From positions 1-64,000 of the forward strand of contig JAEMGR010000043.1 of NCBI GenBank assembly GCA_016458225.1: a stretch of 64,000 bases of DNA. Direction: 5' to 3'. This DNA comes from Myxococcaceae bacterium JPH2. Its GTDB lineage: Bacteria > Myxococcota > Myxococcia > Myxococcales > Myxococcaceae. The notes beneath the pieces are model-generated. The model saw only the letters and a list, made by a program, of their open reading frames with translations, was not told the origin of the DNA and searched no databases. The translations under genes were made by a program, and so were the position numbers. The stretch's first letter is position 1. Each line of letters starts with the position of its first letter. Shown piece after piece: positions 1 through 64,000 of the stretch.

Positions 1-1
1 G

Positions 2-79
2 CGGCCCACCATCTACATGCGCGTGGCGGAAGCGGGCACGCCCCCGCCGCTCTCGGGTGCGAAGAGGACGGGCGCATGA
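2..79 (+). CDS. C-terminal tail of an upstream gene, possibly cheR (partial)
   Basis: An open frame enters the window from the left and stops at a TGA that overlaps the cheB start codon as ATGA. Only 25 residues are visible, beginning RPTIYMRVAEAG. CheR methyltransferases often end in a similar short strand followed by a loose tail, and cheR commonly precedes cheB, so CheR is the first guess. The visible piece is too short to prove a family. What is certain is tight translational coupling to cheB. Confidence 0.4.
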   Translation, partial: RPTIYMRVAEAGTPPPLSGAKRTGA

Positions 80-1302
80 AGCCCGGCCCCTCTGCACTCG
101 GCGGCGGCACGGGCCGCAGACGCATCGAGGTCCTGGTGGTGGACGACTCGGCGGTGATGCGCGAGCTGATGACCCAGGTGCTCTCGCGCGAACCCGACCT
201 CGGCGTCACGGTGGCGGCGGATCCCCTCATCGCGTTCGACAAGCTCCAGCGTCTCCGGCCGGACGTCATCGTCCTGGACCTGGAGCTGCCGCGCATGGAT
301 GGGCTCACCTTCCTGCGGCGCCTGATGCGCGACTCGCCCCTGCCGGTGGTCGTCTGCTCGGGCACCGCGCCGCGCGGCACGTGGCGCGCGTTGCAGGCGC
401 TCGCGCTCGGGGCGGTGGAGGTGCTGGGCAAGCCGCGCCTGGACCCCACCACCTTCGCCACGCAGGCCACGGGCTTGATTGACGCCGTGCGCGCCGCCGC
501 GCAGGCCCGCCCTCGGCCTCGCGCCCGCGACGCGGCGCCTCGCTCCCCCGCACCACCGCCTGTCGCGCCTCCCTCCCCCGCCGCGCCTCCGCCGGCCCTG
601 GCGGCCGCGCCCCCCGTGACGCCCCCGCCTGCGTTGGCGACCCCACTCTCGCTGCCACGCGCCTCGGAGCCATCCGCCCTGGACGGCGACGTGCTCATCG
701 CCCTGGGCGCCTCCACCGGCGGAGCCGAGGCGCTGCGCGAGGTGCTCACCGTCATGCCCGAGGACGCGCCGCCCATCGTCATCGTGCAGCACATGCCCGC
801 GCCCTTCACGGTGGGCTTCGCGCTCGCGCTGTCGCGCTCCTGTCGCATCGAGGTGCGCGAGGCCCGCGCCGGAGACATCCCGCGCCGAGGGTTGGCGCTC
901 GTGGCGCCGGGCAGCTTGCACCTGCGCGTGCGCGGCAAGGGCGGCGTCTATCGCGTGGAGATCCACGACGGCCCCCCCGTCAATCGACACCGGCCCAGCG
1001 TGGACGTGCTCTTCGAGTCCGTGGCGCGCGCCGCGGGTGTTCGCGCCGTGGGCGCCCTGCTCACGGGCATGGGCGCGGATGGCGCGGACGGCTTGCTCCA
1101 GATGCGCCAGGCCGGCGCCGTCACGGTGGCGCAGGACGAGGCCTCCTGCGTCGTCTACGGCATGCCCCGCGAAGCCGTGCTGCGCGGCGCCGCCCAGCAC
1201 GTGGTGCCGCTCTCGCAGATGGGAAACACCCTGTTGAACGCCGCCCGCCGCATCGCGCTCCAGCGCCCGCCCCCCCCACCGCCCACCCCCACCTCCCCAT
1301 GA
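76..1302 (+). CDS. cheB: CheB-type protein-glutamate methylesterase/deamidase
   Basis: Removes methyl groups from glutamates of chemoreceptors when its receiver domain is phosphorylated by CheA, giving adaptation in a chemosensory pathway. Residues about 17-140 form a receiver domain with acidic DD at the first strand end and phospho-acceptor D68 in VLDLELP. A linker of about 60 residues, very rich in Pro and Ala, follows. Residues about 205-400 are the CheB esterase domain with the triad S213 (GASTGG), H239 (QHMP) and D335 (GMGADGADG). The 408-residue length is slightly above usual because of the linker. It overlaps the upstream gene and the following CheY-like gene by ATGA, so the three form one operon. 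Myxobacteria carry several chemosensory systems and the window does not show which one this is. Confidence 0.95.
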   Translation: MKPGPSALGGGTGRRRIEVLVVDDSAVMRELMTQVLSREPDLGVTVAADPLIAFDKLQRLRPDVIVLDLELPRMDGLTFLRRLMRDSPLPVVVCSGTAPRGTWRALQALALGAVEVLGKPRLDPTTFATQATGLIDAVRAAAQARPRPRARDAAPRSPAPPPVAPPSPAAPPPALAAAPPVTPPPALATPLSLPRASEPSALDGDVLIALGASTGGAEALREVLTVMPEDAPPIVIVQHMPAPFTVGFALALSRSCRIEVREARAGDIPRRGLALVAPGSLHLRVRGKGGVYRVEIHDGPPVNRHRPSVDVLFESVARAAGVRAVGALLTGMGADGADGLLQMRQAGAVTVAQDEASCVVYGMPREAVLRGAAQHVVPLSQMGNTLLNAARRIALQRPPPPPPTPTSP

Positions 1303-1745
1303 CCACGACCCGAAACGCCACGACGGCGGTCCCCAGCAAGCCCCCGGCGACACGCCAGCGCGTGCTCCTGGTGGATGACAGCCGCTCCATCCGCACCCTG
1401 CTCAAGCTGTACTTGATGGAGCGCGGCTTCGAGTTCCTCGAGGCCAACTCCGCCGAGGAGGCCCTCGCGGTGGTGCGGCACGAGCCCCTGGACCTCGTCA
1501 TCACCGACTTCAACATGCCCGGCGTCAACGGCGCGAGCTTCGTGCGCCTGCTGCGGCTGAGCGACAACCCGCGCGTGCGCAAGATGCCCGTGCTGATGAT
1601 GACCAGCGACGAGCGCCCCCAGCACGTCCAGGCCGAGGGCGTGGCCGCGGGCGTGAGCGCCTTCTTGCGCAAGCCCGCCCAGTGCGCGGACCTGCTCGCC
1701 ACCGTGGCCCGCCTCCTCCCCTCGACGCCCCTTCGCGCGAGCTGA
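1299..1745 (+). CDS. CheY-like single-domain response regulator
   Basis: A 148-residue stand-alone receiver domain. A 20-residue Thr/Pro-rich tail precedes VLLVDDSRSIR; the phospho-acceptor Asp lies in ITDFNMPG, the conserved Ser/Thr in MMTSDE and the conserved Lys in RKPAQ. No output domain is present, so it should act by protein-protein contact, as CheY does on a flagellar motor or on another motility machine. The start codon overlaps the cheB stop as ATGA, so both are made from one transcript and probably belong to one chemosensory pathway. Confidence 0.93.
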   Translation: MTTTRNATTAVPSKPPATRQRVLLVDDSRSIRTLLKLYLMERGFEFLEANSAEEALAVVRHEPLDLVITDFNMPGVNGASFVRLLRLSDNPRVRKMPVLMMTSDERPQHVQAEGVAAGVSAFLRKPAQCADLLATVARLLPSTPLRAS

Positions 1746-1841
1746 CGGCCCCACCTCCCAGAGCACGCCTCCGCACACACTCCGGGCCTCGGCGACAGGC
1801 CGGACTTGTCTTGCCCGGGGGAACTGCGTAAGGCGACGGGC

Positions 1842-3125
1842 GTGACGGCCACCGACACCCAGCGCGCCATCCACGCAGTCTGGCGGATTGAGTCCGCCCG
1901 CCTCATCGCCGGACTCACGCGGCTCGTGCGCGACGTAGGTCTCGCCGAGGAGTACGCCCAGGACGCACTCGTCGCCGCGCTGGAGCGCTGGCCCACCGCC
2001 GGCATCCCGAGCAACCCGGGCGCGTGGCTCATGGCCACGGCCAAGCACCGCGCGCTGGACTCGCTGCGCCGCGGCAAGTTGCTGGAGCGCAAGCACGAGG
2101 AACTGGGCCACGAGCTGGACTTGCGCAGCGAGCTGAACGCGCCAGACCTGGACACCGCCATCGACGAGGACATGGGCGATGACCTGCTGCGGCTCGTCTT
2201 CATCTCCTGTCACCCGGTGCTGTCCACCGAGGCCCGCGTCGCGCTCACCCTGCGCCTGTTGGGTGGCCTGACGACCGAGGAGATCGCCCGCGCGTTCCTC
2301 GTGCCCGAGCCCACCGTCGCCCAGCGCATCGTCCGCGCCAAGCGGACCCTCGCCGAGGCGCAGGTGCCGTTCGAGGTTCCTCGCGGCGCCGAGATGGAGG
2401 CGCGGCTGTCCTCCGTGCTGGAGGTCATCTACCTCATCTTCAACGAGGGCTACTCCGCGACGGCGGGCGACGACTGGATGCGGCCCGCGCTGTGCGAGGA
2501 CGCCTTGCGGCTGGGGCGCATCCTCGCGGGGCTCGCGCCGAAGGAGCCGGAGGTGCACGGGCTCGTCGCGCTGCTGGAGATTCAGGCCTCGCGCTCACGG
2601 GCGCGCGTGGGCCCCTCGGGCGAGCCCATCCTGCTGTTGGACCAGAACCGGGCGAAGTGGGACCACCTGCTCATCGGGCGCGGCCTCGCCGCCCTCCAGC
2701 GCGCCGAGGCCCTGAGCGAGGTGCGCGGGGCGTACACGCTCCAGGCCTCCATCGCCGCCTGTCACGCGCGGGCCCGCACCGCCGCGGAGACGGACTGGCC
2801 GCGCATCGCGGCGCTCTACGCGGCCCTCGCCGAGCGGCTGCCCACCCCCGTGGTGGAACTCAACCGCGCGGTCGCGCTGGCCATGGCCTTCGGGCCCGCG
2901 GTGGGGCTCGAGCTGGTGGATGCGATCCGCAACGAGCCGTCGCTGAAGAACTACCACCTGCTGCCCAGCGTGCGCGGGGACCTGCTGGTGAAGCTCGGTC
3001 GGCTGAAGGAGGCGAAGGCGGAGTTCGAGCGGGCCGCCTCGCTGACACGCAACGCCCGGGAGCAGGCGTTGCTGCTGTCGCGCGCGGCCGCCTGCGAGAA
3101 GCCCCAGGGCTCCTCCAACACCTAG
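1842..3125 (+). CDS. ECF42-type RNA polymerase sigma factor (DUF6596 C-terminal domain)
   Basis: Alternative sigma factor of 427 residues. Region 2 starts AIHAVWRIESARLIAGL and continues with AWLMATAKHRALDSLRR; region 4 carries the LRLLGGLTTEEIARAF helix-turn-helix. The long C-terminal extension with YLIFNEGYSA and a TPR-like end is typical of the ECF42 group. A GTG at 1842 is preferred because family members begin with this TATDTxRAI motif; a TTG 36 bases upstream is also open. ECF42 genes usually sit next to a DGPF/YCII protein gene. None lies within the flanking sequence seen here, and no anti-sigma gene is present. Confidence 0.9.
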   Translation: MTATDTQRAIHAVWRIESARLIAGLTRLVRDVGLAEEYAQDALVAALERWPTAGIPSNPGAWLMATAKHRALDSLRRGKLLERKHEELGHELDLRSELNAPDLDTAIDEDMGDDLLRLVFISCHPVLSTEARVALTLRLLGGLTTEEIARAFLVPEPTVAQRIVRAKRTLAEAQVPFEVPRGAEMEARLSSVLEVIYLIFNEGYSATAGDDWMRPALCEDALRLGRILAGLAPKEPEVHGLVALLEIQASRSRARVGPSGEPILLLDQNRAKWDHLLIGRGLAALQRAEALSEVRGAYTLQASIAACHARARTAAETDWPRIAALYAALAERLPTPVVELNRAVALAMAFGPAVGLELVDAIRNEPSLKNYHLLPSVRGDLLVKLGRLKEAKAEFERAASLTRNAREQALLLSRAAACEKPQGSSNT

Positions 3126-3132
3126 GTCGCGC

Positions 3133-4668
3133 TCACTGGGCCTGAGCCGCTGGCTCCTCGCCCGTCCGGCACGAGTCACGCAGCCGCGTGGACCACAGCT
3201 GATTGGCGAGCGAGTCATCCAGCGCGGAGAAGAAGACCCGGTCCCCGATGCGCATGAACTCGCGAGGATAGGAGGAGCCGATGGAGAGGATGTCCTTCAG
3301 CAGCTTCGTCCCGGCCAGCGTGCCATCCGTCACCCAGGGCTCGATGCCTCTGTCGGATTGCGAGGCGAAGAACGTGAGGTTGTCGCGCACGGTCACCACC
3401 GGCGAGCCGTACTCATCCGACAGACTCAACGGCCGCCGCAGCAGCTTCGTCCCGGCGACCGTTCCATCCGTCACCCAGAGCTGCGTGTCCCGAGGCCCCG
3501 GCCCCTCGCTCCCAATCCCCATGCTGAAGAAGATGCGCCCGCGCCCCAGCGAAGCGGCGTCCAGGTACGGGTAGGCCTCACCGAACCGGACGTACGGATT
3601 GGGCAGCGTCACGATGTGCGTCTGGTCACCGGTCTGGACGTCCATCCGGTAGATGGCCAGCAACTGCGTGGGCACCGACGTCACCGTCACGTAGAGCGCG
3701 CCGTTCATCACCTCGAGCAGCGACGGGCGACGCGCGGGACCGAAGGTGTCCAGGCGCACCGTGCCCGCGCTGGTGCCGTCCGTGCGCCAGACCTCGGTGG
3801 AGCCATCCAGTCGCGACAGCGTGAAGAACCCCTCCGTGCCCGCCGAGAGGAAACGGCCCGGATACACCGCGCTGGGGGTCGACGAGAACTGCTTGAGCGG
3901 CACGGTGCCCGCGGACGTTCCGTTGCTCCGCCACAGGGACGCGCCCGTCGGGCCCTGGATGAAGAAGAGCATTCCGGAGGGCAGCGAGAGACTCCACCCA
4001 GACCCGGAGGAGCCCAGCCCCAGGTCGCGGAGCTGGACCGTTCCATTCGCGCTCCCATCCGAGGTCCAGACCTCGGTGTGAGGGAGCGCGGGGTCGGGCG
4101 GCGCGTACTCGCGCAAGAACACGAGCCGATTGCCCAGGGCCGTCAGGTGCGTCACGGAAGAGTGCTCGATGCCGGGGCCGAAGGTGAAGAGGCGCTTCGT
4201 GTTCGCCGCCAGGCCTCGGGTGACCCACAGCTCATCACCGCGCAGGTAATCCATCACCGTGAAGAAGAGCTGGTCCGTGGCGGCCGTGAGGTCCCCCACG
4301 CGCATGCCCAATCCCACGAGGGGAAAGGACTTCACCTCGGTCGTGCCCGCCTCGGAGCCATCGCTCTTCCAGAGCGCGCGACGACCGTCCTCGAAGTTGA
4401 TGGCGAAGAAGAGCGTGCCCTTGAAGTCCGTCAGGCTCTCCGGCGCCTCGGAGAGGCGCCCCGGGAAAGGCGAGGGCGGGAGGATCCGCTTCACCCGCGC
4501 GGTGTCCGCCGGGCCCGGAAGGCACCAGGCGTCCGCCACGCATCCGGACGCGTCTTCCGTTGCCCGAGGCTCCGTCTGTTCATCGGCCGACACCCCTGCC
4601 TCCGGCAGCGTGCCACCACAGCCCAACATCAGCAGGCACCCCACCACCCCAACGCCCCAAGCGCGCAT
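3133..4668 (-). CDS. Secreted lipoprotein with ELWxxDGTxxGT repeats
   Basis: A 511-residue protein with an N-terminal signal and lipobox (LLMLGC), so it should be lipidated and exported. The body is a series of about seven repeats of roughly 50-60 residues, each with a core like LWxTDGTxAGT (for example EVWRTDGTSAGT and QLWVTDGTVAGT). This matches the ELWxxDGT repeat family common in myxobacteria, expected to fold as a beta-propeller. Function is unknown; surface binding or display is a reasonable guess. The gene ends 7 bases from the convergent sigma factor gene, with no hairpin in between. Confidence 0.85.
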   Translation of the reverse strand: MRAWGVGVVGCLLMLGCGGTLPEAGVSADEQTEPRATEDASGCVADAWCLPGPADTARVKRILPPSPFPGRLSEAPESLTDFKGTLFFAINFEDGRRALWKSDGSEAGTTEVKSFPLVGLGMRVGDLTAATDQLFFTVMDYLRGDELWVTRGLAANTKRLFTFGPGIEHSSVTHLTALGNRLVFLREYAPPDPALPHTEVWTSDGSANGTVQLRDLGLGSSGSGWSLSLPSGMLFFIQGPTGASLWRSNGTSAGTVPLKQFSSTPSAVYPGRFLSAGTEGFFTLSRLDGSTEVWRTDGTSAGTVRLDTFGPARRPSLLEVMNGALYVTVTSVPTQLLAIYRMDVQTGDQTHIVTLPNPYVRFGEAYPYLDAASLGRGRIFFSMGIGSEGPGPRDTQLWVTDGTVAGTKLLRRPLSLSDEYGSPVVTVRDNLTFFASQSDRGIEPWVTDGTLAGTKLLKDILSIGSSYPREFMRIGDRVFFSALDDSLANQLWSTRLRDSCRTGEEPAAQAQ

Positions 4669-4761
4669 GCGTCCTTCCCCTCCGCGACCGGCCTGCGCGA
4701 ATGGGTAGGAAGCGGCGAGGGTGGAAACAACCCCCCGCGCGCGACCCCGGCTATCGCCTGC

Positions 4762-5229
4762 CTACCGGCCCAGCCGAGCCGCCAGTTCGAGCCGAGCCGC
4801 CACCGCCAACGCATCCGCGCGGTTGTTCTCCACGTCGTCGGAGTGGCCACGCACCCAATGCCAGGACACCTCGTGCGAGCGCGTGGCCTCCAGCAGCTCG
4901 CGCCAGAGGTCCGCGTTGGACACGGGCTTCTTGTCGGACGTGCGCCACCCGTTGCGCTGCCACTTGTCCAACCACTTCGACTCGAAGGCGTTGCGCAGGT
5001 ATTGCGAGTCGGTGAAGACCTGGACACGACACGCCATCTTCAGCGACTTGAGCGCCACGAGCGCCCCCGTCAACTCCATCCGGTTGTTGGTGGAGTCCGG
5101 CTCCGCGCCGCTGAGCTCCTTGCGATAGCCGGAGCGCTCGGGCGCGATGAGGACAGCGCCCCATCCGCCCAACCCTGGGTTCGGCGAGCAGGCACCATCG
5201 CAGTAGATATGGACGAGGGGGAGCGACAT
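4762..5229 (-). CDS. rnhA: Ribonuclease HI
   Basis: Degrades the RNA strand of RNA-DNA hybrids (R-loops, Okazaki primers) in the cytoplasm. The 155-residue length is normal for bacterial RNase HI. The four metal-binding acidic residues are D11 (YCDGACSPNPG), E52 (NNRMEL), D74 (FTDSQYL) and D139 (NRADALA), and the catalytic-loop His is H129 in RGHSDD. The basic handle helix with KWxxNGW is present. The gene stands alone between the repeat lipoprotein and a deacetylase on the same strand, with no obvious operon partner. Confidence 0.97.
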   Translation of the reverse strand: MSLPLVHIYCDGACSPNPGLGGWGAVLIAPERSGYRKELSGAEPDSTNNRMELTGALVALKSLKMACRVQVFTDSQYLRNAFESKWLDKWQRNGWRTSDKKPVSNADLWRELLEATRSHEVSWHWVRGHSDDVENNRADALAVAARLELAARLGR

Positions 5230-5269
5230 CGGGCGCGCATGCTATGCGCTCCACCCCATCCGTCCACCT

Positions 5270-6244
5270 CTACGTGGCCGAGGGCTCACGCGGCGTCAGC
5301 GGGCTGTCCAGGGCCCAGCGGGCAATCTCGTCCTTGCGCGCGAACCACACGCCCGGCTGGCGCTGCGCATAGGCGATGAACTCCTCCAGCACCTTCACCC
5401 GCCCGGGCCGGCCCGAGATGCGGTCGTGCATGCTGATGGACATCATCCGCCGGCGTCCCGCGGCCTCGGCGTAGAGAGCATCGAACTCGTGCTTCAGCTC
5501 GCTGGCGAACTGGTCGGCGGTGGCGTTGCGCAGCTCGAAGTTCACGATGTCGTTCATGCCCAGCGTGTACGGCACCACCGCGAAGGGCTTGCCGCGCACG
5601 TCCACGAGGAAGGGCTCGTCCCGGCTCACGTCATCGATGTGGTACAGGAAGCCCAGGTCCTGGAGGATCTCCAGCGTGCGCGGCGTGCCTCGCATCCAGA
5701 ACGCGTTGAAGCCCACCGGCGTCTGCCCCGTGGCCTGCTGGATGACGCGCACGTTCTGCGAATAGGACGCCCGCTCCTCCTCGGGCGACATGGAGAACTG
5801 GGGCGTCCACGTCTGCCCGTGCGCCGCGGCCTCGTGGCCGCGCTCGACGATTTCGCGCGCCAGCGCGGGGTGGCGCTCCACGGCGCGCCCCACCATGTGC
5901 GAGGTCACCTTCACGCCGCGGCGCGCGAACATCTCCAGCAGGCGCGGGATGCCCTCCTTCACGCCATAGGCGTACCAACTGGCCGCGGGCAGGTCCGGAT
6001 ACTTCTCGTCGATGGGCGGAAACGGGCTGCTGGCGCCTCGCTCGGGCTGCGCGCCGGCTTCGAACTGCATGGACAGCGAGATGGCCAGCCGCGCGCCATC
6101 CGGCCAGAAGCGGGGCCGGTCCACGGAGCCGCGCGGACGTGACTTCGACGGCTCCGCGGACGCGGACAGCGGCAGGGCCTCGGCCATCGCCAGGGCACTT
6201 CCCGCGAGCGCGGTGTGGGAGAGGAACTCGCGTCGGGTCGTCAT
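5270..6244 (-). CDS. Secreted NodB-type polysaccharide deacetylase (PuuE-like), Tat signal
   Basis: A 324-residue protein starting MTTRREFL, with a twin-arginine signal (RREF) and a hydrophobic stretch ending in ASA, so export by the Tat system is likely. The body matches NodB-homology deacetylases of the PuuE/allantoinase-like subgroup: ERGHEAAAHGQTW, the GFNAFWMRGTPRTLEIL segment, and SMHDRISGRPGR near the end. The start at 6244 overlaps the upstream DoxX stop by ATGA; longer in-frame extensions only run through the DoxX gene. The natural substrate cannot be read from the sequence. The operon with DoxX and the divergent LysR gene suggest joint regulation. Confidence 0.85.
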   Translation of the reverse strand: MTTRREFLSHTALAGSALAMAEALPLSASAEPSKSRPRGSVDRPRFWPDGARLAISLSMQFEAGAQPERGASSPFPPIDEKYPDLPAASWYAYGVKEGIPRLLEMFARRGVKVTSHMVGRAVERHPALAREIVERGHEAAAHGQTWTPQFSMSPEEERASYSQNVRVIQQATGQTPVGFNAFWMRGTPRTLEILQDLGFLYHIDDVSRDEPFLVDVRGKPFAVVPYTLGMNDIVNFELRNATADQFASELKHEFDALYAEAAGRRRMMSISMHDRISGRPGRVKVLEEFIAYAQRQPGVWFARKDEIARWALDSPLTPREPSAT

Positions 6245-6726
6245 CGGGAGGCTCGGGCGTCCGGGTGTGAAGTCCGCGCGGGCTGCGACGACAGCAGGCC
6301 ATCCACCGAGAAGCGTCCGAAGCGCGCGGTCCCGAGGAGCGCCGCGTAGAGGGCCACGTAGATCATCTGCACGCCCAACGTCTCCCACTCGCTGCGCAGC
6401 GCGGTGCCGAAGACGAGGGCCATCATGAGCAGCCCACCGGCCGCGAGCGCCGGGCGCGTGCGCCATCCCAGGGCGACGAGGAGGCCCACCGCCGTCTCGG
6501 CGAACGGCAGCGCGAGCGCGAAGGGGCGCACCATCAGCTCGGGCATGAGCGAGCCGGCGAAGGCCTTCACCAGCGCGTCGGCGAAGGCCGCGGGGCCACT
6601 CACCAGGCGCACCACGCCGTGGAGGAAGATGTTGAGGCCCAGCGTGACGCGCAGCAGGGCATGGCCCGCCTCGGCATCGGTGAGCCCGAGCCAGCGCTCG
6701 GACGAGGGGACGGAATCAGTGGGCAT
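6241..6726 (-). CDS. DoxX family membrane protein
   Basis: A 161-residue integral membrane protein with four hydrophobic segments (HALLRVTLGLNIFLHGVVRL, PFALALPFAETAVGLLVAL, ALAAGGLLMMALVFGTAL, MIYVALYAALLGTA), the usual DoxX pattern. Family members occur in membrane redox or stress complexes but have no single defined reaction. It is the first gene of a two-gene operon; its stop overlaps the start of the deacetylase gene. The promoter must lie in the 143-base gap shared with the divergent LysR gene. Confidence 0.85.
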   Translation of the reverse strand: MPTDSVPSSERWLGLTDAEAGHALLRVTLGLNIFLHGVVRLVSGPAAFADALVKAFAGSLMPELMVRPFALALPFAETAVGLLVALGWRTRPALAAGGLLMMALVFGTALRSEWETLGVQMIYVALYAALLGTARFGRFSVDGLLSSQPARTSHPDARASR

Positions 6727-6869
6727 GGGTTGCTCCAGGAAAGAGCCGGGCGTGACGTGCCCGGGAGACTCTCTCTTGCGCCCCGAGGTCTGGATTGGGA
6801 ACGTGGGCGCGAGGAATCACGCCTGTGCCCGCCCGGAAAAACCCCAGCGCCCTGCTCTTCGACGAGGTC

Positions 6870-7769
6870 ATGCCCCTGCACGCGTTCGTGCGCGCCGTGG
6901 AGGACGGTGGCTTCTCCGCCGCCGCGCGCCGGCTGGGCCTGACGCCCTCCGCGGTGAGCAAGCAGGTGGCGCACCTGGAGGCGAAGCTCGGCGCCCGCCT
7001 GCTCCGCCGCACCACGCACCACGTGAGCCTCACGGAGGCAGGCAGCCTGTTCTACCAACACTGCCGCCGAGTCCTCGCGGAGCTGGAGGACGCGGCCCTC
7101 TCCGTGTCAGCCCTGGATGAGCGCCCTCGCGGACTCCTGCGCATCGCCGCGCCCGCGGTGCTCGGGGAGCTGCACATCGGCGCCGCGGCGGCGGCGTTCC
7201 AGGCGGACTTCCCGGACGTGCACGTGGACGTGGACGCGAGCGACCGGGTGGTGGACCTCGTCGAGGAGGGCTTCGACGTCGCCATCCGCATCGCGGATGA
7301 CCTGAAGGACAGCACGCTGGTGGTGCGTCGGCTCGCTCCCGAGCAGCGCTTGCTGTGCGCGAGCCCCGACTATCTCCGGCGTCGCGGCACGCCGCGCGAC
7401 ATCGACGAACTCGTCACGCACGACTGCCTGCTCTTCAAGCGGAGCCGAGGGCCGCTGGACTGGCAGTTCCAGGAGAAGGGTGGCCCCCGCGCCGTGCGCG
7501 TGACGGGCGCCTTCCAGTCCAACAACAACGTGGTCCTCCGGTGCGCGGCGCTCAAGGGGCGAGGCATCGCGAACCTGCCGCGCTACCTCGTGGCCGAGGA
7601 GCTGCGCGCGGGCACGCTGGTGCCCGTGCTCACCGACACGCCCATCGTGGGTCGCGGCATCTTCCTCGTCTATCCGCACCGCCGCCTCGTCCCGCCCAAG
7701 GTGCGCGCCTTCACGGACTTCTGCATCCGCTACTTCCAGCGCACGCTCCCCTCCGACGAGCGCCCGTAG
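6870..7769 (+). CDS. LysR family transcriptional regulator
   Basis: A 299-residue regulator. The N-terminal winged helix-turn-helix reads FVRAVEDGGFSAAARRLGL followed by TPSAVSKQVAHLE, and a LysR substrate-binding domain fills the rest (LRIAAPAVLGELHI, FDVAIRIADD, GRGIANLPRYLV). The ATG at 6870 places the HTH at the usual distance from the N terminus; in-frame GTG (6822) and TTG (6795) starts are possible. It is divergent from the DoxX-deacetylase operon, and LysR proteins often control the divergent neighbour, so that pair is the likely target. The inducer is unknown. Confidence 0.92.
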   Translation: MPLHAFVRAVEDGGFSAAARRLGLTPSAVSKQVAHLEAKLGARLLRRTTHHVSLTEAGSLFYQHCRRVLAELEDAALSVSALDERPRGLLRIAAPAVLGELHIGAAAAAFQADFPDVHVDVDASDRVVDLVEEGFDVAIRIADDLKDSTLVVRRLAPEQRLLCASPDYLRRRGTPRDIDELVTHDCLLFKRSRGPLDWQFQEKGGPRAVRVTGAFQSNNNVVLRCAALKGRGIANLPRYLVAEELRAGTLVPVLTDTPIVGRGIFLVYPHRRLVPPKVRAFTDFCIRYFQRTLPSDERP

Positions 7770-7796
7770 TCCTCCGAGCCCACGGCCCGAATCGCC

Positions 7797-8870
7797 TCAG
7801 TGCTCGTGCCGGTGGTGCAGGTCGGAGACGTGCGCGTGGGCATGCGCCAACGGCTCATGCTGGTGCGCATGGCTGTGCGGCTCGGTCAGCGCCACGCCCG
7901 GAGGATGCGCGTGACGGTGGTGTGCATCGTGGACATGGAGGTGCTCGTGTTCGAGCGGCTCATGGACATGCAGGTGGCTGTGTCGCTCGCGCAGCAGGAG
8001 CACCACGCCCACGGCCATGAGGCCACCCGCCAGCGCATCCGTGGGGCGCAGGTGCTCACCCAGGAGAGGCACCGCCGCCAGCGCTCCGACGAATGGCGCG
8101 GTCGCGAAGTAGGCCGCTTCGCGCGCGGCCCCCAGCAAGCGCAGGGCATGCGCGTCCAGCACGATGGAGACGCCGTAGCTGGCGAACCCCAACACCAACG
8201 CCGCGCCCACCAGGGGCAACGCGGGCACGTGCTGTCCCATGAGCAGCGCGAGGACGAGTGAACACGCCCCGGCCCCCAGCGCCTTGAGCCGCGCGATGGC
8301 CATGGGGTCCTTCAGCGACACGCGCTGCGTGAGGTTGTTGTCCACCGCCCACGAGAGGCAGGCCCCCGCGAGCGCCAGCACGCCCAGCACGTCGCCGTGC
8401 AGCTCGCCTTGCTGGACGCCCAGCACCGCGGCCCCGAGCAAGATGGCGCCCGCGGACATCAAGCCCGCGCGGCCCAGGTGCTCCCCGAAGACGAGGAGCG
8501 CCAGGACGATGGTGAAGGGTCCCTCCAAATTCAGCAGGAGCGCCCCCGCCACTCCGGACATGCGCTGGAGCCCCACCAACATGAGGACGGGCCCCACCAC
8601 GCCGCCGCAGAGGATGATGGCCAGCAACAAGGGAACGTCCTGCCTCCCGAGCCGCGCTTCACGACCGACGGAGCGAGGCACGGAGGCGCGGGCGCGGAGC
8701 ACCCAGCCGAGCCCCGACAGGCCCAACCCTCCGCCCAGATACAGCAGGGCCGCCAGCATGAGCGGTGTGCTGCCAGGCAACAGCAGCTTCGCGACCGGCG
8801 CGCTCAACCCGAAGAGCGCCGCGGCCGAGAGCCCGAACACCGCGCCCTTCACGCCTTGGGAGTCCGACAC
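7797..8870 (-). CDS. EamA (drug/metabolite transporter) permease with a His-rich tail
   Basis: An inner-membrane transporter of 357 residues. About ten hydrophobic segments form two EamA repeats (GLSAAALFGLSAPVAKLLLPG and ACLSWAVDNNLTQRVS mark the two). After the last segment, at about residue 293, comes a hydrophilic tail of about 64 residues with 23 histidines. The tail is an internal duplication: HEPLEHEHLHVHDAHHRHAH resembles HEPLAHAHAHVSDLHHRHEH. Such tails usually bind Zn, Ni, Co or Cu, which suggests a transporter whose activity or cargo is linked to metal. The gene is convergent with the LysR gene, 27 bases apart. Confidence 0.9.
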   Translation of the reverse strand: MSDSQGVKGAVFGLSAAALFGLSAPVAKLLLPGSTPLMLAALLYLGGGLGLSGLGWVLRARASVPRSVGREARLGRQDVPLLLAIILCGGVVGPVLMLVGLQRMSGVAGALLLNLEGPFTIVLALLVFGEHLGRAGLMSAGAILLGAAVLGVQQGELHGDVLGVLALAGACLSWAVDNNLTQRVSLKDPMAIARLKALGAGACSLVLALLMGQHVPALPLVGAALVLGFASYGVSIVLDAHALRLLGAAREAAYFATAPFVGALAAVPLLGEHLRPTDALAGGLMAVGVVLLLRERHSHLHVHEPLEHEHLHVHDAHHRHAHPPGVALTEPHSHAHQHEPLAHAHAHVSDLHHRHEH

Positions 8871-8993
8871 GTCACCCCGCCTCCATCCGAGCCCGAACCT
8901 TCGAACCCGGCTCAGTCAAACGTCATGTCCGGCGCCGTGTCTCGCAAGAAAGTCCCGCCCCGAAGGCCGGTGTCCCGAGGTGTATGTTGCGAG

Positions 8994-9833
8994 TCAGAAG
9001 GACTGGCGCAGCAGCGCTTCCACGGCGGCCTTGCGTCCGGGGCTCAGGCGCAGGCGCGTGCCGTCGCGCAGCACCACCACCCAGCCCTTGTCCACGTCCG
9101 GCTCCAGCTCGCGGATGCGCTCCACGTTGACGAGCGTGGAGCGGTGCACTCGCACGAAGCGCCGCGGATCCAACCACGCCTCCACCTGCGCCAGCGTCTC
9201 GCGCAGCATGGGGCTGCGGCCACCCGCGTGCAGCACCACGTAGTTGCCCTCCGCCTCGCACCAGTCCAGGTCGGCGACGGGCAACAGCAGCACCTTGCCT
9301 CCCGTCTTCACCGCGATGCGCTCGACCAGGCCCTCGCGCGGCCCGGCTGGCGGCGGCGGCGGGCCCGGAGACAGGCTCGGAGGCGGCAGGCGCCGCGCGT
9401 CGAGCAAGGCGGACAGCTGCTCCAACAGTTGACGGTCCCTCCCACGGGTCACCTGTCGGCGCACGCGCTCCAGTGACTCGTGGAAGCGGCGGTCCGTGAA
9501 GGGCTTGAGGAGGTAATCGAGCGCGCTCGCCTCGAACGCGCGAACGGCATACGCGTCGAACGCCGTCACGAAGACGACGGGCGGCATGCGCTCCGGCCCC
9601 ACCTCGCGCAGGACGCCCAGGCCATCCAGCTCCGGCATCTGCACGTCCAGGAACACGGCGTCCGGCCGTGCGCTCAAGATGAGGTCCACCGCCTCGCGAC
9701 CGCCCTCGCACTCCAGGACGGACGCGACATCCGGCGCGCGCGCGAGCAGGTGCTTCACGTTGTCCCGCGCGAGGGGCTCGTCATCCACCACCAGCACTCG
9801 CATCCCCGGGCCTCTCGACTCCTGCTCAGCCAC
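8994..9833 (-). CDS. LytTR-family response regulator (LytR/AlgR type)
   Basis: DNA-binding response regulator, 279 residues. Residues about 11-130 are a receiver domain (VLVVDDEPLARDN; phospho-acceptor in AVFLDVQMPELDG; VTAFDAYAVRAF; LLKPFT). A Pro-rich linker at about 160-185 precedes a LytTR domain (VLLLPVADLDWCEAEGNYV, FVRVHRSTLVNVERI). LytTR regulators bind short imperfect direct repeats upstream of target genes. The start overlaps the end of the kinase gene by 8 bases, so kinase and regulator form a cognate pair. Confidence 0.95.
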   Translation of the reverse strand: MAEQESRGPGMRVLVVDDEPLARDNVKHLLARAPDVASVLECEGGREAVDLILSARPDAVFLDVQMPELDGLGVLREVGPERMPPVVFVTAFDAYAVRAFEASALDYLLKPFTDRRFHESLERVRRQVTRGRDRQLLEQLSALLDARRLPPPSLSPGPPPPPAGPREGLVERIAVKTGGKVLLLPVADLDWCEAEGNYVVLHAGGRSPMLRETLAQVEAWLDPRRFVRVHRSTLVNVERIRELEPDVDKGWVVVLRDGTRLRLSPGRKAAVEALLRQSF

Positions 9834-10980
9834 GGCTCCACTCCTTCCCGTCTTGCACGCGCGCGGAGGCCTCCAGGTAGGGCAGCTCCACGCGCGCTCG
9901 CACGCCCCCCTCGGGCAGGTCCTCCAGCGTCAATCCATATCCCTCGCCATACAGCTCGCGGATGCGGTCGCGCGTATTGACCACGCCGATGCCCGTGCCG
10001 CCCGCGCCCCCGGCCCGCAGCCCCGGTCCGTCATCGCGGACCTCCAGCCGCAGCCGCTCGCCCCACCGCGAGGCGCGCACGAGGATCCGCCCTCGCGACG
10101 CGCGACGCGACGTGCCGTGCTTCACCGCGTTCTCCACCAGCGGCTGGAGGATGAGCGAGGGCACTCGCGCCCCGAGCGTCTCGGGGTCGGGCTCCAGCAG
10201 CACGTCGAGCTTCCGCCCGAAGCGCAGCTGCTCGATGCCCAGGTAGCGCCGCACCATCTCCAGCTCCTCGGCCAGCGGAACCTCGTGGTCGCCGCGCCCC
10301 TCCAGGCTCGCGCGCAAGAGGTGCCCCAGCTCCGCCAAGGCCTCCACCGCCTCCGGGTTGCGCTCCTGGCGCACCAGCCCTGTCACCGCGTTGAGGGTGT
10401 TGAAGAGGAAGTGTGGCTCCAACTGCGAGCGCAGCGCCTGCAGTCGCGCCTCCGCCAGCCGCGCGGCCCACCGGAACTCCTCCACCTCCTGCTCGCGCAC
10501 GCGTCGCGCCGCCGCCAGCGCGGTCCACGCCGCCAGGAACAACAGGTACTCGAAGTAGCCCGCCGCGCCCCGCTCCAGCAGCAGCGACGACAGCCCGTCG
10601 ATGAACGCGATCCGCCGCGCCTCCCAGGACTGGAGGACCCACAGCACCGGCGCGAGCAGCAGCACATGCACCAGCGCGAAGCCCACGCCCGCGCCCAACA
10701 GCGTCATCCCATTGCGAGCCCACCGAGGTCCCGCCAATGGCATCCGCCGGAAGAGCGCGATGAGCCACGGGCCGAGCAACGCCCAGGCACTGTAGGGCAC
10801 CAGCTCCAGGGCCAGCTTGAAAGCGAAGTCCCGAGGCTCCCGCGCATAGGCCCCGAGCGCGTGCGGCAGCGCCCCCAGCACGCCCGCCGCCATGCCCAAC
10901 GCCCAGACGCGCACCGTCGGCGGCACGCGCGCCAGAAGCTCCAGCGGTGACTCCCTGTCCCTGCCCACCGCGTGGCTCAT
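9826..10980 (-). CDS. LytS-like membrane sensor histidine kinase
   Basis: A 384-residue kinase with several N-terminal membrane segments (AAGVLGALPHALGAYA; ALVHVLLLAPVLWVLQSW; YLLFLAAWTALAAA), then a short-type His_kinase domain: phospho-acceptor His in LEPHFLFNTLNAV, N box at LVENAVKHG, ATP lid around DGPGLRAGG with TGIGVVNTRDR. This is the class that partners LytTR regulators. It is transcribed before, and overlaps, the regulator at 8994-9833. The sensor part is all membrane with no extracellular domain, so the signal could be in the membrane itself. It diverges from the FlgO-like gene across 78 bases. Confidence 0.93.
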   Translation of the reverse strand: MSHAVGRDRESPLELLARVPPTVRVWALGMAAGVLGALPHALGAYAREPRDFAFKLALELVPYSAWALLGPWLIALFRRMPLAGPRWARNGMTLLGAGVGFALVHVLLLAPVLWVLQSWEARRIAFIDGLSSLLLERGAAGYFEYLLFLAAWTALAAARRVREQEVEEFRWAARLAEARLQALRSQLEPHFLFNTLNAVTGLVRQERNPEAVEALAELGHLLRASLEGRGDHEVPLAEELEMVRRYLGIEQLRFGRKLDVLLEPDPETLGARVPSLILQPLVENAVKHGTSRRASRGRILVRASRWGERLRLEVRDDGPGLRAGGAGGTGIGVVNTRDRIRELYGEGYGLTLEDLPEGGVRARVELPYLEASARVQDGKEWSRG

Positions 10981-11058
10981 GGCATTCCTCGGACTGAGAG
11001 CCTACCGCGACGCACGAGACAAACATGTCCTGGGCTTGGGCTATGCTGCCGCCGCGCC

Positions 11059-11847
11059 GTGAAGAGGAGCCCCGGGGGCCTCGCGCCCGATTCCAGTCCC
11101 ACGAGTCCACCCCGCCTCCGCGGCGGCACCCTCCATGCCGAGGACGTCGCCTCCACGTCCGAGCGCGAAACGTCGCGGCGCGTCCACGGCGGAACCCTCC
11201 AGGTCGAGGCCGTCGAGCCCGAGCGTCCCCGCCCCTCCCGTGTGTCGGGCAGCACCGCCCTGCTGGTGGCCGCGGGCCTCGCGCTGCCCAGCGTGGCGGC
11301 CTTCCTCCTGCGCCCCACTCCGCCCGAGCAGGCGCCTCAGAGCCATCCCGCGCATGAGCGTCCGCCGCCAGAGCAGGCCCCCGCGGCACCGCGCGAACCC
11401 GCGCCCGCTCCGATGGGGCCCGTGCGCGTCTGCGTGCTGCGCTTCCGGAGCCTGGGCGAGGACGCGATGCTCCCGCCCTTGGAAGAGGCCCTGGCCGAGG
11501 CCGTGGTGACGGACGTGGGTCAGCAGCCCGGCCTGCGCATCATCGAGCGCGGTCAGCTCGACCTCGACCTGCGCGAGCAGGACTTCTCCAATGGGCCTCG
11601 CGTGGCGCCCGAGACGCGCGCGCGACTGGGCCGCATCGCGGGCGCGGAGGTGGTGGTCATCGGGAGCGTCCAGCGCTCTGGGGACGTGCTCCGGGCCGCC
11701 GCGCGCTTCGTCCATGTGGAGTCCGGCGAAGTGCTGGACTCGGTGCGCGTGGAGGCACCCGCGCAGGCGCCCTTCGTCCTCCAAGACCTGCTCGCGGAGC
11801 GCGTGCGCACGCTGCTGCCAGCCCTCCTCCCTCGGTTGCGACCATGA
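11059..11847 (+). CDS. Membrane-anchored FlgO/CsgG-like protein
   Basis: A 262-residue protein. The N-terminal 55 residues are soluble and contain two related segments (RLRGGTLHAEDVA and RVHGGTLQVEAVE); one membrane segment (STALLVAAGLALPSVAAFLL) follows, then a Pro-rich linker. The C-terminal half has the FlgO/CsgG-type fold signature: VCVLRFRSLGE, LAEAVVTDV, LRIIERGQLDLDLREQ and EVVVIGSVQRSGD. Relatives act in outer-membrane or envelope assembly, but no process can be named here. The GTG at 11059 is chosen because the longer frame overlaps the divergent kinase start. The stop overlaps the next gene by ATGA. Confidence 0.75.
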   Translation: MKRSPGGLAPDSSPTSPPRLRGGTLHAEDVASTSERETSRRVHGGTLQVEAVEPERPRPSRVSGSTALLVAAGLALPSVAAFLLRPTPPEQAPQSHPAHERPPPEQAPAAPREPAPAPMGPVRVCVLRFRSLGEDAMLPPLEEALAEAVVTDVGQQPGLRIIERGQLDLDLREQDFSNGPRVAPETRARLGRIAGAEVVVIGSVQRSGDVLRAAARFVHVESGEVLDSVRVEAPAQAPFVLQDLLAERVRTLLPALLPRLRP

Positions 11848-13271
11848 AGCCGTTCGTGTGCGCGCTGCTGTTGGTGTCGCTCACCGTCGCCGCCGAGCCC
11901 GCGTCCCCGCCCTTGAGCCCCGTGGCGGTCATGCCGTTCCGGAACCTCAACGGCGACACGGACCTGGACTGGCTCGGGCGAGGCATGACGGAGACGCTCG
12001 TGTCGGACCTCCGAGCGAGCGGGCGGGTCGATGTGGTGGAGCGCGAGCAGTTGGACCACGCGCTGAACGAGCTGGCCCTGCAGACGCGAGACGAGCCCGC
12101 GCCCTCCACCGCCGCGCGCGTGGGCAAGCTCGTGGGCGCGCGCACGGTGCTGCTGGGGAGCGTGCAGCGAGCGGGCCCCCAGGTGCGCATCAACGCGCGC
12201 TTCATCGTCGTGGAGACGGGCGAGGTCATGGAGACGGCCAAGGTGACCGGCCCCATGGAGCGCATCTTCTCGCTCCAGGACAAGGTCGTCGCGCAGTTGA
12301 TGGGCGCCGCCGCTCCACCCAGCAGCAAGCGCCCCTCGGGCGCGCGCATCGTGCGCGCCTTCGAGAGCTATGGCCGTGCGCTCGCCAGCACGTCCGTCGA
12401 GGAGCGCCTGCGACTGCTGCGTGAGGCGCAGAACGAAGCCCCCGAGCTCCCCTATGCCCGAGAGGAGATGGCGCGCGTGGCGGGGCGCATCGCGGAGTTC
12501 GAGCAGCTCAATCACCCGCGCCTGATGAACCAGGCCGAGGGATTCCGGGCCCGGATGAACGACCCGAACCTCACCTCGCTCCAGCGCTCGGAGGCCGCGC
12601 TCGACCTCATCAACTTCCAGATGCTGCGCGGCTCCTGGCGAGCCATCGTCCGCGACACGGAGCAGATTCGGAAGCTCGACCTGCCCTTCTCCCAGGGGAG
12701 GCTCCCCGCCGAGGAGGCCGCGTACGCGCACGTCCTGGCGATGTCGCACCTCGATGATCCCACCGCGACCCTGAAAGACGGCGAGGCCTTTCTCCGAGAC
12801 TGGCCCGCCACGCTTCACACGCAGGTCGTCGCATCCATCCTGCGCAGCGTCGCCATCGCACGAAACCTGCGCGAGCAGAGCATCCGCTCGACGCTCCAGC
12901 GGTTGGAAGAGGCAGAGCGAGCCCACGCGGAGGCATTCACCCAGCTCAAGCGCCTGGGATGGTCCAGCACCCTGGAGCTGCGCGGCCGGGACTACGACCG
13001 CTGCATGCTGGCCACATCCGACGGGACCTATGCGTTGGCCTTGGAGCCCTGCCAGCGCTACTACCTGACGTGGAACACCCCGCCGCACGAGGAGCGCCAG
13101 CTGACCCGCAACGCCCGCTCCTTTGAGATCATCTCGCTCATCGGACTCCGGCGCTTCTCCGAGGCCCGGGCGCGGATGGAGGAGTTTCGCGCCGTGGATC
13201 CCCAGGGCGCGGCGGGCAGCCCCGCCGAGCAGCGCCTCCTCGTCCTCCTTCCGGAAGACGAGGAGAACTAG
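11844..13271 (+). CDS. Secreted FlgO/CsgG-like protein with helical repeat C-terminus
   Basis: A 475-residue exported protein: signal peptide at residues 1-18 (ending TVAAEP), then a CsgG/FlgO-like domain (VAVMPFRNLNGDTDLDWLGRG, VDVVEREQLDHALNELAL, ARTVLLGSVQRAG, FIVVETGEVME). From about residue 170 it becomes all-helical and rich in Leu, Ala and Arg, probably a TPR-like region. It is a sequence relative of the gene just upstream, to which it is coupled by an ATGA overlap, so the two probably act together in the envelope. No exact function can be assigned. Confidence 0.75.
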   Translation: MKPFVCALLLVSLTVAAEPASPPLSPVAVMPFRNLNGDTDLDWLGRGMTETLVSDLRASGRVDVVEREQLDHALNELALQTRDEPAPSTAARVGKLVGARTVLLGSVQRAGPQVRINARFIVVETGEVMETAKVTGPMERIFSLQDKVVAQLMGAAAPPSSKRPSGARIVRAFESYGRALASTSVEERLRLLREAQNEAPELPYAREEMARVAGRIAEFEQLNHPRLMNQAEGFRARMNDPNLTSLQRSEAALDLINFQMLRGSWRAIVRDTEQIRKLDLPFSQGRLPAEEAAYAHVLAMSHLDDPTATLKDGEAFLRDWPATLHTQVVASILRSVAIARNLREQSIRSTLQRLEEAERAHAEAFTQLKRLGWSSTLELRGRDYDRCMLATSDGTYALALEPCQRYYLTWNTPPHEERQLTRNARSFEIISLIGLRRFSEARARMEEFRAVDPQGAAGSPAEQRLLVLLPEDEEN

Positions 13272-13282
13272 CCCGGCGGGCT
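13270..13282. terminator. Short hairpin between convergent genes
   Basis: AGCCC, loop GGC, GGGCT: a 5-bp stem lying in the 15 bases between the ends of the FlgO-like gene and the convergent membrane protein gene. There is no U-run. Too small to be a strong terminator; listed because it is the only structure in the gap. Confidence 0.25.
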
Positions 13283-13286
13283 CAGC

Positions 13287-14180
13287 TCACGGCGTGCCGG
13301 AGGACGCGTGCAGGGCCCCGTCCGCCGAGGCCTCATGCTGGGGCCCGAGCGCCGAGCGCTGGAGCCAACCGGCGAGCCCGAGCAACGCGAGCCCGGACGT
13401 GCGCAGCGTGCGCAGCAGCTCCATGGCGTGCGTGGGCTCTCCGGGGAGGACGACGGGCAGCCACTCGCGCGCGTCGTAGGCGAGCCACACCGCGCCCGAG
13501 ATGCCCATGGCCCACCACACCCACGCCAGCCGTCCACCGCGCAGCATGTACGCAACGCGCAGGATGGGGACGACGAGCAGGATGGTCGCCATGTCCGCCA
13601 GCGTCGACGCGATGACGATGATGGCCGAGTACGTGAGCGTGGAGGACGCCCCCAGGTGCCGCGCCTCGGTGACGAGCGGAGGGCCGCCCACCGCGAGCGC
13701 CGCCACCGCCATGAGGCCCCACAAGAGGTGGGTCCGCGCGCTCGACGGCGGCTGGAGTCCGGACTGGCGGTAGGTCATCGCCAAGAGGATGAGCGCGTAG
13801 GTGGTGGAGATGTTCGCCAGGACCACGACGACCATGCGCAGCGGCAACAGCGGTGACTCGGTGAAGGGCACATCCGGCACCGCGTGCAGCCAGTAGCTGC
13901 GCAGCGCGGTGCTCACGAGCGAGAGGATGGCCCCCGAGGAGAACCCCGCCCAGACCTTGCGCAGGTAGTCGCCCTGCCCGAAGGCCATCGCCGCCGCGAC
14001 GGTGCCGAACACGGCCAGGAGGCCCGCGCTCCACCCCGCCGCGTCGTGCACGAGCAGGAGCTGCCGAGGCGAACCCAGCGTGCCGGACACCGCAATCAGG
14101 TGGCCCAGCTGCAGCACCACCGCGATGCCCACCCACAGCCCGAGGGGCGCGCTGGACCGGCCAGTCGTGGAGGCGCTCAT
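13287..14180 (-). CDS. Polytopic membrane protein, unknown function
   Basis: A 297-residue protein with about eight hydrophobic helices evenly spread along its length (for example GLWVGIAVVLQLGHLIAV, GLLAVFGTVAAAMAF and IIVIASTLADMATILLVVPI). No catalytic or binding motif was recognised. The ATG at 14180 is chosen because it overlaps the stop of the preceding small gene by ATGA; the longer open frame is only read-through of that gene in another phase. The pair probably forms one transcription unit. Confidence 0.7.
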   Translation of the reverse strand: MSASTTGRSSAPLGLWVGIAVVLQLGHLIAVSGTLGSPRQLLLVHDAAGWSAGLLAVFGTVAAAMAFGQGDYLRKVWAGFSSGAILSLVSTALRSYWLHAVPDVPFTESPLLPLRMVVVVLANISTTYALILLAMTYRQSGLQPPSSARTHLLWGLMAVAALAVGGPPLVTEARHLGASSTLTYSAIIVIASTLADMATILLVVPILRVAYMLRGGRLAWVWWAMGISGAVWLAYDAREWLPVVLPGEPTHAMELLRTLRTSGLALLGLAGWLQRSALGPQHEASADGALHASSGTP

Positions 14181-14452
14181 CGCTGCTTCTCCATGGCCGC
14201 GGTGAACTCGGTGAGGATGACCTTGGTGTGCAGGGCGCCAATGAAGGTGTTGAGCATGGGCTTGAGCCCCTCGAGCAATTGCGGGAGGTCCTGGACCGCG
14301 ACCTGCTCGGGGGGACGCTTGAGCGCGCGAACCGCGGCCGTGTGAATGGCCATCTTCGCGGTGAAGCCTCCGAGGAGTGGTTCGAGGTGGCGCACGAGGA
14401 TGTCGTGCCAGCCAGACGGCGAGGATTGGGTGGAAGCAGTTGGGGAAGTCAC
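14177..14452 (-). CDS. Small protein (91 aa) coupled to the membrane protein
   Basis: A 91-residue, mainly helical soluble protein (WHDILVRHLEPLLGGFTAKM, LPQLLEGLKPMLNTFIGAL) with no family I recognise. The proposed GTG start at 14452 removes an Arg/Gly-rich extension of unlikely composition; the ATG at 14491 remains open. The stop codon overlaps the start of the polytopic membrane protein by ATGA, which supports a real, co-translated gene. It may regulate or assemble the membrane partner. Confidence 0.55.
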   Translation of the reverse strand: MTSPTASTQSSPSGWHDILVRHLEPLLGGFTAKMAIHTAAVRALKRPPEQVAVQDLPQLLEGLKPMLNTFIGALHTKVILTEFTAAMEKQR

Positions 14453-14588
14453 GCCACCTCCGCGTAGGGGCAACGCCCAGCGTAGAGTCATTTCCGACCA
14501 AACACGAGCGCTCCGCGCGCAGCGCGTTGCATCGCACCCGGGAATTCCCAGCGACTTCCGAAAGAGGCAGCAGGCGGCCGAGCGCTGC

Positions 14589-15617
14589 CTACACCTCGAC
14601 CTGATCCATCATCCACACGGCCAGCTCTTCCAGCTCGCGCGCCTGGCCCGGGTGGCGCTCCCGCACCTCGTCGACAGCGGCCTTCACGCCCGAGCGGCGG
14701 TAGGGCTTGCCCACGAGGGTGGCCTGGAGATCCTGGACGAGGTCGGGGAACAGCGCGTCGGAGAACACCTGCGCCCGGGTGATGTGGCCCTGTTCCGAGT
14801 CGACGTGCACCTCGAAGAAACCCCAGGACAGGTACTCAATCATCTGGTGGTTGAAGCGCGGGGCGTTGCCGAAGCGCCAGTCCCACGAGGAGAATTGATC
14901 GAACATGCCCTGGAGCGTGGGCTGCTGCTGGAGGAAGTCGTGGTTGAGGACCTCCGGCTTCGCGGGCGCGCCGTGCGCGTCACAGAAGGCGCCCATGACG
15001 GCGTCGCACAGCCGCTCGTGGGTGACGTCCACCTGGTGCTGGTTGATGTTCATCACCCGCGCGCGCACGCTGGCCTGCCCCTTGGACTCCAGCTTCTTGG
15101 GGTGCGGCGTCAGGTAGTTGGACAGGCGCGTGAGGTCCGTGGAGATGAGGAACGTGCCGTGGTGGAAGGCCCGGTCACGCGACTCGCGGTACGCGCTGCC
15201 GCTGATCTTCCGAGGACCATCCGCCGTGGGAATCACCAGGTCATTGCGCCCGGACGCCTCGGCGGACACGCCCAGCCGGCGCAGCGCGTCCAGCAGGATG
15301 GTGACGTTGGCGGACTTGTCGTAGCCCTGCTTGGGCGACAGGAACGTGAAGTTGGTGTTGCCCAGGTCATGGAACACCGCGCCGCCGCCACTGGTGCGCC
15401 GCGCGAGGAAGATGTTGTCCTCCTCCATGCGCTTCAGGTTGCACTCGGACCAGGGGTTCTGGTTGCGCCCGATGACGACCGTCTCGGCGTTGCGCCAGAG
15501 GAACAGCGTCTGGGTGCTCGAGTCCATCTCCCGGAAGATCCAATCCTCGGTCGCGAGGTTGAACCAGGGATTGAAGGTCTCCGACACGAGGATGCGGATG
15601 CGCGGCGGTGGGGCCAT
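14589..15617 (-). CDS. lplA: Lipoate-protein ligase A
   Basis: Attaches free lipoate, via lipoyl-AMP, to lysines of lipoyl domains in 2-oxoacid dehydrogenases and the glycine cleavage system. The 342-residue protein has the two-part layout of bacterial LplA. The N-terminal catalytic domain contains NPWFNLATEDWIF, VVIGRNQNPWSECN, the lipoate-binding RRTSGGGAVFHDLGN and the lysine of PRKISGSAYR; a C-terminal accessory domain starts around residue 250. It stands alone between two short intergenic stretches. Confidence 0.95.
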   Translation of the reverse strand: MAPPPRIRILVSETFNPWFNLATEDWIFREMDSSTQTLFLWRNAETVVIGRNQNPWSECNLKRMEEDNIFLARRTSGGGAVFHDLGNTNFTFLSPKQGYDKSANVTILLDALRRLGVSAEASGRNDLVIPTADGPRKISGSAYRESRDRAFHHGTFLISTDLTRLSNYLTPHPKKLESKGQASVRARVMNINQHQVDVTHERLCDAVMGAFCDAHGAPAKPEVLNHDFLQQQPTLQGMFDQFSSWDWRFGNAPRFNHQMIEYLSWGFFEVHVDSEQGHITRAQVFSDALFPDLVQDLQATLVGKPYRRSGVKAAVDEVRERHPGQARELEELAVWMMDQVEV

Positions 15618-15667
15618 GGGCCGTTAACCTAGCGTGCTCCTGGCACCCATCCCAAGGCCCGCGGCGC

Positions 15668-15913
15668 TCAGTGCCGGCTGGGCTGGGCCGGCTCCACCGC
15701 GATGCCTCGGGCCACCACCGTCACCTCCTCGGGCGACTCGTCCTGCAGCGAGACGCGGATCATCTCCCGAAGCTCGGGACCGTCGACGTGGCCGTGGACA
15801 GCGATGGCGTGCGCCACCGCGGCGTTGAACACCTCCTCCTCCTCGCCCGCGATGGTCAGCGTGCAGTGCGACTCGCTCGGAGCCTGGCGGCAATCCATCA
15901 CCTTGCGCGTCAT
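15668..15913 (-). CDS. DUF1059 small protein
   Basis: An 81-residue protein matching the DUF1059 pattern: MTRKVMDCRQ near the start, a conserved Cys (SESHCTLTIAGEEEEV), and a helix followed by HAIAVHGH and ELREMIRVSL. The family is widespread, usually 55-65 residues, and has no known function. This copy carries an extra 20-residue C-terminal strand (VTVVARGIAVEP). The ATG at 15913 is chosen over longer in-frame extensions because the family starts here. Confidence 0.8.
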   Translation of the reverse strand: MTRKVMDCRQAPSESHCTLTIAGEEEEVFNAAVAHAIAVHGHVDGPELREMIRVSLQDESPEEVTVVARGIAVEPAQPSRH

Positions 15914-16067
15914 GTCGTTCCTCCCTCTTCCTCTGGGAGTGGACACGCGCGGAGGTTCACGCAAGGCGCGCTCGGATGCGCTGTCGTGGAGCGTCCAGTC
16001 GGACGGCGCGCGGCGAGGACGAGGGCACGGCTGCCCGCCCTGTCCCCGCGCTGCGCGGAGGCTCGAC

Positions 16068-17369
16068 TCAGCCGGGCCGCGCGGCCTCGAGCGCGGGCGC
16101 GGGCTCCTCGGCGGGAGGCCCGTGGCGGAACGCTTCCTCCATGCGCGCGTCATCGCGCAGGCCCTCCCACTTGGCCACGACGAGGGTGGCCACGCCATTG
16201 CCAATGGTGTTGGTGATGGCGCGCACCTCGGACATGAAGCGATCCACGCCGATGATGAGCGCCACGCCCTCCACGGGAACCTTGCCGTGCAGGGCGGACA
16301 GCGTGGCCGCCAGCGTGATGAAGCCCGAGCCCGTCACGCCCGCGGCGCCCTTGGAGGTGAGCAACAGCACGCCCAGGAGGGTGAGCTGCTCCCCGAGCGT
16401 CAGGGGCACATCGAGCGCCTGCGCCACGAAGAGCGAGGCCATGGTGAGGTAGATGCAGGTGCCGTCCAGGTTGAACGAGTACCCCGTGGGGAGCACCAGT
16501 CCCACCACGGCCCGGTCGCACCCGGCCTCCTCCAGGCGCTTCATCATCCGGGGCAGCGCGGGCTCGGACGACGACGTGGCGAGCACCAGCAGCAGCTCGC
16601 CCTGGATGAAGCGCAGGAAGCGCCACAGCGAGAAGCCGCTCAGCCGCGCGATGAGCCCCAGCACGCCCACCACGAAGAGCAGACACGTGGCGTAGACGGA
16701 CACCAGGAGGAAGCCGAGCGAGCCCAGCGTGCCCAGACCGAACTTGCCCACCGTGAAGGCCATGGCGCCGAACGCGCCAATCGGCGCCAGCTTCATCAGC
16801 ATGGTCACGATGCCGAAGAACACCTGGGACAGCCGCTCCAGGAACTCCAGCAGCGCGTGCCCCGCCGGCCCCAGGCGGGTGAGCGCGCTGCCGAAGAGCA
16901 GCGCCACGAGGAGGACCTGGAGCAGGTCCCCCTTGGCGAACGCGTCACCGAAGCTGGTGGGGATGATGTTGAGCACGAAGGACGTGAAGTCCTGGTGCGC
17001 GGCGGCGGTGCGGTACGCGTCGATGGACTTCACGTCCAGGCGCGACACGTCGATGTGCATGTTCGCGCCAGGCTGGAGCACGTGGGCGACCACGAGCCCC
17101 AGCGCCAGCGCGCAGGTGGTGAGGACCTCGAAGTAGAGGATGGCCTTCACGCCGATGCGGCCGACGTGCTTCATGTCGCCCATCCGCGCGATGCCAATCA
17201 CCACCGTCAGGAAGATGATGGGGGCAATCATCATCTTGATGAGGCTGATGAACCCGTCCCCCAAGGGACGCATCTTCGAGCCCAGGTCGGGCCAGAGGTA
17301 GCCGAGCAACACGCCGGCCCCGATGGCCCCCAGCACCTGGACGTAGAGGCTCTTCCAAATCGGTCTCAT
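16068..17369 (-). CDS. dctA: C4-dicarboxylate:cation symporter DctA
   Basis: Inner-membrane secondary transporter of the DAACS family, importing succinate, fumarate or malate (or glutamate/aspartate) with protons or sodium. About 433 residues. Signature segments are [20 protein letters not shown], the serine-rich reentrant loop [32 protein letters not shown] and [19 protein letters not shown]. The ATG at 17369 follows a GGAG four bases upstream and gives the usual PWKSLY-like N terminus; a GTG 18 bases earlier is possible. It lies 27 bases after the DJ-1/PfpI gene on the same strand. Confidence 0.93.
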
Positions 17370-17396
17370 CAGCTCCGGAAATACCACAGCCCCTGC

Positions 17397-17975
17397 TCAG
17401 GCGTGGATGCGGGTCCCCAGGACCTCCAGGAACTTCGCGAGCCAGTCCGGGTGCGCGGGCCACGCGGGCGCGGTGACGAAGGGCCCGTCCACCACGGCCT
17501 TGTCGATGGCGATGTCCGCGAACTCGGCGCCCGCGGAACGGACCTCCGGCGCACAGGCCGGGTAGGCGGAGATCTTCCGGCCCTTCACCACATCCGCCGC
17601 CGTGAGGATCTGCGCGCCGTGACACACCGCCGCGATGGGCTTCTGGGCCGCCGCGAAGCCGCGCACGATGTCGAGCACGCGGCGGTTGAGGCGCAGGTAC
17701 TCGGGAGCCCGGCCTCCGGCGATGACGAGCCCGTCGTAGCCGCTGGCCTCCACCGCGTCGAAGGAAGCGTTGAGCACGAAGTCATGCCCGCGCTTCTCGC
17801 TGTACGTCTGGTCGCCCTCGAAGTCGTGGATGGCGGTGCGAATCTTGTCGCCCGACTTCTTGTCCGGGCAGACCGCGTGCACGGTGTGGCCCACCATCTG
17901 GAGCGCCTGGAACGGGACCATGATTTCGTAGTCCTCGCCGTAGTCGCCCACCAGCATCAGGATCTTCTTTCCCAT
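17397..17975 (-). CDS. DJ-1/PfpI family protein
   Basis: A 192-residue cytoplasmic protein of the DJ-1/PfpI fold, whose members include glyoxalase III-type enzymes, proteases and chaperones. The nucleophilic elbow Cys is in AVCHGAQIL and the conserved Glu in [26 protein letters not shown] and the C-terminal PAWPAHPDW are also typical of the PfpI/YhbO-like branch. The substrate cannot be deduced. The ATG at 17975 is chosen because longer in-frame extensions enter the region upstream of the pigment cluster. The dctA gene follows on the same strand. Confidence 0.9.
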
Positions 17976-18188
17976 GTCGCCTCCCTTGGGCGCGCCCCAT
18001 GCGCGCTCGCGCGATGCCGTGAGGCACCCGCACGGGCACCGAGCGTCCCCCTCGCGGGCGCTCGAGGCAAGACGGCCTCGGGAGGGCTCGACCGAGGGTG
18101 GCGAGTCCCGCCATTCCCCCGACCGCGCGCGCCTGCTCGGCCGCACACCGCGCCGGGCCGGGTCCCTGCTATGGTGCCCGGCGCATTC

Positions 18189-19532
18189 ATGACTCCAGTG
18201 GATTTGCCCCCAGCCGGCCCTCCTGCCTCGGGCGAGGCACGACCGTCCGGCGCCTCGCTCCTCGACCGCTTCCTTTCGCTGCCCACCCTCTCCCTGCTCG
18301 ACGCGCAGGGTCGGGACACGGGGGACGTGCGCGAGCGCGCCGCGCGCCTCGCCCGAGCGCTCCGGGACGCGGGAGTTCCCCCCGGTGGCCGCGTCGGCGT
18401 GGCCCTGCCCAACGGGCCTGAGTTCGTCATCGCGCTCGTGGCTTGCCTGGAGGCGCGCGCCACCTTCGTGCCCCTGAGCCTCGCCCTGTCGCCCGAGGTT
18501 CGCGACCGCCGGCTGGAGCGGATCCACGCGGCGGCCCTGGTGGACGCGGAGGGCGTGGTGCGCCGGGAGGCACCGCCGCCCGAGCCGGATGTCCCCGTGC
18601 CCGCGGTCATCCTCTTCACCAGCGGCAGCGAAGGAGACGGGCGCCCCGTGGCCCTGCCGGAGTCCGCGCTCCTGCACGTCGTCGACACGCACCACCCCGC
18701 GCTCGCGTATGAGCCGGGCACGCGCGTCACGGGCTACCTGCCGTGGAGCCACGCCTTCGGCTTCACCCTCGAACTGCTGATGGGGCTGCTGCACGGCGCC
18801 CGGGTGCGTTCGGTTCCACCGCCCTCGTTCCCCGAGGTGCTCGCCTCGGAGCCGCCGGGCTTCCTGTTTACCGTGCCGCGCATGCTGGAGCGGCTCGACA
18901 CGTCCACGCTGCGCGCGCTGCGCGGAGGAATCGTGGGCGGCGCTCCCGTGCGCGGTGCGCTGCGCGAGCACCTGCGGGGCAGCCAGCTGCGCGTGGGCTA
19001 CGGACAGACGGAGTGCGCCCCGGGCGCCTCACTGGGCGAGGCCGGCGAGTGGAACCACGACGACTTCCTCGGCCGCGCGCTGGGCTGTGAGCTGGAGCTG
19101 CACCCCGCGGGCGACGGCGAGCACCAGGAGCTGCGCGTGCGCGGCGCCAACCTCGGCCTTGGCTACGTGGACGGCGCGCGCATCCAGCCCTTCCCGCTGG
19201 ACGCGGGCTGGCGCGCGACCGGAGACCTGGCGAGCGCCGTGGACGGCGGCTTCGTCTCCGAGGGCCGGCGCGACGAGTTGTTCAAGCTCGACAACGGGCG
19301 GATGGTGAACCCCGTGCCATTGGAGCTGCCCTTCGACGGCCGCATCCTGCTCGTGGGCATGGGGCGCAACCTCATCCAGCCGCTCGCCCGAGGCGAGGTC
19401 CCCTCGGGCTTCGCGCTCCCCATCCCCCACCTCCCCCCCCGGCTGATGCCCGAGTCGTTCTGGAGCGCGTGCACGACGCCCACCGGCAAGGTCTCCCGGC
19501 GGCGCGCCCAACGTCTCTTCGAGGAATCATGA
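18189..19532 (+). CDS. AMP-dependent aryl-acid ligase of the pigment cluster
   Basis: ANL-superfamily adenylating enzyme (447 residues) expected to activate the aromatic starter acid and load it on the ACP. Motifs are the P-loop-like [56 protein letters not shown] and the C-terminal [12 protein letters not shown], whose lysine is the A10 catalytic residue. The P-loop is unusual in having Arg-Pro rather than Pro-Lys. An ATG at 18171 is also possible. The stop overlaps the ammonia lyase start by ATGA, so the enzymes that make and activate the starter are co-translated. Confidence 0.88.
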
Positions 19533-21025
19533 CTGCCCGCCCTCCCCTTCACTCGCTCACCTTCGACCGCAGCCGCCGGCTGACTCCGGCGGACCTCGTG
19601 GCCGCGGCCGAGCCCGTCCAGCTCACCCTCTCCGAGGAGACGCGCGCGCGGGTCTCGCGCTGCGAGGGCTTCGTGCGCGAGCAGAACGCCGCGGGCACAC
19701 CCATCTACGGGATGACCACGGGCTTCGGCCCGCTCGTGGCCTTCGGCGCGGCCCCCAGTCCCGTGGAGCAGGGCTATGGCCTGCTCAACCACCTGCGCTC
19801 AGGCCAGGGAGACTACCTGTCCCCGGGCGTGGCGCGCGCCATGTTGTTGGCCCGCGTGTGGTCGCTCGCACAGGGACACTCGGGCGTGAGCCTGCCCGTC
19901 ATCGACGACCTGTGCGCCGCGCTCGCCACGCCCTTCGCGCCGGCGGTGCCGGAGTGGGGCTCGGTGGGCGCCAGCGGAGACCTCACGCCCCTGGCCCATG
20001 CGGCGGGCGCGCTGCGCGGCGAGGGCGAGGCCTTCTGGGGCGAGGAGCGCGTGCAGGCCTCCGTTGCATTGGAGCGCGCGGGGCTGCGGCGGCTCGTGCT
20101 CCAGGGCCGGGACGCATTGGGATTGGTGAACGGCACGTCGTTGACGGCGGCCGCGGCGGGGCTCGCGGTGCACTCCGCGCGGCGGGCCGTGACGCTCGCG
20201 TTGAACCTCACGGGCCTCTTGGCGGAGTCGCTCGGCGCCGCGGACACGTTCACCTCGCCGGAGCTGCTGGAGGCATCGGGCCACCGCTCGGCGCATGACG
20301 TGGCGGTGCGGCTGCGCGAGCGGCTGCGGGGCGCCACGGTGAAGGACGGCCGCCCGCTTCAAGAGGCGTACAGCCTGCGGTGCGTGCCGCAGCTCGTGGG
20401 CGCGGTGGAGGAGTCGCTGCGCCACGTGGAGCACGTCGTCGAGTCCGACCTCAACGGCGTGAGCGACAACCCGCTCTTCTTCCCGGAGCAGGGCAAGGTC
20501 ATCCACGGCGGCAACTTCTTCGGGCAGCAGGTGGCCTTCGCCGCGGACGCGCTGAACCTCGCGCTCACGCAGCTGGCCAACCTGGCGGAGCGCCAGTTGG
20601 ACATGCTGTTGGATCCAGGGCGCAACGGCGGCCTGCCGCTGCTGCTGTCCGCGCGGCCCGGGGCGCAGTCGGGACTCGCGGGCGTCAACCTCGCGGCCAC
20701 GGCGATCGTCGCGGCGATGCGTCGCTACGCCACGCCCGCGAGCATCCAGACGTTGCCCACCAACGGCCACAACCAGGACGTGGTGCCCTTCGGAACGCAG
20801 GCCGCCATGGAGGCCCTGCGCCAGAGCGAGCGGCTGCAGCTCGTGCAGGCATCACTCGCGCTCGGGCTGCGGCAGGCGGCCTATCTCGGCGCGCGGCCTC
20901 CTTCGTCCCCGGCGGGCGCCGCGCTGCTCGCGCTCCTGTGCGAGACCGTGACGCCGGTGGATCCGGACCGTCCGCTCTCCGAGGACGTGCGCCGCATGGC
21001 CTCGGCAATCTATCTGCGCGGCTGA
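19529..21025 (+). CDS. MIO-type aromatic amino acid ammonia lyase, predicted tyrosine ammonia lyase
   Basis: Eliminates ammonia from an aromatic amino acid; here probably L-tyrosine to 4-coumarate, the starter of the polyene. The 498-residue length is normal. A148-S149-G150 in GSVGASGDLTPLAH form the MIO cofactor; the catalytic Tyr is Y60 in PIYGMTTGFGPL. The substrate-selecting position, His89 in Rhodobacter TAL, aligns with H88 in LLNHLRSG, which favours tyrosine over phenylalanine or histidine. LVNGTSLTAAAAG and SDNPLFFPEQGKVIHGGNF are conserved family segments. It is coupled to the upstream ligase and ends at a tandem hairpin region. Confidence 0.9.
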   Translation: MTARPPLHSLTFDRSRRLTPADLVAAAEPVQLTLSEETRARVSRCEGFVREQNAAGTPIYGMTTGFGPLVAFGAAPSPVEQGYGLLNHLRSGQGDYLSPGVARAMLLARVWSLAQGHSGVSLPVIDDLCAALATPFAPAVPEWGSVGASGDLTPLAHAAGALRGEGEAFWGEERVQASVALERAGLRRLVLQGRDALGLVNGTSLTAAAAGLAVHSARRAVTLALNLTGLLAESLGAADTFTSPELLEASGHRSAHDVAVRLRERLRGATVKDGRPLQEAYSLRCVPQLVGAVEESLRHVEHVVESDLNGVSDNPLFFPEQGKVIHGGNFFGQQVAFAADALNLALTQLANLAERQLDMLLDPGRNGGLPLLLSARPGAQSGLAGVNLAATAIVAAMRRYATPASIQTLPTNGHNQDVVPFGTQAAMEALRQSERLQLVQASLALGLRQAAYLGARPPSSPAGAALLALLCETVTPVDPDRPLSEDVRRMASAIYLRG

Positions 21026-21051
21026 ACGCAGCCCTTCGGCGGAGGACGCGC

Positions 21052-21073
21052 GCCCCGGGCAAGTCTCCGGGGC
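21052..21073. terminator. Hairpin 1 of the tandem pair
   Basis: GCCCCGG pairs perfectly with CCGGGGC (7 bp, 8-base loop). Placed after the ammonia lyase stop in a convergent gap, it can act on transcripts from either side. There is no U-run, which is usual at this GC content. Confidence 0.6.
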
Positions 21074-21103
21074 TGACTGCTCAGCCCTTCGACGGAAGAC
21101 GCA

Positions 21104-21126
21104 AGCCCCGGTGAGCCTCCGGGGCT
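21104..21126. terminator. Hairpin 2 of the tandem pair
   Basis: AGCCCCGG pairs perfectly with CCGGGGCT (8 bp, 7-base loop), the second repeat's version of the same structure, 52 bases from the first. Two in a row make a probable bidirectional terminator for the ammonia lyase and the convergent glycosyltransferase-acyltransferase. Confidence 0.65.
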
Positions 21127-21132
21127 GACTGC

Positions 21133-23142
21133 TCAGCCCTTCGGTGGAGGACGCGCGGCTGGAGTGAGCTGCGCGGGCGGCGCCGCGTCCCAGAAGTCGT
21201 AGAAGTTGAACCACTGGTAGGGGTACTCGCGCGCGACGGACTCCAGCTCGCGCACGTAGTCCTCGACCCACGCGCGGAGCTGCGCATCGCGGTCGACGCC
21301 TCGCACGAAGGCCAGCGTTCGTGGGGGCCGCGCGAAGAATCGATACGTGGCCGGCGCCACCTGCAGCGAGAACGTGGTGATGATCGGCGCGCCACTCACC
21401 GCCGCGAGCATGAAGGGCCCCACGGGAAAGGGCGCCTCGCGCCCCAGGAACGGCACTCGCACGAAGTGGCGATCCGTGGCTCGGTCTCCCTGCACCGCCA
21501 GCAGGGTGCCCTCGCGCAGCGCGCGCACCATCTCCAGCGAGCCGAGGAACTCATCCCCCACGGCGATGACCCGTGGGCCCTTGCCGTGCGCCTTCTCCAA
21601 GAAGCGGGACAGCCGCTCCTGCTCGCCCCGGAACGCCACGATGGCCAGCTTGCCGCTGGTGCTCCCCTGCCCCAGGAGCCCCGCCGCGACGTCCCAGTTG
21701 CCCAGGTGCGCGGTGAGCAACACGGCGCCCTTGCCCGACGTGGCGGCGGTGCGGATGTGCTCGATGCCTTCCTCTTCGTACCGGAAGACGCCACGGCCCC
21801 GCGTGGACAGGAGCGCGCGGTCCACCAACGTGCGCGCGAAGGAGAGGATGTGCTGGTACGCCCGCCGCCACTTCGCCACCCCGCGCGCGGGCCCCACCGC
21901 TCGGTCGAGGAACGCCGCCGAGGACTGGCGGGCCGCGCGAGACGTCAGCAGGAAGTAGAACGCCACCGGGTACAGCGCCGCGTACGCCGCGCCGATGCCG
22001 AACACGCGCGTCACCTGGAAGAAGAACCAGTGCCCCAGCACGCCGCCCCGGCTGCGCCCCGTCCACCGCCGAGGCCCCTCCACGCGCCTGCGCGCCCCAC
22101 TCTCCCACGCACCCCACGCCAGCCCCACGCCCGCGACGACGCCCGCCGCGCCGAGCGGAGGCAGCCCGCGCCCCAGCAACGCGGAGACCGCTGACCCGGC
22201 CGCCAGCGCCGGCACCGCGCCCAACCCCGCGACGGCGCACGCGAGCGCCGCCAGCGCCCAACCCCATCCACTCACCGCGCCAAGCGCCAGCGCGATGCCC
22301 ACCGCCGCGGAGAGCGCGCGCCACACGAGCCCCTCGCCCCCGAGCCACGCCCAACGCCGCAGCGCGAACAGCGACAAGCCGGGCCGATGCGGCAGCGGCC
22401 CCAAGCGCGGCGCCAGGGGCAAAGGGAGGAAGAGACGAATGCAGGTGAGCGTGTTGAGCAGCGAGATGCGCGCGTTGTCGACGAAGGGCCGGAAGTGGCT
22501 GATGCGGTCCTTCGGGTAGATGACACCGATAGGCACCGAGCGCAGCGGCACGCCGGCCCACGCGGCGCGCAGGAGGATCTCCACCTCGAAGTCGTAGCGT
22601 GTGTTGCGCGTGGGCAGGCGCGCGCAGGCGGCGAGCGGATAGGCGCGAAAACCAGACTGGCTGTCTTCCACGCGCGCGCCGCTCTCGAACCAGACCCAGA
22701 AGTTGGAGAACTTGCGACCGAACTCACTGGAGGCCGGGGCACCCGCGGCGATGAGGTCCCGCGCGCCGATGATCAACGCGCCCGGCTCCGCCGTGACGGC
22801 CGCCGCCAAGGTGGGCAGGTCCGAAGGGAGGTGCTGCCCGTCCGCATCCAGCGCGATGGCGGAGCGAAAGCCCCGGCGGTGCGCTTCGTCGAGCAGGCGG
22901 CGCAGCGCCACGCCCTTGCCCCGGTTCTGGGGCTGCCGGAGCACAGTGGCACCCGCGCGCTCCGCCTCGTCGCCCGAGCCATCCGTCGAGCCGTCGTCGC
23001 ACACCAGCACGGTGGAGGCATGCTCCAGCGAGCCCCGGACGACCGCGCCCACCGTCCGCGCGTGGTTGTAGACGGGGATGACGACGCAGGCGCCGGCCTG
23101 GTCGCAGCTACGGGTGGGGCGGTCGGTCACACGTCGCCTCAT
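21133..23142 (-). CDS. GT2 glycosyltransferase-LpxL acyltransferase fusion
   Basis: A 669-residue two-enzyme protein. Residues about 18-240 are a family 2 glycosyltransferase (VVIPVYNHARTVG, CDDGSTDGS, the DxD-type ALDADGQHLPSD at 99-101, and DSQSGFRAYPL). Residues about 255-345 are hydrophobic membrane segments. Residues about 365-650 match LpxL/HtrB lauroyl transferases, with the catalytic H479-x4-D484 pair in HLGNWD. This fusion is characteristic of aryl-polyene and flexirubin clusters, where it is thought to attach the polyene to a lipid or sugar anchor in the envelope. It is divergent from the methyltransferase gene. Confidence 0.92.
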   Translation of the reverse strand: MRRRVTDRPTRSCDQAGACVVIPVYNHARTVGAVVRGSLEHASTVLVCDDGSTDGSGDEAERAGATVLRQPQNRGKGVALRRLLDEAHRRGFRSAIALDADGQHLPSDLPTLAAAVTAEPGALIIGARDLIAAGAPASSEFGRKFSNFWVWFESGARVEDSQSGFRAYPLAACARLPTRNTRYDFEVEILLRAAWAGVPLRSVPIGVIYPKDRISHFRPFVDNARISLLNTLTCIRLFLPLPLAPRLGPLPHRPGLSLFALRRWAWLGGEGLVWRALSAAVGIALALGAVSGWGWALAALACAVAGLGAVPALAAGSAVSALLGRGLPPLGAAGVVAGVGLAWGAWESGARRRVEGPRRWTGRSRGGVLGHWFFFQVTRVFGIGAAYAALYPVAFYFLLTSRAARQSSAAFLDRAVGPARGVAKWRRAYQHILSFARTLVDRALLSTRGRGVFRYEEEGIEHIRTAATSGKGAVLLTAHLGNWDVAAGLLGQGSTSGKLAIVAFRGEQERLSRFLEKAHGKGPRVIAVGDEFLGSLEMVRALREGTLLAVQGDRATDRHFVRVPFLGREAPFPVGPFMLAAVSGAPIITTFSLQVAPATYRFFARPPRTLAFVRGVDRDAQLRAWVEDYVRELESVAREYPYQWFNFYDFWDAAPPAQLTPAARPPPKG

Positions 23143-23201
23143 GCCCCGTGGGCCCCGCGCCCGTCAACACTCAGGCGGACGGGCCGGCCCCCCGGGCAGC
23201 C

Positions 23202-24446
23202 ATGCCCCAGCCCCTGACGTGGACCTTGCCTTTCCCGCCGCCGAGCAACGACGCTGCGCCCCCCATGCAGACCCCTGGCCCCACCGACCCACCCCCGCCC
23301 CCCATCCCGGCCGCTCCGGGCCTGCGCGAGCGGCTCCGGGCGGTCCCCCGGCAGTTGCTCGCGCGCATCCACGCGCTGAAGGACGAGCACGCCAGCCCCG
23401 GGCGCCTGGGCCTCGCCGTCGCGGTGGGCGTCCTCATCGGGGCGAGTCCCTTCCTCGGGCTTCAGCTCGTGCTGGCCGTGGCCCTGGCGACCCTCTTTGG
23501 ACTCAATCGCTTCGCCGTGCTGCTGGGCTCGCAGGTGTCGGTGCCTCCGCTCACGCCGCTGGTCCTCTTCGCCAACGCACAGGTGGGCGCCTTCCTCCTC
23601 ACGGGACGCTGGCTGCCCCTCTCCCTTCAGGCACTGCGCGAGGTGCCGGCCAAGCAACTGGTCGCGGAGCTGTTCGCGGACCTGCTGGTGGGTGGGCTCG
23701 TCGTGGGCGGCGCGCTCGCGCTCATCCTCGGGGGCGCGACCGCGCACTTCGTGAGCCTCGTGCGTGCGCCAGATGAGCTGGCGCCCCACCTCTCGACGCC
23801 GCGATGGAAGGAACTCCAGCGACGACTGGGCGCGCTGCCCCGCGCGTGGCGTTCCTATGCACGATGGAAGCTGCGGTTGGATCCGGTCTACGGGCTGGTG
23901 CTGACCGAGCTTCCCGAGGACGTGGACCTCGTGGACCTGGGCTCCGGCATGGGCCTTCTCCCGCTGCTGCTCGCGCTGCGCTCACCGCGAGCCCGGGTGC
24001 GCGCGCTGGAGTGGGACGCCCGCAAGGCCCGTGTCGCGCGAGAGCTGCTCGCGGACCTCCCGGGCATGCAAGTGGTGGAGGGCGATGCCCGAGCCGGCGC
24101 GCTGGGTCAGCCGCAGGCCATCACGCTGGTGGACGTGCTGCACTACAGCCCCGTGGAGGAGCAGCGGCAGTGGTTGGAGCGGTGCGCGCATGCGCTCGCG
24201 CCGGGAGGGCTGCTGCTCATCCGCGAGTTGGAGCCCGCGCGCTCGCGCAGGACGTGGGCCACTCGGCTGGAGAAGCTCGCGGTGCGCTGGGGATGGAACC
24301 AGGGCGCGACAGTCCAAGCCTGGGCCCCCTCCGAGATGGCCCATGCCTTGACAGCCTTGGGCTTCACCGCCGTAATCCATCCAGCGGGCTCGGGCGCGTT
24401 TCGCGCGAACTCCTTGGTGGTCGCACGCAAGCCCTCCGCATCCTGA
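23202..24446 (+). CDS. DUF2062-SAM methyltransferase fusion
   Basis: A 414-residue protein. After a Pro-rich N terminus, residues about 40-195 form a DUF2062 membrane domain (GLAVAVGVLIGASPFLGLQ; GSQVSVPPLTPLVLFA). Residues about 215-410 are a class I SAM methyltransferase with motif I VDLVDLGSGMGLLPLL, an acidic residue in VRALEWDARKARV and the post-I VDVLHYSP. It probably O-methylates the aryl head or another polyene position at the membrane. The ATG at 23202 is preferred to the GTG at 23148, which nearly abuts the divergent gene. The halogenase starts 4 bases after its stop. Confidence 0.85.
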   Translation: MPQPLTWTLPFPPPSNDAAPPMQTPGPTDPPPPPIPAAPGLRERLRAVPRQLLARIHALKDEHASPGRLGLAVAVGVLIGASPFLGLQLVLAVALATLFGLNRFAVLLGSQVSVPPLTPLVLFANAQVGAFLLTGRWLPLSLQALREVPAKQLVAELFADLLVGGLVVGGALALILGGATAHFVSLVRAPDELAPHLSTPRWKELQRRLGALPRAWRSYARWKLRLDPVYGLVLTELPEDVDLVDLGSGMGLLPLLLALRSPRARVRALEWDARKARVARELLADLPGMQVVEGDARAGALGQPQAITLVDVLHYSPVEEQRQWLERCAHALAPGGLLLIRELEPARSRRTWATRLEKLAVRWGWNQGATVQAWAPSEMAHALTALGFTAVIHPAGSGAFRANSLVVARKPSAS

Positions 24447-24450
24447 TTCC

Positions 24451-25665
24451 ATGAATACAGACGTTCTGGTGATTGGCGCCGGGCCCGCGGGCAGTGTCGC
24501 GGGTTCCCTGCTGGCTCAAAAAGGCCACCGCGTGACTTGCCTGGAGGCCGGGACGTTTCCCCGCTTCCAGATTGGCGAGTCGCTCCTGCCCCGCTGCAAT
24601 GACATCCTCGAGGAGGCCGGCCTGCTGAAGGCCGTGGTGGCGCGGGGCTATCAGCCCAAGAACGCCGCCCTGTTCCTCCAGGGAGATGCCCGCGAGCGCT
24701 TCTGCTTCGCGGAGGTCTTCCCCGGCCAGCGCACGCAGACCTTCCAGGTGCCGCGCTTCGACTTCGACCAGACGCTCGCCACGGCGGCGCGCGGTCATGG
24801 CGTGGACCTGCGCTTCAACCAGCGCGTGGACGCGGTCGAGTTCCAACCCAACGGTGGCGCGGTCATCCGCGCCACGGACCTGGAGAGCAACGCGACCGAG
24901 CAGCTCCAAGCGCGCTTCGTCATCGACTGCAGCGGCTACGGCCGCGTGCTGCCCAAGCTGCTGAAGTTGGAGAAGCCGTCGTCGCTGGCGCCGCGCATCG
25001 CGCTCTTCACGTGGATCGAGGGAGACCGCCGTCCCGAGGGCGCCGAGGAGGGCGACATCTGGGTGTGCCTGCATCCGCGGGGCGCGTGGATCTGGATCAT
25101 CCCGTTCTCCAACGGCCGCACCTCGGTGGGCGTGGTGATGGAGCGCTCGCTGTACGACAGCGTGTCGGGCTGCGACCGCGACCGATTGATGAGCCTGCTG
25201 CGAGAGGACCCCAACGCGCGCGCGCGCCTGGCGAACGCGGTGCCGGTGTTGAAGACGATGAAGCTGGAGGCGTGGTCGGCGGCGGTGGAGTCGCTGCACG
25301 GACCGGGCTGGGCCCTCACCGGCAACGCGGCGGAGTTCCTCGACCCCGTGTTCTCCTCGGGCGTCACGGTGGCGCTGGAGTCCGCCAGCCGGGCCGCGGC
25401 GCTCGTGCACCGCACGCTCCAGGGCGAGACGGTGAATTGGAACACCGAGTACGGCGCCGTCGTGGAGAAGGCCGTGAGCGTCTTCCGCGTCTTCGTGCGC
25501 ACCTGGTACACCGGCGAGCTGCCGCGAGTCCTGCTGCGCCCGAACAAGACGCAGGCCATCAAGCGCGCCATCACCGCCATCCTCGGCGGCTACGTGCTGG
25601 ATGAGGAGAACCCGTTCGTGCGCAACCCCGAGGGCACCCTCTCCGCCCTCCTGAAGTTGGCGTGA
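24451..25665 (+). CDS. Flavin-dependent halogenase-like enzyme
   Basis: A 404-residue FAD enzyme with dinucleotide motif GAGPAGSVAG at residues 9-18. Both signatures that separate halogenases from monooxygenases are present: WxWxIP as W213-I-W215-I-I-P218, and Fx.Px.Sx.G as F296-L-D-P299-V-F-S302-S-G304. K70 in GYQPKNAALF aligns with the catalytic lysine that binds HOX as chloramine in phenolic halogenases. It should halogenate the phenolic ring while substrate is free or ACP-bound, using FADH2, oxygen and halide. It follows the methyltransferase by 4 bases and ends at a strong hairpin. No flavin reductase gene lies nearby. A monooxygenase role remains possible. Confidence 0.85.
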   Translation: MNTDVLVIGAGPAGSVAGSLLAQKGHRVTCLEAGTFPRFQIGESLLPRCNDILEEAGLLKAVVARGYQPKNAALFLQGDARERFCFAEVFPGQRTQTFQVPRFDFDQTLATAARGHGVDLRFNQRVDAVEFQPNGGAVIRATDLESNATEQLQARFVIDCSGYGRVLPKLLKLEKPSSLAPRIALFTWIEGDRRPEGAEEGDIWVCLHPRGAWIWIIPFSNGRTSVGVVMERSLYDSVSGCDRDRLMSLLREDPNARARLANAVPVLKTMKLEAWSAAVESLHGPGWALTGNAAEFLDPVFSSGVTVALESASRAAALVHRTLQGETVNWNTEYGAVVEKAVSVFRVFVRTWYTGELPRVLLRPNKTQAIKRAITAILGGYVLDEENPFVRNPEGTLSALLKLA

Positions 25666-25679
25666 CGGTGCACGCAGGT

Positions 25680-25711
25680 GGCCGGCGAGGACGCCCTGTC
25701 CTCAGCCGGCC
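25680..25711. terminator. Strong bidirectional hairpin
   Basis: GGCCGGC-GAGGAC pairs with GTCCTC-A-GCCGGCC: a 13-bp stem with one bulged A and a 5-base loop. It begins 15 bases after the halogenase stop and overlaps the last codons of the convergent deacetylase gene, so it probably ends transcription from both directions. Confidence 0.7.
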
Positions 25712-26430
25712 AGCAGCTCGCGCAAAGTGACGGTGCCGAGCCCGCGCGCGCGCAGCTCCGTGAGCAGCAACGGGAGGTTCTCCACCGTCTGCTCTCGCAA
25801 CTCGGAGCGCTCGTGTGGGCTGCCATCGTGGAGCGTGAGGATGTGCCCCGCGCTCGTTCTCGCCGCGAGCGCGCGTGCTCGGCGCGCCGTGAAGGCCCAT
25901 GCGCCATCCCGAGCCGCATGCGTCCACGTCACCACCGTCAGCCCGGCCTGACGCGCGGCCTGGTGCACCGCGGGGTTCCGAACGCCCACGGCGGGCCGGT
26001 AGTACCGCGGGCGCTCACCCGTGACGGTGAAGAGGGACTCCTGGCAGCGCCGCAGGTCCTCTTCCAGGCGTGATGCGACGAAGAGGTCCGCGCCGGTCCC
26101 ATGCCGCCACGTGTGATTGGCGAGCTGATGTCCCGCGCCGTGCAGTGCCCGCGCGAGCCCGGAATGCCGCTCCACCTCGCGACCGATGCAGAAGAACGTG
26201 GCCTGCGCGCCATGCCGGTGGAGGATGTCCGCGATGCGCTCCGTGTAGTGCGGATGGGGGCCATCATCGAACGTGAGCGCCACCACGGGACGAGTCGAGG
26301 GGCCGCGCCAGATGCCCGGTCCGAAGAGCATCACGCGCGGATGGAAAACCCCTGCCGCCATGCCGGCCAGCACCCCTCCGCCCGCGACGAGCGCAGTGGC
26401 CACTCCGAGCAGCGGCTCACCCAGCGACAC
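25702..26430 (-). CDS. NodB-type polysaccharide deacetylase within the pigment operon
   Basis: A 242-residue membrane-anchored deacetylase. An N-terminal hydrophobic helix (GVATALVAGGGVLAGMAAGV) is followed by a NodB domain with metal and catalytic motifs LTFDDGPHPHYT, HQLANHTWRHG, a PAVGVRNPAV segment in place of the usual RPPYG, and HILTLHDGSPHE. The GTG start at 26430 overlaps the end of the ketosynthase-like gene by 14 bases, so it is co-translated with the pigment genes. It may deacetylate an N-acetylated sugar on the pigment anchor. It is the last gene of the leftward operon. Confidence 0.88.
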   Translation of the reverse strand: MSLGEPLLGVATALVAGGGVLAGMAAGVFHPRVMLFGPGIWRGPSTRPVVALTFDDGPHPHYTERIADILHRHGAQATFFCIGREVERHSGLARALHGAGHQLANHTWRHGTGADLFVASRLEEDLRRCQESLFTVTGERPRYYRPAVGVRNPAVHQAARQAGLTVVTWTHAARDGAWAFTARRARALAARTSAGHILTLHDGSPHERSELREQTVENLPLLLTELRARGLGTVTLRELLAG

Positions 26431-27403
26431 GCCGCACCCGCGTCAGCGACTGCCCACCTCCGAGCGCGAGACCATGATGCACGCACTCGCCCGGGGCCTC
26501 CAACCGCAGCACCGCGGCCACCAGGCGAAGCAGCCCCGCCGAGGGGTGGAAGCCCAGATGCGGCGTGTCCACCCATCGTGACCCGACAGGCACCCCGTCC
26601 CCCAGCGCTGAATCTTCCGCGTCGTGGACCTCGCCATTCGGCGCGGACAGCGAGACGGAGGCGCCCGCGGACGCTCGCGACAGTCCCTCGCGAAGCAATG
26701 GAGACATGCGCTCGGGGCGCGCGAAGCGCAGCGGCGCAGTGGGATGCGCGGTCAGCACGCACTCTTCGATGGTGAGTGGCCCGGACTCCGCGCCCAGCAG
26801 CAGTGCGGCGGCACCTTCACCGGGCTCCAGTCGGATTCGCGGCGACACGTCGGGAGACTCGGCATGCACGCCGAAGGCGCGGTAGGCGTTGTCCAGCGCG
26901 GGGATGCGCTCGTCGGCGGCGACCACGAGCGCATGCCGTGCACGCTTCGTCGCGAGCAAGTCGAGCGCCACCTTCACGGCCGTCTCACCCGACACCTCGC
27001 GCGCGGACACCGTGAGCGACGGGCCACGCAGTCCCAGCGCGATGGACAGTTGCCCTGCGGGCGAGTGGTGCACGGACTGATGAAACGCGGTGGGGCTGCC
27101 GAACTCGGCGCCTCGGGTGGCCATGCCCTCCAGGAAGTCCACCGTCGCCGTCAGTCCGCCGTAGCCAGTGCCGAAGACGAGCGCGAGCGAGTCCCGGTCC
27201 ACCCCCTGAGGCAACGCCTGCCGCGCCACCGCGAGCGCCATCCGCTCCAGCCGAGGAAGCCGCCGAGTCTTCGCATCGCCGCCATCCGGAATGGACTCCA
27301 CGCGAGCGGGCGCACCAGGAGGCGACGACAGCACGCGCAGGAACGAAGCGCAGTCCGTCGCGCCCGGAGCCACGACCCCCACGCCCAGAATGGCAGCGCT
27401 CAT
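26417..27403 (-). CDS. Ketosynthase-like protein lacking the active-site Cys (chain-length-factor-like)
   Basis: A 328-residue thiolase-fold protein with the KS N-terminal pattern (AAILGVGVVAPGAT) and GEGAAALLLGAE. Where active ketosynthases have TACSS, this protein reads TVSAREVSGETA, so the nucleophilic cysteine is missing, and the two histidine motifs are not recognisable. It resembles the chain-length factor (ApeC-type) of aryl-polyene type II synthases, which pairs with an active KS. The upstream gene on the same strand is an active KS and overlaps it by ATGA, so the two are the likely heterodimer. Confidence 0.8.
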   Translation of the reverse strand: MSAAILGVGVVAPGATDCASFLRVLSSPPGAPARVESIPDGGDAKTRRLPRLERMALAVARQALPQGVDRDSLALVFGTGYGGLTATVDFLEGMATRGAEFGSPTAFHQSVHHSPAGQLSIALGLRGPSLTVSAREVSGETAVKVALDLLATKRARHALVVAADERIPALDNAYRAFGVHAESPDVSPRIRLEPGEGAAALLLGAESGPLTIEECVLTAHPTAPLRFARPERMSPLLREGLSRASAGASVSLSAPNGEVHDAEDSALGDGVPVGSRWVDTPHLGFHPSAGLLRLVAAVLRLEAPGECVHHGLALGGGQSLTRVRRVAG

Positions 27404-28566
27404 GACTCGGACCTCGTGAGCACCAAGGCGGCGTTGTTGCCGCCGAAGCCGAACGAGTTGGAGAGCGCCACGCGCAGCGGCGCATCGACTCCACCGCGCG
27501 GCACATGGCGCACGCGCAACTCGGGGTCCGGCTCCACGAGCCCCACCGTCTCCGGCGCGTGACCTGACTGCATCGCCAACAGGCAGAACACCGCTTCGAT
27601 GGCTCCAGCCGCGCCGAGCGTGTGCCCGGTGGTGCCCTTCGTCGAACTCGTCAGCGGGCCCTCTCCGGCGAACACCGCGTTGAGCGCGAGTGCCTCGGCT
27701 TTGTCATTCGCGGGCGTGGCCGTCCCGTGCGCGTTGACGTAGTCCACCTGTGCAGCGGACAGCCCCGCGTCCGCGAGCGCGGCCTGCATGGCGGCGATGG
27801 CACCTCGACCCTCGGGATGCGGCGCGGTGATGTGCCACGCGTCCGCGGAACACCCCCACCCCGCCACGTATCCGAGGATGGGCGCCCCACGCGCTCGCGC
27901 GCGCGACTCGTGCTCCAGGAAGAGGAAGGCCGCGCCCTCGCCCAGCGACAGCCCCTGGCGATTGCGCCCGAAGGGACGGCACGCATCACTCGCCAGCAAC
28001 TTGAGGGAGTGGAAGCCCGCGTACGTCAGCCTGCACAGTGAGTCCACCCCACCCACCAGCGCCCAGGGCGCGCCCTGCTCCACCCGCGACGCGCCGTAGC
28101 CCACTGCGTTCGCACTCGAGGAACACGCCGTGGAGAAGGTGTGGCGCTCGGCGCTCACATCGAGCTTCGACGCGAGCAGGTCCGCCACCGTCCCCGCCGC
28201 GTGGTGCCGCAGCAGCTCGCGATCCGCCGCGCCCTCCTGCCCGCGATGCGTGAGGTAGTGCTGCTCGGACTCCAGGATGCCCCCCGTGGTGGTGCCCAGG
28301 GCCAGGACGCCCGAGCCCGAGAAATCGGCTCCCGCGAGCGCTTGCCTCGCGGCGATCATCGCGAGGTCGATGCTACGTGGCCCTCGCTCCCGTTCGAGCG
28401 CGGCGCCCTCCACCTCGCCCACCGGCAGCGCCGGCAGGCCCGCGAGGCTGAACAGTCCGAGGGGCCGCAGACCCGAGCGGCCCGCGCGCAGCGCCTCCTG
28501 GTGGACCCGGGCTCCCGAGCCCAGCGCCGAGACGATGCCCACCCCGGTGATGGCCACCCCGCGCAT
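27400..28566 (-). CDS. Beta-ketoacyl synthase (FabF-like, active)
   Basis: A 388-residue type II ketosynthase for decarboxylative extension of the polyene on ACP. The active-site Cys lies in FSTACSSSANAVG, the first His in VNAHGTATPANDK and the second in KGTTGHTLGAAG; the GFGGNN C-terminal glycine loop is intact. It is translated with the Cys-less KS-like partner (ATGA overlap) and follows the ACP by 4 bases. In aryl-polyene systems such a KS/CLF pair carries out chain elongation. Confidence 0.93.
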   Translation of the reverse strand: MRGVAITGVGIVSALGSGARVHQEALRAGRSGLRPLGLFSLAGLPALPVGEVEGAALERERGPRSIDLAMIAARQALAGADFSGSGVLALGTTTGGILESEQHYLTHRGQEGAADRELLRHHAAGTVADLLASKLDVSAERHTFSTACSSSANAVGYGASRVEQGAPWALVGGVDSLCRLTYAGFHSLKLLASDACRPFGRNRQGLSLGEGAAFLFLEHESRARARGAPILGYVAGWGCSADAWHITAPHPEGRGAIAAMQAALADAGLSAAQVDYVNAHGTATPANDKAEALALNAVFAGEGPLTSSTKGTTGHTLGAAGAIEAVFCLLAMQSGHAPETVGLVEPDPELRVRHVPRGGVDAPLRVALSNSFGFGGNNAALVLTRSES

Positions 28567-28570
28567 GGTG

Positions 28571-28843
28571 TCAGCGTCTCGCGGACGTCACGAACGCGGC
28601 GAGCGTCGCGACCGACTCGAAGTGCTGCCGCGCCGAGCCGTCGTTCTCGAAGCGGACCTTGAACGTGTACTCGATGGCGGACAGCAGCTCGAGCGCGCTG
28701 AGCGAGTCGAGCCCCAGCGTGCTCTCGGGCGAGAAGAGGTGCTCCTCGTCGCCGATCTGCTCGGGCTTCACGCCCTCGATGCGGAGCGTGGTGACGATGA
28801 GTTCCTTGAGCTGCTGTCGGAGTTGGGGCTGGGAGTCCTGCAT
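28571..28843 (-). CDS. Acyl carrier protein of the pigment cluster (ACP 1)
   Basis: A 90-residue ACP. The phosphopantetheine serine is in LGLDSLSALELL; a typical ACP helix I (LRQQLKELIVTTLRIEGVK) precedes it. It carries starter and intermediates as thioesters. It lies between the FabG-like reductase (42 bases) and the KS (4 bases) in the leftward operon. A second ACP lies at the far end of the cluster; aryl-polyene clusters commonly have two. Confidence 0.93.
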   Translation of the reverse strand: MQDSQPQLRQQLKELIVTTLRIEGVKPEQIGDEEHLFSPESTLGLDSLSALELLSAIEYTFKVRFENDGSARQHFESVATLAAFVTSARR

Positions 28844-28885
28844 CGGCTCTTTCTCTGGAAGGGGCGCGGCGACGGGCGCGCGCGA

Positions 28886-29626
28886 CTAGCTCAGTCCACC
28901 GTCGATGGAGAAGCACTGCCCGGTGATGTAGCTGGCCTCGTCCGCGCACAGCATTCGGACCATGCCCGCCACCTCCTCGGGAGTCCCCATCCGCTGCAAC
29001 GGCGTGCGGCGCACCAGCTTCTCCACCTGCTCCGGGGAGAGGTGGGCCGTCATCTCGGTCTTCACGAGGCCCGGCGACACGGCATTGACGGTGATGCTCA
29101 TGCGCGCGACCTCGCGCGCCAGCGTCCGCGTCAACCCCAGCACACCGGCCTTGGCCGCGGCGTAGGCGGCCTGTCCCTCGTTGCCGAGCAGCGCGGCGGG
29201 GGACGCGAAGTTCACGATGCGCCCGAAGCGCCGTCGCGCCATGGGCTTCACGGCCTGCTGGCACATGAGGAAGGTGGAGCGCAGGTTCGCGGACAGCACC
29301 GCGTCGAAGTCCGCCACGCTCAGGAACGCGAGCGGCGCGTCGCGAGACATGCCCGCCGCGTTGACCAGACAGTCCGGCTCGCAGTCGCCGTCCGCCAGCC
29401 GCGTGAAGAGCGCGGACACCTCGGCGGGCGCGGACACATCCACCTTCTCGAACGAGACGGGCAGCGAGGCCTCGGCGAACAGCTGCGCGCACGCATCGCG
29501 GCCCGCATCGTCGCCTTTGTAGACACACGTGACGCGCCACCCCTCGCGTGCGAGCCGCAGCGCTACGGCGCGGCCAATGCCCTTGGTGCCACCAGTGACG
29601 AGCGCGTTGCGAGAAGGGACCGACAT
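28886..29626 (-). CDS. 3-oxoacyl-ACP reductase (FabG-like SDR 1)
   Basis: A 246-residue short-chain dehydrogenase reducing the beta-keto group with NADPH. The cofactor loop is TGGTKGIGRAVA, the NAG-like motif is VNAAGMSRD, the catalytic Ser is in VNFASPAA, and Tyr/Lys are in QAAYAAAKAG. The C-terminal SYITGQCFSIDGGLS is typical of FabG. It is one of two FabG paralogues; both are expected to act in the extension cycle that makes the conjugated polyene. Confidence 0.92.
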   Translation of the reverse strand: MSVPSRNALVTGGTKGIGRAVALRLAREGWRVTCVYKGDDAGRDACAQLFAEASLPVSFEKVDVSAPAEVSALFTRLADGDCEPDCLVNAAGMSRDAPLAFLSVADFDAVLSANLRSTFLMCQQAVKPMARRRFGRIVNFASPAALLGNEGQAAYAAAKAGVLGLTRTLAREVARMSITVNAVSPGLVKTEMTAHLSPEQVEKLVRRTPLQRMGTPEEVAGMVRMLCADEASYITGQCFSIDGGLS

Positions 29627-29686
29627 GAGTCTGGTGGGAGAGGCGAGGGTTGAGACGGAATCCTTACCACCCCGCTTCGAGGTTTG

Positions 29687-30502
29687 TCATGGCCCCCTGG
29701 GGAGCGACGGGACGACCTGGAGTCTGGCCCAGGTGCCCTCGGGGGAGGAGCCGACCACCGCCTGGGCCCCTCCCTGCTCGCGCGCCCGAACCACGGCCCG
29801 AGCCATGTCCAGCAGGGAGTCCGTACCGGTCGACTCCGCCTCGCCAAAGCCCAGGGCCCATCCCTCGACCCGAGGCCAAGGTGAGCCCACGTCCACGGCC
29901 TCCAGCAGGAACAGCGCGACCGATTCATGGCCCGAGCCCAGCCCTGCCCCCCGCTCGCCCACGCGAGCCAGCTCAACCCCGCCGCACAGACACGCACGCG
30001 CGCGACCCGAAGCAATGCGCGCGGCCGCCCGAGCCACCGCCGACAAGCCGCTCGTCGTGCCCGCCGTCACGGTCGTCAGCGCGCCGCGAAGCCCGAGCGC
30101 CAGAGCGACCTCCGCGGGGCCCGCCGTGGGCAGCGTGTAGACGAACGTCGACGGTGAACCGAACGCGACCCCGCGCTGACTCAGCCCCTCGACGAACTCC
30201 AGGTCCGCCGAGGCGCTCCCCGCCACAGTGCCCAACGACAACTCCACCGCATCCCGAGGGACGAGCGGCATCGCCGGAGGAGCCAGTCGCTCGCGCTCGA
30301 CCAGGAGCCGATGCGCCAATCGCACAAGTGAAACCGCATGGGGATGCGGGCGCCGCGCACGCGGATGTACCTGCGCCAACACCGGTCCATCGGGCCACGC
30401 GGCCAGAGGTGAGTTCGGGGCTCCGGCCTCAGGAGTCGTGTCGATGAACACGCCCGCGGGAGTCCACACCGCGAAGGCGCTGACAGCCACGGGGATGCTC
30501 AC
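29687..30502 (-). CDS. Second ketosynthase-like protein lacking the active-site Cys
   Basis: A 271-residue protein with the KS N-terminal strand (VAVSAFAVWTPAGV) and ALGLRGALTTVTAGTTSG where the nucleophile loop should be; Cys is replaced and the histidine motifs are absent. It is shorter than an active KS by about 120 residues, similar to ApeC-type chain-length factors (about 240 residues). The GTG start overlaps the stop of the small upstream ORF. It is probably the partner of the active KS at 30717-31895, repeating the KS plus CLF-like arrangement found at 26417-28566. Confidence 0.75.
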   Translation of the reverse strand: MSIPVAVSAFAVWTPAGVFIDTTPEAGAPNSPLAAWPDGPVLAQVHPRARRPHPHAVSLVRLAHRLLVERERLAPPAMPLVPRDAVELSLGTVAGSASADLEFVEGLSQRGVAFGSPSTFVYTLPTAGPAEVALALGLRGALTTVTAGTTSGLSAVARAAARIASGRARACLCGGVELARVGERGAGLGSGHESVALFLLEAVDVGSPWPRVEGWALGFGEAESTGTDSLLDMARAVVRAREQGGAQAVVGSSPEGTWARLQVVPSLPRGP

Positions 30503-30720
30503 GGCGCCACCTCCGCACGGTGCGCCATGCCCGGCAGAGCCCCCGCCGCGAAGCCATCGCCAGCTTCAGAACCACTCACGACGCAACTCCCCGTCGGCCC
30601 TCGCCAGCTGCCAGCGCCCAGGCCGAGAAGCCACTCGGCTCCGCTGCGACACGCCCCTCGGTCCTCGACTCCCAGCAGCCCCCGCGCCGCGAAGGCACTG
30701 GCACCCGCTGCGACCCTCAT
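30499..30720 (-). CDS. Small coupled ORF (73 aa) between KS and KS-like genes
   Basis: An ATG overlaps the stop of the upstream KS (ATGA) and the TGA overlaps the start of the downstream KS-like gene (GTGA), so the 74 codons sit exactly between two coupled genes. The product is rich in Ala and Gly (MRVAAGASAFAARGLLGVED at the start, with two Cys) and matches no family I know. Its first 20 residues faintly resemble a KS N-terminal strand, so it could be a remnant of a decayed KS-like gene. The precise double overlap argues that it is translated. Confidence 0.5.
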   Translation of the reverse strand: MRVAAGASAFAARGLLGVEDRGACRSGAEWLLGLGAGSWRGPTGSCVVSGSEAGDGFAAGALPGMAHRAEVAP

Positions 30721-31895
30721 GGCGCCACCGCGCTTCTGCGCAACACCACCGCCGCGTTGATGCCTCCAAAGCCCGCGTTCGCGACTAGGGCCACCGAGCC
30801 ACCGCCGTCTCTCGCGCGGCCCTCGACCGCGGGTACTCGCGCCGCGGGGTCCACACGCGTCAGGTTCGCGATGGGTGGCAGCACGCCCCGCTGGAGCGTC
30901 AGCGCGCACACCGCGACATCCAACACACCCGCCGCGCCGAGCGTGTGCCCGATGGATCCCTTGATGCCGCAGACCGGCACCTCGCGGCCGCCGAACAACA
31001 CCGCGTGCGCCGCCGCCTCCATCCGGTCGTTGTGCAGCGTCGCGGTGCCGTGCGCGTGGTATCGCCCCACCTCCTCCACGCCCAGCCCCGCCCTTCCGAG
31101 CGCACGCCGGCACGCGACCGAGAGCCCCGTGCCCGAGGGGTCCGGCGCCGTCTGATCAAACCCATCCGTGCTACCGCCGAAGCCTTCGAGCACGGCGATG
31201 ACCTCACGCCCCGCCGCCCGCGCGTGCGCCACGGACTCCAACACCAGAACGCCCGCGCCCTCGCCCAACGACAGCCCCGAGCGCGCCGCATCGAAGGGCA
31301 TCGCGGGACTGGCGGACAGGGCCTTCAGCGCGTGGAAGCCGCGATACACGAAGGCATGGAGCGCCTCGGTGCCACCCACGATGACCTCGTCACAGGTCCC
31401 CTCGTCGATGAGCGCCAGGGCTTCGCCCAGGGCCGCCGCGCTGGAGGCACACGCGGCGCTCACCGTCAGCACGGGGCCGCGCGCGCCCGTCACGCCCGCG
31501 AGCATCCGCGCCGGCACACCCAGCACATCCTCGGGTGGCGTCGCGCCTTGCGCCCACGCCCGCGTCGCCAACTCCAACGCGCCCTTCGTCGTCCCCACCA
31601 CCACGCCCCGCCGCGCATCCGGCGTCAGCGCGCGGCCCGCGAGCGCCTCGGCGGCGGCGGCCAACACGAGACGCGAGGCCCGATCCTCGGGCACCACGTC
31701 CCCCAGGCTTCGCGCCACCGTGAGCAGCTCCGCATCGGGTGGAGCCTCGGCCGCGAGCGAGCTGCACAGCCCCTCGGCGGAGAAGCGGGTCAACGGCCGG
31801 ATGGCACTGTGGCCTTCGAGCACCGCGGCCAGGAGCCGCGCGCGACCCAGGCCATGTCCAGTGACAGCGCCAATCGAGGTGATTGCAGCGGGCAT
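30717..31895 (-). CDS. Beta-ketoacyl synthase (active, second)
   Basis: A 392-residue ketosynthase with active Cys in VSAACASSAAALG, first His in RYHAHGTATLHND and second His in KGSIGHTLGAAG; the end has GFGGINAA. It is the second gene of the leftward operon, 30 bases after the PlsC-type gene and overlapping the small ORF by ATGA. The HAHGT spelling in place of NAHGT is a small variation seen in some KS branches. It probably works with the Cys-less KS-like protein two genes downstream. Confidence 0.92.
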   Translation of the reverse strand: MPAAITSIGAVTGHGLGRARLLAAVLEGHSAIRPLTRFSAEGLCSSLAAEAPPDAELLTVARSLGDVVPEDRASRLVLAAAAEALAGRALTPDARRGVVVGTTKGALELATRAWAQGATPPEDVLGVPARMLAGVTGARGPVLTVSAACASSAAALGEALALIDEGTCDEVIVGGTEALHAFVYRGFHALKALSASPAMPFDAARSGLSLGEGAGVLVLESVAHARAAGREVIAVLEGFGGSTDGFDQTAPDPSGTGLSVACRRALGRAGLGVEEVGRYHAHGTATLHNDRMEAAAHAVLFGGREVPVCGIKGSIGHTLGAAGVLDVAVCALTLQRGVLPPIANLTRVDPAARVPAVEGRARDGGGSVALVANAGFGGINAAVVLRRSAVAP

Positions 31896-31925
31896 GCGCG
31901 TGGGAGGTGTATCACCGCCTCGGCC

Positions 31926-32750
31926 TCAGGTGCGCTCGCCGTGCGTCGCCATCGACTGGACGATGAGCGAACGCACCCGGCTCGCCACGGCCTTGGGCTC
32001 CCCCTCCACGGGGACGGGGGGAAGAATCTGCACCCGGATGTGGCCCTTGAAGCCAAAGAGGAAGCGCCCCTTGGCCACCACGCCGTGGCTGCCGGAGATG
32101 GATACGGGCAGCACCGGCACGCCCGCGCGCGCCGCCAGCACGAAGGGCCCTTGCCCGAAGCGCAGCACCTCTCCGTCGTACGAGCGCGTCCCCTCGGGGA
32201 AGACGAGGATGCTCACCCCGCGCCGCAGCCACGCCTGGCAACGCGAGAGCACCCGCTCCGCGCCCCCCGCCTCACCCCGTCCGGACGGCACGTGCCCGGA
32301 CAGCCGGAGCTGGAGCCCCACCGGCGGCAGCCAGAACACGGACGCCTTGGCGATTGTCTTCACCGGCGACACCAGGGCCAGCATCAGCGGGATGTCCGCC
32401 ACGGATTGATGGTTGGGACAGATGACGAACGGACCCGCACCCGCCACGCGCAGGTGCTCCAGCCCCACCACCTCGATGCCAATGCCGGGCATGACCCACA
32501 GCACGCCCTTGCCCCAGAGCTGGTTGAGCCGCTCCATCATCCGTCGCTGCGGATCCACCCACGGATTGAAGGGGATGCTGAGCACCAGACCGACCAGCGA
32601 CAACACCAGCCCGGAGAGCGCCACCCACGACCAGAGCAGGAACGACAACACGCCGCGCAGGAGCGGCTGCTCGGTGATGTGCGGGGCCGCGCGCGGGCTC
32701 GGGCGCGGCGGTGGGATGGAATCCTCGCGTGATATGTTGTCGGCCCTCAT
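31926..32750 (-). CDS. PlsC-type 1-acyl-glycerol-3-phosphate acyltransferase family protein
   Basis: A 274-residue membrane acyltransferase. One long N-terminal hydrophobic segment (GVLSFLLWSWVALSGLVLSLVG) is followed by the four PlsC boxes: NHQSVADIP (the usual NHxSxxD), a GHVPSGRGEA region, VFPEGTRS and PVLPVSISGS. It probably transfers the polyene acyl chain to a glycerolipid or sugar. The ATG at 32750 is the first codon of the leftward operon and shares bases with the divergent LolA-like start. Confidence 0.9.
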   Translation of the reverse strand: MRADNISREDSIPPPRPSPRAAPHITEQPLLRGVLSFLLWSWVALSGLVLSLVGLVLSIPFNPWVDPQRRMMERLNQLWGKGVLWVMPGIGIEVVGLEHLRVAGAGPFVICPNHQSVADIPLMLALVSPVKTIAKASVFWLPPVGLQLRLSGHVPSGRGEAGGAERVLSRCQAWLRRGVSILVFPEGTRSYDGEVLRFGQGPFVLAARAGVPVLPVSISGSHGVVAKGRFLFGFKGHIRVQILPPVPVEGEPKAVASRVRSLIVQSMATHGERT

Positions 32751-33351
32751 GCCTGTCCTCATCCCGTTCCTCGCCGCCTGGATGCTCCAGGCAACGCCCG
32801 CCTCATCCGCGGAGCCCGCCCCGCGTGAACTGACAGCGCTGCGTGACTCGCTGGCCCGAACGCAGAAGCTCTCCGCTCGATTCAAGCAGACACGCCACTG
32901 GGCGGCGCTGCAGGACGCGCTCGTAACCCAGGGCACCATCCAATACCAGAAGGGCGGACGGTTGGTATGGCACACCGAAGCCCCCTCGAAGAGTGAGCTC
33001 ATCCTCGAAGGCAGCACGGCCACCCTGCGCTACCCCGCCCTGGGGACCACCCAAGCCATCGACTTCTCGGCCGAGCCCGCCATGGGCCGCGTCTTCGAGA
33101 GCATCAAGGCCGTGGTGGAGGCGGACCTGGAGCGCCTGCGGCCCCTGTTCGAGCTGGCAGTCGAGCGCAAGGCCCCCCTGAGCCTCGCCCTCAAGCCGCG
33201 CGCCTCGGAGCTGGCCAGCGTCGTGGAGCGCATCCACCTGGAGTTCGACGCCGACTTCCGCCTCACCCGCGTCGTCCTCGAAGAGCCCGGCGGCGACCAC
33301 ACGGAGATCGCCTTCTCCGCCCACGTCATCCAGCCGGTGGCCAAGCCGTGA
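32749..33351 (+). CDS. LolA-like periplasmic lipoprotein/lipid carrier
   Basis: A 200-residue exported protein: a signal peptide (VLIPFLAAWMLQATPASSA) then a LolA-fold sequence (LARTQKLSARFKQTRHW, GTIQYQKGGRLVWHTEAP, with an amphipathic strand series to the end). LolA-like proteins are regular members of aryl-polyene clusters and are thought to carry the lipid-like pigment across the periplasm to the outer membrane. The ATG at 32749 overlaps the divergent PlsC start; an in-frame ATG at 32734 would overlap it even more. The stop overlaps the next lipoprotein gene by GTGA. Confidence 0.85.
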   Translation: MPVLIPFLAAWMLQATPASSAEPAPRELTALRDSLARTQKLSARFKQTRHWAALQDALVTQGTIQYQKGGRLVWHTEAPSKSELILEGSTATLRYPALGTTQAIDFSAEPAMGRVFESIKAVVEADLERLRPLFELAVERKAPLSLALKPRASELASVVERIHLEFDADFRLTRVVLEEPGGDHTEIAFSAHVIQPVAKP

Positions 33352-34061
33352 AGCTCCGACTCGCGACCTGGGCCCTCGTGCTCACCACCTGGGTCGGCTG
33401 CGCGCACCCGGCCGCCGTCGTCCCTCCGCCCGAGAAGCTCCCGCCGCTCGAGTCCGTCGACGCGGCGAGCGCGGCGCTCACCGCCCTGCACGAGCACGAG
33501 CCCGCGACCTTCAAGATGGTCCACCAGGTGGTGGCGCGCCACGACGGCAAGTCCTACGTGATGACGGGCTACCTGCTCGGCCGCGAGGACGGCGCCTTCC
33601 GCGTGTCCGCCGCCGCGGACATGGGCCCGCGCCTCTTCGACGTGGCCTGGGTGGGCGGACAGTGGGAGGCGAAGGTGCACCTGCGCCAGCTCGCCGAGCG
33701 CCTCGACCCGCGCCACATGGGCCGGGCCGTGCAGCGCATCTACTTCACCACCGCGTCCGGCCCGCTGTCGCTGGAGGAGGGCCAGTGGGTGTCTCGCGCC
33801 AACGTCCAGGGCGACGACGACATCGACGCGGTGGAGGTCTTCCGCGACGGCCACACGCTGGCGCTCACCCACAAGCGCTTCTTCCTCCGAGGCGCCCCGG
33901 TGCTCGACATCGACTACACCCAGCTCGAGGCCGTGGCGGGCCACTGGCTTGCCCGCCACGTGAAGCTGAAAGACCAGCGGGGCTTCGAGCTGGAGCTGAA
34001 CGTCACCCACTACGAGCCCGGCTTCGCGGTGCCCGAGGAGCGGCTGCACGTCCAACCGTGA
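33348..34061 (+). CDS. Outer-membrane lipoprotein, DUF3261-like
   Basis: A 237-residue lipoprotein with a short signal and lipobox (LTTWVGC). It follows the LolA-like gene with a GTGA overlap, the position taken by DUF3261 lipoproteins in aryl-polyene clusters, and has a matching beta-rich composition (YVMTGYLLGREDGAFRVSAA, FDVAWVGGQWEAKV). It could receive the pigment at the outer membrane from the LolA-like carrier. The DUF3261 assignment rests on context and general pattern, not on a diagnostic motif. Confidence 0.7.
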   Translation: MKLRLATWALVLTTWVGCAHPAAVVPPPEKLPPLESVDAASAALTALHEHEPATFKMVHQVVARHDGKSYVMTGYLLGREDGAFRVSAAADMGPRLFDVAWVGGQWEAKVHLRQLAERLDPRHMGRAVQRIYFTTASGPLSLEEGQWVSRANVQGDDDIDAVEVFRDGHTLALTHKRFFLRGAPVLDIDYTQLEAVAGHWLARHVKLKDQRGFELELNVTHYEPGFAVPEERLHVQP

Positions 34062-34073
34062 GCCGCTCCCCAG

Positions 34074-34090
34074 CGAAGCGCCAGGCTTCG
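34074..34090. terminator. Short hairpin between convergent lipoprotein genes
   Basis: CGAAGC, loop GCCAG, GCTTCG: a 6-bp stem in the 33 bases between two convergent stops. Moderate GC and no U-run, so weak evidence for termination. Confidence 0.35.
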
Positions 34091-34094
34091 AGGC

Positions 34095-34706
34095 TCAGGG
34101 CTTCGCGGGCGGCGCGCACTTGCCGCAGAGCGCGTCGTTGAACTCCTTGCTGGCGAACAGCTCGGCGGCGGCCCGGTCCATCGACCAGCTGATGGTCTCC
34201 TGGTAGTTCTCCGGGCTGCCCGCGCGGCCGTAGTTGTTCGCGCTGCCGGTAATCTGCCCCGTCCAGCACGGCGCCGAGGCGCCGGCCGGCACGTAGGACA
34301 CGTCCATCGTGGCGCGGCCCCGGTACACCGCGTTGCGAGACACCTGCTCCTCGATGTTGAACTGCGTGACGCGCAGGGCGAGGCTGCCCGGGTTGGCCGT
34401 GGGCTTCACCTGCCGCACGCGCTTGAACGCGCTCTCGAAGGCGCCGCGCACGTAGGCCGTGACGTCCCCCTGGAGCTGGATGGGGTACTTCTGGTCGGGC
34501 TTCTCCTCCTGGAAGCGCTGGCCCACGGAGGACGTATCCGTGCGCACATCCGCGACGGACACGACGAGCGACGGGGCACACTCGCGCAGGGCGGGCGGCA
34601 CCTCGTCCGAGGGGCTGTAGTTGGCGGGGAAGGCGGTGGCGCCCTCGCGCGGACCCGTGCAGGCGGCGAGGGACAAGGCGCTCAGGACAATCAAACGGCG
34701 GGACAT
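34095..34706 (-). CDS. Lipoprotein of unknown function in the pigment cluster
   Basis: A 203-residue lipoprotein (lipobox ALSLAAC) with a single compact domain. A conserved-looking strand pattern (LVVSVADVRTDTSSVG, ALRVTQFNIEEQ) and a C-terminal pair in CGKCAPP occur. I do not recognise a family. It lies 52 bases downstream of an active KS on the same strand and may be the last gene of the second leftward operon. An envelope role linked to pigment placement would fit but is not shown. Confidence 0.65.
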   Translation of the reverse strand: MSRRLIVLSALSLAACTGPREGATAFPANYSPSDEVPPALRECAPSLVVSVADVRTDTSSVGQRFQEEKPDQKYPIQLQGDVTAYVRGAFESAFKRVRQVKPTANPGSLALRVTQFNIEEQVSRNAVYRGRATMDVSYVPAGASAPCWTGQITGSANNYGRAGSPENYQETISWSMDRAAAELFASKEFNDALCGKCAPPAKP

Positions 34707-34758
34707 CAGGACCTCCGCAGTCGAGTCAGGACGCGACCCGGACCCACGAATGCCCCGC

Positions 34759-35985
34759 TCAGCCTGGCAGACCGAGGAGCAACGACGTGTTCACTCCCCC
34801 GAAAGCGAAGTTGTTCGAGAGCACCGTGCGCACCGGACGCGACTCCTGCTCTAGCACATGCCGCAGGCCCTGGCAGGCGGGATCCACTTCCTCCAGGTTG
34901 AGCGTGGGCGCGATGAAGCCCTCGCGCATCATCAGCACGCTGAAGATGGCCTCGATGGCGCCGCACGCCGCCAGGGTGTGCCCGGTGAAGCCCTTGGTGG
35001 ACGACACGGGAACGGAGCCCCCCATCACGTCCAGCGTGGCCTGCGCCTCGACCGCGTCCCCCAGCAGCGTGCCCGTGGCGTGCGCGTTGACGTAGTCCAC
35101 GTCGCTGGCGCGCAGCCCCGCGGACTCCAGGCACGTGGCCATGGTGCGCGCCATGCCCTCGCGCGCGGGCGCGGACATGTGCTCCGCGTCGCACAGCGTG
35201 GAGTAGCCCAGCACCTCTGCGTGGATGGTGGCATGGCGCCGCAGCGCCGCCTCGCGCTCCTCCAGCACGAGCACCGCGCCGCCCTCGCCCACCACCAACC
35301 CGTCGCGCCGCCGCTCGAACGGCCGGGGCGTGCACGTGGGGCTCTCGTTGAACGCGCGCGAGGTGCCTCCGAGGATGTCGAAGGTGGCCGCGGTGCTCAC
35401 GTGCAGCTCCTCCGCGCCACCGCACAGCATCAGGTCCTGGTAGCCGTCGCGGATGGCCTCGAAGCCCTGGCCTATGGCTTGACTGCTGGACGCGCACGCC
35501 GCGGACGGCGCGAACACCCGGCCCGTCACCTTGAACATGAGCGCGAGGTTGGCCGCGGCCGAGTGGCTCATGAGCTGGAGGAAGGTGGTGGACTTGAGGC
35601 TGCGCACGCCCTCGCTGCGCAGCACGTTGAAGAACAGCTCGGTGGCCGCGGGGCTGCCCACCGTCTGCCCGATGGAGAGCCCCGCCCGTCCGGTGCGCAG
35701 CATCTCCCGGTCCACGCGCGCGTGCGCCAGCGCCTGCTCGGCGGCGCTCGCGGCCAGCATCGCCACGCGGCCCATGGAGCGGCGCGACTCGCGCGGAATG
35801 GCCTTCTCGTCCAAGCCCTCCACGGTGGCGCCCACGCGCGTGTGCAGGTCCTTCCACTCGGCCCAGGCGGGCATGGCGCGCACGCCCGAGCGCCCGGAGC
35901 GCAGTGCCGCAAGCACCGCCTCCAGCCCGTTGCCAATGGGGCTCAACAGGCCCATGCCGGTGATGACGACGCGGCGCCGAGTCAT
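34759..35985 (-). CDS. Beta-ketoacyl synthase (FabF-like, ApeR-like)
   Basis: A 408-residue ketosynthase. The N-terminal VVITGMGLLSPIGNG opens the fold; active Cys in PSAACASSSQAIG, first His in VNAHATGTLLGD and second His in KGFTGHTLAACG. The NAHATGT form and full length match the KS that starts or extends the chain in aryl-polyene clusters (ApeR-like). The start overlaps the stop of the FAD oxidoreductase by ATGA; the longer open frame is read-through of that gene. Confidence 0.9.
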   Translation of the reverse strand: MTRRRVVITGMGLLSPIGNGLEAVLAALRSGRSGVRAMPAWAEWKDLHTRVGATVEGLDEKAIPRESRRSMGRVAMLAASAAEQALAHARVDREMLRTGRAGLSIGQTVGSPAATELFFNVLRSEGVRSLKSTTFLQLMSHSAAANLALMFKVTGRVFAPSAACASSSQAIGQGFEAIRDGYQDLMLCGGAEELHVSTAATFDILGGTSRAFNESPTCTPRPFERRRDGLVVGEGGAVLVLEEREAALRRHATIHAEVLGYSTLCDAEHMSAPAREGMARTMATCLESAGLRASDVDYVNAHATGTLLGDAVEAQATLDVMGGSVPVSSTKGFTGHTLAACGAIEAIFSVLMMREGFIAPTLNLEEVDPACQGLRHVLEQESRPVRTVLSNNFAFGGVNTSLLLGLPG

Positions 35986-37523
35986 GCGCGAGCAACCTTC
36001 TGGAAGAGGGAATCGAAGCCCAGCACGAACCCGCAGGTGACGAAGGCGCTGACGGTGGCTCCGACGACGCCCGGCAACAGCACGTTCTGTCCGGTGAGCA
36101 GCAGGTTGGGGATGCGCGTGCGGGCCTGGAGCGAGTACTTGCCCCACTGGTCCAACGCGTGACTGACGCCGTAGATGGAGCCGCGCGGCGCGGCGGTGTA
36201 GTCGCGGTGGGTGAGCGGCGTGGACACCTCCACGCGCTTGAGCTTCCCCGCCAGGTCCGGCAGCGCGCGCTCGACGGTGGCCTGGAGCGCCTGGCCCTGG
36301 GCATCCTTGAACGCGGCATACTCCTCGCCGCGCTTGCCGGTGCGCGAGTCGGCGAAGCGCTCCACTTCCTCGTACCCCAGGAGCCCCAGGGCCAGCACCA
36401 CGCGCGGGCCCTTCTGCTCGGGCTCGCGGTCGCTCGGGAAGCTGACGAAGATGGCCTTCTCTCCGTCCTTCTCCTGACCGAACACCGCGTCGCGGTAGAC
36501 CGCGTCCACGTCCTCCGTGGGCATGCTGTAGATGTTGTGGAGCCGGGGCACGGAGCGGTCCTCCGTGGTGAAGAAGCCCCCGATGCACGAGATGCCCTCG
36601 CGCATGCTCTCCACGCGGTGCACATAGGCGGGCCGCAGCACGCCCTCCGGCAGCAGGCCCAGCGTCAGCTTGGGGTGCGCGTTGGAGATGAAGAAGCGGC
36701 CTCGCACAAGTTCGCCCTTCTCCAGCCGGGCCCCCGTCACCTTCGTGCCGTCCATCTCCAGCGCCTTCACGCCGGAGCGGATGCGCACCACGCCGCCATG
36801 CGCGCGGATGGTGTCCACCAGCGCCTTGGCGAGCGCGTCACCGCCGCCCCGGATGCCCGAGGCGCCCTGGAGCATGGAGTCGATGACGAGCGCGTGGACC
36901 TCCAGCGGCGTCACCTCGGGCGGCGTGCCGTACAGCATGCTCTGGCCGCACAGCACCGCCAGCAGTCGCCGGTTGGACGTGAGCCCGCGCAGGAACGACC
37001 CGAGCGACACCTGGCTGTAGTCCCCCAGGTCCATCGTGGGCGCCTGGAATGAGTACGCCGGGCTGCTGCGGCAGATCTCCTGGCAGACCTCGGCGTAGCG
37101 ATGAATCGCCGCGCGCTCGGAGGGAAACGCGTCCACCAGCCGCTCCACCAAGCGGGGCCAGCCGTTGGGCACGCGGAAGGAGTACTCGGGGAAGCGCAGC
37201 TCGTCGAAGCCGTCGGGGTCGAGCGGCTGATAGCTCATGCGCTCGTACACGCCCAGGTAGCGCAGGTAGCGCGCGAGCGTGCCATCCGGCCCCACGCCGC
37301 CCAGGTAATGGAAGCCCGTCTCGAAGGGCACGCCCTTGCGGAAGAAGCGGTGCAGGCAGCCCCCGGGCCGGTAGTGCTGCTCCAGCACGCAGACCTTGAA
37401 GCCCTCCTTGGCCAGCACCAGCGCCGAGCACAGGCCCGCCATCCCAGAGCCGACGATGACCACGTCGAAGGCATCCGGCTCCAGGCCCGTGGCCGGAAGG
37501 AACCGCTCGGCGGAACTCACCAT
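35982..37523 (-). CDS. CrtI/RetSat-like FAD oxidoreductase
   Basis: A 513-residue flavoprotein of the phytoene-desaturase/all-trans-retinol saturase superfamily. The dinucleotide motif is VVIVGSGMAGLCSALVLA; VLEQHYRPGGCLHRF and the C-terminal LLLTGQNVLLPGVVGATVSAF close the FAD site. Acting on polyene-like substrates is typical of this family, so a saturation, desaturation or isomerisation step on the polyene or its lipid partner is likely. It lies between the dehydratase (22 bases) and the KS (ATGA overlap), so it is a true cluster gene. Confidence 0.88.
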   Translation of the reverse strand: MVSSAERFLPATGLEPDAFDVVIVGSGMAGLCSALVLAKEGFKVCVLEQHYRPGGCLHRFFRKGVPFETGFHYLGGVGPDGTLARYLRYLGVYERMSYQPLDPDGFDELRFPEYSFRVPNGWPRLVERLVDAFPSERAAIHRYAEVCQEICRSSPAYSFQAPTMDLGDYSQVSLGSFLRGLTSNRRLLAVLCGQSMLYGTPPEVTPLEVHALVIDSMLQGASGIRGGGDALAKALVDTIRAHGGVVRIRSGVKALEMDGTKVTGARLEKGELVRGRFFISNAHPKLTLGLLPEGVLRPAYVHRVESMREGISCIGGFFTTEDRSVPRLHNIYSMPTEDVDAVYRDAVFGQEKDGEKAIFVSFPSDREPEQKGPRVVLALGLLGYEEVERFADSRTGKRGEEYAAFKDAQGQALQATVERALPDLAGKLKRVEVSTPLTHRDYTAAPRGSIYGVSHALDQWGKYSLQARTRIPNLLLTGQNVLLPGVVGATVSAFVTCGFVLGFDSLFQKVARA

Positions 37524-37545
37524 GTGTAGACCTCGTGCGCGCCCC

Positions 37546-38007
37546 TCACCGGAGCACGCCCCCGGGCTGGCCCGCGTAGCCGCTCAGACTCGCATCCGCG
37601 ATGCGCCGCGTGCCCACGCGCACCTTGCCGTGGCCGGTGAGCATGCCGAAGCGCTCCTCGCCCACTTCGACTTCGTAGGTGACCTCCTGGCCCGGCTCGA
37701 CCACGGAGCGAAAGCGCGCCCGGTCGATGCCCACCAGGAAGACCCGCGGCGCGGCCCGCTGCGTGAGCGCGAAGTACGCCATGGTCTGCGCGAGCCCCTC
37801 CACCAGGAGGACGCCGGGCACCACGGGCTGCTCCGGGAAGTGGCCGGCGAAGTAGTGCTCGTCCGCGCGGAACAGGCGCACCGCGACGATGCGCCGCTCG
37901 GCCATCTCGATGACCCGGTCCACCAGGAGGAAGGGCTCCCGGTGGGGCAGCACGGACTGGACAGGGGGATACACGCCAGGGGAGGGAGGAGGAGCCTGCT
38001 CGGACAC
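37546..38007 (-). CDS. FabZ-like hotdog 3-hydroxyacyl-ACP dehydratase
   Basis: A 153-residue hotdog protein. It contains LPHREPFLLVDRV, the catalytic His in YFAGHFPEQPVVPG and the catalytic Glu in LLVEGLAQTMA, both in FabZ positions. It removes water from 3-hydroxyacyl-ACP to form the double bonds. Aryl-polyene clusters commonly have two dehydratases (ApeI and ApeP); only this one is recognisable here, so it may serve every cycle or use a partner encoded elsewhere. It sits 4 bases after the KS gene. Confidence 0.92.
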   Translation of the reverse strand: MSEQAPPPSPGVYPPVQSVLPHREPFLLVDRVIEMAERRIVAVRLFRADEHYFAGHFPEQPVVPGVLLVEGLAQTMAYFALTQRAAPRVFLVGIDRARFRSVVEPGQEVTYEVEVGEERFGMLTGHGKVRVGTRRIADASLSGYAGQPGGVLR

Positions 38008-38011
38008 CGTG

Positions 38012-39232
38012 TCAGTCCACCGCCCGGAGGACCACCGACGCGTTGGTCCCTCCGAAGCCGAAAGAGTTCTTCAGGATGGTGCGCGGGCGCACCGCGAGCG
38101 TGGACACCGGCAGGTTCAGCACCGCCGAGGCCTCGTCCGGCGCCTCCAGGTGCGGGTTCCCCGCGATGAAGCCCTCGCGCATCATCAACAGGCAGTACGC
38201 CACCTCGCTGGCCCCCGCCATCCAGCACTCGTGGCCCGTGAGCCCCTTGGTGGACGACACCGGCACGCGCGCGCTGCCGAAGACGCGCGCGATGGCGCCC
38301 GCCTCCACCGCGTCCCCCACCGGCGTGGAGGTCGCGTGCGCGTGGATGTAGTCCACCTCGGCCGGGTGCACGTGCGCGCGCTGGAGGGCCTGCGTCATGG
38401 TCCGCGTGGCGCCCCCGCCGCTGGGGTTGGTGAGGTGCTCGCCGTCGCACCCGAACGCGTAGCTGGACACCTCGGCGTAGATGCGCGCCCCGCGCTCGCG
38501 CGCCGAGTCCAGCGACTCCACCACCAGCGCCGCGCCGCCGCCCGAGGGCACCAGGCCATCGCGCTTCGAGTCGAACGGCCGCGACGCGCGCGCCGGATCC
38601 GAGTCATTGGCGGACAGCGCGCCCAGCGCGTCGAACGCGGCCATGCCCTGCCACGACGTCTCCTGCGCGCCGCCGCACAGCACCACCCGCTGCTGCTCGG
38701 TGGCGATCAGCATGGCGGCCTGTCCCAGCGCGTGCAGCCCGCTGGCGCACGCGGCGGACAGCGACCAGCAGGCCCCCTGCAAGCCCAGGAGCGTGGCCAG
38801 GTTCATGGTGACCGTGGAGTTCATCACCCGGATGATGTGCCCGCTGCCCAGCGCGCCGGTGCGACCCGCGGCGGACAGCTCGGTGAACATCACCTCGGCG
38901 GCCTGGCAGGTGGAGTCGTTGCCGAAGATGGCGCCCACGTCCGGCGACGCGAGCGAGGCGCGATCCAACCCCGCGTCCTCGATGGCATCCAGCGCCGCGG
39001 CACAGCCATACGCGGCGGCCTCGCCCATCGTCCGGCGCGCCTTTCGATCGAACCGGCGAGCGGGGTCGAACCCGCGCACGACTCCGGTGAGACTCGAGCG
39101 GAACCCCCGCGCCTTGCGCTCCGGGTCGATGCCGATGCCCGAGCGACCTTCCCGCAAGGACTGGGTGACCTCGGGCAAGTTCGTCCCGATGGCGGAAATG
39201 ACCCCGAGTCCGGTGATGACCACACGCTTCAT
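38012..39232 (-). CDS. Beta-ketoacyl synthase (FabB-like)
   Basis: A 406-residue ketosynthase starting MKRVVITGLGVISAIG. Active Cys is in LSAACASGLHALG, first His in IHAHATSTPVGD and second His in GLTGHECWMAGA; the GFGGTN end is intact. The GHECW spelling and ACASG loop resemble FabB-type rather than FabF-type enzymes. It lies between FabG-like SDR 2 (35 bases) and the dehydratase (4 bases), giving a compact reduction-dehydration-extension set. Confidence 0.9.
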   Translation of the reverse strand: MKRVVITGLGVISAIGTNLPEVTQSLREGRSGIGIDPERKARGFRSSLTGVVRGFDPARRFDRKARRTMGEAAAYGCAAALDAIEDAGLDRASLASPDVGAIFGNDSTCQAAEVMFTELSAAGRTGALGSGHIIRVMNSTVTMNLATLLGLQGACWSLSAACASGLHALGQAAMLIATEQQRVVLCGGAQETSWQGMAAFDALGALSANDSDPARASRPFDSKRDGLVPSGGGAALVVESLDSARERGARIYAEVSSYAFGCDGEHLTNPSGGGATRTMTQALQRAHVHPAEVDYIHAHATSTPVGDAVEAGAIARVFGSARVPVSSTKGLTGHECWMAGASEVAYCLLMMREGFIAGNPHLEAPDEASAVLNLPVSTLAVRPRTILKNSFGFGGTNASVVLRAVD

Positions 39233-39267
39233 GAACGCAAAGCCCCCTCGCACAGCCCCGCGAGCTG

Positions 39268-39996
39268 CTACTCCATCCACATCCCGCCGTTGACGCTCAG
39301 CACCTGCCCCGTGACGTACGCGGCCTCGTCCGAGCACAGGTAGCGCACGACATGGGCCACCTCCGCGGGGCGCCCCACGCGGCCCACCGGGACGAGCGAG
39401 AGCAGCTCCTTCACGGGCGCGCCCTCCAGCATCTCGGTGTCGATGAGGCCCGGCGACACGACGTTGACCGTGATGCCCCGGGGCGCCAGCTCCAGCGACA
39501 GCGAGCGCGCCGCCGCCACCATCGCGCCCTTGGTGGCCGCGTACGCGACCTGCCCGGGGTTGCCGCGCTGGGCGGCCACCGACGACATCAGCACGATGCG
39601 CCCGCGGCGCTGACGCACCATGGACTTCACCACCGGCCGCGCCACCGCGAAGAAACCGCCCAGGTTGGTGCCAATGACCTCGTCCCAGCTCGCGTCATCC
39701 GTGAGGGCGAACAGTCCGTTGCGGGTGATGCCGGCGTTGAGCACCACCGCGTCCAGCGGACCCTGCTCATCCAGGAGCCGCCGCATGGCGTCCTGGGTCT
39801 GGGCGCGATCCGCGACGTCGAAGGAGACCCGCAGCGGCTCCGGTCCCCCCGCGCTCACGATGCGACGGGCCACCTCCAGGGCGGCGTCCTCGCGGCTGCG
39901 GTAGTGCAACCAGACCCGATATCCCGCGGCCCCGAGGGCCTCCGCCGTCGCGGCCCCAATACCCCTGCTCGCTCCTGTGATGAGGGCCTGCTTCAC
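39268..39996 (-). CDS. 3-oxoacyl-ACP reductase (FabG-like SDR 2)
   Basis: A 242-residue SDR. Cofactor loop TGASRGIGAATAEAL, NAG in VLNAGITRNG, catalytic Ser in VLMSSVAAQ, Tyr/Lys in QVAYAATKGAM, and a C-terminal AAYVTGQVLSVNGGMWME. The GTG at 39996 (VKQALITG) is preferred because the family starts at this strand; a longer frame to 40044 adds an unlikely N terminus. It is the first gene of the second leftward operon and diverges from ACP 2 across 172 bases. Confidence 0.9.
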   Translation of the reverse strand: MKQALITGASRGIGAATAEALGAAGYRVWLHYRSREDAALEVARRIVSAGGPEPLRVSFDVADRAQTQDAMRRLLDEQGPLDAVVLNAGITRNGLFALTDDASWDEVIGTNLGGFFAVARPVVKSMVRQRRGRIVLMSSVAAQRGNPGQVAYAATKGAMVAAARSLSLELAPRGITVNVVSPGLIDTEMLEGAPVKELLSLVPVGRVGRPAEVAHVVRYLCSDEAAYVTGQVLSVNGGMWME

Positions 39997-40168
39997 TGGC
40001 GTGTCTCGGTCCGGGAACGTCCACCCGTGGACGCAGTGCCCCACTTAACATACCGGCGGACCGGCACCAACGAGGGAGGCGGACGGCCGCCTGCCCCCGC
40101 CCCGGTACAACTCCGGACGTCGCCAGGATTGACCCTGCTCGCCCAAGACTGCTACCGAGGCGCTCCCC

Positions 40169-40435
40169 ATGGGTGAACAGAACCTGGCCGAGAAGGCCAT
40201 CCAGATTGTCAACCAGACCCTCGTCTCCGAGTTCGAGCTCGACCCCGCCGCCGTCGTCCCCGAGGCGCGGATGCGCGAGGACCTCCACCTCGACAGCCTG
40301 GACGCGGTGGACCTCATCGTCGCGCTGGAGAAGGCCCTCGGCGTGCAGATTCCCGAGACCGAGGCGCGCGAGATGCGCACGGTGGGCGACGTGCACCAGT
40401 ACGTCCTGAAGATGGCGGCCGAGCGCGGGCAGTAG
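40169..40435 (+). CDS. Acyl carrier protein of the pigment cluster (ACP 2)
   Basis: An 88-residue ACP with the phosphopantetheine serine in LHLDSLDAVDLIVAL and FabG/ACP-like acidic helices. It is the only gene at this end transcribed rightwards, divergent from SDR 2. A GAGG eight bases upstream supports the ATG. It differs clearly from ACP 1 (DSLDAVDL against DSLSALEL), so the two may serve different steps such as starter loading and elongation. Confidence 0.93.
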   Translation: MGEQNLAEKAIQIVNQTLVSEFELDPAAVVPEARMREDLHLDSLDAVDLIVALEKALGVQIPETEAREMRTVGDVHQYVLKMAAERGQ

Positions 40436-40445
40436 CCGCCTTCGC

Positions 40446-41216
40446 TCACGCGCCCGCGAGCAGCTCCGCGAGCGCGCGGCCCAGTCCCTCGGGGTCCTCC
40501 TCGGAGAAGCCGTGGCCGGACCCCGCCACGGTCACCACGCGGACTCCCGCCTCCGCCACCTGGCGCGCCGTCTCGTGCGTCGCCGCGTCCGACAGGCCGC
40601 CCAGCACGTAGCCCTTGTGCGCGACGGCGAGCAAGGCGAAGCGCGGAATCAGCCCCTGCCCCACGCGAACCAACGACGACGCGCTCCGGTGGAACGTCAC
40701 CGGGTCGCTCTGGAGGAGGCTCGCGCGATACGCCTCAGAAGACGACCCCGAGCACCACGCGCCCCAGCCCGCGACGAAGTCCTCCAGGCGCATCGCCGCG
40801 GCCACCGCGCTGCCCGTCGCGTCCTCGGCGCGCAGGTTCGGCTCGGCCAGGAGCAAGGCGCTCGGTGGATGCCCCCGCGCGACCATCTCCTCCGCGACCC
40901 GCAGGGCCAGCGTGCCGCCCATGCTGTGCCCCACCAGCGCCACGGGCATGCTCTCGCGCACGAGCGCTCCGGCGAGCAGCCGCGCCAGCACGTCCAGGTC
41001 GGGGTCGAAGTCTGGCGGGCGCGCGGTGAGGCCGAAGCCCGGCAGGTCCACCCAGAGGCTGGCCCGGCCCGCCAACGCGGGGGCCTTGGCCACGGGCGGC
41101 CAGTCCTGACTCCCCGCGCAGCCCAGGCCGTGCAGGTACACCAGCAAGGGGCCACGGCCCTCGGTGCGGCCTCCCTCCAGAGAGGGGCCACCCGGCAACT
41201 CGAGTCGCATGCGCAT
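40446..41216 (-). CDS. Alpha/beta hydrolase
   Basis: A 256-residue alpha/beta-hydrolase. The oxyanion region is VYLHGLGCAGS, the nucleophile elbow is VGHSMGGTLAL, and the catalytic His is in GSGHGFSEED near the end. It ends 10 bases from ACP 2, convergently. Placement at the cluster border raises a possible thioesterase or editing role, but it could also pair with the YebC gene that precedes it by 14 bases on the same strand. No substrate can be named. Confidence 0.85.
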   Translation of the reverse strand: MRMRLELPGGPSLEGGRTEGRGPLLVYLHGLGCAGSQDWPPVAKAPALAGRASLWVDLPGFGLTARPPDFDPDLDVLARLLAGALVRESMPVALVGHSMGGTLALRVAEEMVARGHPPSALLLAEPNLRAEDATGSAVAAAMRLEDFVAGWGAWCSGSSSEAYRASLLQSDPVTFHRSASSLVRVGQGLIPRFALLAVAHKGYVLGGLSDAATHETARQVAEAGVRVVTVAGSGHGFSEEDPEGLGRALAELLAGA

Positions 41217-41230
41217 GGGCGACAGCCCGC

Positions 41231-41953
41231 TCAGCCCAGGTTGTGGAAGACGCGCTGCACGTCGTCGTCCTGCTCCAGCGCGTCCACCATCTCCAGCACC
41301 TCGTGCGCCTTGTCCTCGGGCAGCTCCACGAGGTTCATCGGCACGTACTCGGACTCGGCGGACAGGGGCGTCAGCCCGCGCGCCTCGATGGCCGCCTGGA
41401 GCTGACCGAAGTCGTTGAAGGCGCCGCGGATGACGATCTGCTTCTCGCCCTTCTCGTTCACGCTCTCGCCCATCTCCTGGAGACCGTGGTCGATGAGGTC
41501 CAACTCCAGCGCCTCCAGGTCCAGCCCCTCCGGAGCGAGGCGGAAGACGCCCATGCGCTGGAAGAGGAAGCCCACGCTGCCCGTGGTGCCCAGGTTGCCG
41601 CCGCCGTCCTTGAAGTGCATGCGCACGTTGGCCACGGTGCGCACCACGTTGTCCGTGGCCGTCTCCACCAGCACCGCGATGCCGTGGGGGCCGTAGCCCT
41701 CGTAGAGGACGACCTCGTACGCGTGCTCGTCCTGGCCGGTGGCGCGCTTGATGGCTGCTTCCACCTTGTCCTTGGGCATGTTGCCCGCGCGCGCGTTCTG
41801 GAGCGCGCGCCGGAGCGCCGGATTGGTGTCCGGGTTGGCGCTGCCCGACTTCACCGCGATGGCGATGTCCTTGCTGATCCGGGCGAACAGCTTCGCCATC
41901 CGGTTCCAGCGGGCGAACATCGTCGTCTTCCGGGTCTCGAAGATTCTTCCCAT
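41231..41953 (-). CDS. yebC: YebC/PmpR family regulator or ribosome-rescue factor
   Basis: A 240-residue YebC-family protein. Relatives act as transcriptional regulators or help ribosomes through polyproline-like stalls. Family segments are [36 protein letters not shown] and [19 protein letters not shown], with the acidic C-terminal region ([14 protein letters not shown]). The start [19 protein letters not shown] is usual. It is outside the pigment logic and probably housekeeping. Confidence 0.95.
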
Positions 41954-42011
41954 GGCTCGGACCCCACGGCTACACCAGCCCGCCCCCTCAAGTCCACGCT
42001 CCCCCTCGGGC

Positions 42012-43547
42012 TCACTGCGCGGGGACGGTGGCCAGCGGGGGCAGCTCCAGGGTGAACTCCGTGCCGCTGCCCTCCTCGCTCTGCACGGAGATGCGGGCCG
42101 CCAGCCGCTGCGCCGCGTTGGCCACGATGCTCAGCCCCAGCCCCGTGCCCTGGACCTTGGTGGTGAAGAGCGGATCGAAGATGCGCGGGAGCACCTCGGC
42201 GGGGATGCCGGGGCCGTTGTCCACCACGCGGATGTGCCAGGGCTGGAGCCCCCCGCCCGCCGCGTGCACCGTCACGTCCCCCAGCCGCTGGAGCGGGAAG
42301 GCCTCGATGGCGTTCTGCACCAGGTTGATGAGCACCTGCCGCAGGTACTCCCGGTCCACCAGCGGCGCGGGCAGGGACTCCGGCACCGCGTTGTGGATGC
42401 GGATGCCTTCGCGCGGCGAGATGACGTCCAGCACCTCGTCCACCAAGAGGCGCAGCTCGCAGGGCTGGAGCTGGAGCGGCCGCTCGCGGGCACAGTCCAA
42501 GAGCTCCGAGGTGAGCCGAGCGCACACCGCCAGCTCCCGGTCGATGATGTCCAGGAACCGCCGCACCCGGGTGTCGTCCAGGCTCCCTGGCGCCTGAGCG
42601 AGCCTTCGGGTGACGTAGGCGTGCGCGGTGCGCGCGGCGGCCAGCGGGTTGCGCAGCTCGTGGCTCACGCTGGCGGTGAGCTGCCCCAGCGTGGCCAGCT
42701 TCTCGATGCGGGCCACCCGCTCGCGCACGTGGCGCAGCTCCCCTCGGGCCTGCTCCAACGCCAGCTCGCGGGCGCGCTGCTCCTGCGCGTGGATGTGCTC
42801 CAGGTCGGCCCGGTCCACCGCCCGCTGGCGCATCTCGCGCACCATGGCCCGGCACACGCACATGAGCCCCACCACGGTGAAGGCCACCCAGAAGCAGTGC
42901 TCGAGCACACCGCCATGTGCGCTGGCGGCCAGCCCCTGCCCGCCCCACACCTCCAAGAGCCCCTGCTCCAGCAACACCCCGGCCCCGGCCCCCAGGAGCA
43001 CGCCCACATCCCGGTAGAGGACCAGGAAGGCCAGCGAGCCGAAGATGTGGAAGTGCGTCTCGATGCGGCCACCCGTCAGGTGGATGAGCAGCGTGGACCA
43101 CGACACCTGCGACAGCGCGACGACATGTCGGGTCAGCGGCGTGCCCGGCCGCACCACGGACAGCGCCATGGGCAGCGCGCTCAACACGAGCCCCAGCGCG
43201 AGCACCGCGCCCGGATGCACCGGGCGCGCCCGTCCCACCCAGGCGGGAGTCGAAAACAGCCAGGCCACGCCAATCCCAGACACCCACTGACTCAACAGCA
43301 GCCACGCGAACACCCGGTCTGTCCTGCGCCGGACGTCCAACAGATGCTCTGTCAGCAATTGCGCCGCGCGCGTCTCACGCCCCGCCCCGCTCCAGGGTGC
43401 GCCTCGCTCCGGAAGGGGTGTCTCCGCCCCGTCGCACACCTCGACCGACCCGGCGCTCGGGTAGCCCGCCCTCAGAGGCCCCCCCACACCGAGCGCGCCC
43501 CGAGGCTCACGCGAGCCAGGCCCACCCTCCAGCAAGGGTGCTTCCAT
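42012..43547 (-). CDS. Membrane sensor histidine kinase
   Basis: A 511-residue sensor kinase. Residues about 75-260 hold six hydrophobic segments, including the conserved motif [20 protein letters not shown] shared with a group of myxobacterial kinases. A coiled linker ([17 protein letters not shown]) leads to the HisKA His in [15 protein letters not shown], then the N box [10 protein letters not shown] and the G boxes [11 protein letters not shown] and TGLGLSIV. The ATG at 43547 is chosen from several (43568, 43694). No cognate response regulator is adjacent, so this is an orphan kinase. Confidence 0.9.
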
Positions 43548-43650
43548 GTTTCTTTCTGGGCTGTCCATTGGCGTGGGCGCCTCGACGCGGGCGCGCTTCC
43601 CCCGGGATGGAGCCGCTGTTGTAACGCGACAGCAATTACGGTCAAGTCTA

Positions 43651-43673
43651 ACTTGTCGCGGTTTACCGCAAGT
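43651..43673. promoter_or_regulatory. Dyad in the kinase upstream region
   Basis: ACTT-gtc-GCGGT-tt-ACCGC-AAGT: a 5-bp inner and 4-bp outer inverted repeat about 105 bases upstream of the sensor kinase start and about 110 bases before the next rightward gene. It could be an operator or a processed hairpin. Nothing shows which gene it controls. Confidence 0.2.
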
Positions 43674-43780
43674 CTTCCATCCAACGACAGACACGCCCCG
43701 AGGGCTCGAATCCGGAACGGAACGCGACTGCGTAACGTCTTGCCGGAAGGGCGTCAGCCCACGAAGAAGGAGCCAAGGGA

Positions 43781-44320
43781 GTGAGCGCGACAGCCGAATA
43801 CAGGATGCTGGACCTGCGTGGGGGCCGCCACCTGCCTCCGCTGCGCTGGGAGAAGGACGAGGCCTTCTGCTTCACGGGCAAGGGACTGTTCCTCAACTCC
43901 CCCATCCTCCTGGGCTTCGCCGAGCCCGCGCCGCGCGCGGCCACGTTGCTGGACGGCTACGGGCTGCCGGAGCCGGTGGTGTCCCCCCAGGTGAAGAACG
44001 CGCTGGAGCCGCTGGAGCTGTTCGCCACGCAGTTCGTGCCGGCGGACGTGCAGGTGGCGTCCGGGTTGGTGCGCTACTGGCTCCTCCATGTCTGGAATCG
44101 GCTGGAGTGGAAGGACGCGACGTCCACCGGCCCGGACGCGCCGCCGCTGGAGAAGCGTCTGCTGTTCCGGCTGAAGGACGCGCCAGCCGTGTATCTCTTT
44201 CATGTCTCGCTGGTCGAGCGGCTGACGCCCTTGCGCCTCGCGGGGCTGCACTTCCGTCGTTGTGGGCCCACTCGCCCGGACTCGGGTGGAAGGGCCGCGG
44301 ACCATCTGGCCGACATGTAG
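43781..44320 (+). CDS. Imm11-like (DUF1629) small protein
   Basis: A 179-residue protein with the general pattern of the Imm11/DUF1629 family, which includes polymorphic-toxin immunity proteins and is common in Myxococcus: a β-rich N-terminal half, LLDGYGLPEPVVSPQVKNAL, then VYLFHVSLVERLTPLRL. The GTG start follows an AAGGAG-like element. No toxin gene is adjacent. The assignment is by pattern; it may be a myxobacterial paralogue with another job. Confidence 0.5.
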   Translation: MSATAEYRMLDLRGGRHLPPLRWEKDEAFCFTGKGLFLNSPILLGFAEPAPRAATLLDGYGLPEPVVSPQVKNALEPLELFATQFVPADVQVASGLVRYWLLHVWNRLEWKDATSTGPDAPPLEKRLLFRLKDAPAVYLFHVSLVERLTPLRLAGLHFRRCGPTRPDSGGRAADHLADM

Positions 44321-44420
44321 GGCCGCACCGGCACACGGAGGGGACGCGCGCACGCCCGGGCACCCGGTGAAGCCACGAGTGTTTGATGTCTGTCCAAACC
44401 GACTCCCTCGAGAGGCGGCG

Positions 44421-45095
44421 ATGATGCAATTGATGATTGAGGAGATGAATCGCTGGCAGGATCAAGAGCTGCGACTGCGGCTGGATGCAGCCAAGTCGGA
44501 CGACACCACGCGAGGAATCTACTTCATCGGCGTTCTGGACATGGTGAAGGGGCTCGGCGGAGAAGCCGAGGCCCAGTTGTGTCGTGGGGCGTGTGGGGAA
44601 CTCCGTTTCAGTCGGTTCGGGAGGTATCCCGTCACCCGCTTCCTCCAGCTCACCCACTCGGCGGCGTATGTGCTGGCACCGCACTGTGGGGGGTACGAGG
44701 AAGCCATGCGGCGCATGGGTGCGCAGGCGGTGCTCGATTGTCTGACAGCGACGTCCGGCTTCAACTTCCTCATGGCCTACAACGTCCTGGGCGCGGCCTC
44801 GGGCAGCCCCCGGCGGCTGGTGGACGGGCTGCCGGGTGCCTATCTGCGCTCGGTGAGCTACGGCGAGCGCCACGTTTTGTGGACCACCGCCCGCAGCGCG
44901 AGGCTGTTCATGCGGCGTGACTTCATGCCCGTGCGCTACCACGAAGGCGTCCTCCAGACGGCGCTGGAGAGCGTGGGCGCTCGCGGCGTGGAGGTGCGAG
45001 GACACCGCACCAGCCTGCTGGATTGTGAATACACGCTGAGCTGGGCCGCGGGGCGCGGCGAGCGCGGCGCGAGTCCTTTCCGGGGGGCCGCATGA
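44421..45095 (+). CDS. DUF2378 (TIGR02265) myxobacterial protein 1
   Basis: A 224-residue member of the myxobacteria-restricted TIGR02265 family. Recognisable segments are DTTRGIYFIGVLDMVKGLGG, RRMGAQAVLDCL, SYGERHVLWT, RRDFMPVRYHEGVLQTAL and a final LLDCEYTLSWA. Function is unknown; the family fold resembles heme-NO-binding/V4R-like sensor modules in general layout. GAGAGG eight bases upstream supports the ATG. The stop overlaps the second copy by ATGA. Confidence 0.85.
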   Translation: MMQLMIEEMNRWQDQELRLRLDAAKSDDTTRGIYFIGVLDMVKGLGGEAEAQLCRGACGELRFSRFGRYPVTRFLQLTHSAAYVLAPHCGGYEEAMRRMGAQAVLDCLTATSGFNFLMAYNVLGAASGSPRRLVDGLPGAYLRSVSYGERHVLWTTARSARLFMRRDFMPVRYHEGVLQTALESVGARGVEVRGHRTSLLDCEYTLSWAAGRGERGASPFRGAA

Positions 45096-45703
45096 CCGCG
45101 GCGGCCAAGGTCGACCCGTGGCAGGCGGACGAGGGCGACCTGGAGGCACGCAAGTCCTCCTCGGGTCCTGGGGACACCGCGCGAGGCATGTTCTTCCTCG
45201 GCGTGCTGGGCGTGGTGCGCGCGCATGCGGGCGAGGAGGCCGAGCGCCAGTGCCGACAGGTCTGCGCGGAGACGCGCTACGTGCCGTTCTTCATGTACCC
45301 CATCCACGGGTTCCTGGAGCTGGCGTTCATGGCGGCCCGACTGCTGGCCTCGCGAGACGAAGGCTTCGACGGCGCCATGCATCGGCTGGGCGCGCAGGCC
45401 ACGGCGGACTTTCTCGACTCGGCGGTGGGCCGCAGCTTCCTGATGATTGTCGGAGGAGACCCCCGCCACCTCCTCACGTGTCTGCAGGCCGGCTACCGCA
45501 CCGTGGTCAGCTACGGCGAGCGGCGCGTGGTGTGGTCCGGGCTTCGCCGCGGCAACCTCGTCATGCAGCGTGACTTCATGCCCGCCAGCTATCACGTGGG
45601 CGTGCTCACCGCCGTGCTCCAGCACGTGGGCGCGCGCAACGTGCAGGTCAAGGGGCGGCAGACGGGGCTGCTCGACAGCGCCTACGAGCTGACGTGGAGC
45701 TGA
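45092..45703 (+). CDS. DUF2378 (TIGR02265) myxobacterial protein 2
   Basis: A 203-residue paralogue of the preceding gene with the same ordered segments: DTARGMFFLGVLGVVRAHAG, HRLGAQATADFL, SYGERRVVWSG, QRDFMPASYHVGVLTAVL and LLDSAYELTWS. The two copies overlap by ATGA and are probably made together, perhaps as a heterodimer. The partner is diverged enough to have separate roles. It ends 7 bases before a convergent gene. Confidence 0.87.
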   Translation: MTAAAKVDPWQADEGDLEARKSSSGPGDTARGMFFLGVLGVVRAHAGEEAERQCRQVCAETRYVPFFMYPIHGFLELAFMAARLLASRDEGFDGAMHRLGAQATADFLDSAVGRSFLMIVGGDPRHLLTCLQAGYRTVVSYGERRVVWSGLRRGNLVMQRDFMPASYHVGVLTAVLQHVGARNVQVKGRQTGLLDSAYELTWS

Positions 45704-45710
45704 CGCCCGC

Positions 45711-46844
45711 TCAGTGGCAGTTCGCGCGGCGCAGCGAGACTCCCGCCTCGGTGCGGTACTGGTAGAGCACCCCGCCCTCGTCCAGCACGACGAAGTCGCG
45801 GAAGGTCTCCTCGGGCATCGTGGTGAGCGGCAGGTCCGTCTGGCCCAGCACCTTGCCATCCAGTGCATCCAGACAGAACAGCCGCACGCCGGGCGAGCCC
45901 TCCGCGCTGCCCGCCGCCTTCGGCAGCTCACCCGCCACCGCCAGGTACACCGTGCCGGACGCATCCGAGTCCAACAACAGCAGGCTCATCACCGGGAACT
46001 GCAACCGATACTCACGCGTGTAGCGGCGCGTGCCACTCTGCCGGTCCACCGCGTTGACGAAGACGCGACCGCTGCGCGCGTCGATGATGCGCGCCAGCAG
46101 GTACGAACGCCCATCTCGACTGGGCCGCCCCGGAATCTCGGGCCGCGTGGGGTCCGCCTTGCCCGACAGGTCGCCGATGCGCACGAGCGCACCGTGCTCC
46201 TTCTCCACGTAGACCGAGTCTCCGTCCACGAACGTGCCGGTGATGCCGCCCGTGTCGCGGATGCCCGCGCCCTCCAGGGGCAGCTCGCCCTTGAGCGCTC
46301 CCGTCTCGGGATCCAACAGCGCCACCGTCTTGTCTCGCAGCCGGTCCAACACCAGCAGCGTCCCATCCTTCGCCACCGTGACGTCCTGGGGCGTCTGCTG
46401 CGTCAGCCGCGTGGTGCCCACCATGCCCCCGTCCGCGCCCAGCCGCATGAGCCGACCGTTGAGCTGATCCAACACCACCACGCCCCCGCGCGACGTGGGC
46501 GCCAGCGACATGGGCGCCTCGGGGTTGCCCTCGCGAGGCCGACTGCGGCCGAGCTGTCCGGACCCGCTGCCCCAGCCCAGCTCGGCCACCACGCCGTCGC
46601 GACGCGCGGGGGCAGGCTCGGCGGCGTCCGCCGAACCCGAACCCGAGGCCGCGCCTGCCCCACCCGCGCCACGTCCCCCCGGCGAGGCGCTTGGGGCGCG
46701 TGCTTCACCGGGCGCATCCGGCGCGACCGCGGGCGAGGCGTCCTTCTGGGTCCGTCCATCTCCCGCGCGCCACCGCCACGCCGCCACGGCGCACACGAGA
46801 ATGATGACTCCCAGGATGATGACCCCGCGCTGTCGCACCGGCAT
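45711..46844 (-). CDS. Membrane-anchored beta-propeller-like protein
   Basis: A 377-residue protein with a single N-terminal membrane helix (GVIILGVIILVCAVAAWRW), an Ala/Gly/Ser low-complexity linker to about residue 85, then repeated strands of a propeller type (GGVVVLDQLNGRLMRLG, GTLLVLDRLRDKTVALLD, GVLYQYRTEAG). Propellers of this kind bind peptides, sugars or other proteins outside the cell. The ATG at 46844 is chosen. It lies 20 bases downstream of the NlpC/P60 lipoprotein, so they may share a transcript. Confidence 0.7.
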   Translation of the reverse strand: MPVRQRGVIILGVIILVCAVAAWRWRAGDGRTQKDASPAVAPDAPGEARAPSASPGGRGAGGAGAASGSGSADAAEPAPARRDGVVAELGWGSGSGQLGRSRPREGNPEAPMSLAPTSRGGVVVLDQLNGRLMRLGADGGMVGTTRLTQQTPQDVTVAKDGTLLVLDRLRDKTVALLDPETGALKGELPLEGAGIRDTGGITGTFVDGDSVYVEKEHGALVRIGDLSGKADPTRPEIPGRPSRDGRSYLLARIIDARSGRVFVNAVDRQSGTRRYTREYRLQFPVMSLLLLDSDASGTVYLAVAGELPKAAGSAEGSPGVRLFCLDALDGKVLGQTDLPLTTMPEETFRDFVVLDEGGVLYQYRTEAGVSLRRANCH

Positions 46845-46864
46845 GTCTCCGTTCCCGCCGAGGC

Positions 46865-47692
46865 CTAGTAGTGGCGGATGGCGTGATACGTGGTGTTGGC
46901 GGTGCGCAGGTTGTGCACGCAGCCGTACGCGCAGCCCTTGCACTCGTAGGCCCACATGTTGCCCCAGCCATCTCCCGACTCGTAGAGGAAGATGTGGCCC
47001 GCGCCGTCGATGTTGTAGACGAGCGCGTCCGCCGTCAGCAGGCTCTCACGCGTGATGGTCGTCCACTGCGTGGTGTCCGAGTTGAAGCTCACCGTGCTGT
47101 AGGGATGCGAGTCCGTCGACATGGTGGAGTTCGTGCTGGGAACCACCCACACCTTGGCGAGGAAGCCCGAGCAGTCCGCGCCGTACGAGCCCGTGTGCGT
47201 ACAGCTGGGGCAGTCACCCGCGCAGGAGCCCGCCGCCTGGCCCGCCTTCCACGCGCCGTGGCCCCACCAGTACGAGAAGCCCATGGCGCCCGTCGCCCGC
47301 GCCACCGCCGCGTCGCGCACGGTGGAGGAGCCAGACACCTGGTTGAGGTACGTGCCCGAGGCCCAGCCCGTCACGCCGCTGTACGTCACCTTGTACCAGC
47401 CGCTCGAGGGACAGCCGTCACCCGCCTCCGTGGCGATGGCCGCGTCCGGCATGGTCAAGAGGATGCCGTAGCTCGTCGAAGGCCCGCTGCGCAGGTTCAG
47501 GCCCGTCGTCGTCTGGAGGTTCGAGCCCGGCGTGACGCACACCGTGAGCGCGCCCTGGGTCGCGCCCACGCTCTCGTCCGCGCTCTGCAGCTCCACGCTG
47601 TCCACGGACGATGACGCACCACCACAGCCCGCCATCCACGCCACCACGGCCATCCACTTCAATGCATGACGACTTGGGTTCCACCGGCTCAT
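46865..47692 (-). CDS. NlpC/P60-type lipoprotein with SH3b domain
   Basis: A 275-residue lipoprotein (lipobox VAWMAGC). Residues about 60-125 are a bacterial SH3 domain (TTGLNLRSGPSTSYG; WYKVTYSGVTGWASGTYL). The C-terminal half is an NlpC/P60-like papain fold with catalytic Cys in YGADCSGFLAKVW and His in DGAGHIFLYE. Such enzymes cut D-Glu-DAP bonds in peptidoglycan or act on foreign walls. A GGAGG five bases upstream supports the ATG at 47692 over a GTG 12 bases earlier. Confidence 0.85.
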   Translation of the reverse strand: MSRWNPSRHALKWMAVVAWMAGCGGASSSVDSVELQSADESVGATQGALTVCVTPGSNLQTTTGLNLRSGPSTSYGILLTMPDAAIATEAGDGCPSSGWYKVTYSGVTGWASGTYLNQVSGSSTVRDAAVARATGAMGFSYWWGHGAWKAGQAAGSCAGDCPSCTHTGSYGADCSGFLAKVWVVPSTNSTMSTDSHPYSTVSFNSDTTQWTTITRESLLTADALVYNIDGAGHIFLYESGDGWGNMWAYECKGCAYGCVHNLRTANTTYHAIRHY

Positions 47693-48042
47693 CGAGACCT
47701 CCACATGCGACAGGGGGGCGGGCAGCCTACGGCGCCCGACAGACAGCGCATAGCCCGCAAAACAAGTAGACGATGTTTTTCTGTTTCACACCGCCGAGCC
47801 CGATGTAGCAGAACCTGTCACGAACCCGATGCGCGGAGTAACCCGGCGCGCCACACCGCCCCCTCGGAGGCTCCGACGTCCCGAGGCGTCCGGGGCGTGG
47901 CATGCCGCGTGCTCAAGGGCCGCCAATCCAGGCTTCACTGTTTACACCGCGACGGATGACCTCATGGGTCTACCTGGAAGCGACGGCCCGTCGGGGGGCG
48001 GGCGGTCGTCGCACTCCTCGCCCCTTGGAGCCATTCCCTGTC
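47693..48042. other. Divergent intergenic region (350 bp)
   Basis: Contains no convincing gene. It includes the AT-richest stretch nearby (about 47755-47815, with an AAACAAGTAGACG-TTTTT-like run), fitting the promoters of the divergent NlpC/P60 lipoprotein and the Cys-rich secreted protein. No clear minus-35/minus-10 pair or repeat could be assigned by eye. Confidence 0.5.
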
Positions 48043-49671
48043 ATGCGAATGCGACTGTCTTTCTTGACCTCATTGATGGCCCTCGCGCTGCTCGGAGGCC
48101 TTCAGGCCTCGGCGGCCGATGGAGACAGCATCCCCGAAGGCTGCGTGGACAAGCGCTACTGCGACGGCACGCAGTGCTACGCGGCGGAAGATTCCATCTC
48201 GATGCTGGCGTGCGGGTGCGGCCTGTTGGACCCGACGTGCGGCGTGGGCCGCTGCGTGGAGGGCGCGTACTGTGACGGCAGCGCCTGCGGTGACGCCGGC
48301 ATGTGTCACCCGATCGACTCGCCCATCTCCCAGGTGATGTGCGCGGGCGCGAAGATGGACGCCACCTGCACGCTGCCCGCGAGCACCTGCGGCGCGGGCT
48401 CGTGCGTGGACGGCGCCTACTGCGATGGGTGCGGTTGCCAGCCGCTCGACTCCGCGCCCTCGCAGGCCCTGTGCGCGTGCAAGCTGGCGGACCCGCGCGC
48501 GGGCGTGGGCTCGTGCGTGGACGGCGGCTACTGCGACGACCTCGCGAGCGAGGCCGGCCACTGCTTCAAGCCCGAGGCGGACGTGTCGCGCGCCATGTGC
48601 CGGGGCGCGGTGCTGGACAAGTGCGTCGCCTCGCCTCCCGCCGAGCCGGTGTCCTGCAAGGACGGCGTCTACTGCGATGCCTCGCGGTGCTACGCGGATG
48701 ACTCGGCGCTCTCCAAGCAGAACTGCGCCTTCGTGGATGGCTCCGCCTCCGGCAAGCAGGGCCTGGTCAAGGCCCTGGGGCCCTACGACGTGGGCGTGAT
48801 TCCGAAGCGGCCGTGGGGCTGCCCCGCGGGCAGCGAGTACGTCCAGTTCTACATGGACGATGAAGACAACCACAACAACAACTACCTCTGGGGTTGGGTG
48901 GGCGCCACGCGACAGAACAACCAGGGCACCACGCTGGGCTTCTGCCGGGTGGACGGCGCGAAGTTCCATCCGCTCTATCACAGCTGGAACACGGACCTGC
49001 GCAAGGAGACCTACGCCGTGCTGAAGCTGGGCGGCACGTGCCCGCCGGGCAGCATGGAGTTCGTGCGCAACTTCGACAACGAGGACCACAACAACCAGAA
49101 CTCGCACGTGGGCAACATCTGGCCCAACGTCTCCAACAACAACACCTCGCTGCGCTTCTGCATGTTCATGCCGAGCAACAACGGCGCCATGGGTGGCTTC
49201 CCGTCCTTGGGCATGGAGTACGGCGTCTTCGCGGCCTCCAACTACAGCTCCGCGTACTGGCTGGCGCAGGGCTACATCCACACGGATGACGAGGACCACA
49301 ACAACGCCAACTCCTACAGCTACAACAACAACGGCAACCCGGCCCTCCTCATCCACGCCATGGTCTTCGGGAGCACCAACACGGAGATGCGGCTGGCCAA
49401 GGTGGGCAACGCGCCCGCGCCCTGCACCAAGCTGGTGCACTACTACACGGGCGCGAACCTGAGCGCCTGGTACGACGGGGCCAACTGCTACATCAAGCCC
49501 GTGCCGCCCTCGGGCACGCCGTTCGTCTGGTCCAACAACTACTACGTCTCCGCCGGCCCCAATCACAGCTGCAGCGAGGGCGTCTATGACGGCGCCAACT
49601 GCTACATCATGAGCGCGCCGGCAGGCACCACCGCCTTCAAGTGGGGCAACGCCTTCTATTACGCCGAGTAG
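48043..49671 (+). CDS. Secreted Cys-rich protein with repeated DDEDHNN-like motifs
   Basis: A 542-residue exported protein (signal ending LQASAADG). Residues about 33-245 contain six Cys-rich repeats of about 35-45 residues with a CVDGxYCD core, expected to form disulfides. Three related acidic-His motifs follow: MDDEDNHNNN (about 269), FDNEDHNNQN (about 345) and TDDEDHNNAN (about 415), each before a Trp/Tyr/Asn segment. The end has two repeats with YDGANCYI, then Pro-Gly and a F-x-W-x-N-x-(F/Y)YY ending. I know no name for the family. The motifs look like metal sites. It ends at a strong hairpin. Confidence 0.75.
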   Translation: MRMRLSFLTSLMALALLGGLQASAADGDSIPEGCVDKRYCDGTQCYAAEDSISMLACGCGLLDPTCGVGRCVEGAYCDGSACGDAGMCHPIDSPISQVMCAGAKMDATCTLPASTCGAGSCVDGAYCDGCGCQPLDSAPSQALCACKLADPRAGVGSCVDGGYCDDLASEAGHCFKPEADVSRAMCRGAVLDKCVASPPAEPVSCKDGVYCDASRCYADDSALSKQNCAFVDGSASGKQGLVKALGPYDVGVIPKRPWGCPAGSEYVQFYMDDEDNHNNNYLWGWVGATRQNNQGTTLGFCRVDGAKFHPLYHSWNTDLRKETYAVLKLGGTCPPGSMEFVRNFDNEDHNNQNSHVGNIWPNVSNNNTSLRFCMFMPSNNGAMGGFPSLGMEYGVFAASNYSSAYWLAQGYIHTDDEDHNNANSYSYNNNGNPALLIHAMVFGSTNTEMRLAKVGNAPAPCTKLVHYYTGANLSAWYDGANCYIKPVPPSGTPFVWSNNYYVSAGPNHSCSEGVYDGANCYIMSAPAGTTAFKWGNAFYYAE

Positions 49672-49682
49672 TCCCACTCCGC

Positions 49683-49715
49683 CGCCCGCCGAGGCCCCGC
49701 GAGCCTCGGCGGGCG
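49683..49715. terminator. 13-bp bidirectional terminator hairpin
   Basis: CGCCCGCCGAGGC pairs perfectly with GCCTCGGCGGGCG around a 7-base loop, in the 50-base gap between the Cys-rich gene and the convergent giant membrane protein gene. It starts 12 bases after the first stop. Confidence 0.8.
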
Positions 49716-49721
49716 CGGTTC

Positions 49722-52700
49722 TCAATCCCAGCCACTCAGCCGCATGCGCATGCCCAGGACCCAGCGCTCCCATTCCTGACGCCGCACCGTGGCCAGCACG
49801 CGCCCGCCGACGATGGTGAGGCCCGCGAGCGTCATCACCAGGAAGCCGATGCGGTGGTCTCTCAGGCCGGCGTCCAGCAGGTTCACCACCACGTCCAGCG
49901 TGAGGAAGAGCGTGCCCATCGCCAGGTAGGCGCGGATCCGCAGCACCATTCCCATCACCACGCCCAACAGGCACACGCCCCCGAAGACGAGCGCGGCGGT
50001 GCCATCCGGTGAGGCGCCCACGCTGAGCGACAAGCGCGCCGCGGCGGGGACGTAGAGCAAGAGGCCGCCGAGGACTCGCACCGCGTTGCGCGCCGCCTGC
50101 GGCAGGCTGGACGCGAAGAGCTGCCCCAGCATGAGGAGCAGCAACCCCAGCGGCGCCAGATAGATCTCCAGCCCCTCCAGCCCGAACGCGAGCGCGCCCA
50201 CCAACAGCGACACGTTGGTCGCCATCGCCGCGAACGCGCCGAACAACCGGCTGCGCTCCAGCGCGCCCAGCGCCGCGTACAAGAGGCCCGAGCCCGCCGC
50301 GAGCAGCGCCGCGTGCGCCGTCGCATCGCCCGGCAACACCAGCGCCATGCCCACCGGCAGGAGCGCCGCGAAGCGCCGCGTCGCCTCCGCCACGGGCCGC
50401 ACGCCTGCCCGACGCGCCAGCACCGTCACGCCCACCAGCACGAAGCCAAGCAGCAGCGCGAAGAGCGCATCGGTCTCGGGGCTCAGTCCGGGCGCGTACA
50501 GGTGGCGCACGAGGGCGTAGATGCCCACCACCGCCGTTTGCACGAAGTAGACATGGCGCCCCGTGTGCTCGCGCCACGCGCAGTGCAGCGCCACGCCCAC
50601 CGCGAGCCCGATGCCGCCCACGGCCAGCGGCAGCGAGTCCGCCGACGCCCTGCCGCTCGCCGCGCCTCCCGCCAAGAGGAAGCCCATGAGGAGCAGGCCC
50701 GCATCACGGCCCCAGCCCAGTCCCGTCGACAAGTCCTCCCGCCGCGTGCGCAGCAGCCGGTGCGCGACGTGGAGCCCGAGGACTCCCACCGTGGCCGCCA
50801 GCGACAGCGCCGCGCCTCGCTGGGCGACCCACTCCAGGTAGCTCGATGGCGCGAGCTCCGCGAGCCGCGCGGTGAGGAACGTCGTGACCCCGGCGACCCC
50901 TGCGCTGCCCGCCACCATCGCGGCCACCGCGGCCATCCCCGTGGCGAAGGCACCGCGCCACGGTCGCGCCGCGACGAACACGGTCACCGCGAGCAGCGCC
51001 AGCGACACCGGCAACGCGGTGAAGGGGAACCATTGCCCGAGCGCGAACCGGACCACCGCCTCCAGCAGGAGGTTCGGCACCGCGAAGGTCGCAGAGGGCG
51101 TGCCTCCTGCCGCCAGCGCGTAGACGCCCGCCACGACGAGGAACGGGAGGATGGAGAGCTGGATGCGCACGCGAGTCTCGCTCTCAGTCGCTCCCCGGCG
51201 ACGCGCCAGCCACGGCCCGCCCCCCACCACCGCGAGCGCCAGCAACACGAGCACCGGGCCCGGCCAGGATCCGAAGAACTCCGCGCGATGCGCCTGCGCG
51301 TGCACCAGCAGCACCAGGCCCAGCCCCAACACGGTGCGACCCGCCCGAGCCGCCAACCCCACGAGGAGCGCGGCCCCCGTGAGGAACACCACACTGGCCG
51401 AGCCCAGGCCGGGCTGGAAGAAAGCGGCGAGGGCCACGAGCACCACCGCGATGAGCGAGGCCTCGCGCAGGACCCCCAGGATGGGCCCCGGCAGCACCGC
51501 CATCCGAGGCGCCAACACGCGCGCGAGCACATGGCGCCAGGAGTTCACGTGCGCCACGACAACCGCCACGCCCGCGTAGGCCAGCCCCGCGAGCGACACC
51601 CCGATGAAGGCGCGCAGCCACAACTCCTCGGGCGTGGCCCCCGGAGCCAGCCACGTCCAAGGTTTGAGCCAGCCCCACATCCCATCCGACGCGGCCACCG
51701 ACACGGTGGCCCACTGTCCACCGGGAGGCGCGAACATCATCAACGGCCCGCGCCCCAAGCTCCCCTGCGCGCACCAGAGCGCGGCGCCAGGCAGGCCGAG
51801 CCACAGCGAAGCCCGAGCCAACCCCACGGCGCGGAACGACACCGCGAGCAGCATGGAGAGCACCGCCGGCCCCAGCAAGAGAAGCGGCGGGACCAACGCG
51901 AGCGCGCGCGTGGGGTCCGGATAGGCCAGACGCGCCGCGCTCTGCAAGAGCACGAGGCCCAGCACCGCCACGCCCGCATGCGGCACGCCGTGATACAGCG
52001 GACCGTGCGTGGGGTTCTCCAGTCGGCGCGCGAGCGCGGGCCCCCACCGCCGCGTCGCCAGCGCCACGCCCCACAGCCCCATCCCCCCCCAGGACTGCCG
52101 CCACGCGGCGATATCGGGCGACAACGGCCTCCCCGCGCGCAGCACGAGCGCCGTGAGCGCGATGAAGCCCGCGACCATCGCGAGCGTCGCCACCGAGCCG
52201 CGCACCGCGTACGAGACGAAGCCTCGCGACACGAACGCCACGACCGCGGCCCCCGTGAGCAATCCACCGGTCAACAGCAACGTGGAACGCTCGGCGGCGA
52301 CCGGCGCGAGCAGCCACGGCATCAAGAACTGCGTGGCGAGCGCCGCCTGGATGAAGGCCGCGGCGGCGAAACCATCCGTGAGCAATCGCCGTCCCTGCGC
52401 CCCCCACGGCAGCGGCACCGCGCCCAGCACCCGTCGGCCCTTGAGCGCGGGCGCCCCCGGTGCGGCGTCCTCACGCCCGCGCCCGGCCGCGATGAGCGCG
52501 AACGCCAGCGCCAACGCCGCGGCGACGAGCGCCGACAGCGCCCCGACTCCCACGACCTCTTCGTCACTCGCCAGCGCCGCGCTGGCCGCACGCGATGCCG
52601 CCAGCGCGACCCCCACGCCCCGCGACACCGCCAGCGCGAGCGCCGAGGCCGCGGCGAAGGACAGCAGTCGGCTCGCATCGCGCCGCAAGCGGATGAACAG

Positions 52701-54830
52701 GACGAGCGCCGCGAGGCCCGGCACCGCGCACGCGACGAGCACATCCCAGGACGGAAGGACATGCAGGACAGCGATGGGGAGACCCGAGTCGCGCCCCACC
52801 ACCGAGCCCACCACCCCAGCGAGGGTGAAACCCAGCGACACATCCTCCAGCGGCAGCAGCTCATGTCCGTTCTGCACGGCACGGCGAGCCCACACAGATT
52901 GCACCCACCCGACGAGCCCATACCCCGCGCCCAGCATCACCAACACGCCCGGCCCCGCGTCCTCTCCGGACAGCGAGGCCAGCACGCCCAGCAGCAACGC
53001 CATCGCGCCCACGACATGAAGCCCACGCCAGCGCCAACCGCCCGCGACGTGCGCGGCTCCGGCGATGGCCAACCCCGTCACCCACCGAGGCGCGAACCAC
53101 ACGGCGTCCCAGCCCGAGGCCAGCACCGCGAACGCGGGCACCATCGCGACCGACACGACGAGGCTCCACATCAACAGCCGAACGCGCGGCCCCTGCGCCG
53201 ACGTGGCACGGGCCACGAGCATGAGCCCCGCTGCCGCCACTCCCACGCCCGCCAGCCACCCATCCACCGCCCACGGCGTCACCAGTCGCGCCGCCAGTCC
53301 GCCCGTGAGCAGCACCGCCAACACGCCCGCGTGAATGAGCGCGCGGCGACGAATCTCACACAGGAAGAACACCGCCGCGGCCAGCGCTGGCGCCACCACG
53401 GAGGCACCATCCACCCCGAGGTTCGCGCCCGCTTCACCCGAGAACGCGCCCAGCGCGCCCGCGAGCGCGCCACTGGCCAGACCCGCGTGCGCCAGCGTCT
53501 CGAACACGGGCGCCGCGCGAGGATGCGCGGCGCGCACCGACTCCAGGCTCGCGGCCACCGCCACCACGGCGGCGAGCAACATCGCCCAGAGCGTCATGTC
53601 CGCGAACAGGAGCCCGCCCGGGGCCAGCGCCTGGAAGCCCGACGGTGCGCTCACCACGACGAAGAGGCCCAAGCACACGGCCCCATAGAGCGCGGCCCCC
53701 ACGCTGACCAGCGACGCACTCTCCACACCCCGACGTCGCTCGCGCCACACCGTGACGGCGAGCGAGACCACACCCACGCAAGCGCAGAGGGCTCGCGAAG
53801 CGGGGGCCTCACCCCAACGCATCAACGGCAGCCCCGCGAGCAGCGAGGGCACGAGCGCGATCGCCAGCGACGCAGGGGATGCACCATGCAGCAAGCGCCC
53901 CGCGGTCCGCATCGGCACGAGCGCCAACCCCGCGCACCCGAGCGCCACGGCCACACCGAGCCCCGGTGTCAGCTCCACCAGCGCGGAGAGCGCCACGAAC
54001 ACGACGGGAAGCAGCGCCAACCCAATGCCCGCGAGGATGCGCGCGGCGGACGACGAGCGACGACCCAGGAACCGCCCCAGCCCGATGAAGGCCGCGTGGT
54101 AGCCGAACAGCGCGCCCGTCACCAGGAGCTGACGCGGAGCCCCGCCCAGCGCGCGCCACGCCTCGCGCACGCCCATGAGCGAGCCGCCCAACACCAGCAC
54201 CGCGCCCAGGAACCACCAGATGTACTCGTGAAGCCGAGGCGCGCCCTCTTCGCCCCCGCGCTGCCCCGACGGCAAGTCGTCGAGCGCCACCACCGCCTCG
54301 AGCCCTCCGCCCAGCGAGCCCGAGTCGCCGCTCGAGTAGATCGCCGAGCCCGCGCCCAGCGCCAATCCCAGGTCCCCCTCGCCGCCATCGCCGGCCTCGC
54401 CCGCACTCCGAGCCGCCGCCTTCCGCACGGCTGCCTGCTCGCGCTCCTCGCGCGCCGCCTCTTCCAGCGTGCGGGCGAGCGCCGCGCCCCACCCCAGCCC
54501 CCAGCCCTCCTTGCGCTGCAGCGAGGCCGCCACGCCATCCGCCCAGGCTTCCACTCGCTGGGCCGCATCCGGCACCGGGGGCGGCGGAGCCTCCACGGAA
54601 ACGACAGACACTGTCGGCGGATTCGGAGCGCGAACGGCCGTCTCCAGGCGATCCGCGAGGCCCGAAGGCAGCAACCCCTCGGCCCGCCACTGGCCAATGT
54701 GTCGAAGGAGCCGACCCTGAACCACGTGGTCGAGATGCGGCTCGGAGAGGGGCACGAGGACGGCGCCACACTCGAGGCAGGCCCCCCCAGGCCCCTCCTC
54801 ACGAACGCGCGCACAAACAAGGCAAATCAT
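49722..54830 (-). CDS. Giant polytopic membrane protein (1702 aa) with N-terminal zinc ribbon
   Basis: An unusually large inner-membrane protein. The first 25 residues contain a four-Cys ribbon (CLVC and [17 protein letters not shown] at the start), then a soluble region with an Ala/Glu-rich helix ([20 protein letters not shown]) to about residue 195. From about residue 200 to the end the sequence is almost continuously hydrophobic, some 40 or more candidate helices, with short Arg-rich loops and no catalytic motif I can see. Function is unknown. The start MICLVC is the first ATG after the divergent sthA gene; both lie close to their shared promoter region. Confidence 0.85.
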
Positions 54831-54901
54831 GTCCCGGCGAGCATACCGCCTCTCCGCGGATGTTTCTTTCCAAGTCGCCAGCGAGAGGAAATGCTCGGGG
54901 C

Positions 54902-56299
54902 ATGAGCGTACGGCAGTTCGACGTGGTCATCCTCGGCTCAGGCCCTGGCGGTGAAGGCGCATCGATGAAGGCGGTGAAGTCGGGCCGCAAGGTCTGCACC
55001 GTGGAGCAGCGCCCCTTGGTGGGCGGAGCCTGCACCCACACCGCGACCATTCCCTCCAAGGCGCTGCGCCATGCCATCCAGCGCCTGATGGATGTGCAGC
55101 AGGACCATCCCCACCTGCGCACCGAGCTGGCGCGCCACACCACGTTCAAGGACCTGCTGCGCGCGGCCACGTCCGTGGTGTCTCGCCAGGTGCAGCTGCG
55201 CACCACCTTCTACGAGCGCAACCGCGTGGACCTCGTCGTGGGCCGCGCCCGCTTCAAGGACGCGCATACGGTGGAGGTCTCGGATCCACGCGGCTCCAGC
55301 GAGCTGCTCTCCGCCAAGTCCTTCGTCATCGCCACGGGCTCCCAGCCCTACCGGCCGCCCGGCGTGGACTTCAATCACCCGCGCGTCTTCGACTCGGACA
55401 CCATCCTCGCGCTGCGCGACGCGCCGCTGACGATGATCATCTACGGCGCGGGCGTCATCGGCTGCGAGTACGCCTCCATGTTCCGGATGCTCGGCGTGAA
55501 GGTGGACCTGGTGAACACGCGCGACCGGCTGCTGTCCTTCCTGGACGACGAAATCTCGGACGCGCTCTCCTACCACCTGCGCGAGCAGGGCGTGCTCATC
55601 CGCCACCAGGAGGAGATGGCCCAGGTGGAGCCGCGCGATGACGGGGTGGTGCTCCACCTGAAGAGCGGCAAGCGCCTGCGCGCGGACATCTTCCTGTGGG
55701 CCAACGGGCGCTCGGGCAACAGCCGCGACCTGGGCTTGGAGTCGCTGGGCATCGCCACCGACTCGCGCGGCTGCATCCAGGTGAACGACGCGTACCAGAC
55801 CGCCGTGCCGCACATCTACGCGGTGGGCGACGTGGTGGGCGCGCCGTCACTCGCGAGCGCCTCGTATGACCAAGGCCGCTTCGCCGCCACGCACATCGTC
55901 GAGGGCCGGCTGGAGCACAAGCTCGTCAAGGACATCCCCACGGGCATCTTCACCAGCCCGGAGATCAGCAGCCTGGGCCGCACCGAGCGAGAGCTGACCC
56001 AGGCGGGCGTGCCCTACGAAGTCGGCCACGCGTTCTTCAAGAGCCTGGCGCGCGCGCAAATCACCGGCCGCACGGTGGGCATGTTGAAGATCCTCTTCCA
56101 CCGTCAGACGCGAGAGATTCTCGGCCTGCACTGCTTCGGCGACAACGCGTCGGAGATCATCCACATCGGCCAGGCCATCATGTCGCAGGAGGGGCCGGGC
56201 AACTGCATCGACTACTTCATCAACACGACGTTCAACTACCCCACCATGGCCGAGGCCTATCGCGTGGCCGCCCTCAACGGCGTGAACCGCCTGTTCTGA
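54902..56299 (+). CDS. sthA: Soluble pyridine nucleotide transhydrogenase SthA
   Basis: Transfers hydride between NADPH and NAD+ in the cytoplasm, balancing the two pools. A 465-residue flavoprotein of the lipoamide dehydrogenase superfamily: FAD loop [17 protein letters not shown], the SthA-type [18 protein letters not shown] in which the redox disulfide is lost, NAD-binding [16 protein letters not shown] and FAD loop [17 protein letters not shown], then a dimer domain with [17 protein letters not shown]. The ATG at 54902 is chosen over an upstream in-frame one at 54860. A strong hairpin follows it. Confidence 0.95.
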
Positions 56300-56307
56300 T
56301 GCGTCCT

Positions 56308-56336
56308 CGCGGCGAGGCCCCCGTCGCCTCGCCGCG
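56308..56336. terminator. 11-bp bidirectional terminator hairpin
   Basis: CGCGGCGAGGC pairs perfectly with GCCTCGCCGCG around a 7-base loop, directly after the sthA stop and before the convergent 56354-57115 gene end. Confidence 0.75.
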
Positions 56337-56353
56337 CTCACGCCGAGCGGGAA

Positions 56354-57115
56354 TCACATCCCCGTGGGCAGCTGTCGCAGGGGGTCGCGCCCCTCGGCGG
56401 CGGCCCGCATCGCGAGCCCGAGATAGGGAGCGGACTCGGACAGGAACTCGGGGAGGAGTGCTTCCTCGAGCTTCTTGTCCTGGGTCTTGGGCAGCTCATC
56501 GAAGGTCGCATGGGCTCGCGCCTCGACCTGCCCGGCCCAGCTGCTCGCATGGCCTTCCTCGAAGATGACCTGCGCGCGCACATTGCCCAGCACGAGGAGC
56601 ATGTTGTTGCTGCCGCGCCCCTCGATGAACGGCACGTCCACGTCGCCGAGCAACTGCATGTCCCCCGAGGTGAAGAGCCCCGGGCCCGACAAGGCCCCCA
56701 CGACGGTGACGCAGGAATCCGGCCCCATATCCGAGACGGGCTGCGCGGCGCGCACCGAGCCCAGGAAGACGATGGGCGCGATCCACCGCGTCGGCTGGGT
56801 GAGGACCACGTTCGCCGCGACAATCCGCGGCTCGCGCCATTCGGGCTGATCCACCGTGACGGTGGGCAACTCCGCGGGCAGCAGCTCGCGGAGCGCCAGC
56901 GACCACATGGCCTGAAGCGAGGGATTGCCCCCCTCCCGCAGCCACTGCGCCGGACCTTCTTGTGACACCGCCGCGAACGCCTCGGGCGTCGGCAAGGCCC
57001 AGGTGGCGGCGAGCACCTCGCGCTGCGCCTCCGTGAGTCGGGCCAGCACCCGAGCCCAGGCCGCGCTCCAATCCGCGGCGGAGAAATCCGGTCGATAGTC
57101 GAGGGGCTTGTTCAT
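56354..57115 (-). CDS. Unknown protein with a beta-helix-like middle segment
   Basis: A 253-residue soluble protein. The first 90 residues are helical (WSAAWARVLARLTEAQREVL); the middle shows regular short strands with repeated hydrophobic steps (TVVGALSGPGLFTSGDMQLL, MLLVLGNVRAQVIFEEGH), the pattern of polymer-forming or right-handed beta-helix proteins with LLVLGDLRA-like repeats. No catalytic residues stand out. The ATG at 57115 (MNKPLDYRPDFSAADW) is chosen over the longer frame. It is downstream of the MsrB-MsrA gene on the same strand. Confidence 0.6.
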   Translation of the reverse strand: MNKPLDYRPDFSAADWSAAWARVLARLTEAQREVLAATWALPTPEAFAAVSQEGPAQWLREGGNPSLQAMWSLALRELLPAELPTVTVDQPEWREPRIVAANVVLTQPTRWIAPIVFLGSVRAAQPVSDMGPDSCVTVVGALSGPGLFTSGDMQLLGDVDVPFIEGRGSNNMLLVLGNVRAQVIFEEGHASSWAGQVEARAHATFDELPKTQDKKLEEALLPEFLSESAPYLGLAMRAAAEGRDPLRQLPTGM

Positions 57116-57202
57116 CGTGCCGGCATGAAGGCGTTCCCCGTTCCCGCCGTCAATCCACTTCCCCTCAGCACCCACGAAGTCCGCGAGCGGCGCGAAGAGT
57201 CC

Positions 57203-58294
57203 TCAGTCGCGCAAGTAGTGGCAGGTGTAGCCACCCGGGTGCTTCTCCAGATAGTCCTGGTGGTACTCCTCGGCCGGCGTGAACTCGCCCGCGGGAACGA
57301 TCTGGGTGACGACCGGCCGCGACCACTTGCCGGAGGCATCCACCCGCGCCCGGACCTTCTCGGCCACGCGCCGCTGCTCATCGGACAGGGTGAAGATGGC
57401 GGAGCGATATTGCGTGCCCACGTCGTTGCCCTGGCGATTGAGCGTGGTGGGGTCGTGCATCCGGAAGTACCACTTCTCCAGGAGCCCCTCGTAGGTGAGC
57501 AGCCGCGGGTCGAACACGACGCGCACGGACTCCGCGTGGCCGGTGCGGCCCGTGCTCACGTCCGCGTAGGTGGGAGCCGAGCCCGTGGGCGCTCCGCCCG
57601 TGTAGCCCACCTCCGTGGAGATGACGCCCGGCACCTTGCGCAAGAGTTCCTCCATCCCCCAGAAGCACCCGCCCGCGAGCAGCGCGGTCTCGCGCGTGGC
57701 CACCGCCGGAGCCGCGCGGCCGAACAACGGCAACAGCGCCCCATACCCTTCCTTCGCGAGCGCATTGACGGGCACGAAGCGCAGGGCCGCCGAGTTGATG
57801 CAGTAGCGCAGGCCCAGTGGTTTCGGCCCATCCTCGAAGACGTGTCCCAGGTGCGAGCCCGCTTCCTTCGAGCGAACCTCCACCCGCGTCATGCCCAGGC
57901 TCTCGTCCCGGGACTCCACGACGTGGGCCGCCTCCACCGGGCGCGTGAAGCTGGGCCAGCCCGTGCCTGAGTCGAACTTGTCGCGCGAGGAGAAGAGCGG
58001 CTCGCCGCTCACCACGTCCACGTAGAGGCCTTCCTCGTGGTTGTTCCAGTAGGCGTTGCGGAAGGGCGGCTCCGTCGCGCCCTTCTGCGTCACTTCGTAG
58101 GACACGGAAGAGAGCGTTCGCCGCAGCTCCGCGTCCGAGGGATGAGTCCCTGGCGCCGCGCCTCGGGCTTCGGTGCAGGCCGCCAGGGCGAGGACCCATC
58201 CCAGGGTCACCAGCCCCACGGCGCTCCAGCGACGGAACGACCCCCGCCGCTCACGACGAGGCGCGGTGGGAACAACCAGGACATCCGACGACAT
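57203..58294 (-). CDS. MsrB-MsrA fusion lipoprotein (methionine sulfoxide reductase)
   Basis: Reduces both R and S methionine sulfoxide. 363 residues: an N-terminal segment and lipobox (WVLALAAC40) place it in the envelope. Residues about 55-175 are MsrB ([27 protein letters not shown], catalytic C165 in [12 protein letters not shown]); residues about 200-360 are MsrA (catalytic C210 in [19 protein letters not shown], the CHYLRD end). The CxxC zinc pairs found in many MsrB are absent. The B-then-A order is the less usual one. GGAGG eight bases upstream supports the start at 58294. Confidence 0.92.
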
Positions 58295-58367
58295 GGTCTC
58301 GGCCTCCAGGCACGCCGCCCCTTGGGACGGCCTCTCTCCCGGATACGCGCGAGGCCAATATCTGGTT

Positions 58368-59309
58368 TCAGACCAGCGCGAGGACTCTCCCCCGGCGAGC
58401 GGGCAGGAACCGCCGCACCCACTCCCACCCGAAGGCGGAGAAGGTCAGCACGCCCATCATTCCGCTGAACAACCACAGCCCCATGAGGACGGCGATGCCC
58501 AGGTGCATCCCCAACGTCAGCACCACCCACAGCGGCCGAGTCCGCGCCGGCCAGATGAGCACCGGATAGCCCGCCTCGATGACCAGCGTGCCCCAGCTCG
58601 CCAGCTTCACCAGCCAGGGCACCTGCGCCAGCCAGGCGAAGTCGAACTGCCCATACTGCGGCTGCATCAGGACTTCCCAAAGCGCCGTCCCGTCCCGCCA
58701 GGTGGGCCCTACGAGCTTCTCCGCCCCGGTGGCGAAGTAGATGACACACAGATGCAACTGCAACACGCGCAGCGCCAAGGTGGCCTCGGACGACGGCGCC
58801 CCGGCGGCCCGGCCCGCGCGGAGGTCCAACGAGAACGCCGCGCCCACCGGCATGACCACGCAATAGAACAGGCTGATGTGCGCGAAGGTCTCCACGCCAT
58901 AGGCGAAGAAGTTGCCGCTGTTGAGCAGGACCGAGTGGGCCAGCCACGCGACGAGCGCGCACACGCGCGTCCTCCATCCGAGCAGGAGGCCCACCAGCGC
59001 CAGGCCATAGGTGAACACCACCGCGCGGACGCCCTGGTCGGGCGAGAGTCCCCACTGGCCCAAGAACGACGTCACCCGGTCGAGCCGCAGCATCCAGGGC
59101 GCGGCCAGGGACTCGGAGACGCTCCACGGCACCAGCCCACGACTGCCCAGCAGCTCGGGCAGCGTGTCCGCCAGACTTCCCACCTGGATGAGCAGGAGCA
59201 GCGCGACGCCCACTCGGAAGACCGCGAGCGGCTCGGGGGAGCCGGGGGTGGACACGAAGGCCACCCAGCGCGGAGCAGTGACGGACCTCGACGAAGCGAG
59301 CGTGCTCAT
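58368..59309 (-). CDS. HTTM-domain membrane protein (SdpB-like)
   Basis: A 313-residue integral membrane protein with an HTTM pattern: [76 protein letters not shown] and [18 protein letters not shown], about seven to eight helices. HTTM proteins include the vitamin K-dependent carboxylase fold and the SdpB family, which helps mature a secreted killing peptide. The start overlaps the stop of the small partner gene by ATGA. With the Gly/Leu-rich peptide gene further upstream this gives the order peptide, SdpA-like, SdpB-like. Confidence 0.8.
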
Positions 59310-59848
59310 GGCGCTCCCACTCCCGTCTGCGGCTCCGAGACCGGAGCGCGATGTTCGAACACGGCGCGATAGGCGTCGATCCACTCCGGGCGGGCCCCGG
59401 CGCTGTATTCCTCCATGGAGGGGAGCCGAAGCGCCTCCACCCGCACCGTCACCGAGCGCGCGTCCGGGTGACGGCCAAACATCGCCGCGGCCCAAGAACG
59501 TGCAAGCGGATCCTGCACGTCCTTGAGTCCGAAGCGCAGCAGCATGGAGTGGATGCGCAGGTTCATGGCCGCGCTGTCGAACCGGAAGTCATCGCGAATC
59601 GCTCCGCCTGACTCCCGCTCCGCGCGGAACGACACCCGCACCGCCGGACTCACGCCCGGCGCGAAGAAGCTGAACTGGCTGCTGGCTCCGGACCAGGCGG
59701 CATAAGCCTGGCCGACTGAGCCCAACGGCCCCAGGACCTGGAGGGGCCGCAGACCGAGCGCGCTGGAGAACACGAGCAACAGATGAAATGCCGCCAGCGA
59801 CGTCATGAGCGCGTGGCGCGCCGTCAGGGTGGTGAAGGGCAGGCGCAT
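59306..59848 (-). CDS. Small membrane-anchored HTTM partner (SdpA-like)
   Basis: A 180-residue protein with one N-terminal membrane helix (LMTSLAAFHLLLVFSSALGL) followed by the FSFFAP motif that is typical of proteins encoded next to HTTM genes, then an extracytoplasmic domain of about 110 residues. The size, single helix and position fit SdpA, which works with SdpB. Its ATG follows a GAGGA, and the leader contains a strong hairpin (59862-59885). The stop overlaps the HTTM start by ATGA, so the two are co-translated. Confidence 0.7.
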   Translation of the reverse strand: MRLPFTTLTARHALMTSLAAFHLLLVFSSALGLRPLQVLGPLGSVGQAYAAWSGASSQFSFFAPGVSPAVRVSFRAERESGGAIRDDFRFDSAAMNLRIHSMLLRFGLKDVQDPLARSWAAAMFGRHPDARSVTVRVEALRLPSMEEYSAGARPEWIDAYRAVFEHRAPVSEPQTGVGAP

Positions 59849-59861
59849 GGGGGTCCTCGAA

Positions 59862-59885
59862 GCACCGGAGGCAAACCTCCGGTGC
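59862..59885 (-). terminator. Intercistronic hairpin between peptide gene and SdpA-like gene
   Basis: GCACCGGAGG pairs perfectly with CCTCCGGTGC around a 4-base loop (10 bp). It lies 63 bases downstream of the peptide gene stop and just before the ribosome binding site of the SdpA-like gene. It can act as a partial terminator or a 3' stabiliser, so that the peptide mRNA is more abundant than that of the two processing genes. Confidence 0.7.
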
Positions 59886-59948
59886 GCGCAAGGTCAGGTC
59901 CATCGAGACGGCGCCCCGCTCACCGGGGATTGAGGCGGGGCCGGAGGC

Positions 59949-60296
59949 TCAGTTGCCGCAACCGCCGGTGCCACCGAGGATGCCGCCCAACAGGGCGCCC
60001 CCGTTGCCGGTGCCGAGCAGGTTGCCCAGCAGACCGCCACCGCCCAGCAGGCTGCCCAGCAGACCACCGCAGCCACAGGTGCTGCCGTCGCCGTTGCCGA
60101 GCGCGTTCACCTTCTCGGCGGCGGGGTTCGTGTCCTTGGAGACGAGAACGACCTCTTGGAGCGGAACGGCCTCGCGGGGGTTGTTGACCTTGAAGTCCGG
60201 TCCCTTGGCGACGGCCGCCGTGGTCCCGAGCGCGACGACGCACAGCACCGCAGCCCGACCCGCCATCAGATGAAGCTTCTTCCAGTTTGCACGCAT
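59949..60296 (-). CDS. Small secreted Gly/Leu-rich Cys peptide precursor (SdpC-like candidate)
   Basis: A 115-residue precursor. A signal peptide (residues 1-30, ending TTAAVA) is followed by a soluble charged spacer (31-70) and a C-terminal block of about 42 residues, made almost only of Gly and Leu in GLLG-type repeats, bordered by C74 and C76 on one side and C113 on the other. The hydrophobic block between cysteines recalls the mature SDP toxin of Bacillus, also a short hydrophobic peptide with a disulfide. AAGGAG nine bases upstream of the ATG at 60296 supports the start. Low complexity makes homology hard to prove; an ordinary Gly-rich surface protein is the alternative. Confidence 0.6.
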   Translation of the reverse strand: MRANWKKLHLMAGRAAVLCVVALGTTAAVAKGPDFKVNNPREAVPLQEVVLVSKDTNPAAEKVNALGNGDGSTCGCGGLLGSLLGGGGLLGNLLGTGNGGALLGGILGGTGGCGN

Positions 60297-60492
60297 TGGC
60301 CGCTCTCCTTTGTCAGTACAGCTGGGCCAATCTCGGCTCGTGACATGAAAGAGCAACCATCCCCCGAATCGCGGCCATGTGTCTGACGGAGGGCGAAGCG
60401 CGGCTCCGAGGCCAGCAAGCGGGCGATACAGCGCGAATGTATCGCCCGCGGGTGGACATGCCGCGCTCTCTGAATCCAGGAGCCCCGGAGCG

Positions 60493-61422
60493 CTACGCGA
60501 CCAGGCCCGCCATCCCCTGAATCAGCCGGAGCGCGTGCGCCTGGGACGGAACGCCCGCGTCGCGCACCAGGGACTCGGGAGGCGCGTGGCGAGAGGCTTC
60601 GTGCTCCAGCGCACGCAACGTCTCGCGCCGGGCCTCGCGCAGCCGCTCGCGCGCGGAGGGCGCCAGCCGCTCGGACGCCCAGGCATCCACGGCCCACGCC
60701 AGCTCCGCGTGCCGCAGCTCATCCCGCGCGATGGGCACCAGCGTCCGGCGCACCTCGGCGTCTCCCGCCGCGCGCGCCTGCCAGCCCGCCACCAGCGCGC
60801 CATAGGCCTCGCGCACGCAGCCCTCGACCGCGTTCTCCAGGCACATGGCCTCCAGGTCGCGCGGCTGGAACGACGCCACCTCCACCTCGGGCATCCGCGC
60901 GCCGTGCCGCTCCGCCAGCGCCCGCATGGCCCGCGTGTGCCGCACCTCGTCCGCCGCCGAGCGCCGAGCGGCCTGGATCAGTTGCGCGGGCGCGCCGTGC
61001 TCGCGCAGCTCATCCGCGAGCCGCAGGAACGCGGGGACCGAGGCCGCCTCCAGCCACGCCGCGTGCGCGAACAACATCCCCAGCTCACAGGCCTCGCCTG
61101 GCGGGCCCACGTCCTGGAGCCCCTCCGGACGTCGGCCATCGTTCGAGCACGTGAGGTAATTGCAGACGAGGTCCACCTTCGTGGTGCCCTCCAGCGGCTT
61201 CGCGGAACAGCTCGTGACCATGGCGCCGCCCGGATGCTCGGGACATTGCTTGCACCGGGTCGCCGAGTCCGTCGAGGCCAGCTCGATGGACGAGGCGGTC
61301 ATCGACAAGGGACCGCTCGAGCACTCCGGCTCCGAGCCACAGGCCCACAAGGAGAGCGCGGGAGCCGCCAGCCACAGGCCATGAAACGTGCGTCGCAGGA
61401 GGGGATTCTTCGGCAGGTACAT
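60493..61422 (-). CDS. Ferritin-like diiron lipoprotein
   Basis: A 309-residue lipoprotein (lipobox LSLWAC28). Residues about 30-110 are Cys-rich (six or more Cys, including CKQC and CNYLTC); residues about 110-290 form a four-helix ferritin-like bundle. Metal-ligand candidates are in HAAWLEAASVPAF, ADEVRHTRAM, LENAVEGCVREAYG and RDELRHAELAW, where the E-x2-H pairs of helices 2 and 4 are visible. It could store iron or act as a diiron oxidase in the envelope; ferritin-like lipoproteins of this layout are common in myxobacteria. It diverges from the next gene. Confidence 0.8.
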   Translation of the reverse strand: MYLPKNPLLRRTFHGLWLAAPALSLWACGSEPECSSGPLSMTASSIELASTDSATRCKQCPEHPGGAMVTSCSAKPLEGTTKVDLVCNYLTCSNDGRRPEGLQDVGPPGEACELGMLFAHAAWLEAASVPAFLRLADELREHGAPAQLIQAARRSAADEVRHTRAMRALAERHGARMPEVEVASFQPRDLEAMCLENAVEGCVREAYGALVAGWQARAAGDAEVRRTLVPIARDELRHAELAWAVDAWASERLAPSARERLREARRETLRALEHEASRHAPPESLVRDAGVPSQAHALRLIQGMAGLVA

Positions 61423-61616
61423 TGGACTCGTCCTTCAATCCAACCCCCGGCCAGGTCAGCGCAGTCGCCCGGCATCCTAGCCACGCGCGCCAATGCGAGA
61501 CAAGCCAGGGCCTCGCATGACGGCGCGGACACGCGGCTCGGGAAGTGAGGCACGGGAAGTGAGGCGCGGGAAGATGCAGCGCGCGCGACGTTCCTTCGGA
61601 AGAACTCGGAGGTCTC

Positions 61617-64000
61617 ATGCAACGCGGTGCGCTTCTCCTGGCCCTTGCGGGCTTTCTACCGTGGAAGGCCTGGGCGGCTCCTCACACGACGCAACTGACA
61701 CCCCAGAACGCCGCCACCCAATGCACCTCGCGCACGCCGTGTACCCAGCCCACGGTGGATGGCTGGGTGCCTCCGCTCGAGTATGCGGATGGCAAGAAGT
61801 TCCCGATGCAGGACTACGTGAACGGCGGCCCCAACGGCGAGCTGTACCTGATGGTCAGCGATGACGCGACCTACGGCACCACGGTTTGCAACACGGGAGC
61901 CACGCGCGCGGCAGGCATCCCCGCGACGGTGGCCAACCCTTGCGTCAACCAAACCCTGTTCATTGGCCTGCGGCTGCCGCGTCCCAAGGATGCCAATGGC
62001 AACTTCCTGAATCCCTCGGGCCTCGTCACGGTCTGGATGGACGCCAACCGCGATGACACGTTGAACAACGTGGCGGGCGCGGACCTCCCTCGCGCCGAGG
62101 ACCGGCGCATCGTGCTCCGCTACAGCACGGGCCCCTCGGGCATCAGCAGCGTCACGCAAAGCCAGGGCGACGGCACGGGAGCCTGGGTCAGCAGTACGTC
62201 TGGATCCGCGTGGGCCACCAATGCCGTGGTGACGCTGCCCGCCGCGGAGCCGGGGTTCGTGCACCTCGAGCTGTCCGTGAAGCTGCGCCCCACCAAGTCG
62301 CTCTTGCAGATCAGCGAGCCGCTCACCGCCAGCGTGCGGAAGATGGGCCTGGCCATCCAGAGCACGCCGTTCGCCTTGGCGGGCGCCACGCAGAAGGTGG
62401 GCGGCGGCATCTTCTACAACAACAAGAACCGGCTCCCCGTCGACAACCTGCCCGGCACCTGGGAGACGCTCGAGTTCAAGGCGCCCACGCCCATCCCCCT
62501 GAGCCTCACCATGTGGAACGTGGGGCAGATGCCGGACGTGACGTTCTGGGTCCCGGATGGTGGCTCGGGAGAAATCGATACCGTCGCGCAGCAGCTCTTC
62601 AAGAAGGAGGTCGCCTGCGTCTCGGAGATCTGGATGTCTCATGAGCGCGGCGAGCTCATCGAAAAGGTCAACGCCCTGCGCGCGGCCGCGCTCATGCCGC
62701 CCATGCAGGCCATCACCGAGCAGAACGACGAAATCCTCCAGCCCTCCACCGAGAGCACGGGCCTGGTGCTCTTGTCCTCGCGACAGATTCTCGAGGGCGG
62801 CGTGCACCATTTCCCTTCGGACTTCTGCACGGGCTCGGACTGCCTCCAGGACAAGGGCGTGATCTGGGCGCGCATCGCCACGCCCGCGGCCACCACGCCC
62901 GTGCTCGCCAATGACGACACGGGCGCGCCGCACATCGCCTCAGGTACGGACTACGGCGAGTTCGTCGACGTCTTCTGCACCCACGCCAACGCGGGCGACA
63001 ACACCCCGGGCGACGACACCGACGCGCGCGAGAAGCAGTTCACCGACATGGCGGCGTATGTCCATCAGGTCCGCCAGGGTGGCCCGCTGACGGCCAACAG
63101 CGGCGCCTATCAGCTCGGAGACAACGACGTGTTTCCCAGCGGGACGTGGCCGAGCGGCCTCGACCGCCCCGCGTTCCTGATGGGCGACCTCAACACCGTG
63201 GGCCCCAAGGCCACCCAGGCCGACAGCGGCTTCTCGGGCTACCAGCGGATGATGGGCGCCGGCAGGCTCGACCTCACCGCCCGCACGGAGTTCGAGAAGG
63301 CCAACTCCACCTTCTCCAAGGCTCGGGACCTGGCGCGCACGGCCTCCGGCGCGGACCCCATGGCCACGGGCACCTGGCTGTCCAGCCAGTGCACGTCCGA
63401 TGTGGCGACCCAGCTGGGCACCAAGGACCGGATTGATTACGTCCTCGTGTTCCCGCCAGCGGACGGGCCGGAGTTCCCCAGCTTCGCGCTGCTCAAGGAG
63501 CCCACGGCCAGCGTGGACCCGCACTTCGACCCGGACTCCGTCTTCTACATCCCGCAGCTCGGGCAGACCATCTCGCAATGCCTGTCGGACCACGCCATGG
63601 TGGATGTGAATGTCACCCTGGCCCGCGTGCGCGATGTCTTGAAGTACAACCCCTCGCGCCCCCATCGCGTCGAGTACGCGGTGAAGCAGGTGACGGACCT
63701 GGAGACGGCGAGCGGCTGCTGCGCGGACTGGTACACGCCCCGGGTGCGCATGCAGACCAATGGGTTCTGGCGGGAGAATGCCTATCTGAACATCATGGAG
63801 GACCAGATCATCTATCCGAACTGGTTCGTGCACACCGGGCCGGACAATCCCACGCAGTTTCCGGACCTGCCCTCGCTGTTCCTGGGCACGGTGTCCATGA
63901 CCTCGGCCATCTGGGAGGAGGACGTGGGCCCGTCTGACCATTACGACTCCATCCCCGAGGGTGGCGCGGGCACGGCGGTGGACGAGCGCGACGCCCACTT
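61617..64000 (+). CDS. Secreted endonuclease/exonuclease/phosphatase-family protein (partial)
   Basis: An open frame of at least 794 codons running off the right edge without a stop. It has a signal peptide (MQRGALLLALAGFLPWKAWA) and an N-terminal region of about 320 residues of unknown fold. The EEP domain, about residues 325-670, has an EIW/Glu motif in CVSEIWMSHERGE, the catalytic MGDLNTVGPK at about 522, KDRIDYVLVF and LSDHAMVDVNV at about 657, as in bacterial sphingomyelinases and phosphodiesterases. A further domain follows. Secretion points to attack on lipids or nucleic acids of prey, or phosphate scavenging. The end is missing. Confidence 0.85.
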   Translation, partial: MQRGALLLALAGFLPWKAWAAPHTTQLTPQNAATQCTSRTPCTQPTVDGWVPPLEYADGKKFPMQDYVNGGPNGELYLMVSDDATYGTTVCNTGATRAAGIPATVANPCVNQTLFIGLRLPRPKDANGNFLNPSGLVTVWMDANRDDTLNNVAGADLPRAEDRRIVLRYSTGPSGISSVTQSQGDGTGAWVSSTSGSAWATNAVVTLPAAEPGFVHLELSVKLRPTKSLLQISEPLTASVRKMGLAIQSTPFALAGATQKVGGGIFYNNKNRLPVDNLPGTWETLEFKAPTPIPLSLTMWNVGQMPDVTFWVPDGGSGEIDTVAQQLFKKEVACVSEIWMSHERGELIEKVNALRAAALMPPMQAITEQNDEILQPSTESTGLVLLSSRQILEGGVHHFPSDFCTGSDCLQDKGVIWARIATPAATTPVLANDDTGAPHIASGTDYGEFVDVFCTHANAGDNTPGDDTDAREKQFTDMAAYVHQVRQGGPLTANSGAYQLGDNDVFPSGTWPSGLDRPAFLMGDLNTVGPKATQADSGFSGYQRMMGAGRLDLTARTEFEKANSTFSKARDLARTASGADPMATGTWLSSQCTSDVATQLGTKDRIDYVLVFPPADGPEFPSFALLKEPTASVDPHFDPDSVFYIPQLGQTISQCLSDHAMVDVNVTLARVRDVLKYNPSRPHRVEYAVKQVTDLETASGCCADWYTPRVRMQTNGFWRENAYLNIMEDQIIYPNWFVHTGPDNPTQFPDLPSLFLGTVSMTSAIWEEDVGPSDHYDSIPEGGAGTAVDERDAH

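Follow-up and report, generated by a model that had tools for sequence, protein, structure and literature searches.

The window, the whole 64,000-nucleotide stretch of DNA analyzed here, carries a 22-kb gene set from a soil-dwelling Citreicoccus, a myxobacterium of the same genus as C. inhibens M34. The whole cluster is syntenic with that of C. inhibens M34 (86-99% protein identity), and chance reading frames are excluded because this synteny spans the whole stretch. The catalytic motifs, read in the translations, are intact. Curated profiles recovered all genes named in the original prediction at their coordinates, including both pairs of ketosynthase (KS) and chain-length factor (CLF). Its inventory was short, however, as two more catalytic ketosynthases (KS3 and KS4) are present, and the otherwise correct list of parts had to be extended with a polysaccharide deacetylase, a LolA, and a DUF3261 protein. 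The resulting features are as follows:

18189-19532, plus strand: acyl-AMP ligase (ApeH/FlxY-like), predicted starter activation (PF00501; core motifs in translation)
19529-21025, plus: aromatic amino acid lyase, predicted tyrosine ammonia-lyase (PF00221, E 1e-128; MIO ASG)
21133-23142, minus: GT2 glycosyltransferase-LpxL acyltransferase fusion, ApeJ-like (PF00535 and PF03279, Lip_A_acyltrans)
23148-24446, plus: DUF2062-SAM methyltransferase fusion, ApeB-like role (PF09835 and methyltransferase families)
24451-25665, plus: halogenase-like FAD enzyme (PF04820, Trp_halogenase; PF01494, FAD_binding_3)
25702-26430, minus: polysaccharide deacetylase (PF01522)
26417-27403, minus: CLF1, chain-length-factor-like KS without the active-site Cys (PF13723; translation)
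27400-28566, minus: KS1, ApeO-like ketosynthase (PF00109/PF02801; tree)
28571-28843, minus: ACP1 (PF00550)
28886-29626, minus: KR1, FabG-like ketoreductase (PF13561)
29687-30502, minus: CLF2, chain-length-factor-like (partial PF00109, no Cys; 50-56% identity in G021 and G013)
30717-31895, minus: KS2, ketosynthase of a deep myxobacterial lineage (PF00109/PF02801; tree)
31926 to about 32750 (candidate start), minus: PlsC-type acyltransferase (PF01553)
32734-33351, plus: LolA-like periplasmic chaperone (PF03548; NF053544 LolA2_flexi below cut-off)
33348-34061, plus: DUF3261 LolB-like lipoprotein, ApeN-like (PF11659, just below cut-off)
34095-34706, minus: small lipoprotein (no Pfam match; the G010 homologue lies near DUF3261)
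34759-35985, minus: KS3, ApeR-type ketosynthase (KS tree)
35982-37523, minus: CrtI/CrtISO-like FAD oxidoreductase (PF01593, amine-oxidase-like)
37546-38007, minus: FabA/FabZ-like dehydratase (PF07977)
38012-39232, minus: KS4, FlxC-type ketosynthase (KS tree; 48-52% identical to ketosynthases from Bacteroidota loci)
39268-39996, minus: KR2, ApeQ/FlxB-like ketoreductase (PF13561; 45-46% to proteobacterial aryl-polyene reductases)
40169-40435, plus: ACP2 (PF00550)
40446-41216, minus: alpha/beta hydrolase, possible thioesterase, putative member (PF12697/PF00975)

Six plus-strand reading frames (14346-15632, 26624-27562, 28277-29653, 31168-32409, 34858-37399, and 39352-40176) were dropped as genes because they match no families and lie opposite real minus-strand genes in DNA of 71% GC.

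The cluster has its own AMP-ligase, ACPs, KS/CLF, ketoreductase, and dehydratase of the type II polyketide synthase kind, as profiles and the KS tree indicate, together with the aryl-polyene (APE) envelope set of GT/LpxL, PlsC, LolA, and DUF3261 (the latter just under its Pfam cut-off). From homology, the KS/CLF, ketoreductase, and dehydratase would extend the starter with malonyl units into an aryl polyene acid. The KS tree places KS3 with the proteobacterial APE ketosynthases (support 99/97) and KS4 within the Bacteroidota flexirubin clade (support 100/100), so the FlxC-type ketosynthase of flexirubin clusters is present and the cluster is a mosaic, with an ApeR-type and a FlxC-type ketosynthase together. 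Matches to the NCBIfam flexirubin models (FlxA, FlxB, LolA2) all fell below their own cut-offs. The reading that best explains these sequences, to which we give a probability of about 0.8, is a flexirubin-type aryl-polyene lipid cluster that is tyrosine-primed, lacks the dialkylresorcinol half, and combines APE and flexirubin ketosynthases. Its product would most likely be a membrane-bound yellow pigment made from tyrosine, with a flexirubin-like build but with the second-half genes missing.

The starter unit can be approached through the lyase, whose motif 1 is HL and motif 2 is Q (translation and alignment, interpreted following PMC3992019). The closest solved relative is 2o6y, and the FlxA model NF053541 scores 277 bits where its cut-off is 700. 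That the enzyme is instead specific for phenylalanine or histidine, with a head group of cinnamate or another non-tyrosine origin, appears quite improbable: the best profile scores do come from histidine ammonia-lyase models, every one of them below cut-off, but HL and Q are of the tyrosine/phenylalanine type, in contrast to the SH and E of the genome's other intact lyase, which is HutH-like. It is important to consider that such motif rules are imperfect, as FlxA is a proven tyrosine ammonia-lyase with a histidine-lyase-like motif 1 (PMC3992019). UbiC, the chorismate lyase that supplies 4-hydroxybenzoate, is absent from the whole genome, and no XanB2-type chorismatase was found among the annotated cluster genes. 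The tyrosine-type starter proposed earlier is supported as a prediction by the HL/Q motifs and the lack of UbiC. Most likely, the lyase would convert tyrosine to 4-coumarate and the AMP-ligase would load it onto an ACP; homologues of the ligase occur in six relatives and adjoin the lyase wherever flanking sequence was read. The lyase belongs to a lineage separate from FlxA, and the lyases of such clusters represent three or more distinct lineages (SH in the FlxA type, FH in proteobacteria, and HL in myxobacteria).

The ring would be methylated by the DUF2062-methyltransferase and may be halogenated by the flavoenzyme encoded at 24451. The halogenase signatures (GxGxxG, catalytic Lys, and WxWxIP) are all present in this protein, with Lys70 and WIWIIP at 213-218 kept in 59/59 aligned sequences, which supports the halogenase-like enzyme predicted at this position. 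With slightly less than even odds, the protein is instead an FAD monooxygenase or reductase acting on the head group or the polyene, leaving a pigment without halogen. The top solved relative, 3nix (E 7.5e-97), is a flavoprotein/dehydrogenase of putative function, whereas the solved relatives that follow are named halogenases, CmlS among them. Likewise, the NCBIfam matches include QhpG and geranylgeranyl reductases, and flexirubin-type loci commonly carry a homologue (59/79), against which stands the retention of Lys70 and WxWxIP throughout the alignment. Among pigments, the C. pinensis flexirubin is methylated with no halogen reported (a comparison of the pigment only), but chlorinated flexirubins are known (PMC3992019) and brominated pigments go with xanthomonadin clusters bearing halogenase genes (PMC3691225). 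Halogenation of the product is possible. The tyrosine-lyase-type motifs of the lyase, with the halogenase Lys and WxWxIP of the flavoenzyme, make a polyene primed by tyrosine and perhaps halogenated a plausible candidate product. The more specific proposal of a halogenated 4-coumarate-primed polyene lipid without dialkylresorcinol, made by an APE/flexirubin enzyme mosaic that acquired its tyrosine ammonia-lyase independently of FlxA, and exported by an unlinked MMPL pump, is doubtful as a whole.

DarA and DarB, the genes for the dialkylresorcinol half, had been described as missing from the window, and homologues controlled with the cluster were to count against the predicted product. Their absence extends beyond the window, with no match in the host genome (99.6% complete, a draft of 144 contigs) nor in G001; the same searches found both in the relative G006. 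KASIII proteins of the genome were rejected as DarB, showing FabH-level similarity of at most 23-26%. The product would accordingly be built without a dialkylresorcinol half. In general, the lack of darAB beside a cluster is not diagnostic because darAB is unlinked to the flexirubin cluster in C. pinensis (PMC3992019).

The gene set is common to Bacteroidota flexirubin-type loci, a Persicobacter plasmid cluster, and proteobacterial APE clusters. The earlier suggestion that the combination of genes sets this cluster apart does not hold, as the lyase and halogenase-like enzyme occur together in 59 of 79 related loci, 30 of which also have CrtI, and APE clusters of Pseudoalteromonas (L164) and Acinetobacter (L165) likewise have a lyase and the FAD enzyme with no DarA/DarB annotated. 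CrtI-like homologues occur in 33/79 related loci; those at 29-35% identity in further relatives (G005, G036, G042, and others) were set aside as paralogues because no cluster genes surround them. Recurrent parts of flexirubin-type loci are the lyase, flavoenzyme, CrtI, DUF2062-methyltransferase, GT2, LpxL-type acyltransferase, polysaccharide deacetylase, and KS/CLF. With the Bacteroidota clusters compared (C. pinensis flx, F. johnsoniae, Chryseobacterium L085, Flavobacterium L127, and Persicobacter pPP6 L067, whose parts vary by locus), this cluster shares all of these, the KS being of FlxC type, as well as a ketoreductase, ACPs, LolA, and PlsC (PMC3992019). It differs from them in the genome-wide lack of DarA/DarB, an HL rather than SH lyase, an additional ApeR-type KS, the fusion of GT2 to LpxL, and an exporter outside the cluster; their C45 acyltransferase and hotdog thioesterase were not found in the cluster. 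Proteobacterial APE clusters, including E. coli ape (PMC8253772), share the ApeH-like ligase, two ACPs, ApeO/ApeR/ApeQ-type enzymes, GT2, acyltransferases, LolA, and DUF3261. Unlike them, the present cluster has the extra FlxC-type KS4, CrtI, a polysaccharide deacetylase, and a second KS/CLF pair, an HL instead of FH lyase, and an unlinked exporter. Xanthomonadin and arcuflavin clusters share a halogenase gene, glycosyltransferase, acyltransferase, and LolA, and arcuflavin also the methyltransferase and deacetylase (PMC3949708). In those clusters a XanB2-type chorismatase provides the hydroxybenzoate starters, a place taken here by the lyase, and arcuflavin, unlike this cluster, has a dialkylresorcinol.

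Two independent neighboring systems, an APE cluster at 18189-34061 and a KS/CrtI lipid module at 34759-40435 with another product, make an unlikely alternative. In G003, and in G006 where ACP2 accompanies it, the KS4-FabZ-CrtI-KS3 block stands alone on short contigs, but these genomes and G010 are fragmented and contain close halogenase-like genes too (57-67%), G010 additionally having LolA, MMPL, DUF3261, and a PlsC piece. Similarly, G021 and G007 have APE genes with no CrtI match, yet in G021 the APE cluster has KR2 at its end, and in flexirubin-type loci KS4, KR2, ACP2, and CrtI co-occur with the lyase and flavoenzyme.

In the preferred single-cluster reading, the GT2-LpxL fusion, PlsC, and deacetylase would attach the polyene to an anchor, either a lipid or an amino-sugar lipid. 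Transport to the outer membrane would fall to LolA and DUF3261 together with an MMPL exporter whose gene lies elsewhere in the genome. MMPL/RND exporters are usual in APE clusters without strictly defining them, and the function may be supplied in trans. No MMPL exporter lies in this cluster, where LolA directly abuts DUF3261; in relatives the exporter is between them. A homologue 44-55% identical to the cluster-borne copies lies alone on contig C10, its neighbors not being APE genes, and it also occurs in relatives that have LolA-MMPL-DUF3261. We infer that the exporter was relocated out of the cluster to C10.

The cluster is thus a variant of the well-known flexirubin/APE kind and not a new kind of system. 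The missing nearby darAB, the halogenase-like gene, and the CrtI-like gene are none of them unusual by themselves; what is distinctive is the separate-lineage lyase, the joining of ApeR-type and FlxC-type ketosynthases, and the MMPL missing between LolA and DUF3261. These results extend flexirubin-type gene sets to cultivable Myxococcaceae. C. inhibens is lemon-colored and its published cluster table has no aryl-polyene cluster (PMC8538283); for this species, the cluster provides a candidate aryl-polyene pigment locus that can be tested.

Domain scans of both strands resolved 18189 to 40435 as a single coherent gene set within the window, which is the opening 64 kb of the 101.7-kb contig C43 in a 9.0-Mb genome of 144 contigs and 99.6% completeness. 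Many long plus-strand ORFs opposite real genes were discarded as by-products of 71% GC. Synteny with Citreicoccus inhibens M34, of the same genus, spans the entire stretch at 86-99% protein identity and, together with the scans, confirms the presence of the genes named in the original prediction; nearby DUF2378 genes are in keeping with a myxobacterium. The main features are as follows:

19529-21025, plus strand, lyase
24451-25665, plus strand, halogenase-like flavoenzyme
32734-33351, plus strand, LolA
33348-34061, plus strand, DUF3261
34759-40435, cluster end with KS3, CrtI, FabZ, KS4, KR2 and ACP2

The gene combination had been considered unusual, wrongly: flexirubin-type clusters and some aryl-polyene (APE) clusters commonly contain such genes, as the related loci, the plasmid and the two proteobacterial gene sets described below show. 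A scan of named genomes for relatives of the ketosynthase KS4 gave 80 loci, nearly all from Bacteroidota. Of the 79 loci other than that of C. inhibens, 71 had the lyase and 59 the halogenase-like enzyme, every time alongside a lyase; CrtI was present in 33 and DarA in 27, the last counted within the 20 kb retrieved. Persicobacter plasmid pPP6 carries in a row lyase, KR, KS4, LpxL-type acyltransferase, MT, KS and CLF (chain-length-factor-like) genes, and this row also holds PS-deacetylase, LolA, DUF2062, PlsC and CrtI. The Pseudoalteromonas and Acinetobacter clusters join lyase and flavoenzyme to LolA, an exporter and DUF3261, and DarA/DarB are not among their annotations.

The window could hold two systems side by side, an APE cluster and a KS4-FabZ-CrtI-KS3 block, as the block also occurs on short contigs of fragmented genomes and two relatives (G021 and G007) have the APE genes and no CrtI match. 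In flexirubin-type loci, however, KS4, KR2, ACP2 and CrtI co-occur with the lyase and flavoenzyme, and because of this co-occurrence a single system is the favored reading of the sequences. Three features are distinctive: the mix of ketosynthases, the position of the exporter gene (below) and a GT2-LpxL fusion. In the ketosynthase tree, KS4 groups in the FlxC clade (support 100/100) and KS3 in the proteobacterial ApeR clade (99/97); KS1 lies close to ApeO-type enzymes, and KS2 sits on a myxobacterial branch that splits off deep in the tree. These placements indicate a cluster combining flexirubin-type and APE-type parts. GT2 and LpxL are fused in the window, a fusion common to myxobacterial relatives.

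DarA and DarB, which make the dialkylresorcinol (DAR) of flexirubin clusters, were searched in the window genome and 30 relatives with queries from a Flavobacterium locus (L127), whose DarB passes curated model NF053539 (672 bits vs 550) and whose DarA is the conserved neighbor of DarB. Neither was found in the window genome or in C. inhibens. The same searches recovered both genes, adjacent, in relative G006, so the absence, as originally predicted, holds for a draft that is 99.6% complete. The cluster counts as a variant of the aryl-polyene/flexirubin type; strictly speaking it does not qualify as a flexirubin cluster, since the DAR genes were searched and not found. In G006, of the same family, the DarA/DarB homologues (C699:23587-25613; L169:18588-19972 plus L170:1-611) lie beside ACP, KS and CLF genes, and the KS4-CrtI-KS3 block is on another contig; this relative may be a genuine producer of the flexirubin type from outside the Bacteroidota.

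Some activated-sludge bins of Myxococcota have APE clusters according to antiSMASH (PMC11821767), so aryl polyenes in the phylum are not new; the open-access literature yielded no report of a myxobacterial cluster that is of flexirubin type or primed by a lyase. NODE_3 of C. inhibens M34 (locus L080) carries the cluster. The complete clusters in Table 1 of the species description do not include an aryl-polyene cluster; the fruiting bodies are lemon-yellow, although carotenoid and DKxanthene clusters are listed too (PMC8538283).

The proposed tyrosine-type starter appears right in outline. The lyase combines the ASG triad of MIO with HL at motif 1 and Q at motif 2, the residues of RsTAL, and a genome search found no UbiC in the window genome, which removes one source of 4-hydroxybenzoate. 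An intact HutH-like copy in the same genome has SH and E at these motifs. Of the 73 aligned Bacteroidota FlxA homologues, 71 have SH at motif 1, as reported for FlxA, a proven TAL (PMC3992019). The APE lyases of Pseudoalteromonas and Acinetobacter have FH. Myxobacterial lyases form their own long branch in the lyase tree, which suggests separate recruitment; their placement beside RsTAL is unreliable, given the long branches. The genome's third gene for an aromatic lyase (C21:35400-36498) matches in three adjoining pieces in different frames; it may be a pseudogene or reflect a misassembly. On contig C4 of relative G009 (L044:19036 to L045:1824), homologues of the window's AMP-ligase (64% identity) and lyase (76%) form a pair that adjoins an acyl-CoA dehydrogenase gene, and the ~19 kb to either side contain no further polyene genes; this starter pair is perhaps used for another purpose.

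Profile matches and relatives of solved structure (3nix at the top, then 8zop, CmlS, other flavin-dependent halogenases and PltA) place the flavoenzyme with the CmlS-like flavin-dependent halogenases. It has Lys70 and WIWIIP, signatures both conserved in 59/59 aligned sequences. Together these features bear out a predicted halogenase-like gene, and the conserved Lys70 and WIWIIP make halogenation possible. Two genomes from other families of the order have halogenase-like and MMPL genes together in a stretch of at most ~11 kb (G038 C23:62106-72796; G041 C14:130762-139324), and APE-type clusters thus probably occur there too.

LolA is followed by an MMPL exporter in G013, G021 and G007, with DUF3261 next in G013 and G021. 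In G010 one contig has a LolA-MMPL piece and another an MMPL-DUF3261 piece. No MMPL exporter lies between LolA and DUF3261 in the window or in C. inhibens, and the two genes abut (33348-33351). A lone MMPL homologue is located at C10:174392-176764 of the window genome, with a syntenic position in C. inhibens, and the exporter appears to have been relocated away from the cluster.
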